Source: Deuterostichococcus epilithicus
Taxonomy: Eukaryota > Chlorophyta > Trebouxiophyceae > Prasiolales > Stichococcaceae
Reading direction: 5' to 3'
Length of the DNA: 64,000 nt
Assembly (NCBI GenBank): GCA_033439295.1
Contig: JAVTLE010000023.1
Location: forward strand, 124,001 to 188,000
Each line of letters starts with the position of its first letter. Positions within the stretch are counted from its first letter, which is position 1. The translations under genes and the position numbers were made by a program. The notes beneath the pieces were generated by a model, which made no database searches, was not told the DNA's origin, and saw only the letters and a program-made list of their open reading frames with translations. Positions 1 through 64,000 of this stretch are shown piece by piece.

Positions 1-3000
1 CCAGCTTCCTCACCCTCAACTTCCAGGGCGAGGTGCGCGCATGCTGTACGTACTCAAAAGGTTCAGGTTCCAGATTTTTGAGGTCAGTTTGCGCCCTGCA
101 CAACCAACGTGCACCTTTCAGATCGTTGAAGACTCTCAGGGACTCTCAGGGCAAGGTCTTAAGATGCCATCTGAACGTTTGCGTTTACTGCGGATCCGCC
201 CATTTCAGGTCCCAATTTCGCAGACGATATGTTGATGAGCAGCCTGTCAACGCCAGTATGCATGCCGCCTTGCGGACAGGTCTGGATCTGTGGCGCTCCA
301 TTTGACATTGGAATGAAAAGGAAATGAACAGGATGTAGGAAAACTCAACGGAAAGGAAAAATTTGCGCCACAGGAGGAGGTGTGGGAGGTGCTCAACGTG
401 CTGGAGTACTCCAGCGCGCGCGCGCGCATGTCCGTCATTGCGCGGGGGCCCGACGGCAGCATCTTCCTATTCTGCAAGGGCGCCGACGCTCGGGTGCGGG
501 GGCGCATACGCCCTTGAAGTTGCCGCGTGATGGTTGCGCCCCCCCTGCCTGTCCAAGGCGTGCTGTTGCATTGTGGCGAGGTGTTGAAGATACGTACCTG
601 GGCGCTCCGACAGCAGCTCTCCGGCGCTACTGCCAGGCTGTACCACTAGTTGATCCCGGCCGCGGGATCCGACACAGCTGGATGTCCTGCCGGTGGCATC
701 TCGCGACTCTTACTCTCTTTTGTCACGTTGGTGCGTAGATTTTGATACTTGGTTTTTCTTCTCAGTCTTCATTTCCACTTTTCAGGTCCTGTCAATGGTG
801 GAGGGGCGCACTGAGCCGGAGCTGTACCGCGCAACGGAGCAGAATCTGCATGAGTTCGCCGTCAATGTGAGTCTGTGGTCTCCCTTCGTTTAGCTGCGAG
901 GCGCCACCCACTTCGCACAATCGCATGATCGCACAAGGCGAAACGTCCAAAACTAAACAGGTTCCCGGCCTTGGATCTGACGCAAGAAATTGGCGCTTTC
1001 GCGGTCCCTGCTGGCTGGGCGGCTCAGGACTGTTTGGGGACTTGCATGCTGCTGGAGCATCTGCACTTGTAACGGAGGTGTCAAAAGGTTTGTGGGGACA
1101 GCACATTGGTCGACAGACTGCGGCGCAGGCGGCACATGGGCAAGGCTCCGCTCGACCCTGTGATCGATGGGCCCACTGCCTGGCTGCAGCCTCTTTGCTG
1201 ATGTGGCCACCAGTGTGCGAGCGCTGCGCATTCCGAATCCGAACGCTCTGGTAACTGCTACCAGGGCGCAGTCTTCTGGCCGATAAAGCTGCACGCATTG
1301 TGGGGTTTGCCGGCAAGGGTGTCCTGACGGCCCAGCGAGTGGGCGCCTCTCATGATGCACGATGCCCGCCGATTAGTTGATGACATCTCTTGTTGATGCA
1401 CTGCAGGCTTCGCACAGTCATCTTTTGCGCCAAACTCCCATTCGGTGGCAATGCAACCCGCTGACTCTTTCCCCACTGCTCAGCAGGTTCTGAATAGGGC
1501 TTCGATGGTGGTCAACAAGGAAATGGGGCAAGTTGGTGGCCCGCCTGAGCTGCTCTTTTTGCATTTTCCTCAACGCAATACCAATAGCAACCACTTGATG
1601 CTACAGGGCCTGCGCACGCTGGTAGTTGCCAGCAAGGAAATGGGCGAGGATGAGTGGGCGGCCTGGGACGCGCGCTACCAGCAGGCGGCTGCAGACCTCG
1701 ACCGCCGCGACGAGCTGGTGGGTGTCGGACTCCTCTTCACGTGGCATGTGTGACGCACCCTCTGACGTTTTGGATCGCCACTCCTTGTGGGATTCCATCC
1801 CGGGAGCTCCTTGAAGGGGGCTGCCTGTCGTCCCACGACGCCGCGTGCACAACGTCGGTGGACGCCTCGCCGCTGTGCTGTGTGCTGTGCTGTGTCCACT
1901 GCTACAACCAGCTGCAACACTGTTTCGTGCACCTTTCCGTGTCTCGTACCTGTTGCGTCATTCGTGAACCCAGGTGGCCAAATGCGGGGAGGAAGTCGAG
2001 CGGGACCTGGAGCTGACAGGCGTCACGGCCATCGAGGACAAGCTGCAGGTGCTTCGTTCCTATTATGAGGTTTTGGGTGTAGGGTTCAGGCCTCCATTCC
2101 CTGCAGGACATAGCCGTCCTGCCGTGCCGGCTTTCTTCTTTTGCGATCTGCAAGGCCCTGCCGGCCCTGCCGCACCGCAGCCGCTCTGCACCGCGCCGAG
2201 CCACAGCTGTTTGGGACCCGCGGCCGGCGCCCCGCAGAGCCGGCTGGGCGGCGGCAAAACCCTGCAGTGCAGATCGGCACACCAGGCGGCATTCACAGCG
2301 TGCTGAAGGCTGTGGACGCCTGGTCTCTGACCACGCAACCATGTTCTCGTCATTCACTTCGCTTTGGTTTCTCGAAACAGGACGGTGTGCCGAGCGCAAT
2401 CCAGAGCCTGCTGCAGGCGCGCATCAAGGTGTGGGTCATCACCGGCGACAAGCAGGAGACAGCCATCAATATCGGCATCGGGTGCAAGCTCATCCTGCAC
2501 CCCGACAGCCTGCTCATCTGCAACGCCGACAGCTACGACGGTGCGCGAAGGCCTGGACCGCGCGGCCTCAGCACCCATGCTGCAACTTCGCCTCCTCTTG
2601 GCGGCTTGCTTGGCAGGGACCCGGTCCGGCACATGCTGCCATCCTTTGGCACACGTCGCACCGGCACAAGCATTCTGCACAGGCGCCGTGAGTTGGCGCA
2701 AGCTACCCTGCGCCAGAAGTGATGCGGCCCGCAAGCCTGCGGCGTGGCCGCGCTGCAAGTGCGCTTGTCCAGTGACTGGGGAATACATGCCAACAGTTTC
2801 ATGCCACCTGCCATGTAGGAGCCGCAGCGCGTCTACAGGAGCTCCTGCAGATCGTGCGTGGATCCAGCGGCGGGCAGGTGAGCAGCCGCCACTGCTGCCC
2901 TGAACGCTCAATTTTAGCCTCGCTTTCTGTGTCGAAACCCAGGCGCGTTGATTGTGGGTGTGCTGGGTCCCTTCGCTGGACACAATCGTCTAGCATTGAC

Positions 3001-6000
3001 ACGGGAGGCTGGGGACCAGTCGTTGCAGCACCTGCGCTCGGCCATGGTGGAGTGGGCACAGGCAGAAGGATGGTGTTCTATGTTGTAGTCAAGGCAGGCG
3101 CCACAGCCTCTGCTCATGTGTCCACAATCGTGCTGTTATGTTCACAATCACAATCATGGCACGCAACAGGAAGGCAAGGGTCGACCGGAGCTGGTCATCG
3201 ATGGCCTCACACTCAGCCATGTGCTCGGTGCGCTTCCTGTTTTGACAGGACTGATGGATCTAAACCGTCTGGCGCTTCGCTCTCTTGCGTGCACAGTGCT
3301 TGGCGCATGGCCGCCAGCTGAGAGTCCAGTTTTTTTTATTTTTTTTATTGGCGAAGCATGAGACGTGCCACCCTACGAAGCTCGGCAGCAAGAGGCTATT
3401 GGGGTACCCCCCTTTGACACACATCAGATGCGCTGCCATGTGGGGTCATGTGCTGACATGGCCGACTTTCGGCTTGCCCCCACAGAGCACGAGAGCGAGC
3501 CTGTCCTGGCGCATAAAGAAGCAGCCCTTTCCCTTTCCGTGTCAGGTCATGTGCTGACGTGGTTGCACCGACTTTCACCGCAGAGCACGACAGCGAGCCC
3601 GTCCTGGCTGAGGTGGGCAGCCACTGCGCGGCGGTCATCATCTGCCGCGCCAGCCCCAGCCAGAAGGCCGCGGTGGTAGCCATGATGTCGGAGTGGGAGC
3701 TGCGGCGGGCCGGCGGCCGCGGGCGCGGTGTCGCCGCCTGGTGGCGCCGCAAGCGCTTCCGGCTGCAGGTCCGCCTGCTTCTGCGCTTTCAGTGCATCGG
3801 ACTGCAAACTCCCATGCAACTCAGTCTGTCTCGTTTTGACACTGGTGTTGAGGGGCACAGCACGGGTGAAGGGCGCATGGCAGTGGCAGGCGCGATGCGG
3901 CTGATCTGGGAGTCCCTGTCTGCGCCTGAGCAGAGTCAGGCATTTCCGCCACAGGGCAAGATGCTGGCCATCGGCGACGGCGCCAACGACGTGGCCATGA
4001 TCCAGAGCGCCGACATCGGCGTCGGCATCCTGGGCAAGGAGGGCCGCCAGGCCGTCAACAACTCCGACTACGCCATCGGCCAGTTCCGGTGCGGGTTCTC
4101 AGGGTTCAGCGAGCTGTTTAGGGGAGGGCCAACTGGCGCGCCGTCCGCTGCAACTCTATCCGGTGCTGCTTGACGTGTGTTGTGGCCTCCAAAACCTCCA
4201 CAGAATGCTTACAGCTGTTGTGCTTGGTAGGGCTGCTGCTTAAACCTACCGCCGCTGCCGGGCGCCTTATACTGACGGTGATCCTGTTCTTGCGCGCGCA
4301 GCTTTCTTGTGCGGCTGCTGCTGGTGCACGGAACACTCAGCAACTACAGATTAGCACGTCTCATCAAATATTCGTTCTTCAAGAACGTAAGCATACTTTG
4401 CTCCTGAGTGCGTGAATCGTGACCCCAATGTAGAACACCACGATGTTGAATGGACCCATATAACATGTACTTGCCTGTATCTTCAATATGCACGAGTACC
4501 TCTAAGGTGCGAACCAGAAAATGTCGCAGAAATCGAATTCTTTTGACGTTACATGTGCCATCGGTGCAGGTGCTCTTCTGCTTTATGGTAATTGTCATCT
4601 GCCCAACCACCTGCACACACACAATGGCTTTGATGCATCTTGTCCCCTCCAAACACCGATGTGGTCCGTTCTGCGCGTCATTTACTGCTGACCTGCTGGT
4701 GTTTGCTTCCCTGCAGTTGTTTTTCTTCCAGGTGATTGTCATCTGCCGTCAAATCTGCACACCACACAATGTCTTCTATGCATCTTGTCCCCTCCACACA
4801 CCAGTGTGCTCCGTTCTGCGCGACATTTAGTGCTGATTTGCTGGTGTTTACTTTCCCGCAGTTCTACTGTGCCTTCTCGGGTATGTCCTCCACTTCCGCC
4901 CTCCTGTACCACATGCATGCTCCCTCAGCCCTGTGTCGCTGCACGTCCCACTCTTCAGCCCATACTGGGCCAGACCCTCACAGCGCACTGTGCACATGAT
5001 CGCAGGTCAGACGCTGGTGGATGGTGTTGCTGCGGCCGTCTACAATGTGAGCTCTCCATCCTTTGTCCAGCCCGTCGCCAGTCTGGTCTGCCATCTGCAT
5101 GTGCATATGGCCCATAAACATTCGCTTCACTAGTCACTGGTCGCTCTGCCAGCGTCCAACCTGCGTTGTTGCTCCTGCGCAGGTCATCTTCACGTGAGCA
5201 CCGCATCTGTCACCTCTCCCCGCCTCACCCTGCCACCCTGCCACTCCTGTCCCTCTGCCGCTGCCTCACTTCACGTGCTGCCACGTGCAAAGTCCACATC
5301 GCTGACGATCAACTCTGTTTTGCCCACTGCCTGGCTGTTCTGCAGGTCGATACCCATCCTGCTGTACGCTGTGCTGGACCGGCCCGTCAAGTACTTCACG
5401 ACACTCATGCGCTACCCCCAGGTGCGCCAATCCCAGAAGCTGTGGTGACAACTGCAGGCCAGGGGCACAGCGTGAGGTTGGCAACCCTGTGGCGGGTCAA
5501 TCTGCTCGACGAGGCCTGAAAGATTAGTACTGTTTCTCGAAACTGCCGCTCCCGTGCAGATGTACAACCGGGGGCACTCCATGGCGACGACCACCTTCTG
5601 GCGCTACAGCGTGGGGACGGCGCTCCTTGGGGGAGCCATCGTGTTCTTCTTCTGCTACTATGCCATCACGGTAGGAAGCTCATTGATGATCGTGGTGATC
5701 TTGTGAGCTGCCTGCGCCTGTCTGTGCCGGGTTGGCATGGCAAAGCCCGACGGTGCGACAGGACAGCTGCAACAGCGAGGTCGATGTGTGCAGAGTGGCC
5801 AGCGATCCGGGACGCAGCGCCCGAACTGCGGTCCTCATGCATTCGTGCATGGTCGTGCAGACTGGCAGCTGCAGCAGCATGGCGGTCTCCCCGGTGCCGC
5901 CCGCGGCGGCAAGGTTGTTTGAAAGTAGGCCCTGAGCTGCTGCCTGTGGCTGCGCAGGAGGGCGGTCGCAACAGCGTTGCGGACCTGTACAGCGTCGGCA

Positions 6001-7930
6001 AGACCGTGTTCATCTGCATCGTGCTGATGGTCAATGCAGAGGTGCGGAGTTGTCCTCCTCGTGCTGTTTCCTTCTAGGCAGCCGGCGTGTGCCTGTGCCT
6101 GCAGGCAGTCTGCGCACAGCAGCTTCTGGCTGGCTCAGCGCAGATGCTTCACGGGAACGCAGTGGCAGCATGGACCCAGCCCCTGAGCCGCGCCGCATAG
6201 TCGGCATTGCTGCCAGTGCACCTGGCTGCTGCAGAACGGGTTGGTCACAGGCGTTGTCCTGTCCGCACTTCGTTGCACGCCTGATCTTTCGCATCTCCCC
6301 TCTGCAGGTGGCCCTGACGGCGCGCTACTGGACCAAGATCTTCGTCATCTTCGTGGTGCTGTCGTACGTTGTCGCGTACCTCTTCCTGCTGGTGTACATG
6401 TGGATCGACACCGCGTTCGACCTGTACGACCCGGCGCAGTATGGCACCATGTACTACGTCATGTCGGACCCCACCTTCTGGTTCCTCCAGGTGACATTGC
6501 TTGTCGCAATGCGCCTGGGGGCATTGGAGGGACTGTTTGAGGGACCCTCTAGGGTCTTTCAAATACCCCTAACATCCCGCAGCGCATTTCACCCAGCACA
6601 CCAATGTGCAGTCCTCACCGCTAAAGTCCCCCTGGGCTCTGGCTACCCGCACGGTGCGCAGCATGTCGAAGCTCCCACGGCGGAATTAGTCGAATGGCGC
6701 TGCATGCTGGCGTCGCGCGCATTTAGCCACAGCCAGAGTGTGGCCGGGTGGTCGCGGGGATGGTGCACGTGCCGCCTCTTCAGCCTCTCAAGCTGGTCCG
6801 ATGAAATGCACAGTACTTTTGGCGTGTTGCAGACCTGGCTTCTCGGGCATTAGGTGGCTGCTAAATGTCAAAATGGTCGACAACGCAAACGCTGACCCAA
6901 TGGTACAGGAAATGGTCACCTCGCAGCAGCCACCCGGTCGATGTGTGGCTGCAGCCTCATGCCACCCGTAATCTGGTGGGTCGTGCGCTGCCTAACCGCA
7001 TTCTTGTTGATATCACCTGCTGCTTCCTGCAGCTCGCAACGGTGGGCGCCATGATGGGCTACCGCCTGCTGGACCGCGCCGTCGTGTGGATGAACCGCCC
7101 CCACGACGACATGCTCCTGGCGGAGTACGAGCGCCTGGTGTGGCTTCCCGCCTCCGGCTTCCAACTTCCGGCCACAGCCTTGCTCGTCTTAGCAGTTTCT
7201 GTACAGTCCATGCATTGAAGGTCGTCAGCAGGCTCACAGGCCATGGTGAATGGCTTCGACACATGTCCACAATAGGTCGACATCACTCTGAATTGACGGG
7301 ACACAACACTGCATGGCTCCTGGCCGAGACACTCGACAGCTGTCCACCGGGCTGGACGCCATGGGCTGGAGGCCACGGGCCGGGGAATGGTGTCGAGCCT
7401 TCAAACCCTGCTCATGTTGAACCCGGCCTTCAGATGGAAATGAAGATGAGTGATTTCTGCTGATTGTGGCACTCTGCGCCCTGCAGCATGGCAGCCCGCT
7501 GGCGGGGCTGGAGGCCAATGAGGCGGTGCGCATGCGCGACCTGGGCGTGCTGCCGGACGTGGTCGCTGTCAACGGCGCTGGTGCGCTTGTCGTCATGCTC
7601 GTGTGGACAGTTGTTGGATACCAGGCAGCTGGCGGTTTGCTGTGGGTACGCCTGTCGCTCGGTTGATGAAGTGTGGTGATGGAGTGTCAGCGGGCGGCAT
7701 CGTGCCGAGGCATGCGAGCTTGATGGCGTGCAAGTTGACCTGTTTTCTCAATGGGCGCAGGCAACGGCGCGGCGCCGCTGCACGCCAATGGCGGCGGCTC
7801 CTGGCCGGGCTTTGACGGCGTCAGCGGGCCGCCGTCGATGCGCAACGGTGGCGCCGCCGGCGGCGTCGGCGTGGGGCAGGGCCAGTGGGCGAAGCAGGGG
7901 CCGTCCATCCACCACGTGGTCGCAGTTTGA
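1..7930 (+). CDS. P4-type phospholipid-transporting ATPase (flippase), 5' truncated
   Basis: Predicted to flip aminophospholipids across late-secretory or plasma membranes. About 671 C-terminal residues are visible; the DKTGT phosphorylation site lies off the left edge. Exons (phase-consistent): 1-32, 374-493, 786-866, 1607-1717, 1974-2048, 2381-2540, 2828-2877, 3170-3227, 3584-3768, 3955-4088, 4302-4386, 4570-4587, 4717-4731, 4862-4880, 5006-5046, 5183-5193, 5346-5421, 5560-5670, 5958-6041, 6308-6490, 7033-7137, 7487-7580, 7761-7930. Visible motifs: CKGAD (nucleotide binding), [30 protein letters not shown] (Mg site), then several hydrophobic membrane spans. The C-terminal tail is Gly/Ala-rich and ends in HHVVAV. 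The stretch between FFKN and SGQ keeps the family length of 19 residues only if the 18- and 15-nt micro-exons are both included. The family call is firm; single splice sites are inferred. Confidence 0.93.
3445..3512 (+). repeat. Decayed copy of the exon 3584 acceptor and exon start
   Basis: This stretch repeats 3546-3610 about 100 bp upstream, inside the same intron. It carries the end of the intron, a CACAG acceptor and the codons for EHESEPVLA, against EHDSEPVLA in the genuine exon at 3584. The copy cannot continue the flippase frame downstream of GCGCAT, so it is taken as a decoy or relic rather than an exon. Confidence 0.8.
4588..4861 (+). repeat. Pair of homologous adjacent introns separated by a 15-nt micro-exon
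   Basis: Intron A (4588-4716, 129 bp) and intron B (4732-4861, 130 bp) align from donor to acceptor with one small indel and roughly five-sixths identity by eye. Shared blocks include ATTGTCATCTGCC near the donor, GATGCATCTTGTCCCCTCC/TATGCATCTTGTCCCCTCC in the middle and GCTGGTGTTT before the acceptor. Between them lies the 15-nt exon 4717-4731 (LFFFQ). The flanking exons are 18 nt (4570-4587) and 19 nt (4862-4880). Introns copied over their full length resemble introner-type intron gain. Confidence 0.8.
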
Positions 7931-8687
7931 CCGCGGTTTTGGCGGCTGGCGGCAGTCTCGTATTGGCAAGACTGCAAGGAAAACTTGAGCACCATCGGGG
8001 CGATGTAGGTAGCAGGTCGGCTGCGGATCGTGAGGGCCAGCCAGATGAGGAGCGTTGCTTTTGTCCTTAATAATAGCGACGAATCTCGGCAGGCACACAG
8101 GCTGGCAGTTTTGGCTGGTGCCGCTGGTCTGGTTGTGTGGCCGGTGCCGCTGGTCTGGCATGCCGAGCTTTCTGGACGTGTCGGCATATGTTTGCATTCA
8201 GGTGGCTCTACTGAGCCCGGCTTTACCGATGACCCTGATTTCAGAGGCGGCAGTCTTATTGTCGTTGGCAAAAAGGTGTACGGTAAATATCCTCTGTGGC
8301 TCGCCCATTTCTTGCCGGCGACATATTTGTTTCGCCGTCGACCCTTCTGCTGCATGCTGTGCATGACATGACGATGCAAGCCAGATCAGGCCATTTGCAG
8401 TTTCGATTGCAAGCACAGCTCCGGATTTGGTGGTCAAGCTGTCTTGATCCGTTGCTTTAACTGGTGAGTCTGTTGTTCGGTAAGCTTCACAGGCCATCAC
8501 CTGGGTCTCCGACATGCATACAGGTGGCACTGACTCGCATCGCAGCAGGCAATGCGCTCGAGCGTATTAGAGACTGAATCCAGAACATTCTGGGATCTGC
8601 TGAGGCCGTACCTTGTAGACTGGAATGTTGTTTACGACTGTTCGATCACTAAACTGTAGACTGGATTGCTACTGGAGCTTCTTCACG
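7931..8687. other. Intergenic region, flippase 3' side and RecQ 5' side
   Basis: There is no supportable gene. An ATG at 8625 is in frame with the RecQ start at 8688 and would add 21 residues. 8103-8160 contains a short imperfect duplication around GGCTGGTGCCGCTGGTCTGG. No TGTAA polyadenylation motif was seen close behind the flippase stop. Confidence 0.6.
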
Positions 8688-11600
8688 ATGCCAACGCCAG
8701 AGCAGCTGCAGGACCAGCTGCGGACTCGCATGCGCGAAAAGCTCCGCTCATCATTTGGTAATTCATTCGACTCCGTGTGGACTTCCTATGTGAGGATCAA
8801 GCATCGCGGCGCACAGGCCATGCCTGGGCGCAAGAACAGAAGTGTAATGTTGCTGGCGCATGCCTGTCTGCAGGGTTCGACAGCTTCCAGGGGAGGCAGG
8901 AGGAAGCCATCATGACGACGCTCTCAGGCAGTTCATTGCGCCGATGGGCGGCTCTGGCCGGCAGCTCCCATTTGCACTGCACACGATTTGTCAGCTCGCA
9001 TTCAGGAAAATGTGGCAAACCTGCCTAATCGGAGAGGTGATGCCCCATGTGAGCCTCACACGTGTCCTGCGCAGGCCGCGACTGCCTTGTGCTGATGCCC
9101 ACCGGCGGCGGCAAGTCGCTGTGCTATGCGCTGCCCGCGCTGCTGCAGCCGGGCTTTGCGCTTGTCGTGTCGCCGCTCATTGGTGCGCGGACCTGCTCGT
9201 TCGCCGCCTCTGTGCAGCACCCTCAGATCCTCATGCACGCCGGGGTGAATTGCGCACAAGGACTCACAAAGGAATATTGCAGTGTTCGGCGGGGATCATG
9301 GCATGTGCCACTAGGGGTGTGCAGTGGAAGAGCAGTGGAACCAGGGCATGTCTCATGCCGACGCATCGGCCAAGAATCAGCCCGACTGCTTGGGGGAGAC
9401 CCGTCAGCAAGAGTTTGATTCTGCGCCGCTGCGGCGCCGCTGCACCTGCAAGGAGCGGGCAGCACCAGTGACCAGATCAGCTGTCCTGTGGTGAATACGT
9501 TAGGGTGAATGACGTCGTGCGCTGGCGCCGCAGCGCTGATGCAGAACCAGGTGGAGGGGCTCCGGGCCAGCGGCCTGGGCGCGGCGGCGCTGTCCTCTGC
9601 GACGCCAGCGGCGGAGCGGGCGGCGCTGCTGGAGGACGTCTCCGGCGACGCGCCGGCCACCAAGCTGCTGTTCGTCACGCCGGAGCTGCTGACCACCGAG
9701 GGGTTAGTCTCCTGTTGCAGTCCGGGGGTTGTGCTGACGAATCAGGGTTCGGAACAGTCAAAGCAACTCGAAGATAGCCATCAGCTGTCGATCATGATGG
9801 CACTCCCGTGAGGCAAACTGTGCGCCATGACTTGCACTCACGCGTCGCAGTTGCATTCGCTGCCGCCGGCAGCACGTGCTGGAACCAGCCTCAGTCGTCG
9901 CCCTGACGACGTGCTGTCACTCAAATGTTTCTGCGCTGCGCTGAGGGAGTTCTTCCTGTGTATAGCGGTATTTCTCGCCCGGAACCTGCAAGAAGGCAGA
10001 TGAAGGTTCCTGTGCTGCGCAGGTTCCTGGCGCGGCTGCAGGGCTGGGGCAGGCAGCGTCGCGTGTCGCTGCTGGCGGTCGACGAAGCGCACTGCATCAG
10101 CAGCTGGGGCCACGACTTCCGGCCAAGCTATCGGCGCCTGGTGCGCGGAGCGCTGAGCCTGTTTGCAAAACTCTGCTGAAGTGTTGGCTGTGCGGTCTTC
10201 AATGGGCGAATGGCAGCCTCAGTCATGATCCACCATAGCATAAAACAAATAACTCCAGGTCGCCCCCTATGAGGCACCTCATAGATGCCTGAGAAAGCCG
10301 GCTTCAGCCTGCGACGGCGGTCTGAGCCTGGGAGGCTCAGCTGCCGAAGCGCGCTCTGCTGCCGGTGCAGGCGAAGTCTTGCCAGAGGGCGCCGGCGGGA
10401 GGACATCGAAGCCCGTCCCGCTGGCTTCTCGTTGCTTTCGTTCGCTATTGAACGAACTTCCTGTTGGGTCGCACAGGCGGTCGCACGGCGACACATCCCC
10501 GGCGTGCCGGTGCTGGCGCTGACGGCCACAGCCGCAGAGGAGGTGCAAGCTTTGACTCTGTCTTTGGACGGGGCCTGGGTGTGAAAACAACCAATCACCG
10601 CATGGCCGGCCCTGCCTTCAGCAGCGCTGGAGTGCTGGGAGCGCTGGTCTACCAGCGGTGCACGCCGACATGTGTTCATCGCTGTTCAGCAGAATGCGTC
10701 CCCTTGGGGTGCATGCCCGACAGCCCTGCTCCCGCCTCCGCGCCAGGTGCAAGACGACATCATGCAGCAGCTGCGCTTTGGCGCGGGTTCTGCGCGCCTG
10801 GCGTCGTCATTTGACCGCCCCAACATCGACTATAGCGTGCATTACGTCGACAACCTGCCCCACCAAGTGAGTTTCGGGCCTCATTCGCTGAGTGATCTCA
10901 GCTGGAGCAACAATATCACCATGCCTTACCTGCAACTCTGTGTTCTCACTACCGCCTACGGCGTGCGCGGCATTGATGACGCCGCACCAGGCGAGTCGTG
11001 AGGTTCTCATGCGCGGAGTTCCCTGCTGAACGCCAGCATCATGTGCAGGGGGCCCCCATCACCCACAGGACATATGAAACCCTAGCAACCCATGGCCGCT
11101 GTACCTCATGCAAACATGTACCTGACAAGCATTGCTGTTGGAAGGAGTACTGAGCATCAGGAGGAACCGCACCCTCGAGGTTCTCGCAAACTCGGATGCA
11201 GCACGCAACAGCCGCCTAGGGCAGCGGCGCCCATGCAGATTGTCGCTCGAAAGGCAGAACGTGTGTTGAGAATGAGATACTCGGTGCCTCGCAGGACCGA
11301 GTCCCGGATATAGTGGCGGCTCTGGACGCGCTGAGGGGCAGCGACCCCGAGCAGCGGCACCCGTCGGCCATAGTGTACACCCTGAAGCGCAGCACGGCAG
11401 CGGAGGTGGCGGCGGCGCTGACGCGGAAAGGTGTGCGACCACCGCATGCATGCGCACCGGCCTCAATCGGTCATCGATCGGTTGACACCAGCGACCTGCA
11501 GCTGGTCACACAAAAGAGAGAAGAAAACGAAGCGGCCGTCCGGCGAGCGCTGCTGCCGCTGCAGCAGAGTCAGCGGCCGTCCCTGGTTCAGGGCACTGTC

Positions 11601-14600
11601 ATCTCTGCCTTTCTCTCCGGCAGCGCCGCAGTCGAGACTCGCCAGCTCCGACCTGGTATGGTCTGCCCCTCCCCCGGCCGTGCAGCCGTCCAGACTCGCC
11701 AGTCTAGACTCGCCATTCCCGACTTCTTCTCCGCACCCCAGCGGCATCGGCTCTGACCGGGCGCCTGCGAGCAGCGCACACTGCAGCTCATTGCTTGCAC
11801 CACACCTCGCATTCGAGTTGTGCTAGGCTCCGACTATTGCGTTGGTACTCATTCAATCATTGAAACCTACATGTTCGCGTCTTGCGGCCGCAGGCGTCCA
11901 GTGCGCCGCCTACCATGCCGGGCTGCGTGACGCCCAGCGCGCCCAGGTGCTGTCCGACTGGGCGGCCGGTCGGCTGCGCTGCGTCGCGGCCACTGTCGCG
12001 TTTGGTATGGGCATCGACAGGTCGTCAGTGCGTCTGGTCGCCCACTACAACCTGCCAAAGACCCTCGAAGGGTTCTACCAGGTGAGAGAATTTGTTCATG
12101 GCCTGCGGCAGATGGATCAGCTGTGGCGTGGGAGACTGGGGGGAAGGGCCCGACCGCGCGGCCATGCAATGGTTGGAAAAAAGAGGCTGCCGCCGGAAAG
12201 GTTGAAACCAAAAAAGGTTGCCGGTTGAACCGGCAGAGGAAAGAATGCGTATCGAAGCCTTGGCATTTTGCTCATAGACCACCAACCAGTTGTGCGCATG
12301 GCGGCGCAAGATTTTTTTTGCCAGAGGCATGGCACGATTCCACCAGGGGAAGACGCTGTGACACTCCTGAGATGCAGGGCAGAATAGTGGGAGCCTGGCA
12401 CTGTGTTTGAACGTCCAGCGCGCACAGGCCTTCCCACTCGCATGTGGTGTCACGCGCTGTACTTGCCGTGTACTCCTGCAGTGTCCTGCGCCGGCACAGT
12501 GTCCTGAACCTGAGCCCGACTCGCCGACTCTTACTGACAATGCGTGGCCTCATGTGCGGGTCGCGCGCCACAGGCCGTCGGCGCGAGCTCCAGATCGCCT
12601 GCGCATGGACTCCTGCTCCTGACATCCACTGTCCACGCTGAATGAAGCTTAACAATGGAAACCCGACCGCTCAGGAATCTGGCCGCGCGGGGCGCGACGG
12701 TCTGCCGGCGCAGAGCCTGCTGTACTATGAGGTCGCCGACCGCCGGCGTATGGACTTCCTGACGCAAAACGGCGACAAGCGGCGCAAGACGAGGAGGGAC
12801 AAGGCTGCTGGTGAGCCGCTGGCGGGTCGCACATGGCGTGTGACGGGTTTCTGTCCCATGCTGCCACCAGCCCGCGCTGTGACGACACGGACAACTACCG
12901 CACCTCTTGACACTGCCTTGCGAGCTAGATCCGTGAGAGCTTGCCACAGACCTCTCGCTTGGGAACCTTGACCTAGCTGGTAATCTGGCCGACATGCGGA
13001 CCTTTCTGCAGTGGTGCAGAGCACACCAAAAAGCTCATGACTTTCTATGTTGCAGCTTTGTTGCTTCTTCATGGCAGTTCCTTGAAGCCTTCGTCAATGC
13101 TGCAGGGAGCGACCAGGAAGCGATGGCGGCGGCACGCAATTTTGGCGAGGTGCGCCCCTCCTCACAGCCAGTGTCCCCAGCCTCGCGCCAGCCTTTTGGG
13201 TCTATGTATGCAGTAGGCATGCTGCAAAGCAGAGGGAGACCACGCAGCAATGGCGGCGGCGTGCAACTTATTGTCATTATCGTTTTTCTTCCCTTGAAAA
13301 TAAAGTGCGCCCCTCCTCCTGCGCCACCTCCATCTTCTCACATGCTGTGCTCGGGAGTCGTTTGTGATGCCTGGTCACCATGCTGTCGCTTTTTGAGAAC
13401 CGTCGACGCCTTATCAATCAGGACTCAAAACGTGAAGGCTGTCCCGTTGTTGCGCCATGAAGTGCATTTCCGCCAGCAGGAGCCTTCAACCCTTAATAAG
13501 GCAGCGGGACCTAGGGCACTGCTGAGGGACAGGGCAGCGCTTGTAACTACTCTGCTAATGATGAGGGGCGACGGCTCTCGTGCGTAAAGATAATGGCAAT
13601 CGCCACGAAGGCGTCCTTCCGCCCTCCTAGAGTTTCGTTCTTCTCCTAGTGGCCACGAACGGCTGTTTCCACCTCAATGATGGTGCCGTTCTGGCGCAGG
13701 TGGTGGCATTTGCCGCCGAGGCGTCCTGCCGTTGCCGCACCCATCCATGCACCCCGTTCAAGGGCTTGCCAAGGGTTAGGGAAGCACGTGTCCCAGACCT
13801 CCGAAATGCTGGTTGCACAGGTGGTGCAATATGCCACTCGTGCGTCCTGCCGCCGCCGGGCATTACTGGCGCACTTCGGTGAGGCGCTGCCGCCGGGCAG
13901 CTGCGGCGGCTGCGACGTGTGCCGCGATCCCATTGCGGTGGAGCTGCAGGTGTTGCTAAATCTATTGTACTGTTTTGGTGCTTTTGTTTCGTTTTCCATG
14001 GCTATGTGACTCCACTTCCGCTTTCGATATTGCTAAGCGTATCGGGGCCTATGGTAACGACATATATCTGGGTGTGAGGGTTCTTCTTGTCTGAAGGGTG
14101 CGCACAGATTCCGGCCAATTGTCCCCAGCTTTTGTCCATAGCGAATGGCAGATATGGATGGAAGTGGCTTGCAGATCGGCCATCAGCCACCCCGAAGCAT
14201 CGTCACATCGCCAGTAACTGGCAGTGGGCTGGGCTCGAACTGCGACATGCTGATGGGCTGGCGGTTGAAAAGCCTCGGCCTCAGCCTCGCTGTTGCCTGC
14301 CTTCCTCTCTGCGGCGTCATCACCCTGAAATCTGCACTCGATTGATGTATTGCCAACCCAGTTGGCGAGGATGGAGGCGAAGACCCTGGCATCGCAGCAG
14401 AACAGCCGCCTCGGGCAGCGCTTGGACTTTGGCAGCGGCAGCAGTGGCGGCGGAAGCAGAAAGCGGCGGCGCAGCAGCGGCAGCGGCCTGGATGACTACG
14501 ACGCTGAAGGCTGGGCGGCAGGTGGGAGTCGCTGCCATGCATGTTGCCAGAACTCACTAGTGCGTCCTCAGCATTTCATGTGGCATTTCGAAGCACTTCA

Positions 14601-16539
14601 TGCATGAACCCTTCTCTGCGTGTGGACGCCGCGGCCTGCGCGGAACATGCCATCCGGCAGCGTCTTAGCCGCTGCAGCAGGCGGCAGCCCTTGCTGCCGA
14701 GAAGACGCGTCACCCCTGCAATCCAGGAAGCAACTCGACCACTATCCAAGCTGAGCTCCGATCTGATTTGCGTTGCGTGACGCAGGCTTGTCCGACAAGG
14801 ACGACACTGGCCCCAGCCATGGTTTCCGCGCCTACGGCGGCGCCTCCGAGGAGTCGTGCTCAGACGACGAGGACGATGCGGAGGAGGCGGCGACGTTCGC
14901 GGCGGCGGTCGCGGGCCGCGCCCGAGCCGGCGGCGGCTCAGTCGGCTCAGCCGTCGCGGCGCTGCAGCGGGCCGAGGAGATTGACACGAGTGGGAAAACA
15001 GCAAATGGTGGGACTCGTAGCTTCGGTTGTAGCTTCTGTCCTACTCAGCCAACTGAGCGCACATGTCATGACTCCATCAGGGACGGAGCTGCTGCTCCAG
15101 GGGCAGCTGTTATCTCGTGCCGCGGTGCGCAGCAAGCCACGCCATGCAGCCGGGCCTGGAGAAGTCTTGTCATGAGCAGACAACATATGGCGTGGAGCTG
15201 TCGACATGGCGCTTGTCTGCCACATTGCGTGGCTCAGTCCGCACATGACATGGCATTGCTGCAAGCAAACAGCAGAAGTGCAAACCAGTCATTCAAGTCA
15301 TGCAGACCTGCCCCTCCCTTGCAGGCGGCACCGCGGCACGGCTGCTGCGGCGGCTGGAGGCCGGCGGCGCCAGTGCCGGCGGCGCCGCATCTGCCGCCGC
15401 TCCGCCGCCGCCGCCGCTGCCCAGCGTCGACGCCACGGCGCGGCAGCGGGGTCGGGTGCACCTTGCAAAGCGCCTGGCGGCAAACGCGCGGCTGGGACTG
15501 GACGCGGCGCAGGCAGATGCGGCGGCCCGGGTGCAGAAACTCTGTTGCTTTTATGCTGGTTTGATTTCAGATAAAGGGTGCGGATGGGCTGGCCGCCTGG
15601 CAGGCTGCGCGGCCCGCGACCCAAGCTGCTGCTGCTGTCCCGAGCCAGCTGCAGGCAGGACCTCATCTGGCCCTCGGTTGGCAAGTGCTCCTGCATGTGC
15701 TGCCGCGAGATGGGACTGCGGCTGTGAGCGCAGCAGTGACTGAGAAACTTGCAACTACAGGCTCTAGAGGCGAGCGCCTTTGGCAGCGGCGGCAGCAGCG
15801 CCAGCGTCTACCGGTCCAAGCTGGCGGCTGCCGGGAGGGCAGTCGCTGCCGCCGCCTCGGCCGCCGGCCTGCCGGATGAGGCAGCGACGGCAGCCGCAGC
15901 GGCGGCAGCCGCAGCAGCGGCAGCTGAAGCGGCGCCAGTGCCTCCGAGCGCCTCGCCTGCGGCGCCGTCAGCTGTGCCGGGACTGACGTCGGCCCCTGTG
16001 GCGGCGGGGGCGGCCCCGGCGTCGGCATCGGCCGCAGCGTCCGGCGAGAGCGCCGCGCTGCTGGCGTCGCTGCACGAGGCGGCCCTGGAGCGGCTGGCCG
16101 CTGGCGACCCCGCCGGCGCCGCGGCCGCGCTGCAGCGCCTGGCAGGCGTGCCCGTCACGGCGGCGCTGCTGGCGGAGACAGGTGCGCACATCTGGCAGAC
16201 CCAGTGGTTTGACCGAAACTCATCTCAGTCGTGCAACAAAGGTGACTTGCTGCACTGCAAGCGCCGCCGCACTGTGTCCTCTGTACTTTCTCGCTGCTGC
16301 TGGAGCGGACCTCAGCATCAGCACACAGCACTGGCTTGTCATGTGCCCAGCTGCTGCAGCAGCGGACCTCGTGCAAAGCCTGCTGACTGACGGCCAATCG
16401 CTGGTATTCTGGTGCTGATACAGGACTCGGCAAGACGCTGAAGCCGCTGACGAAGCACGGGCATGCAAGAGTTGCAGCTGCGGCGGCGTCCGCAGTTGCG
16501 GCTTGGAAGGCTGCTGTGCTGGCGCAGCGGCAGAGATGA
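8688..16539 (+). CDS. RecQ-family DNA helicase with C-terminal TFIIS N-domain-like module
   Basis: ATP-dependent 3'-5' DNA helicase for genome stability, most like the RecQ5 group; nuclear. 17 exons, 820 aa: 8688-8757, 8874-8927, 9075-9182, 9534-9702, 10023-10140, 10477-10542, 10747-10866, 11295-11430, 11894-12081, 12675-12810, 13106-13149, 13821-13949, 14362-14521, 14786-15007, 15325-15530, 15761-16181, 16424-16539. Motif order: Walker [19 protein letters not shown] box in [43 protein letters not shown], then a zinc-binding stretch with CGGCDVC. After this come an Arg/Ser- and acidic-rich linker, an ALEASAF segment like the RecQ5 post-zinc region, an Ala-rich tract, and a last exon ([12 protein letters not shown]...WKAAV) resembling the TFIIS/LW-type N-terminal domain. 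Exon 2 ends at a GC donor. An in-frame upstream ATG at 8625 is an alternative start. Confidence 0.92.
13691..13740 (+). repeat. Decayed copy of RecQ exon 12 acceptor and start
   Basis: GGCGCAGGTGGTGGC and the following GAGGCGTCCTGCCG repeat the junction at about 13813-13862 (acceptor plus codons for [13 protein letters not shown]), 120 bp upstream in the same intron. The copy reads [13 protein letters not shown] in the matching frame. Confidence 0.75.
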
Positions 16540-17344
16540 CTGCATCTGCTGATTCTTGGGCGCAGCTGCTGGTCCGCCAATACACATCGACCAGTGCCCC
16601 GATGAGGAGAGAGCGGCGGCTGTTGCTGACATAGCAATTGTTATGGATCTTAAACATGGAATGCCCCCTTGTCACCATGCTGGTTGAGCATGCGGCGTTC
16701 GCACAAGATTGTGAGATGTGAAGGAGCAGCATACATCTCCGGCGGTGAGAGGTAGTGTGAGAATACGGCATGTGGGTCGAGAACGAGCCTGCGTGGAATG
16801 GGAACGTAGAGATACCTCCATTCGCTGCTGGGAACATGGTGTTCGCAGGTCGAGTACGCATTTGCACATGACGGCGCAGACCCAGCGTGTTCACCAAACC
16901 AAAAAGGATCTCGTGACAATCCTCCATAACACGTCTTTGTCCGCACACTTGGTGCACTCCGGGAGCTGCTCAAGTTCTGGTTTTCCGCTGCCGCATCTTC
17001 TCGACAGCCAAATTCTTTCTCTGCTGTGCGCTGCCTCCGGCAGCATAAACATGACAGCAGCTGCCGCTGCGACGACGCGTACTGCTGCACACACTGCAGC
17101 GAGGCGACCGGCGACTTCCGGCTTCTTCTTGGTTACATCTGCCTGTCTCCGTGTGCCGCCGCACCTCCCCGGTGCGGGCGCGTGCGGATAGGATTTAGCA
17201 TTTAGGGATGGCTCCTGTTGCCGCTGCGTGGCTGCCCACTGTCCCGCCGCCTCGGCCCACGAGGAGGGCTCATATTGGCGGCGCGGCGCCTGCGGCAGGG
17301 GCTGGTGCTGCACACCTGCCTGCAGCGTGCTGCGAGGCTGCGCC
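16540..17344. other. Convergent intergenic region between RecQ and coatomer beta
   Basis: No gene is supportable on either strand. It should hold the 3' UTRs of both neighbours. A minus-strand TGTAA, the usual chlorophyte polyadenylation signal, lies at 17133-17137, about 210 nt beyond the coatomer stop. A single TTTAGGG lies at 17201-17207. Confidence 0.5.
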
Positions 17345-20300
17345 TCACGCCTTCTGCTTGAGGATGAGCTTGTCGCCAAGCGACAGTGCGATGCCCTGGC
17401 GATTTGACAACATGAAAGATTGTCAGCACCCACTGCAGATATAAGCAAAGTGTTTCATAGCCAACCTGCCGCCAAATGCAGCTGCCGGAGATGATTATAG
17501 ACCGGTCCTGGGTAGCGCTCACAACCCACCGCTGCATGCCGCATGACTTCACAGCCGAGGACTGCGGAATCGACCATGGCATCCGAGCCTGGCATCCCAC
17601 ATGGCGTTGAAAGCTCGCAACAGACACCAATACGAAGCCAGGGGCTGTGAGCAGCAGCGATGCGCGAGCTCCGCGCCCACTCGGAGAGTTTGAGAGCCCC
17701 TGATCCTGATGCACTGTAGTAAACATGCTATGCCGCACCTGCGTCTTGGAGCGGATCCGGATAAATCCGACCAGCTTGCCATCCGCCTGCTTCTCCACGC
17801 TTACATTGACGAGCGCGTCCTCGCCAAACACGCTCCTGCAGGGGTTTCGAGACCCGGTTCATCATTGGTGCGGCACAAATTGCCGGCCAGAAAGAGCCGC
17901 CGACACCGTCTCGCCCGACGCTGCAATAATGGGGTTATGGACGTGGAAATAATGGAAAAATCGCATGTGTGTTGCTGTTTCCTCCACTCACCTAGCGTAC
18001 AGGTTGGCTGCCAGGAAGCCGCAGGCGCCCTCCAGCGCGGCGGGCGGCGTGAGGCACTTCATGTTGGTGGCCGACACGATGTGCGCCAGGAACGCGTCCA
18101 CCTCCGTGATGCTGGTGTTGACCGCCACCTGGGTGTTGTACAACAGGTTTTAGGGTCTGAGAGTGGTGCCGGAATGTCGGGTACACAGGCAGCTCGAAGT
18201 TCATAACGTCGAGATGTTCGCCAGGATGGCACTTGCCTCCCTGATGGCGATGGCCACCTGGGGACGAAGTGAAAATTTGAGTCAGACCAAGCCAGACAGG
18301 CGGGGTCAGGACCTGCTTGGTCGCTGCCTGGCCGAGTACCAGGAAGGCTCGCATCGTGAAACGTCGCTAGTACTGGTCAGCACTCTGCACGTTCGCAAAC
18401 TCCAGATGCATGCTGTGGCTGGGCAACGCCGAGACAAGCCAGCGGATCTGCCTCAACCCTCGCGCAACCAGCCTGAGAGGCTGGTGCAACAGGCGATGGC
18501 AGTCTGCACCCGTGGCTGGTGCTGGCACGACCCACCACAGCGACTGGCTTGTCAAGCTGCATGGGGCTTGGGACTGCAACTGTGCACTTGTTTTTGAGTC
18601 TCTTCAGTCTATTTCTTTCCAGGCTGTGTGCATCGTTTTCGCGTCGCTTTCGTCTTTAAAGCACTTCGGGCCGCTTCTGAGGGCCTAGGCATACCTTGTT
18701 CTCCCACTCGAACTCGGCCCACATGGAGCGGAACTGGACGTCCGGCACCGAGGCCGGGGAGATGTAGTCCATGATGTCGATGTGGACGTCGTTGAGGACC
18801 ACCACCTGGCGGTCGACCGCGCCGGTGCCCTCATACACAATGTTGCCAAAGATGGCCCCCGTCTCCGTCGAGGACACCTGCACAGCGGCAGAATCCAGGT
18901 GTGAGTTTGCAGAGGGGCTGCAGCTTGCCCTGCCGGAGGCAGTCCACTCTTCCCTTCACGGTGTCGCCCACTGCGCCCGCGTTGGTGAGGACACCTGCCG
19001 TTACACCAGAGATGCACGGTGAGGGGGTTTGGAATGACATGACGTGTTGGCGGGTTACGGCGCCAGCGCCCCCGCACACGATGGCGCCAGCGAGGCCGGT
19101 GTTGGCTGCTGCACGCCTCTCGGCGCTGGCGTGGATGGCATGAACGTCGCCTGGCCCCCGGCACGCGAGCCTGCAGCCGCCCTCTGGAAATGTATGTCTT
19201 GCTTTGCCTGCAGTTGCGCTGCTACCCCTTGCCTTGATGTTGGCGCGGATGGTCTTGGCAGCGCCTGGTCCCAGCGTGTAGTTTTGCGGTCGCTCCACCA
19301 GCTTCAGGTCGCCCATGGTCGCCAGCTCCAGGTTGAGGTTCTGCGGACAACAACACCCTTTGTGTCATAGGAAGGTGAACAAGGTCGTCGGTCGAGTGCC
19401 TGCAACCGCGCTGCGCTGGCGGCTGCCGCGGCACAGCAGCCGGAAACGGCAAGTTGCAGGGGAACACCATGACCCGCGGCGGGTGGGGGTGCTGCGACAA
19501 GGGCTGACACTCCGCACACAGGCCCGGCTGCAACTGGAACACACAGCCCCGCGCTCCGCTGTGCAGTCATAACAGCATGGCTCCCGGATGTCCCTGGCAG
19601 AGGAAGAGCCGTGCGGCATATACATGTTGAGGCAAGCCCCACCTGCAGCGTGTGTGAGCTGCGGTTTACGACCGAGACATCCAGCACGATGTCGTACTGG
19701 TGCACGGTGACGTATGCCTCAGCATACACTGGGTCCGAAAAGCCTGCACCAAAATGACTGCCAGTTGGTTTAAGGTTTGAAACAGTGAACTGTGTTTGAG
19801 GCCCCATGCCTAATTCGTGCACGATGATGTGTGCTCCTGCGCACAAAACGAACCAGAAGCCTGCGACATCAGGGTCCAGTGCTTCGGATGATTTGTGTGA
19901 AGCGGCGGCTGGGCTAGCCATTGACTGGCATGTGGGAAAGAGGGCTGGGTCTGGCACGAGGTTGACAGCGAACGAGATGCTGGCCGAGCCGCTGCGGCAA
20001 CGAGGTGTCGAAATTCGAGACAAAGCTGCGAGAAGACTGCTGCATTCGGGTGACGCACCAGTGAGCTGCAGCACACGGTTGAGGCGGTTCGAGTCAGCCG
20101 AGTCGGCGTCGGCGGTACCCGTTGCGCGCTGCAGGTCGGTCGCCACCTGTGCAAGTACAGCACGCTGTCAGCAGCCTTGGGTGGAGCGGCAAGCACGAGC
20201 GGCCAGGCAGTATGTTTCCAAGAGATGCACACTGCGCATCCTGCACAAACTCAGGCTCGGACAGGGGCTCAAGCCGGGGTCTGGACGGCAGCGCGCAGGC

Positions 20301-23300
20301 TGGACAGTTTCGAGGCTGTTTTGTCTGCAAACTCCTACGAGCAGGGCGGTCGTGTCAAAGCCCCACCCATGGTCATCAATGTGCAGCTGCGACGGGCCGC
20401 GTTGCGAATGCATGGGGGAACCCATCCTGAAAGATCCCTTGAGTGTGTACCTTCACTGCTCGACAGGTGTATGCAACAGGGCGGCTCACCTGGTCCTCGA
20501 TCTCCAGCTGCGAGAGGCCGCGCCGAGCGCGCAGGTGGTGGAAGTCGACGAGCTCGTCCGGCTGCGCCACCGCCTTGGCCTCCTGTCAAGGAATATGGAC
20601 AGCGGCGTCAGCATTGCCAAAACGTTTGCCTAGGATGAGAAGGACAGTCAGCGACGGGCTCTGCCCAGCCGCATGTGGTAGTTATCTTGCACCGAGCTGA
20701 CCCGGCTGCGCCACCACTGTGGCGCCCCATCTCCAAGTCGGCAGACGAGTACTTTAAGGTCATCCTGTGTTGCATTTCTAGCAACCTCAAGGTGCCGAAT
20801 GCAGCTTTCGGAAGCTCGTCCAGCTGCGCCACAGCCTTGGCTTCGATGTGCCACCTGGGGAATGAGAGAGAGCGAGCAAAATTCTGTTATTTCCTTTGCT
20901 GGCTCAGCCATTTCGCGGATCGATGCTCCGTCGGAGGATTGAAATATTGTCTTGATCTTGCCAAATGGTGGCAGTCGAACAGGTCCAAGATGGCCGCTGC
21001 CTTCGCCTTGAAGGCACAGCCGCAGCCGCGTGTTGTGCGAAAACTTGGATGGTGATGAGAGAGGATGCAGGCAGATAACGTCATTCAGCTTGGCGGTGTG
21101 ACATTCAGCCATGAGCTCATTTTCAGCTCCTGTGGCCGCACTGGTGTCGACAGCACCAGCGTGCAAAGCCAGGCAGATGCAAGAGCGCCTTGACTGCCGC
21201 TGCAACCCGCTAAGCAGCACGTGATCTGTCATGCCTCCTCTGCGAGCTATGAGTGCTGTGAAACCTGTGTCTGCCCATGAACCCCCCGTGACCCCCTCCG
21301 TGCTATGTGCACGCACATTGCGCCTGGACGCCACCACGGCAAGTGAGCAGGGGATGTCAAGTCCAACTAGACTTAGTTGAACTTGTCACCCCCCGACCCT
21401 GAGCAAGGCAAGCGTTTTCGCATTTGCCATGAGAGGCTCTGTGCCTCAGCCAAACCCTGCACACACCTCGTGCTGGGCGTTCTGCCGGGGCAAGTGACTG
21501 CCTGTCGCAGATGATGCGCGTGAGGACCGATCTGCTGAGGGTGGGCGTGGAGGTCCTGAGACCAATCAGGGATCGACAGGGCCACAGGCCTACTGGCGCG
21601 TGCCCACCCTTCAAATGCATCACGGCTGAGCCCTGCACACACCTCGTGTTTTGCCTCCGCCGCGGCGAGAGACTGCTTGTCGTGGATGGTCCGCGCGAAC
21701 GCCGCCCGGCCGCCCTCGAGCCAGATGCGCGTCAGGCTCTCGTCGCTGCCGCCCGCCAGCGCCTGCGGGGTTTGGTACGGAGCAGTTTCAGAAGCGGTTG
21801 CAGAGGTGCCAGCAGACCATGGGCTCCCGTCCAGCCGAATGCGCGCCAGGCCGTCGCCGCCGCCCCCCGCCAGCGCTTGGCAGGGTAGGCAGTGTACAGC
21901 GCAGATTCGCACTCGAAGCTTCAGCGCTGAGAAATTGGGAGTTTTTAATCAAGCTGGATAGCGGTGCTGCTGGTGGACAGCTCGACGTGTGCCAAGCGCT
22001 GCTCGATGGGTATACGACACTGCACATAGTTGCTGGCTGCGTGCACACCTGCAGCGCCGCAGAGATGCGGTCGGCCGAGTCATCGTCCAGCGGCGAGCCA
22101 GCCGCCGGGGAGGAACCCAGGCGTACAATGGCGGCGCACACCTGTGGAGGCAAACAGCATCGGTACCTGTTCAGGCATGCATTCTGGACTGTTTCATGAA
22201 GGAGGTTATAGACTCCACCGTGGAACGCGGCCGACCTGCCCTGCAACAAGCGGGGGCCACCTCAGGCACGCTGCGCTAGCTTGTGCCCTGCATTCCGGAT
22301 TCATCACTCGCAGGGTCGCCACTGCCGCCACCATCGTCGGCGACAGCATCATCAGTACGGTAGCCTGATGGGTGGTCCCGAAGGCCGACCAAAGACGCTA
22401 ACCGAAACCACAGGAAGCGCAGGGCAAACAGTCTGCAGCGAGTCGGCGATGCCACCCCACCAGCATGGCCTGGGCGGCGGTGCGGTTGACGGCCGGCGGC
22501 GGCGCCGAGCCCAGCGCCCGCAGCCGCATCACCAGCTTTGCGAGCGTCGCCGCTACGACCCCGCCCAGGAAGAAGTCGCCAGTCAGAAGCAGCGACCTGT
22601 ACAGAGGGTCGTAGAGGGTTCGCAGTCTCGATTCCGAGGACACAGGTTTCAACCTGACACTGCAGCAGCAGCCCCAGCTTGCTGAGCGTCACTGCCAGGG
22701 TGCGCCGAGGAACAGAACGCTGCTGAACAGCAGGTATCTGCAGCGTGCTTCGATTGAGATCCACCGGCGCAGGGTGGATGGGTGACAGATTCAAGTTGGT
22801 GACTTCGTGACAGCCCTTGATGCCGCCTATGCGGTGGGCGCAGCACAGCAGCAGCACCCTGCGATACACATGTTTGTGGTAGGGTCGAGGGCATTGATGG
22901 GGGCGCAACGCCGTCCTGAAGCTGTGCCATTCAGGAGCAGCGGCGTGCGGCCCAACAGCGCGGCGGGCAGGTGACCCCGTGATGCACACGCTTTTGCCGG
23001 CATACAACTTGCCGGAACGTCGGAGCACCGAAACAGATGGCGCTGCTGCCAGCAGCTCGGCGGCCTATCAGGCCGACCCAGTTCGTGGGCAGGTCAGAAA
23101 GCACGCCATGGCGGTGCTGTGCAGGAGCGCGGATGCAATGGCAGTTCAATTTGCAACAACATCAGCATGAGCACGACGCCACTTCCCAGGAGAGGGAACG
23201 TGCCAGCTGCAACAGAGGAGCTAAATTGAGGGCAGCAGACGGATGGGCTGTGGATACATGCATTCGTTGAAGGTCTGTCACCTGAGGTTGTGCGCGTCGC

Positions 23301-26300
23301 CTGCTGCCCCGGCACTCGGCATCGTGAAGGTGTCCGACACGGCAACCTGTGCGGCAACGTGCTTCGACTTAGCCTCCCGGTCACTTGGCTGCATGTTGCG
23401 GAAACTAGGAAACTGACTCGCTGAGACCCTGGTCAGCTTTACCGTTGTTGTGTTGCCACAGAGGGTGTGCGACCTCTGGGGTTCCCCTCCTCCATGTTGG
23501 CGGCCAGGAAAACACGACCTTGGCTGCGGCCGCAATCACGCAGTCGGAGGACGACGACCCTGGCTGCGCATGTGAGCCCACCGTCTTCATGCAGGTTCCA
23601 GAACCCAGGGCAGCATGCCGCACGGCGGCCCACCTGCGTCGCATAGCTGCCGTCGGCAAGCACTGCCGGGCGGTTGGTGGCCGGCAGCGGCTGCGGCGCG
23701 CCGCCGTTAGCCAGCCGCCCGTTGTTCTCGTCGTTCTCCTCGCCGTCGGCGCCCTTCTCGGCGAACAGCGGCAGCGGCCCCACCGCGCGCTTGATCGTCT
23801 GCACATCGCATGAAAATGCGATATAAGAGATGCGCCATTGCACGACAAGACGCTCGAGCTCCGCGCCGGCGGCAGCCTCCTGCTCAGACAAGCAGCAGCG
23901 GCCCCACCGCGGACTCTACGGTCTCATGGAACCAGCATCTGGGCCTCCAGTCATGGATTTATAACAGAGGCGAGTTGTGGGCCTTCCCAACAAACAGCGA
24001 CATCAGCTCCACCATGAAGCGCATCAACCGTCAGCTTCGCATTGGGCCAGCTCTGCGCTGGACTTGGGATGTTCAAGTCAGCTGCGCTGCAAACTGTGTG
24101 CACATCGTCGGGCACAGCTGCACTTGATCGCCACATTCCATGATGACCGTACGGGCATGAGCATACGTCGACCACCCGCCTTGGGCAGGGGTGACAAGCA
24201 GCAGTGTGCACCAGGGAAGGGTGGTCAAGCACAGGTGCGCCCTCACACAGCTATGTAAAACCCACATTGCAGCAGCGCATCAGCATTGCGCAGGCGCGAC
24301 GCCGCATCACCTTTGCCACGAGGCCCCTCGCAGCGGGGCAAGCAACCCTGCGTAAGCCCCCACCAGAGCTCGCGCAAGGCCGCGCGCGTGCCGCCGGTGA
24401 CAAAGCGCGTGGCCGTCTGTCAGGTTGGAGGACCCACCTCGAGCGCGGCCTCGATGTCGGGGGCGGTGACGGAGTACTCGCCGGTGATCCACAGGCTGCA
24501 GGTGCACACCCGGCTGGAGCGGATGTCGGGGAAGGAGTCCAGGAGCTGTGCCAGGACCGCTGGCCTTAATCCCTCGTTGGTCTCCATGACCTCGCGCACG
24601 AAAAAGACGACGTCCAGCGCCGCGGCGGTGTTGGCGTCCCCCAGGAAGTCCATCAGCAGGTGCAGGACATTGCCTGCGGGGAGGATTTAGGGTTTAGGGC
24701 ACGATTCGGCGGCAATGCGGGTGAGTGCGGGGGAGTTTGAGGGAAGTGATGAAGGAATGGAGGTTGGCGTACGCCAGGAAGTCCATCAGCAGGTGCAGCA
24801 CGTCGCCTGCAGGGATCGGCCACAGTGCAGTTGCAACACTGGTGACTGTGGGCAGCTTGAGGGGATCAGGACAACGCCGCGGATGGTGGCGTCCTGAAAC
24901 GTGCTGCTTGAGCGCAACCGGAAGAGCTGACGCATATGTAGATGAATCTAGCAGATGCAGGAATGTGTGCATGATGCAGACGGGCACGCCCGAGGCTGCA
25001 GTGCGGATCCATGCAAGGCATACCGCGTGCTGGTCACAGATCGCAAATGCTGCCCTGAGCCACGAGTTGGCCATGCAGCAGCCATTGCAGGACTAACGTC
25101 GGCGGCGCAGCACAACTGAAGCCTGGCTGCTGCAGGCGACACGACTCAGGACGTTCAAGACGGGCCCGGCAAAAGGTCAAAGGGGCTGACAGGTCAGCAC
25201 ACATGCACGGCAGCTGGACAGATGTCGTCTTGTGCCCAGCAGCTGCCGCTGCCTCTCCACCGCTGCCATTTAGATCTCCTTTCCCTCCCTCATATTGTCC
25301 TGCCTGGTCATCCCCTGTAGCTCAGCAAGGCGATGAGGCCGGCGAGGAATGGGAAGCCTCACCGGCGACGTCGGGGAACTTGACGGCGCAGGAGTGGATG
25401 GCCTGCACCAGCAGCTGCCGGTACTCCGCCCCCTTGTCCAGGTCCTTGGACTGTGTCTTCATGATCTCCTTCTTCAGCACCGACACCACCTGCGGAGCAA
25501 GGAATGCACGGGGACTGTCAGCAGCGCGGATGCGCACACCCAGGGGTGGCGCTGCTGTGCGGCGTCGCGAACCCCATGCTGAGTCCCAACACCACCCGCA
25601 CAACGAGGGCAGTGCTGCTTTGCGTCTCCACGGACCTCATCCTGAGCCTCGACATCACCTGCACGGCAACGCTCAGCTGCTGTGGGTCCCTTGCATGCCC
25701 TTCAGATGTATCTCCACAGAGGCAGATGTCCTCTCTGCCTCTTCACAACCACGAGCCGCGGGGCCGGGGCAGTTTACTCACAAATGTGCCAGAGCGACTG
25801 CACATGTTGGGCGACATCAAAGCCACGGGGAGGATCTCAGGCGTTGCATACACAGAGCTGTGCAGATGCGGCTCAGAGGAGACCTAGCAGCTCTGAGGTG
25901 GCGCGGCTGCATCTGAGAAGCGACCGCTGGTCACCCTCCCCTGGTTGGTTCTCAGCACGTCTGCAAGCCTTCGGCATGGCGTCCCCCAGCAAAATATAGC
26001 TCGCATGCCGTCGTCATGGCAGAGGCTGGCAGGCGATGCACCCATACAGTTTTCCAACACCATGGAGTCGCACCTAGAGTGATCCAGGGCGTGGAGCGAC
26101 TTGCCAAGATATGTGTACAAGTGAGGAGACATCCATCGCCGGGCGGGCGGCTTGCTGCCTCTTGAGAGAGAGTGAAAGACCCCAGACCGTTAACTCGGTT
26201 GAGATTCATGCGTGACGCTTCGTTCAGTTGAGAGGTGCTGAAAAGTAGACGCACCTCATCGATGTTGCGACCCGTGATGAGGTCCATGGCCAGGTCCAGC

Positions 26301-29300
26301 GTCTTCTGGCGGATGTCCAGGTTCGGGCTGGCCAGCGCGCGCAGCACATCCATCAGCATGTCCTGCATCACCTGTGGGTGTGGAGAAACAATTTCAACAA
26401 CAGGTTCACGGCAGATATGTTGGGCATGCACTGGGTTCGACACAGTACGAGACGATGCCAGCCAGCGTTGGCAGCACACCCACCAGCATGCCCTGCATCA
26501 ACTGCGACAGATGTGAGGCATCAGTGCTGAGTGATGCCACTCGAACATCTGCAGTCAACCCCATGAGTGTAGTTGACTACAAAGATGTCCGGGTTGGGAC
26601 CAGTCAGCGTGTCTGGCACGTCCATCAGCAAGTCCTGCTCCACCTGCAGGGTACCCTGTAGGGCACAAATCCAAGGCCGATTTGAGGTCGAATTTTCGGT
26701 TCGGAAGGCCGGAGTGGCCGGTCACAAGCCTACACGTCCTGAACTGGGGCACTTGCAGTGCGCTCACGAGTTTGGTCTGCACCACCTGCGACAGACGCAT
26801 ACGCAAGGCGCATTGACATCAAACGTGTGTTTAGTGTTTGCGGGATGGTGTTGCCGAGCCATGGCAAGCCCCTCAGCACGGCCAGGCTCCCATGCCAGCA
26901 CCACTGCACCACTGCGTATCATCTACAGACGACTCGCATGCTCGGCTCCCGCTGATGCACCAGCAAGTTGGAGTCAGCATGGGTAGACACCACAGAGTGG
27001 CTGCTGTATGCTGCAGTTGCGCTGGTCCTGAAGCATGGGGGTTTGTCCTGGAGCATGTGAATTTGTGAAAAATCGCTGGGCCAGAAGTGGATGGGTGTCC
27101 TTTGCATGCGCCGGGAACATTGCGCATACAGAGCAGGTGAGACGGACTGCTTTCCCGAGCCTATCGACATGCACGAGCTGATACCCAGGCGCAGGGGCTC
27201 AGGCGCCCGAGAAACGGCACCCTGCGGCTGCGAGGCCTACCGGCCCGTATGCCTTTGACAAGGCTGTCCTGGGTTTGGGCCCTGACCACAGGATGCACAA
27301 CTTGCCGTCGCCGGCGTGGAGAAGCGGCCAGACACCTTGGAGCCTAGGCCCTGAGCTGCCAACGCCGGTCCAGAAGGATAGGGCCTCACCGCAGGATGTT
27401 GACTGAATGAGATCATCAAATACCAAAGCCCACTCACCTCGCGGTGCTTGGCCTTCAGCTCGACGAGCCGGTCCAGCACGATGAGCTTGACGTTGTTGTC
27501 GGACTGGGAGACCAGCAGCTGGCAGTAGCAGTTGGCCGCAGCGCGCACGGCCGTGGGGGCACTCGACAGCGAGACCAGCGTGACGGCACACTCGTACACC
27601 ACCGCCGTGCTGGTGGACTGCGCAGGCGGCGGAAAGGGTTTTGGGGACGAGTTCAGGGTTGCTCCTGGGTGCGAGCTGGTACTGGTGAGCCTCTGGACAC
27701 CGGTCGGAAAAATCGACACGCCAGAGAGCCGACAGACAAAAGTAGATTAGAAGGTCGACGAACAAACACCAGAAACTCTGACAAAAATTAGGTGAATGAT
27801 CCACGGGCCGCAGACGCAATATGCCTTTGGATTCCGGTGCGGCAGGGGGTTCCAGAGATAACATAGCGGTAACACAGCGTCTGATCACCCACATGTTGTT
27901 GCCCTGCCATGATTGTGTGTCAACCGAGACAGCGCAGCTGCAAGGGCTTCGTGGCAAGGCAGGCCGACGCACTTTGATTTTCTGTAAGAATTTGTTTGTT
28001 AAATGTCTTCATAAAATCTGGAATCTCACCGCCAGCAGCGCGACGATGATCTTGATGTACTTGCCCTTTTCGTTAGGGTTCTGCCGGCACACCTGTGCAG
28101 CCATGCGCGGCCTCCTCATCAAGTGACTTGCGCGCAGGGTCAGCAGCAGTGGGGCTTGCGGCGCATGCGTCGCTGGCATGCCCGATGCATTCACAACATC
28201 CCCAAGCAGGCCGGGAACCCGTGTGTCGTTGACAGCGCATTTGCGGCAGGCTGCTCCGGTGGTGGGTCCAGGACCAGGGTGCGGACTCAGATCTGGACCC
28301 GAATTCAAGGTCCAGGAGTTCATTGCTGACGCACCTTGCGTATAAGGTCCAGCACCGCCAACTGCAACAGGCCGCCCCACAGGGCCACATTGTCCACCTG
28401 CATGACATGCTCGTCTTAGGATTTAGTTGAAGCCTTCTTGGCATAATCGTGTCGTGCCCACTGTGCCCTACTGTTGGGAGTGTGCACATCCTGCACAAAA
28501 CCACTGCGCATCTCCCCCCAAACATTGCAACTTGCAAGCAGCGGAGGCAGCCGGGTGCCCTGCCGGCTGCCAACTGTGGGTTGGCAAGCGCAGCAAGACA
28601 CTCAGGACACCCTCTCGAGCGGCCACTGCTGCTTTTGCGGAACACTCCTGGCAGCGAATCATGGAGGAGCAGCATGCAGGGTTTGAGAAAGGTGATCCCC
28701 GCCCCAGCAGTCAGTGGACATGCGCCTTCTTTGGTGCACAGACTAGCAGAGTGGGAAAGCAGGCTGCACCTGGCCAAGCAGGTAGTTGATGGCACGCTGC
28801 TGGTCATGATGCGTCAGGAACTGGAAGGCATTGCGCCGCGTCGACAGGTCTTGCTCGTTCTGCAGTCGACGAACCAGGAGACATTGTTACGGATGAGCAA
28901 GCACATGGGCCAGCTGTCACCAGGAGATCTCACCGTGAATTAGGAGGCACTGTCACAGACGAAGCAATGAGGTGGGCTAGCTGCCACCAGGAGACCTCAT
29001 CAATCAGCATGGTTCCCATGGTGTCGGCATGCTCGAGAGCATGAGCCAGCTCACTGTACCGGGAGGGTCGAGCATAAGCGCACGGCCGGTTCAGCGAGGG
29101 AGACGGGCAGATACTGGCAACGAGCAACTCGGCATCAATGTTGTTTTGTTGATTTTGAGGAGGAATGCAGTGAATGCAGCAGGCGGTCGGGGTCACGAAT
29201 GTTGCAAACATGCTTTCCAGCTCCAATGCAGTCTGCACCCAATGCCTGCGCCAACAGGGATCAGACGAGACAGCAGGGCACCCCTGATGAGCGTCTGATC

Positions 29301-30652
29301 GCCGACGTGTAGCGGCGTCTCTCTTGAGGCGCATGTGAAACCCAGCGCTATCATTAGGTACGATGAAACAGGCGGAAGGTCCCACCTGCAAGACTTTCTC
29401 GATGAGCTCGGGCGCGTCCTGCAGCAGCATCTCGCCCTTGGGCAGCTTGTACAGCGCGTTGATGGCCAGCACCGCATTGCGCCGCACGAAGCTGTGGCGG
29501 TGCTCCAGGCACGCCAGGATGCTGGGCGTCAACGGCTCCTGCGGCGATTCAACAGAAGCAAGCCATGATAGCGGTTCCGGTGGTTCAGACGCAAGCCGGT
29601 GATGCGAATCGTGTGGCGTACAGAAGCACACCAATGATGGCGGTGGAGAAGAGGGCCGGCAAAAAAGGTCTGAATGCTGTGCCAGCGTCAGGCGGCATAG
29701 ACGCATGCATTTTGCATGGAAATTCTTATGATCGCCAGCGCAAGGCTTTCCGAGGCAGGACTTGCCAGGGCACAGATGATGCGCCACTGCCGTCGCCACG
29801 CTGCCTGAATCTCGCAGCTGCTCATGCCACACCCTCGCCGAGAGTCAAAAATACAAGATTGTATTTCATCTATACTCACCAGGATCTCCTCCTCTCGGAT
29901 GCGGCACAGGAAGCGCAGCGTCGCGCCCCGCAAATACTCGTTGGGGTGCTGCAGGTTGTTGCGCAGGTTCTGGCAGATGAGGATCTGCGCGGCAAGGCAA
30001 GCGCCGCAGTGAGCTGCGATTTGTGGGGGAGAGACCGAAAGTGCAGGAGGGTGTACGCTCCAGTGGCAGTGCAACTCCTGCTGCAAGGCAGGCGCGGGCA
30101 GCACGGCGGGTCGAAGCCCGCCGATGATGATCCAGCCCGATTGCACGACAGAATGCACCGGTGTCGGTACGCAAGAGACGTTTCCTCGCACTTGCAGGTT
30201 GGAGGGCTGGAAACGGAGCGCACCATCTCCGGCAGAATCTTCCCGCTGGCATCCGTCTTCTCTATCGTTTCCTGTACATTGAGACGCTCTTCTTGAAAGT
30301 TCTAACACTGTGTTCACGTCTGGTGGTGGCAAAGCCATGCAGCACGTCACTCAACTGTTGCTGCGCGCTTTACACATCTCGAAGCGGACGCGGCGTCAGG
30401 AAACCGACTCACCAGGTATAGCAGCAGCAGCTTCTGCACGGTGTGGTCCTCCGATGGCAGCACGTAGCGCACGATGGTAATGAAAAGTGCGGGCAGCTGC
30501 TCCCCGTTAAGCAGCATGCTGATCGCTTTCTGCATCGCCTCGATCTTGGCATCTGGGTCGTTGCCCTCCAGCGCCTCCTTGATCTCGTTTGCGCTGGCAG
30601 GCCGGTCGGAGTATACCAGCATGGAGCAGCTGCGCTCCACATGGTTCGCCAT
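17345..30652 (-). CDS. Coatomer subunit beta (beta-COP)
   Basis: Large subunit of the COPI coat, acting in Golgi-to-ER and intra-Golgi transport. 24 exons give 952 aa, the normal length: 30413-30652, 30224-30271, 29880-29984, 29386-29538, 28770-28859, 28335-28397, 28030-28092, 27438-27617, 26255-26371, 25363-25489, 24438-24673, 23634-23798, 23282-23346, 22461-22596, 22049-22141, 21643-21762, 20490-20582, 20059-20146, 19643-19743, 19233-19340, 18695-18877, 17992-18128, 17739-17835, 17345-17395. Conserved landmarks run N to [99 protein letters not shown] (adaptin-like solenoid), then [56 protein letters not shown] and [14 protein letters not shown] (appendage). The start is the first ATG; translation ends [13 protein letters not shown]. 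One intron (donor at 19232) is GC-AG. Confidence 0.97.
18208..18266 (-). repeat. Decayed copy of coatomer exon 22 start
   Basis: In the intron just upstream (in transcription) of exon 17992-18128, an acceptor followed by [16 protein letters not shown]-like codons mirrors the genuine [18 protein letters not shown]. The copy soon hits a stop. Confidence 0.65.
20811..20848 (-). repeat. Decayed copy of coatomer exon 17 start
   Basis: GCTCGTCCAGCTGCGCCAC and the following AGCCTTGGCTTCG match the junction at 20549-20587 (codons for [11 protein letters not shown]). The copy lies 250 bp upstream in the same intron and reads [13 protein letters not shown]. Confidence 0.75.
21463..21514 (-). repeat. 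Decayed copy of coatomer exon 16 end and donor
   Basis: It repeats 21639-21690, the exon 16 3' end with its GTGTGT donor. The copy encodes a DRQSLAPAE-like segment where the exon has DKQSLAAAE, followed by the same kind of donor. It lies in the downstream intron. Confidence 0.75.
21831..21884 (-). repeat. Decayed copy of coatomer exon 16 start and acceptor
   Basis: It repeats 21718-21769: an acceptor plus [17 protein letters not shown] against the exon's [17 protein letters not shown]. It lies in the upstream intron, so exon 16 has relic copies on both sides. Confidence 0.78.
24773..24811 (-). repeat. Copy of coatomer exon 11 start and acceptor
   Basis: GCCAGGAAGTCCATCAGCAG and the next 19 bases differ from the exon junction at 24641-24679 at only a few positions. 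It encodes [11 protein letters not shown] against [26 protein letters not shown] tract lies between the two copies at 24686-24699. Confidence 0.85.
26474..26649 (-). repeat. Two decayed copies of coatomer exon 9 start
   Basis: 26474-26507 and 26616-26649 each repeat the exon 9 acceptor with the codons of VMQDMLMDV (genuine junction 26344-26376). The second copy still reads as an acceptor followed by [10 protein letters not shown]. Both are in the upstream intron. Confidence 0.7.
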
Positions 30653-31825
30653 GCTGCTCCGATCAGCCACGGATGTGCAAGTTCTTTGCGACGACCAGGG
30701 CCCGCAGGCCGGCCTGCGGGTGCCTCAAGGCCTCTGCCCTAGTATGCTGCTTGCCAACGGGGGCCGAGGCAGCACCCAGGCAAAGTGCAAAGGTCTGTAC
30801 TGCGAAGTTTGGCACAGCTGGACTGTCAAAACCGCGTCATCAGGCCCTGCGAGCGTGCTGGTGTCAGCAGAGCATTTAGCTGGATATTCGCAAGTCGGTC
30901 TTCGGCAGATCAGCGGCACCCGGGCCGGCACAAGCAAGACTGAGCAGCCCCGCTCTGGCGAAGCCAGAGCTGCACGGGATGCCGGTTCTGGGGTCACCCT
31001 GACTGTCTCTCGCTCAGAGCGTTGAGATCGGTCGGCCGCGCGGTCACAATTCTGATAGCAGTGCGTTAACATAGGTCGATCTGGGCTTCCTGGTGTGTAA
31101 CCTACAGCTTGTCGGCGGACCTGCATTCATGCAGATTTGATTTGCACTTGAGATCAGGACACAAGCGGCAGATTCCCTGATTGGAGGCAGTTGGCAGATA
31201 CATCAGAAACGTCCGGCGGGCATCCTGTACAGCCCGCATACGGAACCCCGCGCAGCTTGACCGCCAGCCAACCTTTGATCATGTGATTTGGCTGTCCGGC
31301 CGGCGGCGCCGGCCGGTATGCCGGCATGCTTCCTGAGTGCGCACCGCAGCCCCAGATGATCATAGGGTCAGCGGCTTTCAGAACATATGGCAGCCTGACC
31401 AACCTGCGCAACTGGCATGCGCACCGTGCGCAACTGCCGCTCTGCCCGGCATCGCTCACTGCCGCCCAGTGCTGCGCCATACCCCGAATCGCAGAATCCT
31501 CAGCTATTCGCTGGATCACCGCGGCTTCCATCAGCCGAGATTGCTCGCAAGCGCAGCTCAGAACCGCATTCAATGGCACGGCATTGACACCCGGCGGCGG
31601 CGCCAACACCAGTCGCTGGCGCCACACTTCACACGGGTATGCTTCATCTCTTTCAGTGAAGCATCTCAGGCCTACAAGCCTACAAGCCAGCGACTCCACG
31701 ACGTATATGAGGCCTGCTTCATAGTCTCAACTGAGCAGCCTCGGTCCAAGCCAGACAGTCATCCTGTCCTAGATCCTGCTGCTGCTTATCATTACTGAGC
31801 GCCAAATTTGGCTGTTGCGCTGCAG
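30653..31825. other. Divergent region between coatomer beta and the Ycf20-like gene
   Basis: It should hold the coatomer promoter and the unresolved 5' end of the Ycf20-like gene. A plus-strand ORF at 31326-31724 from an ATG is Ser/Ala/Arg-rich and acid-poor, like a plastid transit peptide, but no convincing splice to 31826 could be fixed. No other gene is supportable. Confidence 0.45.
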
Positions 31826-31868
31826 GCTTGGCGGGCAGATTGTTCGCGCTGTGGGCAACCCGCCCCCT

Positions 31869-31904
<36 letters not shown>

Positions 31905-33508
31905 CCGCAGGACGATAATGGACGCAGCGGCAACGGCGGCGGAAACAGCGGCAGCGGCAGCGGCAGCGGCAGCGGTGGCGACGGCGACAGGAACATCGAT
32001 GCCAGGGTGCAGGGCGGCGGCGGCGAGCTGAGCGCTGAAGAGGCAGCACGATTCGGCGGCGGTCGCGACTCTGCGGGCAGAGACGAGCAGCGGCCGGGGG
32101 GACTGGGTCTGCCGCCGCCGAACCCGCCACCACCCTTCAGGTGGGTTTTCAACGTCTAGGGCAGCCATTCTGTGATGCATGACACCGACCACCTGCTAGT
32201 TGGTGCATGCTCGGCGTGTACGCTGCAGGCAGACAGCCGCACAGTATGACGACGAGCCCTCCCGCCAGCTGCCTTCCTCTGGTGTGAAACAGCAGTGCGG
32301 AGAGCCGGCAATTGCACCACAAGTATATGTGCTGCGCTCTGGGGTAGCAGCCTGCTAGGTACCGTGAAGGCCGAGGTTCTATGTGCCTCAGGCACGAAAC
32401 ATATGTGCAAAGCCTCCAGAGTTTGGTCCCACAGGCAGCGCACACAGCTAGCGGAGGCGCTGCTGGCGGGGAGTATGTTAGTTTTAGTTCAAGTTTCTGG
32501 AAATTCTAGACCTTACGAACTAAATTATATTTCAGGCAGCGCACGCGGCTGGCGGAGGCGCTGCTGGCCGGGCCGTCGCGGCTGGACAACTACTTCGATG
32601 TCAATCCGGCGCGGTCGCTGCTGTGGCTCGCCATCTCCTTCTCGGCGGGTGAGGCTTCGGGTTCTGGGTTTTTCAGCTTGTCCGCTTCAGTTCTGGGGCT
32701 CAATCGAACATGCCTTCTTGCCTGTCATTTGCTGGGTGGAGCTCCGGAGGCAAGTCGCTGGCCGTCTGATCTGCAAGCCAGCGGGTGCATCAGCTGTCTT
32801 TGCGGTTTAAAGCTCTGGTGGAGCGGCAAGCTTTGCTGAGCAAGAGCGTTAGCTGCTCTCTGAAGCTGCACATTGTGGCATTGTCCTGGAGGTGTCGAGA
32901 CGTTTTCGATTAGAAATCCTGAGCCCCAACACGCTTTGTGTGCTTCCAACGATAGTGGTTGCACTTCGTAGCTCTGGATGCAACACGTAGGCAGGCCACC
33001 TAGCTCCGCGTGCTCATCGCTGTGGCACCCTTGCCACTGCAGGCTTCTACTGTGCCAACACGGTGTCGCTGTCATTCGGCACCCTGGCAGTGAATGACGT
33101 GGTGGCAGCAGCCGTCACAGTTGGTTTTGTCGAGGTGCGGACGATCATTATCGGACGATGGTCCAACCACGCCTGAAACGGCGTTGTTCAACGTCACTGA
33201 CACTTCGATTCCACACTTTGACACTCGCGTGTGCACTTGAAATCTGATGTCCTGCATTCGCTGCCAGACGAAGTCGTTGTGGCTGCCGCAGTCCGGCCCC
33301 GGGCGCCAACCCGAAACCCTTCAGCCAAGCACTCATGTGCCCTCAGGCTCCTGCGCCGCCCATTCCTAAGAAAGCATCCTGCGCGCAGGTGGTGTCGTAC
33401 ATCTACTATCAGGCGGAGGTCGTCGGACTGCCGCTGGCGCTGGCCAACGCATTCAAGATGGGCGTCATTGCCGCACTCATCACAGACGCGTTGAAGCTGC
33501 AGGGCTAG
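31826..33508 (+). CDS. Ycf20-like (DUF565) plastid membrane protein, 5' end unresolved
   Basis: Ycf20-family proteins are small membrane proteins of cyanobacteria and plastids; a role in non-photochemical quenching has been reported in green algae. Exons recognised: 31826-32140, 32536-32648, 33043-33134, 33389-33508 (stop 33506-33508). The first encodes a proline run, Gly/Ser-rich linker and an acidic stretch; this N-terminal part is not conserved. The family core follows: RLDNYFDVNPARSLLWLAIS, then GFYCANTVSLSFGTLAVNDV, then VSYIYYQAEVVGLPLALAN ending in DALKLQG, with two or three hydrophobic spans. The acceptor at 31825 is phase-compatible but the initiating ATG and transit peptide exon were not identified. 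Confidence 0.8.
31869..31909 (+). repeat. CCG microsatellite encoding a poly-proline run
   Basis: An almost pure CCG/GCC triplet tract of about 40 bp lies inside the first recognised exon of the Ycf20-like gene and encodes around 16 consecutive prolines, with two CCA interruptions. It is probably length-variable. Confidence 0.85.
32433..32471 (+). repeat. Recent copy of Ycf20-like exon 32536 start and acceptor
   Basis: The 39 bases match 32534-32572 (AG acceptor plus codons for RQRTRLAEALLAG) with four mismatches, 101 bp upstream in the intron. The copied acceptor CCCACAG looks at least as good as the genuine TTTCAG, so mis-splicing could add an in-frame or out-of-frame segment. Confidence 0.9.
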
Positions 33509-34303
33509 AGGCTTCATACCTGCTTGCCAGGGGAATTAGCGGCAGCGTTTGACGACTCGGTATGGGGAGGCGGGCGCGGCGGCGGCCGCCGGCCACCGCA
33601 GCGCTCAAGCTGTGCAGGCCTGGGGCAGTGTGTTGTTGATGACGGGCTTTGGGGGCATGCACAATGCGGGCATTAAGGCGCCGCTCGGAAAATCATGCCT
33701 ACTACCAGCTGCATACTCACACCAAACCCTGAGAGACAGGTCATGGAGCCACGACGCCACCGTATCACATGTGGTGCAGCTACCTGTGTGCCGAGAGCGG
33801 GGTTGCCGGAGGAGGCCAAATTGGTGGTTGCGAAAAGCACATGACTGTGGGGTTCACGAAGGAAAGCACTGCTCGTCTGTGTAGTTGGTGATTTCTGAAC
33901 ATGTCATGCAGCTCATTGGATCTAGACTCTGCGGCTCTGTTGAGACCTAGGTAGGTGTGAGTGATTCTTTTGTGCCACCTCGAGTGCGTATCCAGACCCT
34001 TGCATTCTGGACTCTGAGCATCAATCAACAACGTCAACTGTTCTTTGTTCCTGCCTCATGGCGGCAATGTGAACTCACTTGCACACAATCAGATGCCCAC
34101 CACTGAGGCAGCCGGCGGGAGGGTGTCTGCTGCTACGACTGGCTACAACAGCAATCTGAGTGTTTGTTCGCAGCATGTTTGCCCGCGCTACTGACCTCGC
34201 CGGCCGCTGCAACTTTTCCAGGCAGAGAAGCCGTTCCAATAACCCACGCTGGCGTTGTAATTAGTCAAAACCAAACGCGAAACCAACAGCAAGTTATGTC
34301 ACG
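33509..34303. other. Convergent intergenic region, Ycf20-like and glycosyltransferase 3' ends
   Basis: No gene is supportable. Short plus and minus ORFs here have no recognisable family, no consistent splice pattern and unlike composition. Confidence 0.5.
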
Positions 34304-37300
34304 TTACCGCCGCCTTCTGTGGCGCCGGCGCCCCGTTGCCGTGCCGCCGCCATGCGGCCCAGCCTCGAAGGCCCAGGGATAGGCCGCCTGCACTGGCGGC
34401 ACCGCCAGCGGAACCCCTAGATGGTTCCTCAGAATCTCCACCACATCGCCGACGGTCACGTTCATGTCAGCGGCTGGGTTCAGTGCGGGATACACCAGCG
34501 GCCAGTAGTGCTGCCCCAGCATGGAGGAGTGTTCCCAAAAGACCACGACATTGGACCAGGAGTCCGGGATGAACTCGATGAGCAGCGTGTCTGGGCCTGC
34601 CCAAAACTGGTTGAGCAGCGCGCCGCCGTGAGGGCCTATCAACGCCAGCACCTGAGTTTGAACAAGGACAACGACACGGACAAGTAAATCCTTTATTCAT
34701 GTGCAAGTTTGAAGCAGCAGCGTCGCAGGCCCTGCCCAAGACAGGATGAGCAGCGCATCGCAGTGCGACCCAGTCAGTGCCGACACCTGTTCTTGGTGGT
34801 ATCTGAGGCAAATCCCAGATGCTAAAGACAACTACCACCTGGGCAATTGACATGCGCGTTACTGCCAAAATGTCTGGCTGCCATTCGAGCAAACAGCAGC
34901 CTTGCAGATCGTGGGCTGCACGTCGAACCCTCGTGATGATGGCGGAAGCAGGCAGCGGCTGTGCGGATCTTTCAAACAGAAAAGTGCACAGCTCGGCAGC
35001 AACATGGCGCAGTGGATCTGGCATGATGTCAGGCAGAGCTATGTGCCGCTCAGGCGCTGCTGCGCCAGTTGCCACTTTCGTCACTGCGAAACGCCCGCAC
35101 CTCCTCGCTGAAGAATTTCACGACAGCAGGAAAGTCCGTAAAGTTTGCAGGGTTGAAGACCTGCAGCCGCTCCCCTCGGCCCCGCTCTTCCAGCAGCCTG
35201 TGGGAAAAAAGAGATAAGTCTGGAAAGGCGAGTCCCAACCGTCCTATGTCCATCCTGGTAGCGGCTTGGCTCTGAAATGGGCTGTCGACCAAACAGCGTG
35301 ACGCCTGGGAGCGCCCCGGCTAGCCTGCTGGGGCGGCAATCCCAATAAGCGACGGCCGTGGCGCCCCTTGCCTGCAGAGACGCGCACGCCTGCAGGCAAG
35401 GGCCGGAAGCCGCAGCCGCCAGGGCGGCTGAGGCACCAGCCAGGACTGCGCGTGCTGCGCTACGGATTGCACGAGTCGCCCAGCGAGAGTGCTTGACACC
35501 AGCAAGCGCACCTGGTGATGCCGTCAACGAGGTCGCCCTCGTTGGGGATGACGCGGCCGCCGTTGCGCATGCTGCCGCCACGCCCTGGCGTGCGCGTCGC
35601 ATACACAACCACCTGCGCCAGGGTCGCATTGGTGGGGCATAAGCCTTTGCTTGCGTGTGTTCGTGTGGGTTTCTGGAAATGCTGCCGCCACGCACCGGCG
35701 TGCGCATCCACACAAACCACCACCTTGGCCAGCACGCCGGCTGGGCGGCGCAGCATCTCGTGCAGTCGTCTGGGGATGCAGCAGCCCCAGGCCTGCCCGC
35801 TCGCATGCAGCTGTCCCAACACTCCGGGCCTCGCAGCACAGGCAGGCAGGGATGTGGTGCAGGATTCAAATCTGAGCATGTATCATTGTAGGTTCCCGAT
35901 GCAAGCAAGTAAGGAGGCTGACCTTTTTGCGGTGCAGCGGGACGTCACGGCGAGCCCCCGCCGCCTCCGCCAGCCGCACCGCGAACCAGGGGTGGATGAG
36001 CGGCGCACGGCAGGCGAACACCAGCCGCCGCGCCAGCAGCCCCGCGACCGGCAGCTCGCCGACGGGCGTCACGGCGGCCGGCGCCACGCCGACGCCGGCC
36101 CACATCACGGACTGCCACTCGGGGACGGCGTCGATGGGAAAGCCGGTGATGACGAGGCTGTCGTTGGCGAGGTGCTCCGCGGCCTGTGCCGTGCACGAGG
36201 GGGTTGAGGGTTTCGAGCAAGCAAGGCAGTCAGGCAGCCGTCAGGTTGAGAGCTCATGCCACAGACAGGCCAGGAGGATGCTGTGTGACATGCACAACAT
36301 AGTAGACCGATCAGCTCGCCCCATGCCATGCATGCTGCTGCGCTTTTCCCTTTAGTCGGGTTGAGTTTCTGGCGTGTTCTTCAAAGGACGCAAGTCCGGT
36401 AGTCATGCTCGAGCCTGCTCGCCTGCATGATGACGTGGCTGGTGCGGTCCAGCCAGTGCTGCCAGTGGCCGGAGTCTGGCACTGTCGCGACGGCGGCCAC
36501 ATCGGCGGAATCTGTGACGTTGGCGCTGGCGGCCGCCCCGGGCCGGCCGGTGCCCTGGCTGGCCATCCAGGCGTCGTGCGTCGCCGTCGCATTTGCCGCG
36601 GCGGTGGCGGCGACGGCTGACGGTCTGGCCGCCACACTGCCATCAGCGTCCACAGCTGCGACGCCTGCGGGGCCCGCCGCCGCCGCCGCCGCCGTAGCCG
36701 TCTCGGCGGCGAGCGGGTACATGAACGGGGTGTGGTCGCTGTCGGAGGCCATGCAGTGCCGCGGCACCCTGCAGCGAAGCTGACGCGGCGTCAGAGGATG
36801 CTCCGCTCTCAACCCACATCCAATGCACAGGATGCGACATGACTCTCAGAGCATGTGGTGCCGCTCGTCCTGGGCCAATCACCAGCGCTTTGAGCTGCTA
36901 GCGAGGCTTTGTGTGGAATCACAGAGTTCGAATGCGCCCATCAGGCAAATGCATCAGACGCCAGTGCTCGCGTCAACCTGGACAATCAAGATGAGTCTTG
37001 CATTGGGAACCAAGGAGCGGACCAGGCGTCAGTGCGCAGGCTCTGCCGCAGCACCACGTCGCGAAAGACCAGCACCTGCCCCCGCTGCCCAGCATAGTGC
37101 ACCCAGCCGTCCAGGCCGTACCGCGCCCGGTCGACCGCATAGTGCGCCTCGCCATTCATCAGCCGCGGCTGCGCGGCGCGGCAGAGCTTCGGGAAGTCAT
37201 GTTGGAGCTGTGGGGTGACAAGGGATTGCACACGGCTGCCAATGGCGAACTGTGCCCGATGCGGCACAGTCGAAGGCCCACAAACTAAATGCTGCGCGGA

Positions 37301-38445
37301 GACGCTCAGGCCAGACCTGGTTCCGGCATGCGTCATCTTTCGAGCACTGGCGCCTCTGTTCGCCCCTGCAGGGTGCCGGCGCCACGATGCATGGCTGTGC
37401 ACACACACCAAGCCAGCGCGCGCGCACAGATTGACTTGGCACAACCAGAAGTGATACGCCACGAACAGAAATGCAGGGGGATCTGCGCAGCGCCGGTGAC
37501 GAGTCACACCGTCACATGATTGGTCGTCAGCCCTGACTCCGGACCCACCTGCCATAGGTGCTTCTGATGATCGTTCAGGAAGCTGGGCTGCCGCAGCCGG
37601 AAGTCGCTGTAAACCAGCTCCTCCGCTCCGATGAGGTTGGTTTCTGTATCCGCCCGCGCTGCGACGCACGGCGCCCACGCGCCGGGCATCCACTCCTGGC
37701 ACTCGCTGAACACCAGCGGCGCCCATTGAGCGCTCTCCTGCCGCAGCAGGGATTTAGGGTTCCTCTGGTGTATTGGTAACATGCAGGTCCAGGGCAGGCC
37801 AGAGGCAGCTACATGTCCGCCCTTGGCACGGCAGCAGCCAAAAAATGCGCCAATGTAGCAACGCGTGCGGCGCAGGCGCAATATAAAGCCGAAGTGCAGG
37901 CAAGCCCTCCGCAGAATCGCCTGCGGGTGGAGCACACAGCCGCGGCACGGTTGGCAAATTGACGTGCAGCAAGGCAAGCCCTTTGCTGCAGCCTGCCAGC
38001 CGCAAAGATGACGGGGAATCTGCTGCAAGTGTTGCCAGGAATGTGGGTTCCTGGAGCCGCACCGCAGATGGGTCGGCCTGTCTAAAGCGCCGGATCGCCA
38101 GGCGGGAGTTGCCGTCATCGCCCGAACCGGCGCTGCTGCCGGGGGCGCTGCCGCCGCTGCTAGCGCCCCACCTACCGTCCAATTTGTGCAGGAGCAGCTG
38201 CTGCCGGAACGCTGCAGAGCCGAGATTCTTTTAGTCAGTACCCATCAGTCACACACAACGTTCACGCGACAGACGTGCTGCAGGACAACTGCCTGGCGCC
38301 GCAGAGTCAGACAAAATTTGTGCAGACCTGACGAGCCTTGCAGGCCGATCCAGTGGACGACGACGCTCGCGGCAGCGACGCCGAGAACAAGACTGATGAG
38401 CGCCAGTCGTCGACGCTGTTTTGCAGCACGTGGATTACTTTTCAT
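34304..38445 (-). CDS. Glycosyltransferase family 61-like (DUF563) type II membrane protein
   Basis: Probable Golgi glycosyltransferase; the sugar donor and acceptor are unknown. Nine exons, 597 aa: 38328-38445, 38063-38211, 37549-37737, 37023-37207, 36423-36768, 35923-36183, 35512-35612, 35101-35197, 34304-34651. The N terminus is a basic stretch then a signal anchor (RRRLALISLVLGVAAASVVV). A lumenal domain follows with LVFRDVVLRQ. The exon at 36423 holds a long Ala/Thr-rich insert not expected in the family. GT61 hallmarks are at the C-terminal end: RNGGRVIPNEGDLV (family R...R.I.NE.EL) and LALIGPHGGALLNQFWA (family VIGPHGAGL.N). The insert exon ends at a GC donor (36422). The first-intron and insert-exon borders are the least certain. 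Confidence 0.82.
35679..35732 (-). repeat. Copy of glycosyltransferase exon 7 start and acceptor
   Basis: ATGCTGCCGCCACGC and about 38 following bases repeat 35571-35622, the junction encoding VVVYATRTPGRGGS. The copy encodes VVVCVDAHAGAWRQ, lies in the upstream intron, and keeps a plausible acceptor. Confidence 0.8.
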
Positions 38446-38929
38446 AGGGCGCGCAGATCATATAGTCTGACGAGGCTGTGCCGAAACCGCGCGAGGCAGC
38501 AGGCCATCGAGCCGTTGCGACGAATGGATTTCAAGAAAGGAATCATCGAAATGGCGAATTCCGCACTGTGGTTGCATGGCTTGGCGCGCTTCGGACTCTT
38601 GGTCGCTGCTACAGGGTGCCTACAGGAAAGGCAGCTGAGAATCCAGGCAGTACAACACCAGGTCGCACAGCAGGAGCTTCAGAGTGCTTTGCGCAGTGCC
38701 TATTGGTCCGACACGCCGAAGTCGACGAAGTTTGTCACGGTTCGACCCTTCACCAGCATGATGCCTAGGAGCCTCAGACTCAAGCCGCAGGTCCGAGAAT
38801 GCCCGACTGCGACGGGGCCGGCAGCGGCACTCGCTCGCGACTGCCCATATTCACACTGCTCGGTGTGCTCCATTCGGCGGCGCCGCGCCGCAGCGATGGC
38901 GCCCTTCCGAGGCGCATCACCGGGTCATT
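38446..38929. other. Intergenic region between the two tandem membrane-protein genes
   Basis: Contains the glycosyltransferase promoter and the DUF3431 gene 3' UTR on the minus strand. No gene is supportable. The plus-strand ORF at 38338-38964 has no family resemblance. Confidence 0.5.
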
Positions 38930-41900
38930 TCACCCCTTGCAGTCCCGGCAGTTTGCGGCCGTGAAGGTCTCCCTGAAGCCGACCGGCTCGTGCGGCAGCG
39001 TGTAGATGAGCCGCCACAGGTACTCGAATATGCGCGGCAGCCGGTCGTCGTTCTTGGCGTGCAGCGCCTCAAGCCATCCGGTGTACACGTCCTGCACACA
39101 GCGCAGGGTGGCCAGCATCTCGCTCCTGCCTCTCATGTGCGCGCGCCACTTGCTTTGTTCTGTTGATAAACAGCTTAGTTTCGGAAGGGTGATGAGCCCG
39201 TGCTGCAGAGGTGTTGTGCGGCTTTGATATCATGTCAACGCTGATCGCGGCGGCCGCAGCGGACGTTTGCCAGCGGCGTCCTGCCATTGCAAGCCCAAGT
39301 ACAGGCATCTGCCCGACAGGGTTTAGGGGCTGGAGTGAGGGTTTTCAACCCTAACCCTAAATGGAGGCACTGCCAGGGCGCCTCTCATGCTTTCAACACA
39401 GCCCTAGCCATGGCGTGCTAGGCGCAGGCAACGGGTAGCTGTTTTCCAGCAATGCTAGATGCATCACGGTTGCTGGTGTGCGCCCCATTCAAGACTTTCA
39501 TCCTGTCTGTGGTGGCACGGAAACAGACAGCAGCGCCCACACCTTGCTGTGGCGCACTGGGCGTGTCATGGCGCGCTGACCCCAACTATGTAAGAGTCGT
39601 TTTGTGGGTTTGCTGCGCAGTGAGAAGCCCTACAAAAACCAACCTTGTCGTAGCGGAGCAGCGCGGGGCGTGTCACGGCGTGCTGGCCGCAGCAGTCGCG
39701 CACGATCTCGTCCGGCATCGGCCCCAGCGCCGGCGCGAACATCTCGTCCCAGAACTCGGCGATGTGCGCGTACCCTGCACACACGAGTCGCAGAACTTTC
39801 GACCTCAAAGCACCCTCGAGTGCTGTGCTGCGCAACCTCGTAAGATTAGCTTGCCCTCGCTACAGGGTTTAGGGTATAGAGCGCTGCAGCATGTACGTGC
39901 GGCGCGCACAGCAAAGAGCAGCACGAGCAGGAGATCAGCTGCCAGAGCCACAGAGGTGTGCCCACCGGAAGGCGAAACACCTTCCTCCACCGGTTCTTCG
40001 GGGGCGAGGTACCGCACGTCGCCGCGGTCGTAAAAAGGAAGAGTTGTTTTCCCAAGTTTCTTAGAGTCAAAAACAAGGAGTTGGCACACCTTCCTCCACC
40101 GGTTCCTCCGGGGCGAGGTACTGCACATCGCCGCGGTCGCCCAGCCCCTCGGCGCACCAGCGGTGGATGAGCCGCAATCGCCGGCTGACGTTTAGCCTGT
40201 CGGCGCCTGCGGCAGAGGTGCCAGATTTGAATGTTCAAAAGCCAGCGCCGTCAGGAAAGGGCTCCGCATCTCTGTGACTGAGTCTCCGTGAGTGAGCGGG
40301 AGCCATCCGCAGTCGTGACCGCCGCTCCTGCAAGCAGCTTCAGACTCTTGCATGCCCGCGCGCCCTGGCCATCATGTTTACTGCAGGGTCGCAGATCATG
40401 TCGCCCGTGTCCTGACGACATGGACCAACACATTGACCAGCAAAGAGCAAGGAGTGCAAGGCACGGCATCAGCAGCGTGCACAGGCCCTAAACCCTGAGC
40501 CCGCACCCACAAACTCGTCGTCGGGGTAGTTGACGCTCAAGTACGAGCGGATGCCCAGCGTCGGCGCAATCTGCGGCAGGACCGCCAGGATGTCGAAGCT
40601 GTGCCACGCAATCCTGCAGCGAGCGCACACTGCACGTCAGGACTTGGTTCCCCAGCGGCTGCCGCAGGAACCGGCCACCATCATCCTTAGCGTGCCCTCT
40701 GTCAGTCACTCTTAGCGTGCCCTCCGTCAGTCACTGCGAGAACGAGACGAAGTGTCTGCAGCCATGCCCTGCCGCAGGCGCCCTGCAGCAGGGTCGGCAG
40801 CACCACCGCCGAAAGACATCCGAAGCTCAGCCCGGTGACCCGGCGGCGAGTGTCGTATGGCATGGACACAGCAGTGGTGGTTCTAGTGAAATGGCACTGG
40901 GGTTTGGGGGTGAGCAGTCATTGCCCTGCCCCGCGCTTGCAGATGGGGGGCCGTCTAGGGGGCCGTCTGAGCTCCAGCAGTGGCGAGCTATCAGGCATGC
41001 TGCTGCTTGGGGGCATTGCCACGGTTTGGCTCGCTCCGGTGCCGAGCGGGCGCCGCCAGACAACAGACGGAGATGTGACATGCCGTCTTGCAAGCTTGCT
41101 TGCTGTGAGACAGTTGCTTCCAAATCCCGAATCACAGAAGTTGCACGAGGGTGCTGCAGCGCACCTGTGACCGTGCAGGAAGATTGTCACATCCGCAAAT
41201 CCAAACGGATGGTGGTCTGCCAAGTAAGCCAGATATGATGACGCCTCCAGGCCTGCAAAATTCATCCGGCATTCTTAGCGACGTGTTTGACTCGCTCGGT
41301 TTGACGTGCTGAATCGGCTGGCCACGTCAAGAGCCCCTTATGGCAGGCCGCGCCCATCCCTGCCCTCTGCCTCCGACGGCTGCTAGGCAGAGAGTCAAGC
41401 CAGCATGGGCAGCCACTCGCAGCTGGTTGGCCGGGTGTCGATGCTGGAAGGTCAGCACCGCTTGCTCAGCGCACGGCACGGACCACTGACTGAGAGTGCA
41501 AATGTTTTGAACATGTCGTGTTCCATCCACCTATATTGGGCTCGATGAAGCGCACGACGGTGGCGCCAAACACGCTGGCGTTGCGATACTCCTCGTTGTG
41601 CGTGTAGACCTCGATTGGCGTGCCTGGCGGCGCCCACTCCTGCACAACAGACAGTGGTTTCAGGTGACTGTGGCTTTCCTAGCCGCTGGCCTCTGCTGTA
41701 CAAGCCTTCGTTGAGCTCGCGGCTGCGATGAGCTGAGCCGAGCCCTGCTTCAAGTGCACGCAAACATGCGGCAATACCCTGCAGCCACCATCAACGGCGG
41801 CGCATGCCATTGAGCGCGGAACAGGAAAGATGTGCGATGCCGTCGGCACCCATGCCACAGCAGTCTGGCAGGAGAGGCGCTGCGGCAGGGGACTGCAACT

Positions 41901-44900
41901 GTGTGCAACTGCAGTTGGCAGTCCTGCACTGTGCTCATGACAGGCTCAGAACACGGGCCTTGACACGGCGGTGACACTGTCACGACACGACAGCTGCACG
42001 TCCTGCGCCACAGCCGCTGTGGCAGCTTGGTGTTGCCTCCACCCACCAAAGGCCCCTTTGCTTCAAACACCGGGTCTCCCCATTGATTTTTGAGATCTTC
42101 AGTTGATCTATGTGTCTTGGCCAGAAAAATCACGCGCCTGCAGGGCGGGCAGCCAGTGGAGGGGCTCTGTGAAGTGCGCGATGCAGAACGCCAGGCTCGG
42201 CTGTGCCTCTGGGTGCCACGGAACGATGCGCTCGTTTTCCGGCTCCAGCATGTTGCCGCCCACCTGCACACACCTCAAACCACATCAAACAGAGCGGTGG
42301 GTCCAGATACTTCGATTTTCAGTCGTTTGTGAATCCTCGGGGCGGCTGTGATAGCCAAGGCAGCAGGGCACCCCAGACTGTTGCTGCCGCTGTACCCCAG
42401 TTGGAATGTGAGGAAAGGGTCCTCCGCAGGAGGCCCCCGTCTTCACGAGTGTGGCGGCCACCCAAACCCTGTGCCCTGCGCGATCGCGCTCGCCTTCAGG
42501 AGCGTGGCCGACCCAGCACATCAGGGAACGCCCGGCCTGCCGCGGCGCCGGCGCCGCAAGTCTGCTCAGAGCTTTGCAAACTTTAGGGTTCAGACTCCCG
42601 GTGCCCACCTTCACAAGGGTGGCGGCCAGCGCGTCGGCGCGGCCCGTCTGCAGCGGCGCCAGGGAAGCCAGGCGGAAGCCCTGCTCGGCAAAGCCATCGA
42701 ACACCGTGCGCAGCCAGGAGGTGTCGTCAGTGCCGCTCGCAACGGCGGCATGCAGCTCCAGGAGGATCTGTGATACGTAGAAATTTCCTTATCATGACAA
42801 AGAAGATTGTGCGCAGGCTGATGCGATGAAGGCTCAGGGTCTGGGAGCCGGTCGCACAGCGGCCGAATGGCGTGCGCAGACGCAGGACCGCATGCAACTC
42901 CGGTAGGGTCTGTGGGCTTTACAAAGGTCTGGGCGGCACCTCAGGGTTCGGCTCTGGTCCTACCTGGAAGGCGCCTACAGGTCCGGCAGGAGGGCCGAGG
43001 CTGCACCGCCGCACACCTCGCCCACTGACCTGCCTCACACAGTATTCAACCCCCTAAACTCTCCATATCCCACCGTGCATCTCCTCTGAAATCACGCTTC
43101 TCTCAACTCCCACCTGTGAGGCGTTGATGGCGCGGTCTGACCGGAGCGCCAGGTCCTGCAGCACCTCCGCATGGCGTGCCGTCCGCAGGTCGGCAACGAG
43201 CAGGTCGACCCAGCTGGCGTTGCGCTGCTCCACCAGGACATTCCAATCCATGTCCTCCGCCTGTGTTGACATGCATAGTAAGACCCAGGTACTATATAAA
43301 ACAGTGGCAAGAGCAGGTCGAACCAGCTGGCATTGCGCTGCTCCACCAGGGCATTCCACGCCGACTCCTCTGCCTGTGGAAAGCTGTGCAATGTATAGCG
43401 TGTCCCCATGGACACAGAAGCGCCAAACGCGGATCTGCACCGAGCAGCTCGGTTTGGGGAGCTGCTGTGCCGGTCCAGCAACGCAGTTTCCTCTACCCTT
43501 GCCATCGGCGCAGAGCAAGCGCAACAACCAGACACAGCACCGCAGCAGCAGCGGCGAGCCACTGCGGCTGCAGGGCTGCAGCAACGTACTCTGCTCACAC
43601 TCACTCAGGCGCTTCGCAGATTCACGGCCAGTCTTTCGCCAACACTGCACCTGTTTCCCCAAAAATCTTGATTATTTAGAAAAATCGAAAGAAAGAATTA
43701 ATTGAAAGCACCTGCCAGGCGTCGAGCGCGCGGCTGTCCAGGCTGCAGCCCGTCTCGTTGGCAAGGCGGCTTGCAAGCGGCAAATGCTTCGCATCCGCCA
43801 GCAGCACCACGGCGCAGCTCGGGTGCGTGAGCAGCGGCCCGAAGCCACACACGAACTGGTTGTCCTCTGCCGATCGCCCGATCTGCAACAAAAGAAAGAA
43901 ATTTAATCAAAAGTAGAAAGGTGAGCAGCGGCCCGAAGCCGCACACAAACTGGTTGTCCTCCTGGCGTCCGCCCGATCTGCAAGGGTTTAGGGTTTGACC
44001 CAATGGTGCTGCTCCCGGGGCTCGGTGCTCAGACTGTGAATCCGGAGGAGCAGGGACGGGGGTGGCAACGCCGGCAGCGGCGGGAAGGCATACGCAAGAG
44101 CTGGTTGGCGTTTGAAATATTAGTGTTCTGCCCGCACAAATCACAGTGCACAGACTCCGCAGTGTTTGCAAGGCAGGAAGGTCCCAGCAACCATGCACGG
44201 GGGCTCAGAGCTGGGCTGCTCGATGACATTTTGCGATGTGGAATGGGTCCAATTGATGCACATCAACATCAGACGACGACACAAGGCAGCCTGCGCCATG
44301 CCAGGGTGCAAGGGCATGCAGGGCAGTGGCGACGTGAGTGCCGACCCGCAGCAGAGGCCCGTGCATCGGCCGCTGGCTTCCATGGCCGCACCCTCATGCT
44401 GGGACGCCACAGGGGGCCGTGCATGCCGATACCGGCTGCTGCATTCCCTGGCACTGAGGTGTTGATGCACTGAGCTGTGGAGCTGCCGGGGGCTGCCCAC
44501 CTGCTCTAGTTCAAAGGGGCAGCTGTAGAGTTCCCCGGGCGCCACCGCGAGCGCATGCCGCACAAATGAAAGCTCTCTCTGCCCGCCGGTGCCAAACACC
44601 TGCAAGTGGATGCAGGACCGAGGTTCGTGCCTGAACCACTTTTGCACCGGGATAGAGGTGTCATCGTGATCGCCACGCTCGCGGGCAGACTTGTCGGCAG
44701 CCAGGACAGGTCAGCAGTCCGGCTCGGGCAGCGCAGGGCAGCGCAAAGGCGCTGCGCCATGCAGGTTGACGATGTCGTTGCCCCAGATCAGCCTGCTGGC
44801 ACACAAGGGTGGCATCCTGAAACACGCTATGCTCGGGCGTCCCCTCCCACAATATCGCAGGCAGCTGCCGTTAGGCATTCCTGCAGCGCCCACAGCTCCA

Positions 44901-45072
44901 GAGGCGCGCGTGCGCACGATGTCGCGGTGAGCTCCGCATCCGGCATCTCGGCCAGCAGTGCTGTACAGCTCACCTCGTATCGGAACGCCACACCGCTGGC
45001 AGCCAGCAGGACGGCCAGCAGCGCCAGGTATCGCAGGCGCCTGGCCCCCGATCCTGGCCGCAGCACCCTCAT
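38930..45072 (-). CDS. DUF3431-family type II membrane protein
   Basis: Function unknown; DUF3431 proteins are thought to be carbohydrate-related. Twelve exons, 534 aa: 44974-45072, 44501-44689, 43712-43882, 43114-43260, 42609-42767, 42138-42263, 41531-41639, 41165-41252, 40507-40613, 40090-40206, 39644-39774, 38930-39091. A basic N terminus and signal anchor (RYLALLAVLLAASGVAF) predict a lumenal catalytic-type domain. DUF3431 landmarks near the C-terminal half: FCIAHFTEPLHWLPAL, IEVYTHNEEY, ASSYLAYLADHH, VTIFLHGHR, AWHSFDILAVL, DCCGQHAVTR (family CCAQFAVSR) and FEYLWRLIY. About 230 residues before this are not recognised. Exon 42138-42263 uses a GC donor. The second exon start (44689) is chosen on frame only. 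Confidence 0.8.
39347..39361. repeat. Telomere-like AACCCTAACCCTAAA tract in an intron
   Basis: A short interstitial tract of plant/green-algal telomere-type repeat (TTTAGGG on the other strand), with a separate GTTTAGGG at 39321-39328. Similar tracts occur at 24685-24699, 39865-39874, 40487-40496, 42582-42588, 43984-43996 and 37752-37759, nearly all inside introns. Confidence 0.8.
39975..40030 (-). repeat. Copy of DUF3431 exon 10 end and donor
   Basis: It repeats 40084-40140, the exon 3' end encoding DRGDVQYLAPEEPVEE and its GTGTG donor, in the downstream intron. The copy encodes DRGDVRYLAPEEPVEE with a GTGTTT donor. About five mismatches in 56 bases, so it is recent. Confidence 0.9.
42433..42464 (-). 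repeat. Decayed copy of DUF3431 exon 5 end
   Basis: GTCTTCACGAGTGTGGCGGC repeats the exon end at about 42604-42635, encoding AATLVK before its donor. It is in the downstream intron, next to a TTTAGGG at 42582-42588. Confidence 0.7.
43314..43378 (-). repeat. Copy of DUF3431 exon 4 start and acceptor, still open
   Basis: 65 bases repeat 43201-43265. The genuine exon encodes AEDMDWNVLVEQRNASWVDLL; the copy encodes AEESAWNALVEQRNASW and then FDLL, with its own CACAG acceptor. Most differences are conservative, and no stop interrupts the shared part. Confidence 0.85.
43921..43983 (-). repeat. Copy of DUF3431 exon 3 start and acceptor
   Basis: It repeats 43827-43888: acceptor plus codons for IGRSAEDNQFVCGFGPLLT. 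The copy (IGRTPGGQ-like then NQFVCGFGPLLT) sits 95 bp upstream and is bordered by GGGTTTAGGGTTT. Confidence 0.85.
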
Positions 45073-45597
45073 GCATCTGCGTCCCCGCTAGCACGCTGCT
45101 GGGCCATGCCGCCGTGACCGTAACGGCGATAGGCCTGGCGTGTTGCGGATCCAACTCAGGCGGGAAGAGCAACGGGCTGCGGCTGCAAAACCGTGGTTCT
45201 GAGTCCCGATGCTGGCAAGCGTTACAGCCCAAATGCGGCTTAGATATCCGTGCAACCAGAAGTTGGCACCCTGTGCAGCTGCCGTCTCCTAAGCACTTTC
45301 CGCAGGACGCTACTCAAGTCAGAACGAGTCGTACACAGTCGGCAGTCCGAAGCCTGACGATCGTCAACACCCGCGTTTCGGAACGCAGCAGCGTGCACAC
45401 TGATCAACGGTCAAATTAGCTTGATCTCTTGTCATCAAAAGGCATTTGTGAAGGGGTGGAAGCGTCTTGGAAGGGCTGCGTCTGAGCTGTGCATTGTACA
45501 CGAACGTACGACGCATTGACGTGTCATTCCTTCCCGCCAGATTTCAAACTGGTTCAGCTCGCGGGCCAATGTTTGTGGCATTGGCGCCATAGTGGTG
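45073..45597. other. Intergenic region upstream of the DUF3431 gene
   Basis: Expected to hold the DUF3431 promoter and the 3' UTR of the NPF-motif gene. A minus-strand TGTAA lies near 45222-45226. No gene is supportable. Confidence 0.45.
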
Positions 45598-45666
45598 TCA
45601 GATGTCCAGGATGCTCTGCACCTCCTGTCGGCCGATAGATGATGCAGGGCTGACTGCCTGCAGTCC

Positions 45667-45701
<35 letters not shown>

Positions 45702-47883
45702 TGCAGCTCTCATCATGTCTACTATGTGGCGCGCCGCCAACCATGATAGACTCAGCCCTTCCGAAGGGAACATTTCTTTCCAGCGCGGCGGCAGCCGCTG
45801 CGCTGGCGGCTTCCGCGTCAACTGCTGCTGTTGCGAAAGCGGGATCGCGATCTGCCGGTGGAGAAACTGCAACCCAGGATGGGCTGGCACGCTGCGGCGC
45901 CGCAGGCCCGCCACGGTGGGTGCGTGTCCCGCTGCTGCTGGCCGCCGCGCCGGGGCTGAAGCTGGGGCTCCTGCTGGGGCTAGCACCGCCGCCAACGCTG
46001 CCGCCACTGCCAGCTGCGGCAAGGCCGCTGGCATTGTGCGGCCGCCGCCTGGCCCAGCATCGCGCGGCCGCGAGCGAAGCTACACCGCTGCCAGACGGCT
46101 GCACTGCAGTGCAACTCTTCTCACTCTCTCCTGCAGGCGTCGTGGCAGCACTCTTGCCAGCAGGCGTCCTGCCGGGGCCTGCTGCAACGCGGTCGCGCAA
46201 CTGCTGCGCTGCCGACGCCGCCTTCGCTTCGACGGCTGACGCGGCGGCGCCCGCGGCGGCTGCATATCGATCGTGCCCGCCAGAGCCACATGCAAGGCTC
46301 AGGTTCCTGGGCAGCGAGCTGGGTGCCTGCGTCCCGCTGTGCGGTAGCGGCGCAGCCGGCGCGGCCCGCTGCAGAGTAAAGTGCTTCTGCAGCTTCCTGC
46401 TGCTGTCGTCGATTCTGTTCCCGTTCTCTGCAGCCGTGTCCGCCGCCCGCCGTGCCGCCAGCCGCTGCCGCAGCTGCCCAGGGGTTGAAATCGCGCCGCC
46501 ATTGCCACCAGCAGCTGCTGCTGCCCCCGCTCCCTGGGTGGCCGGTGCCGGAACCTGCTGCTCCGCTGCATCAGCTGCACCCTCGCACAGGAAGGGGTTG
46601 GTGGCGATGGCCGAGCCCAACGCAGGGCCCACAAAGGGGTTGCTGGTGTCAGACGTGGTTGGCACAGGGCCCACAAAGGGGTTGCTGGCGTCGACTGTCA
46701 GATCGGCGGTGGCCGCCGCCGCCGCCGCCGCTGCTGCGGGGCCGCCGCAGGGGCTGCTCGTTGCAGCGAGCGGCGCCCGGGGCAGCGCCTCGGCGTCTTT
46801 GAAGGGGTTGCACCCTGCAGGATGGGGGTCCGGTGGCAGACCCGGGTCCAGGAATGGGTTTGTAGCATCAATCTTGGCGGCACTGCCGGTGGTGTTGCCG
46901 ACCTGACCGTTTGTGGTGGCCGCAGGCCCAGTAATTGCTGCGCTTCCGGCAGCGTGGCCGGATGCGTTGCCGGCCTGCAGGGCCGGCTGACTTGCCCTGC
47001 AGGTTGGAACGGGGCGCGATGCCTTTGAAGCCTTCTCTGGAGAGTCTCTCAAAAACATACAATCAAGCCTCAAGTCCCGCAGGCTCAGCACGGCGGACAT
47101 TTGATTGCAGTAGGGGTCCAGATCGATGGCTCAGGGACACACAAGACCTATATGCTATCACTTTTCAGGAAATGGTACAGCACATGTAAGCCGCATGCAC
47201 CAATCCATCAGGATGCTGCGCTGTGAGATGCTCACATCTGGCCAGCCGCCTGGTGCCATCAGGAGTCTCGGCTGCAGCACGGCTGGCATACTTGAAAAGA
47301 AGCGTGCGCACCGCAGGCGCACGGTAGGCACAGCCTTGTGTAGTGTGCTGGAGGAGGAAGCATTGGCAGGTCGGGCGCGTCCGCCGCCGCCGCCGCCGCC
47401 GCCGCTGCTGCAGCCATCTGGAGACGGCTGTGCTGGCTCGTGGCTGCTGCCTGGCGCCGCCGCCGCCGTATCAGCGGTGGCACTGCCGTGTCTGTCGACG
47501 AGCGCTGACGGAAGCGGCGTCGGAGTCAGGAGTGGGTTGCTATTGTTGGCGAGCGACGGCGGCAGCTCGTCGGCAGCGGCGCTGCCTTCCGGAGCGGGGC
47601 CGTTCGCCTTTGCAAGGATTACACCTGGCGGATGTTCGTTCGAGAGGTGACAAGACATGTCTCTTCAGTCCTGGGAGAAGCTTTGTACCCTGTACCAGAA
47701 ATTCAGCAACAGGCCAGGAGTCTTTGAGACGCTACCAAACGAAGGCGAGTGAGACGGAACACGGAACACGAGCATGTTCAACAAACCTGTCTTGTCAGTG
47801 TCTCGGCGCCGGTTTGGCGTGACTGTCTCGTCAGCGTCCAGCCTGGGGACCTTTGGGCCGGCTGAGCAGCAGAACAGAGCCAT
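45598..47883 (-). CDS. Low-complexity protein with five NPF motifs
   Basis: Not recognised as a named family. Three phase-compatible exons, 47787-47883, 47312-47624 and 45598-46996, give about 602 aa. The N terminus MALFCCSAGPK carries a double Cys that could be acylated. The central part holds ATNPFLD, GCNPFKD, ASNPFVG, TSNPFVG and ATNPFLC within about 110 residues; NPF is the ligand of EH domains in endocytic scaffolds, and such repeats are typical of endocytic adaptors and SCAMPs. The rest is Ala/Gly/Ser/Pro-rich with a 10-Gly run near the C terminus. No membrane span is seen. The minus-strand frame stays open for 500 codons, and a longer last exon starting near 47100 (SAVLSLRDLRLD) is an alternative. 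A plus-strand ORF of 434 codons overlaps and is treated as a shadow. Confidence 0.55.
45670..45700. repeat. CCG/CGG microsatellite
   Basis: About ten CCG triplets, encoding the glycine run near the C terminus of the minus-strand NPF-motif protein. Confidence 0.85.
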
Positions 47884-48761
47884 CGATAGGCCGCCCACGC
47901 CCGATGGCATTGTGTGCAAGATGAGCTGGCCGCGAACAGATTTTGTGGCGGCTGATCGATCATTTACCGCGGATCGCTCGGGAAGGTGGGCCGGAGCGAA
48001 GATGTAATCTTGGTGCCATTGGCAGAACTTCCTAACAATTGAGACAGATCTGCACTGCTTTAAAAAAGAATGGTAAGGCGAGATCTGGGTCGGAAAGTCA
48101 GCTGTGTTCGTGAACGTTCAGGTTTCAAGGCCCCCTCAGTGCTTTCAGATCAGTTAAGCCACATGAGTGCCACGCCACTGGAGTGACTGCTGCACCTGAG
48201 CACCACCATACTCCGCCGCACGATCTATCATCTATATGGTTTGTCAATCGCTAAATCAATGGGTGGGGACCGCGTCAAGACACGCTGCCAGCATGTGGCG
48301 GACAGATGCCGCCCAAGACGCCGCCGCCGCAGCGGCGGCGGCAAACTTGCTTCAGCAGTGCAAACAGCAAAGCACCGTCCTGCAGCATCGCAGCACCTTC
48401 GCTGGCTTCTGCCTGTCTGCCACCGGCAGTTGGCTCGGCACAGTTGCAGCATGCGAGCTGGTTTGCATCGTCATGATCGCCAGATGTTTGCCGCATGTGC
48501 CATGCCGCTCGCCCTGGCGCTGCAGCAGACGTCTGCAGCCTGCAGCAGCATTGCAAGACAACGAGGTGAGCGCATCGCAGAGTGGTGGGCTCAGCACTGC
48601 GTGACTATGCCAGACAGTGCAGTGGCCAACAGCCACCACGCACTACGACCGCCAGCGGCACTCGCCGTTGCGCCGCAGGAGACCTCGGACAGGAGGCATA
48701 ATGAGGCAGTACTACGAGATGCAGAGTGAAGTGCCTACCTGCATCAGTGAGGCGCAGCGGC
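47884..48761. other. Intergenic region between Ran and the NPF-motif gene
   Basis: Both neighbours are on the minus strand, so this holds the Ran 3' UTR and the NPF gene promoter. A plus-strand ORF at 48236-48604 arises from a GCC/GCA triplet tract and has no family resemblance. Confidence 0.5.
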
Positions 48762-51700
48762 CTACTCGCCGATGTCATCGTCATCTGTGCAGGGGACAGG
48801 GCAAGGTGCGTCAGGATTGAAGAGGCGGCAGGCTGCGGCGCAGCAGTCTCAGGCGAGAACACAGGCTTCGGAGCTGCGGCCGCATCGGCAGCGATAATGC
48901 ACAGGCAGTTTCCTGTGCAGCAACTCCTGTGCAAACTGACCTGCGCAGACAGTGTGATGTGCAGGACAGGAGCAAGGTGCGATGTAACCTGTCCATATCA
49001 ACCTTGAAAGAATACTGCAATTACCTGCGTCAGGCAGCGGCACCGCCATGGCCTCCTGCAGCTCGTTCTCGTATGCCTGCAGCCACAAGGTTCCAAGGTT
49101 TCAGAGCAGCCACAGTTTGCCGTCGCCATGCTCAACCCCCGTTTGAGGCGCTCTGCTCACTCAGACCACTGTCAACTCCTGCCCTCCTGCCATTCTTGCT
49201 GACATCTGAGCCGATCACTCCCAACACTGCAGTGCCAAACGTAATCAGGTGCCGCTTCGGCCACTCCGGCCAGAATACGCTGAATAAAGAGAACGGCCCC
49301 AAGACCACACGCCTGACGCAGAGGCGTAGGTACACGACACAGACAGCACGTTTGCCATAGGGGGACAGATATTCCTTCGATTCGCACGCCTGCTGCTGCG
49401 CGTGGTCAACGACCAACTTGTGCACGGCATCCGAAAGAGCAGGAGCAGGCCAGGGCAGGGTTTATCGAACCAGAGGCGCGCCTGCTGCCGCGCGTGGTCG
49501 ATGTGACCAGGTCGGGCAGGGCACTAGCAGCGCATGATCAGTGAGATTAATGCTAAAAATGACAGGGTTTCTTAGAGGAATGCGTGCCTGCTGCTGGGCG
49601 TGGTCGATGACCACCTCCGGCGGCTGCAGCGCCACCTGCTCCACGAAGTGCAGGTGCTGGTCCCTGCGGCAACAGCCACACCTTCTCAGTTTTGAGTTCT
49701 TGATGGAAATGTCGCTGGTGCAGTGCCACCTGCTCCACGAAGTGCAGGTGCTGGTCCCTGCAGCGAAAATCTAGGGTTTTCAGTGCTACTAGGAGTTATC
49801 AAGACTTCAGGTATTGTGGTTTGACGGGAAACATCTCGCTGGTGCAGCGCCACCTCCTTCACTTCAGGTGATTGTCCCAGCGAAAGCAGAGTTTGAGAAT
49901 CATCCGTCTTGAACAACCGGTGAGAGGGTTGCGCTTGATTGGACGTCTAGGAATGATCACAGCGTGTGGCGGCTCACGCGCTGGGCTCTGCGCTTCCTGC
50001 TTTGACGGCCTCTGACTTCATATTGCAGGACCACCGACCAGCTCGCTTCCAAATCCGATCCTAGATCGCATTCGCAATGTCCATGCACGTCAACACCCAA
50101 CCGACGAGCTTGCGAGGTGCAGGACAGGCTTGACATCTGCAGGACACAAGACCTTGGGGAGCAAGGCCCTTGAATGGAGTGCGCACCCGACGAGCTTGCG
50201 AGCCAGGTACAGGAAGGGCTTCTCGTAATTGTAATTGGACTTGGCGCTGATCTCGTGGTACTGCAGGTTCTTCTTGCGGTGGAACGTGACCTGCGTGACA
50301 GCAGCTGGAAGCTGGAAGCTGGAAGCGGCTTCTGCAGCGCGAAAAGCAGTCTCCGTGGCGCTGCATGCTACGGTGGGTCGGCGGCGGAGGACGCGTGACA
50401 GGTGTTCCTCTGCTGGCTAGACCATCACGCGGTGACCCCATGGGGCGGGCTTTGCGCGGCAGTGATGCACACCAGTCGTGCATGCACTCGGTAGTGGAGG
50501 TAATGGCCAGGGCTGTAGGTCACAGCATCAGGCATGGGGCAGTGAAACGCGAGGGCGCGAATGTGCACACCTGCTTAGGCTTGACCTGCCGGTTTTTCAC
50601 GTCCACCTTGTTGCCGCACAGCACGACCGGGATGTTTTCACACACTCTGCAGCCATTGAGACAGAAAAAGGCTCAGATCCTTGCCACATGCAGAGCCGCC
50701 TGAGCCGCCTGAGCCGCCTGCTGATTATGAAACCAATGGCTCGGAAAGCCGACCCCGTGTGCACACGCTCAAGTGCAGTGTCTCGCATGTGAACTGCAGC
50801 AGCTGCAGTCTGCCAAAGAGCAATGTGTTTCCAGGCGCTGCTTTGGAATTTAGCCGCCATGGTTGTGCGGCACACTTGACGGGTGACGCTAACATGCCGT
50901 CCCACCGTGCATGGCACCGCAGGGATCAGGCGTGAGCGAGGGCGCGCACCGGCACAGGTCGCGGTGCCATGTAGGGACGTTCTTGTACGTGAGCCGGCTG
51001 GTGACGTCAAACATGATGATCGCGCACTGCCCATGGATGTAGTACCCGTCCCGCAGGCCTGCGGTTGTGGAGAGTGTGTCAGTACTGTGAGGGTTGTGTT
51101 GCAAGACATCACGGACGACGACAGCGCAGACGATCCTTCCTGAACCTGTGCCATCGACGTGGATGATCCAGCGGCAACAGCTGAGGATAGTGGCTCAGAC
51201 GCCTCCTGCGGGGCCGCGCAGCTGCCCGCGCCCTGGCACGCTGTCGCCCGCCATCGTGCAGCGCGCAAGCGCGACGGCAACAGGTTGGCCCCTGACAGCA
51301 GCTGACAGAAGAGTGCAACGAACAGGGGCGCCCGCCGGCGGTGGACAGGGACTCACCGCCGAACTTCTCCTGACCGGCCGTGTCCCAGCAGTAGAAGCGG
51401 AGCTTTCCGCGGTTGGTCGAAAAGTCCAGCGGGTGCACCTCCACTCCAATCGTGGCTGCGCCGTATCAGAGAGAAGGTTCAGGCTTTCTGGGAAGGAGGG
51501 CCCAACTCATGTGCAGCGTGGGCGTCGAAGCCAGAACCTTGGCCGCTACGGCGCTGCAGCAGCAGCAGCAGCAGCCGCAGCAGCGGCAGCAGCCGCGCAG
51601 CATGCTGGCACTGGAGACAGGGGTAACACAATTGAGAGTGTGCTGCAACCGGAGCAGCAGAAGATAGGTGCACTCACGCTCGTACTTCTTCTCGAACTCG

Positions 51701-52161
51701 CCCGTTAGGTGGCGCTTCACAAAGGTGGTCTTGCCTGTCAACGCAGGCGAGAACACCAGTGAGCACGCTGGCAATGGACTGGGTCATCACAAAGCGTCAG
51801 CTACCCGTGCGGCTCTGCACCCGCAGAGTCTGGCTGTTTAAAGTTTCGGGTTACCAATCAGGCTCCTCGCCTGTCGTGAATAATTTCCTGTGTCGCCGTG
51901 CAAGGTCCTTCCTAATACCCGACGCCCTCATTTTAGCACTCACCTGTGCCACCGTCGCCCACCAGCACAAGCTTGAAGCACGGAACACCCTCCGGGGCAG
52001 ATTGCCCTGGCAGCGCCTGCACCAAAGCTCGTACGGTCAAAGCTTGAATACCTCGGAAATGCTGCACGTTATGACGATGATGACCGTCGCTGCGTTGCAC
52101 CACAAACAGACGCAAGACCGGCAGCTTCCAGCGTCTGGCTTCGGCTCATCAGGCGCACCAT
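48762..52161 (-). CDS. RAN: GTP-binding nuclear protein Ran
   Basis: Small GTPase that drives nucleocytoplasmic transport and spindle assembly. Ten exons, 223 aa: 52159-52161, 51944-52016, 51678-51734, 51357-51455, 50950-51058, 50571-50646, 50187-50290, 49588-49663, 49025-49076, 48762-48784. Motifs: P-loop [14 protein letters not shown], switch [12 protein letters not shown], switch [54 protein letters not shown]. The acidic C-terminal tail is PLPDADDDDIGE, split by the last intron. The first exon is inferred to end directly after its ATG (52159-52161, donor GTGCGC), giving the usual M-A-L start; the GCG CTG CCA that follows is in frame with no other ATG. The QQQ-to-AYENEL junction uses a GC donor. 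Confidence 0.95.
49383..49508 (-). repeat. Two downstream copies of Ran exon 8 end and donor
   Basis: 49383-49414 and 49477-49508 repeat the exon end at 49581-49612, encoding a VIDHAQQQ-like segment before its GC donor. Both keep CAGCAG or CGGCAGCAG followed by GCGTGC or GCGCGC. They lie in the downstream intron. Confidence 0.8.
49721..49761 (-). repeat. Near-identical copy of Ran exon 8 start and acceptor
   Basis: 41 bases match 49628-49668 with a single mismatch. The copy is the acceptor plus codons for [12 protein letters not shown], 93 bp upstream in the intron. A more decayed third copy is visible around 49830-49870. Confidence 0.92.
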
Positions 52162-52456
52162 TTGCCCTGTTGTGACTGTGCCAGCGCCTAGCGTTCTCGA
52201 CAGCCGCCTATATGTGTGTTCAAAACGCTTGCAATACCGCAGTCGTGCTTGATGAGCACTGAAACGGCAGAGACACTGCCCAAAGCCCAAAATCAGGCAG
52301 GGCTGCTGCCTAGAGGAAGCACAGGACGCTGCTTCTGGGAAGCAGTTATGGACACTCGGTGAAGCGACTGCACAACACCCCTTCCATCGCTGACGCGGAC
52401 ATGCAGGTTGCGAGCCGTCAAAGTCCACAGCTGTTTCCTCATAATACTGCAACATC
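52162..52456. promoter_or_regulatory. Shared divergent promoter region of Ran and malate dehydrogenase
   Basis: Only 295 bp separate the two divergent start codons, so promoters and both 5' UTRs must overlap or abut. No clear TATA box or initiator was found. The assignment rests on gene arrangement. Confidence 0.5.
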
Positions 52457-57675
<5,219 letters not shown>

Positions 57676-58528
57676 GAAATTATCTGGGGCGGATGCTTGC
57701 CTGTTGCTGGCGCAGCATTCAGCCTGGAGCTTGCCCGAGGGACTCTGCGGAAGGCAGTGCATGTCATCGATTGAAATTGGCGTGGGAACGCTGCAGACGC
57801 GTGCAACAAGGTTAGGTCAGGCGTAGGAGCTCTGGTGTCAGCATTGTTGCGGTCTAGGTCCGCTCTGGGGGATGTGTCCATCGAACCCTGTTGTGGGTAG
57901 GCATCAGGTTAAGTATTGCGGGTCCTGCATCGCCTCCAAGTGGGTCCATCCCTAAACGACCATGAACGATCTTACAGCTTGATGATGCAATGTTCAAGTG
58001 TCGGTCTCAAGACCAGAATTGCGTGGGCTATCACCGGGTTTTGTGGTCCTCTTAAATTCCTGTTGCCAGACCTCGCCGACGGCATCACTGTTGTACCCTT
58101 TCCCTGCAATCGATGCGGTAGCCCCAGATGGTCTACTTGATGTTTGCCAGGCTTAATGCTGCGGGGGCGCGGAGATTCTGTGCAAAGGGTTGGTGTAGCT
58201 CGATTCCCACCGTGCAGTGTACCTGTCGACTTTTGTGCCGCTGCAGCTGTGTGCAGTTGTCGCCACCGCTGCCGCCGCCGCCGCGGCAGCAGCCTCTGCT
58301 GCCGCTGCTGTCGCAGCGTGCGGCATCAATGCGGAGGCATGGCCTCCTATGGGACTGGGCGGCATTGAATTCCTGCCGACCTCTCTTCCCACTGCCCCGG
58401 CTGTGCCGATGACTCGGAGCGATCGCGGACACCCCTAACACAATCGTGTGCGCAAGCCGCGCTGGGCCACATCCGTGGAGTCGCCCTCAACCGCTGTCGC
58501 CACACTCGTAGGGCCAGGCCGCCAGGCC
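57676..58528. other. Convergent intergenic region, malate dehydrogenase and PAPS reductase 3' ends
   Basis: No gene is supportable. A GCC/GCA triplet tract near 58265-58320 makes alanine- or serine-rich shadow ORFs on both strands. A minus-strand TGTAA at 57972-57976 is far from the PAPS reductase stop. Confidence 0.5.
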
Positions 58529-61500
58529 TCACGTCGGCCGGTTGTGTATGCCGCACTCTGTCTTCAGCGAGCCGTCCGGATTGGACAGCCCCTGCGCAGC
58601 AGCAGCAGAAGACGGATGTAAAGGCCTTACGAGCTCGTATGCCAATGCGGTGCTCGGGTCTCCTGCAACAAGCATACGGCATGGCGCAGCAGTCAGTTCA
58701 TGTGCCTGAAAGCAGCCGGAGCGCTCGTCGTCATTCTCGTCGTCTAGTTCGAACCACCGCTGTCTTCTCTCGGGAACTGGTGCTTTTCATTTGGATGATT
58801 GCGAAACCCCAGCTACCTGGAAGCGGCCAGAGCGCTCGCCGCCATACTCGAACCATTTCTCCCGCGGCACCGTCACCGTTGACTGCACATCGCCGACGGA
58901 TGGATACCCCTGCATGCATCGGGCAGGGGGAATTAGCAGACGACCTGCAGCAGGCATGCAGGACTCGAGGTGCGGCAACTGCCAGCCGCAGGCTGCGGCG
59001 CAGGTGGCGCCAGCCGGCCGACTGGCCAGTCCTGCGCAGCTCAGTGCCGCTGCCGCGGCAGGCCGTGGCTGCCAAACCGCGGGCGTCTGTCTACACATAA
59101 AAGAAGCTGCCCCTGCTGCAGGGTGGCTGCCCGCGCTGGAGGCGAGTGTTCGTCGGACAGCAGCTGCGCAGGGGACGGCGCAACGGGGACGCCTCATGGC
59201 GATTTCGCGCCTCGAATAGCTCTTTCGGCGAGTGCTGGTGCAGGCCTGCGCCTGGGTTTTCTCTTCGTTTGAAGTCTTTGAAAGAGGTTAAACAGGAACA
59301 AAAACGAAACGCGCCTGCGCGTGCAGCGGGTGGGCGGGCACGCCGTGTGACTCCAGGTATGCGAAGCAGTCGGCGAACGTCCAGTGTGCCAGCGGCTGGC
59401 AGTTGACCGGGTCGGATCCCTCAAACACCTGCGTGGTGCATTCAGGGTTCAGGCAGGTGTACCACCGTTGAAGCGTGTGTACGAAGCTGTAGCATTTGAC
59501 CGTCCGTTGCCCAGAGGCATCTGCAGCGGCTGGCAGGTACGACAGAGTCAGGCAACCTGACAAAACCCTAAGGCAGGCAGGACACAGGGATGCCTCCGCG
59601 TTTCCAACAGTGAGTTGTCTGGTTCGTCCCCCTTGCGGCCACGACTCTGACGACCAGAGGGTGGGGGTTGTCTCCGCCACGAAACATGGACAGAACCGCC
59701 CTGTGCCGACGCCGTCTGCCGCTGCGCGCGCGCGTGGCAGAGCGAGAGTCCGATGGGCCCTGTGACTGCCATGCACAGCTGGCATGCGGGTCCAGGCACA
59801 ACACGCGGCAGGCTTGTCCTCGGGGCTGCCTGTCAGTCAGGCCAGACCGCCGGAAGGAGCGGTGGTCTCTTGACATGCTGATTTTTATGGAGCACGGCTG
59901 ACACAGCGCTCAGGCTGCAGTGGGCCGCTCTGCGGTGCGCAGCTCTGCTGACGTGGAGCCGCCTAATCGGCACCACCGCAGCTGCTTCCAGCGCTCCTGG
60001 GCCGCAAACTACTGCAGCTCTGAGCGCCGAGCCTCGACCCTCTAAACCCTTGCCCGTGCCCAGCAGCACACAGCCCATGAGTGTTGGCACGCCCATCACC
60101 CCCCTACCCTTGACCTTCCATCACATGACCTCTAGATATAACCCCTTTGTGCATTCATATAGATCGTACAAAGCTCTCAGGTTTCCCACCTCCAGGAAGG
60201 CACGCTCGAAGCCGTGGTCGCGCCGGCGACCGTTGATCATGACGTCCGCCTGCAGTGTCGCGAGCGCCCGGCTGAAGGGCTCCACCTGCACAGGCGGAGT
60301 GGCGCCAGACGGATTTCGGAAAGCGATGATGGGGTTTTGAATTTGTGCTCTGTTAATTTTCTCCTCTGGAGTTGTTCGTGGCAGGGGCCAGCGGCGCCAC
60401 AAAGCCTTCGGCGTCCGGCCAAAACCCTATTAGAAATCTCTGCCTGCAGTGCATGATGTCAAGCAGTGGGCATGCCGCACTTCGGCGCCGGCGTGGCACA
60501 CCAGTGTCGACGGGGTCCTGGCAATGACAGGGCCATCAGAACCATCCGCAAAGGCACTGCCTGTCGGGGATCAAGATCCGAGGCGGTCGCCTCAATCGAG
60601 CCGCCGCAACATCTCGCCGCCAGAGCACCAGCTGAGCGGCCACGAACAGCCGCCACAGCCGCACATGAACACGGCTTGGTGGGTGACTGTTAACCCTGCC
60701 CACCTTGCAGATGCGGTCGTACTTCTCGATGTCCGTCATGTACAGGTCCGAGCCGTTGGCTTTTATGTAATCGTCCCTGCTGGCAAAGTCCGCTGCATAG
60801 AAGACCTCCGCCTTGAATCCGAGCTCCGCCTGGGGATTGTGAGACCACGCGTTGACATTGGACACGGTGTGCACATAAGCGAGTTGACCGGAGGGGGCGC
60901 AAGCCAGGGCAGCCCCCTGTGCTGAATGCCTTCGGAGCAGCGGAGCGGCAGGACTGGATGCCGGTTTGTAGTGGCACGTGCTTCAGTGTGGCACGCTCCC
61001 CTCCGCAGCAGGAAATGACAAGGTGTCTCTCATTCCACTTGGAGGGCCCTCCAGGACCATCAAGGGGCGGTGCTCCTGGGAAGAGAGACAGGATTTGCCT
61101 GCAAGGAAGAACAAAGGACGCACCTCCAGTTGGTGCAGGAAGTCGTGGGTCTCGGGGAACAGATGAAAGGTGTCGATGAAGACCACCTGCGCTGTCCAAC
61201 GTCCCCGGTGGGTTTTCTGATATGTTTCGACATGTTGACGGTTGACATCTTGACATCTTGACAATCTTGACAAGGCGGTCAAGATGCTCCGCGCAACACC
61301 CCGGTGGCAACCGCTGCGCTCCCGGCAGGCAGCCCAGCTTGTGAGCCAGCTGCAGTAAAATCGGGCATAACGGCGGGCAGCGGCGGCGTCGCAGCTCTTG
61401 AATTCAAATCCTGTTAGAGCCTGTTCCTTTCTTCTCTCTCTGCACAGTCGGACAGGGACGAGGCTTCCGTGTGACGGGCACGGTGAATCTCAGGCGGCAC

Positions 61501-62433
61501 GAGCGCTGTGGAGATGCACAGCTGTCAATTCGTCTCGCCTGCACGGGAGGCTTGGCGCCGTCCCTGGACGCGATCAGGCCCAGGCGGCTCAGCAGGTGCA
61601 GTATGGCGACGTCGCCTGCGTGGCAGAGGCAGCAGGGGTCCGGCACCAGTGCAGTGTTCAGTGTCTGGTTCAGTGGCCTGCCTGGGGGGAGCAGGACAGC
61701 GTCAGGCTGCAGCAAGAAGCTCGTCGCAAGGACCGCAGCAAGGCAAGGCATGGCATGCACGGCCACGCCCCGACTGTGGGCAGGCTGCCGCAGCCAGGGC
61801 AAGCTGCGGTGCGTCTGCGGCGGGGGACGGACTCGCCTGCGATTAACGCGCAGGGGAACACGGGATGCGCAAAGTTTTCGGCGGCGGTCTTCAGCACGCT
61901 TAGTGCTTGCTCCTGCGGGAGATGCAGCAGAACCCGATGGTCAACTCCGAAGGGGATGGGACGCCAACGCACATGTGAACCGCCAGACTTCATGCATGCG
62001 GCGGCGCCTGGTGTGCAGGTCCATTGCGAGAGAACCTGCAGGCGAGCAGTTCCAGCAGCAGACGCCCGCAGCAGCCGGCCAGGTCGCTGCCGGCAGAGAC
62101 TCTGGAATGCCGGGCTGTCACCTGCACGCAGAGGGCCTGCGCTGTGCAACCGCCGCAGCTCACCTCAAGGGCCGCCAGGCGCTGCGAGTTCGCATCCGCC
62201 ACCCACTGCGACACCTGCTCTGCGCCCGCCGCCGCGGCGATGGCAGCGCTGCGACCTCGCCGAGCAAGCCGCCACTGCTGCCGCTGTTGTGGGGCTGCGT
62301 CTAGCGCTGCTGGACGCGGCCTCACTTGGCCGCCTCGCAAAACAGGAAACTGCTGGGCGCCCGGGTGCTGGCGGCCTGGAGCCGCAATGATGCGCCTGTG
62401 CCTACGAGCCCAGCAGACCATGGTCGTAAGCAT
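58529..62433 (-). CDS. Phosphoadenylyl-sulfate (PAPS) reductase, CysH type
   Basis: Reduces activated sulfate (PAPS, or possibly APS) to sulfite in sulfur assimilation. Nine exons, 325 aa: 62164-62433, 61837-61912, 61539-61615, 61124-61186, 60704-60829, 60190-60285, 59315-59428, 58817-58909, 58529-58591. The first 60-70 residues are Arg/Ala-rich and acid-poor, fitting a plastid transit peptide (ATG 62431-62433, or 62419-62421). Core: GDVAILHLLSRL, VVFIDTFHLFPETHDFL, GSDLYMTDIEKYDRICK, VMINGRRRDHGFERA, CQPLAHWTFADCFAYLE, GVPAHPLHAQGYPSVGD, KWFEYGGERSGRFQ, and the C-terminal KTECGIH with the catalytic Cys. There is no C-terminal thioredoxin-like domain, unlike plant APS reductase. Three of eight introns appear to be GC-AG (donors at 61836, 61538 and 59314). 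Confidence 0.92.
58701..58774 (-). repeat. Decayed copy of PAPS reductase exon 8 end
   Basis: It repeats about 58808-58875 in the downstream intron. The exon end reads VPREKWFEYGGERSGRFQ; the copy reads ENDDERSGCFQ after a small insertion and lacks a clear donor. Confidence 0.72.
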
Positions 62434-62780
62434 TTCAGAATGTTGCACGTTCAGCGCGCAGGGCACGAAGCTGATAAAGCGGGAAGCGCCACGTGCGGAG
62501 GTTAGCTCTGCAGCATATTGCTGAATCGCTGCAGCAGCTGAGGTGCGCATGCAGGGTGAGGGAATTATCGCGCAGGTGCTGGCCATTAGAAAGAAGAATC
62601 GAATAGGCACTCAAAGAGGAGTGGGATCGCACGTAATGATGCTTGCAGTGTGCATGGTCGCCGAGCGATGTTCAAGCTCTTTGCCTTGACAACACTGGTC
62701 GACTGTGAAGATCAACGTCAGATTATATCGATGCAAGATTGCAGAAGCCGAGCTGGTGTATTTAGGTTCGGGCTGCGGCG
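62434..62780. other. Divergent region upstream of PAPS reductase
   Basis: Expected to hold the PAPS reductase promoter and perhaps that of the gene starting at 62781. No gene or motif is supportable. Confidence 0.4.
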
Positions 62781-64000
62781 ATGAGCCTGCGTGGTTGTTC
62801 CGGTACCAAAAACACCCCAGGCGAAACCAAGATGTATAGTGAGGATGCGCAGTCGCGCGCCAAGCGGCTAGGAAGAGGTCATTTAGTGTGTCTAGTGTTG
62901 GCTCGTGTCAACAGGTGCAGAGGAGCACCAGCATTACGCCTGATCTCTGCTTACGTAGATCTTACGTAGATCTTTGCAGGATTTCCCAGAACGCAACAGC
63001 CCGAGCATCCCTGGGATCTTGAGTCCTCTCTCGCCGTTCCGACATGAAACGGCGGGTGTCGGATGCAGAAATGGGACCGCTTTCGTCATGATAAAGCCTG
63101 CAAAGACTAGCTTATGTCTTGCGCTCTGCGGTCGTTCAGGCTTTGAAAAACCGGACGATACTTGCTGAGGACGAACAGGCGGCCTTCGTGATTCGCCACA
63201 GTAGAAAGCAGCGGCACGACAAAATCAGACATGCCGGCAAAGGACCGCTGCAGCTCACTGCTCTGCTGCCGCGGCAAGCCTACGGCAGAATCAGAGGAAG
63301 CAGACGAGACGGTATGGGCGCAGCTGGGGAGCCATCGTGCTGCAGGTGGGTCGATGATTTGAGCAGTTGAACCCACCGCACAGCATTCATCAGCATGACA
63401 ATGTCGGAATGTTGTGTCCCGCTAATTCGCCATCTTGATCGTCGATTGGCGAAGGAATAGACAAAAGCTGGCAACCGCTCACTTCCAATCCGACTGTGCC
63501 GACGTGCACAGTGGAGGCGGGTGCCCCGGGTAGCTGTGACAGACCCGGAGGCCAAATTTTCGGTAGCATCCAGAATGCTGACACCGGCAATGATGTGCTG
63601 CAAACCTTATGCCGTGCTGCATCTCAGCCACTCTCGCCGCCGCCGATCTGTCAACCTGTCCCCAGCATTATCGCCTTCCCCACTTATCAGATGCTGAGAA
63701 GGAAGAACCAGTTTGATCTGCCTTCTGCAGCTAACTGATGTGTCAATCGCAAGCAGAGGCCCGCAGCCGGCTGGCAGCGCTTGTGCCTGCGAAGGTCCGG
63801 CCGGCGTGGCAACCCACCCTGCGGCGGGATCTGGGCACAGCTGCGCTCGGCGCGCCCATCAGCACAGCAGGCGCCCCTGACTATGTGGCCTCAGTCACAC
63901 GGGACGCCTGTCCACTCCTTGGATTCCACCCACTCCATACCGCTGCACGCCAGCGCCCAATGCCCGGGTGCGTACCCCACTCCTTGGATTCCCTGCACTG
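62781..64000 (+). CDS. Possible 5' part of an unrecognised gene running off the right edge
   Basis: Not recognised. An ATG at 62781 opens a hydrophilic, basic segment (MSLRGCSGTKNTPGETKM, then YSEDAQSRAKRLGRG). From an AG near 63750 a plus-strand frame stays open to the window end and reads like coding sequence (AEARSRLAALVPAKVRPAW, RRDLGTAALGAPISTAGAP). Whether the two belong together cannot be shown; the 0.9 kb between them contains no clear exon. Confidence 0.3.

Follow-up and report, generated by a model that had tools for sequence, protein, structure and literature searches.

Direct copies of exon edges recur in the long introns of Deuterostichococcus epilithicus

Introduction

In the potato RdRp gene, a new intron arose from a genomic segment that was duplicated in tandem across the border of an intron and an exon (PMC4974935). 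There, as in the copies described here, the 3' side of the intron and the 5' side of the exon were copied in direct and adjacent orientation, and splicing signals were inherited. Unlike our case, the potato duplication was a single plain tandem event that yielded a new intron, whereas here the events are recurrent across the sampled genome, most spacers show no recognisable relation to the former tail of the intron, and introns that were already present appear to have been lengthened. Intron gain in Daphnia through repair of staggered double-strand breaks (as reviewed in PMC3443670) resembles our case in that direct repeats surround inserted sequence. However, the insert is the new intron in Daphnia, and the repeats found here are mostly 25-80 bp and lie at one edge of an intron that already existed. 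In vertebrates, repair that duplicates proximal DNA (PMC2671141) also gives short local duplications with filler, in which pieces of exons and splice sites are copied. In contrast to our copies, those reported there lie in interrupted transposons (proximal median 147 bp), have no tie to exon edges and include one full exon in inverted orientation.

Intron gain by tandem genomic duplication of an exonic AGGT is similar in that a direct local exon duplication is tolerated through splicing. In that model, one copy supplies the donor and the other the acceptor, unlike the present case, in which 541 introns gave no clear signature of such an origin. The repeats that flank gained introns in Daphnia are reportedly short, about 5-20 bp. 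Further, among the matches listed from the open-licence literature, the titles and the beginnings of the abstracts held no description of genome-wide exon-edge copies in introns.

Materials and Methods

The window is the whole stretch of 64,000 nt analysed here, and the wider sample was 314 kb of the same genome, including loci L014, L015 and L024. Gene models, which covered the sample apart from L001-L008 and L029, were predictions of a self-trained splice-aware gene finder and thus computed, not observed. The Ran GTPase model aligned without gaps to yeast Gsp1 (E 5.9e-109). The malate dehydrogenase model gave a collinear protein alignment (E 1.2e-117) with small gaps, and at the 55568 junction it may be a few residues off. 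The repeated peptide was absent from both proteins. The splice copy in use was predicted from the reading frame and the conserved proteins.

The positional rule was tested at a score of at least 36 by comparing exon starts and ends with upstream and downstream introns in two model sets. From 79 candidate alignments, 52 events were kept for the spacer-GC and strict flank tests (intronic reach -1 to 25, offset 60-300, exonic reach at least 15, spacer at least 20). Mismatch clustering was tested on 47 alignments, 44 of which had at least three mismatches. The signature of intron birth, namely an intron head similar to the start of the next exon or a tail similar to the end of the previous exon, was scored in 541 introns. 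Noncoding clusters were classed by hand.

Results

Exon-edge copies were far more frequent in the 314 kb than in shuffled exon-intron pairings, a control already proposed in the sequence-only reading of the window. The flanking intron held a copy of the adjacent exon at 36 of 514 acceptors (0.7 by shuffled pairs) and at 20 of 509 donors (0.2 by shuffled pairs). Forty-two of the 56 copies lay at a distance of 80-160 bp; those at acceptors peaked at 100-140 bp and those at donors were spread over 80-140 bp. The sequence-only reading had counted more than 20 such junctions in at least eight genes, and we found 28 in the window, in eight of nine gene models (one of the nine is probably two fused genes). 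Each stretch that it had named overlapped a detected copy, with ends off by a few bases. Its size range of 30-70 bp was too narrow, as aligned blocks spanned 19-109 columns. Copies were always direct, as it had claimed, in the window, where self-BLAST gave 19 local direct pairs of at least 33 bits (offsets 94-218 bp) and no local inverted pair, but not elsewhere: there were three local inverted pairs in 200 kb and four in 314 kb, all four in L015. These results confirmed exon-edge copies in introns as a real observation.

The side of the copy followed an almost exceptionless rule, again as first read from the window: upstream copies reproduced exon starts and downstream copies exon ends. The first model set (365 internal exons) gave 21 exon starts in upstream introns, 6 exon ends in downstream introns, no start downstream and one end upstream, with none in reverse complement and none in about 1,760 shuffled pairings per class. 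The second model set (401 exons) gave 17, 5, 0 and 0, respectively, with none in reverse complement; the shuffled control gave a single match, among 1,948 pairings of one class, and none in the other three.

In the P4-ATPase-like gene, the exon start at 3584 had an intronic copy at 3480..3510 (plus strand), and this was one of the few events in which the intron tail was duplicated too (3436-3510 and 3537-3608). The end of exon 13102-13149 of the RecQ-like helicase gene was copied in the downstream intron at 13229..13269 (plus strand). In the coatomer beta-like gene (minus strand), the start of exon 20490-20582 recurred within an intron at 20813..20844, and exon 21643-21762 was copied on both sides, with its end in the downstream intron at 21455..21523 and its start in the upstream intron at 21827..21879. 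Other exon starts on the minus strand had copies in their upstream introns, namely those of exons 24438-24673 (24763..24815, the sole other genome match reported for this exon), 35512-35612 (35679..35732), 43114-43260 (43306..43378) and 43712-43882 (43921..43983, with a spacer of 22% GC at 43889-43920 on the same strand), and an exon start near 26362-26374 (26461..26504, with an additional copy at 26584-26646).

In the gene with an exon from 32536, which we take to be Ycf20/DUF565-like, the intron contained a copy of the exon start with the old acceptor (32432..32471, plus strand), followed by a spacer of 26% GC (32472..32532, plus strand) that appears to bear the acceptor now used. The end of exon 40090-40206 was copied with its donor in the downstream intron (39977..40030, minus strand); a spacer of 36% GC (40031..40085, minus strand) extended from the donor that is presumably used to the copy. 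Neither spacer had another match in the genome. The end of exon 58817-58909, in a presumably PAPS/APS-reductase-like gene, was copied in the downstream intron at 58705..58739 (minus strand).

The two genes with conserved proteins held arrays of copies. Around Ran exon 49588-49663 (minus strand), the exon end was copied downstream at 49476..49503 and again at 49384..49418, the second copy with a GC donor, and the exon start was copied upstream at 49719..49764 (96% identical) and, in more diverged form, at 49836..49885. The end of Ran exon 50187-50290 was copied in the downstream intron at 50098..50131 (minus strand). In the malate dehydrogenase gene (plus strand), the three copies reported earlier for 54285-54546 were recovered upstream of the exon start at about 54612-54617: the first at 54503..54546, the second at 54403..54441 and the third, the most diverged, at 54283..54351. 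The start of exon 56516-56629 was also copied in its upstream intron, at 56374..56449. Neither Rfam nor tRNA scanning gave a match in the window. Among 8,000 candidates scored in a protein search, none was found at E 0.001; the query, the lumenal protein of 38.9-45 kb, was a mixture of predictions and included a relic stretch. Plastid rbcL had its best matches in 8q04 and 1gk8, the second from Chlamydomonas.

Copies were concentrated in long introns: 35 of 103 introns of at least 350 bp held one, compared with 5 of 310 introns shorter than 250 bp. Two introns held both a donor and an acceptor copy, which indicated no association (Fisher p 0.29). In the birth signature, the two comparisons gave 6 and 5 of 541 introns at a score of at least 24 (control 23/2,585 and 20/2,589), 1 and 1 at a score of at least 28 (control 9/2,575 and 1/2,575) and 1 and 1 at a score of at least 32 (control 0). 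One or two of the 541 introns may thus have been born in this way. The best reading is that introns were lengthened by about 110 bp and their splice sites replaced, and that introns were not born. Of the continuing process proposed from the window, the part that lengthens introns and shifts splice sites was borne out by the identities of about 63-96% and the link to long introns, but intron birth gave no clear signal. Further, the proposal that repeated duplication accounts for the high intron number was not upheld, as the birth signature was without clear excess.

The identity of exon copies formed a continuous spread from about 63% to 96%, and the only pairs of 100% were a 22-base pair in L024 and an atypical 19-column pair in L014. 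Since typical copies were at most 96% identical and differed by substitutions, assembly error is an unlikely source. Mismatch rates by codon position of the real exon were 0.151, 0.124 and 0.208, a pattern expected if the exon is constrained and the copy beside it decays freely. The upstream flank of the relic was more acceptor-like than random intron positions (median p 0.003) and than random positions within the same introns (p 0.0009), and was not clearly lower than real acceptors (p 0.07). The current acceptor of copy-bearing introns was stronger than average (p 9e-5) and AT-richer: spacer GC was 51% versus 59% in the flank of the relic (p 1.8e-4) and was lower in 35 of 52 events. Some young spacers were not AT-rich (46-72% GC), and the relation of spacer GC to age was not significant (rho -0.20, p 0.15). 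The offset was a multiple of three in 8 of 35 events, giving no in-frame excess that would point to selection on the reading frame.

Noncoding pseudo-edges matched nearby sequence in 55 of 3,400 and 55 of 3,384 cases, which formed 22 clusters. Ten clusters were additional copies within exon-edge arrays, seven (six pairs) were other repeats with a gap below 30 or a length above 100, one was a tandem pair adjoining an exon, and four scored only 32-36. One of these four, 48508-48568 with 48661-48721 (68% identical), matched an exon-edge event in size. None of the 22 was a clear noncoding event of the exon-edge type. Segments from the interior of exons had a match in the flanking introns in 2 of 353 cases.

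No spacer origin that we tested accounted for most spacers. Introner elements form families of similar inserts; three spacers were compared with the 46.8-Mb assembly, including the plastid contig, and matched nothing else there (the search skips very common words), so the spacers do not seem to belong to a family of elements. Direct repeats around non-homologous filler, as expected of break repair, were present, and the filler was not traced to organelle or other genomic DNA in the three genome-wide searches or in local searches with 11 spacers (both strands, within 5 kb), in which no match outscored the top one of 40 shuffles and one equalled it. Continuation of the exon gave no excess (similarity 8.12 versus 8.18 in the control), and neither did self-complementary sequence over shuffles. 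Because several intron tails contained TTTAGGG, a telomere-like repeat was also considered as a source, but this motif occurred 23 times in 290 kb, compared with about 24 estimated from base composition.

Discussion

The explanation that we favour, at slightly better than even odds, is duplication of an exon edge with a new spacer, retained through a new splice site. An exon edge of about 20-80 bases, as a rule with 0-16 bases of the splice site, would be duplicated directly at an existing border, and a new spacer, typically of 30-100 bases, would separate the two copies. Where the spacer supplies a working splice signal, the spliceosome would move to the copy that is continuous with the remainder of the exon. 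The mRNA would remain the same, and the old splice site and exon edge would be left as a relic in an intron now about 110 bases longer. The duplication would be kept because the new splice site gives the same mRNA. Repeated rounds would build long introns and swap old splice sites for fresh ones. Duplication may arise when staggered breaks are repaired by fill-in and filler is inserted, and the survivors would be those events whose spacer makes a splice site that beats the old one.

If break repair were purely random, the repeat-spacer-repeat pattern would be expected in introns and intergenic DNA as well. As no clear noncoding event was found, the process itself may be aimed at exon edges, or selection may enrich for its products there.

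A plain tandem duplication that took in the splice site (intron tail with exon start, or exon end with intron head), with faster decay of the intron part thereafter, is an unlikely general explanation. Ordinary tandem duplicates of 66-157 bp do occur in the sample, weak similarity is retained in the Ran array and at 24673, and in three of 52 events (3584, L024 9482 and L015 3653) the intron part was repeated as well. However, from the divergence of the exon copies, 27.5 of the 52 events are predicted to have similar flanks, and among the ten youngest events one was seen versus 9.9 expected. In the strict test, spacer and relic flank were no more similar than the 95th percentile of mismatched pairs in the other 49 events. 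The mean similarity was nevertheless 9.5 versus 8.3 for shuffled spacers, and a looser test with longer flanks gave 9.5 versus 8.4, with 8 of 32 events at or above the control 95th percentile; more than three events may therefore be plain tandem duplicates. The duplicated unit thus seems mostly not to be a plain tandem segment.

We regard as improbable a mechanism tied to splicing or its RNA intermediates by which exon edges are copied again and again into their own locus and fresh, stronger splice sites are provided, with long introns largely consisting of relics of discarded sites. RNA-guided copying, in which repair synthesis near a gene is templated by its own nascent transcript or a splicing intermediate, is decidedly improbable. 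Copied blocks would then end at a splice site or branch point, and in 28 of 35 events the block did end 0-16 bases intronward of the splice site. The remaining 7 of 35 blocks stopped short of the splice site, which is unexpected under the exon-edge model that we favour. Copying from RNA is also consistent with the finding that only one weak noncoding candidate of exon-edge size was present (48508-48568 with 48661-48721), but it leaves unexplained both the acceptor-like flank of the relic and the absence of exon starts in downstream introns.

If the duplications took place between homologous chromosomes or strains that differ strongly, exon parts that are alike would be joined to intron parts that are not, so only exon edges would be visible; both flanks would be genuine yet unalike, and noncoding events would be hidden. 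Differences in the youngest pairs lean synonymous (14 of 22 at an identity of at least 0.9, then 12 of 25, 31 of 86, and 185 of 572 below 0.8), and identity above 96% was seen in only one 22-base pair, both consistent with such a source. On the other hand, the two genes tested each had a single locus in the assembly, spacers were AT-richer and acceptors stronger where average values would be expected, and the diverged DNA would have to come from an unusual source. We consider this origin quite unlikely.

Gene conversion from the real exon could have refreshed the exon part of old tandem duplicates, as suggested by the Ran array, in which the first copy closely matches the exon and the adjoining spacers have drifted far. 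Mismatches were spread along the block with slight clustering (mean z 0.40, SE 0.15), but clustering was singly significant in only 2 of 44 events and near-identical pairs were not piled up, and we think this very unlikely. Finally, although the gene models are predictions, chance similarity, gene-finder bias or assembly error is scarcely credible, given that shuffled pairings had almost no matches, two conserved proteins confirmed exon borders, and the copies were unlike the exon and unlike one another.

About a third of the sampled introns of at least 350 bases hold such a relic. Relics can be mistaken for exons, so gene prediction is affected; one gene-finder run called those at 32435-32465 and 49730-49757 as exons. 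Intron lengthening and splice-site turnover usually have to be pieced together from isolated cases. The 314 kb sampled here contains dozens of events that form a gradation in age, with the old and new splice sites adjoining each other, and splice-site competition and the source of intron sequence would thus become directly measurable.

Copies of exon edges in introns

We aligned the window to itself and analyzed 25 additional 10-kb stretches of the same genome, the assembly of which comprises 46.8 Mb in 21 contigs. One of these contigs possesses rbcL, which indicates a photosynthetic eukaryote, and the nearest matches of the Rubisco were 8q04 and 1gk8, the latter presumably the Chlamydomonas enzyme. 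A self-trained gene finder converged, and the splice signals that it learned were clear (CAG|GTGCG-like at donors, TGCAG|G-like at acceptors). The predicted proteins of two highly conserved window genes, Ran and malate dehydrogenase, were collinear with solved structures; we take the names of the other window genes from protein-family resemblance.

The first self-BLAST (at least 33 bits, less than 3 kb) returned only direct local repeats in the window, 94-218 bp apart, in agreement with the sequence-only reading that the copies are direct and local. In 200 kb of other contigs, there were 38 direct pairs less than 500 bp apart and 3 local inverted pairs, and 314 kb contained 82 direct versus 4 inverted pairs, all 4 of which lay inside one probable mobile element. 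At L015:8263-8936, in a sampled locus outside the window, direct and inverted repeats cluster with GGCCCTATCCTTTCT motifs, and this region is probably a mobile element or the remains of one.

Among 365 internal exons, 21 had a start that resembled the upstream intron and 6 had an end that resembled the downstream intron, versus 0 and 1 matches in the two opposite combinations, as anticipated for acceptor copies upstream and donor copies downstream. There were no reverse-complement edge matches among these exons, and shuffled exon-intron pairings gave no match at equal score. With the final gene models, a copy was detected at 36/514 acceptors and 20/509 donors (expected, 0.7 and 0.2), so the self-alignment with a shuffled control that had been proposed as a check revealed an excess in the 314 kb sampled. 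Junction matches numbered 28 in 106 window introns versus 28 in 435 introns outside the window. Part of this richness arises because window introns are longer (median 336 versus 218); in a length-matched comparison, the window was still richer in three of four length classes.

Structure of the proposed duplications

A typical acceptor event consists of the old intron tail, AG, the copied exon edge (relic), a spacer, AG, the real exon edge and the rest of the exon; a donor event is the mirror image. On the exon side, the repeated block covers 20-78 bases. On the intron side, it extends 0-16 bases past the junction in 28/35 events and ends before the splice site in the remaining 7. The copy lies 80-160 bp from the real edge for 42/56 copies. 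Typical copies are about 63% to 96% identical. Their mismatches were distributed along the block (clustering was weak) and affected every codon position of the real exon, third positions somewhat more than the others, which is the pattern predicted for free decay of the relic beside a conserved exon. The Ran exon at 49588 ends in a GC donor (CAG|GCACGC), and the GC is retained in both intronic copies. Several of the youngest copies reside in a minus-strand gene at 38.9-45 kb encoding a predicted secreted or lumenal protein, for which an imperfect query found no match at E 0.001 among 8,000 candidates scored from a large protein database.

The relic flank was acceptor-like in comparison both with random intron (p = 0.003) and with the same introns (p = 0.0009), in keeping with a site once used for splicing. 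Acceptors presumed to be in use now had flanks of above-average strength for an acceptor (p = 9e-5). Spacers were AT-richer than relic flanks (GC 51% versus 59%, p = 1.8e-4). Among the youngest events, some spacers were markedly AT-rich (GC 22%, 26%, 35% and 36%) and others were not (46-72%). Three spacers searched against the genome had no other match.

Telomere-like AAACCCTAAACCC runs occur close to intron tails in several window genes, among other places at 24683-24700, 39322, 39868 and 43987. The 10-mer TTTAGGGTTT, counted over both strands, occurred 7 times in 290 kb, above the base-composition estimate, and AAACC was enriched upstream of acceptors; the telomere-like motif may therefore be a branch or pyrimidine signal. 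TTTGGG/TTTTGGG units form a short array at 56638-56675.

Proposed origin and survival of the copies

Plain tandem duplication would repeat the intron tail together with the exon edge. A repeated tail was detectable in 3/52 events, versus 27.5 predicted from the measured divergence and 1.2 by chance. In a looser comparison with longer flanks, 8/32 events were at or above the 95th percentile of the control, so the plain-tandem minority may exceed three events. For comparison, 4587-4863 in a P4-ATPase-like gene is an ordinary tandem event, fully duplicated at an offset of 144 bp with 84% identity, in which the stretch ends in CAG. A potato case (PMC4974935) has the geometry of this genome's plain-tandem minority. 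No account of a genome-wide version of exon-edge copying was present among the open-licence literature matches listed.

We propose instead that the exon edge is duplicated along with new spacer DNA, and that such duplicates are retained because use of the new splice site keeps the mRNA the same. Survivors would then carry the full exon edge (intronic reach of at least 0) and an old splice signal that is not intact, because the upstream site would otherwise win; 28/35 events lie within both limits on intronic reach. The spacer would also be expected to be a strong site, and on average it was. A repeat-spacer-repeat can result when staggered breaks are repaired with filler (compare PMC3443670, section 9, and PMC2671141). 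We favor this origin with modest confidence.

Noncoding segments fit this proposal badly. The same test gave matches in 55/3,400 and 55/3,384 segments, which by cluster were mostly extra members of exon-edge arrays or other kinds of repeat, and a random process should leave more. One noncoding pair near threshold, 48508-48568 and 48661-48721, is sized like an exon-edge event. Either noncoding events are invisible because they derive from diverged DNA, or selection favors events that renew a splice site, or duplication is targeted to exon edges. Two weak signs point to diverged DNA: in the youngest pairs, the differences tend to fall at synonymous sites, and the sole pair seen above 96% identity is 22 bases long.

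Effect on introns

Relic acceptors lay a median of 334 bp from the donor and never closer than 167 bp, except in one misplaced case of 36, and the relic therefore occupies a possible former end of a viable intron. There was no clear sign of the intron birth from exon duplication that the sequence-only reading had suggested. Its suggestion that the process lengthens introns was supported: copies were found in 35/103 introns of at least 350 bp versus 5/310 introns shorter than 250 bp. Further, the arrays of copies in Ran, malate dehydrogenase and L020 (another sampled locus outside the window) show that introns can grow through repeated events.
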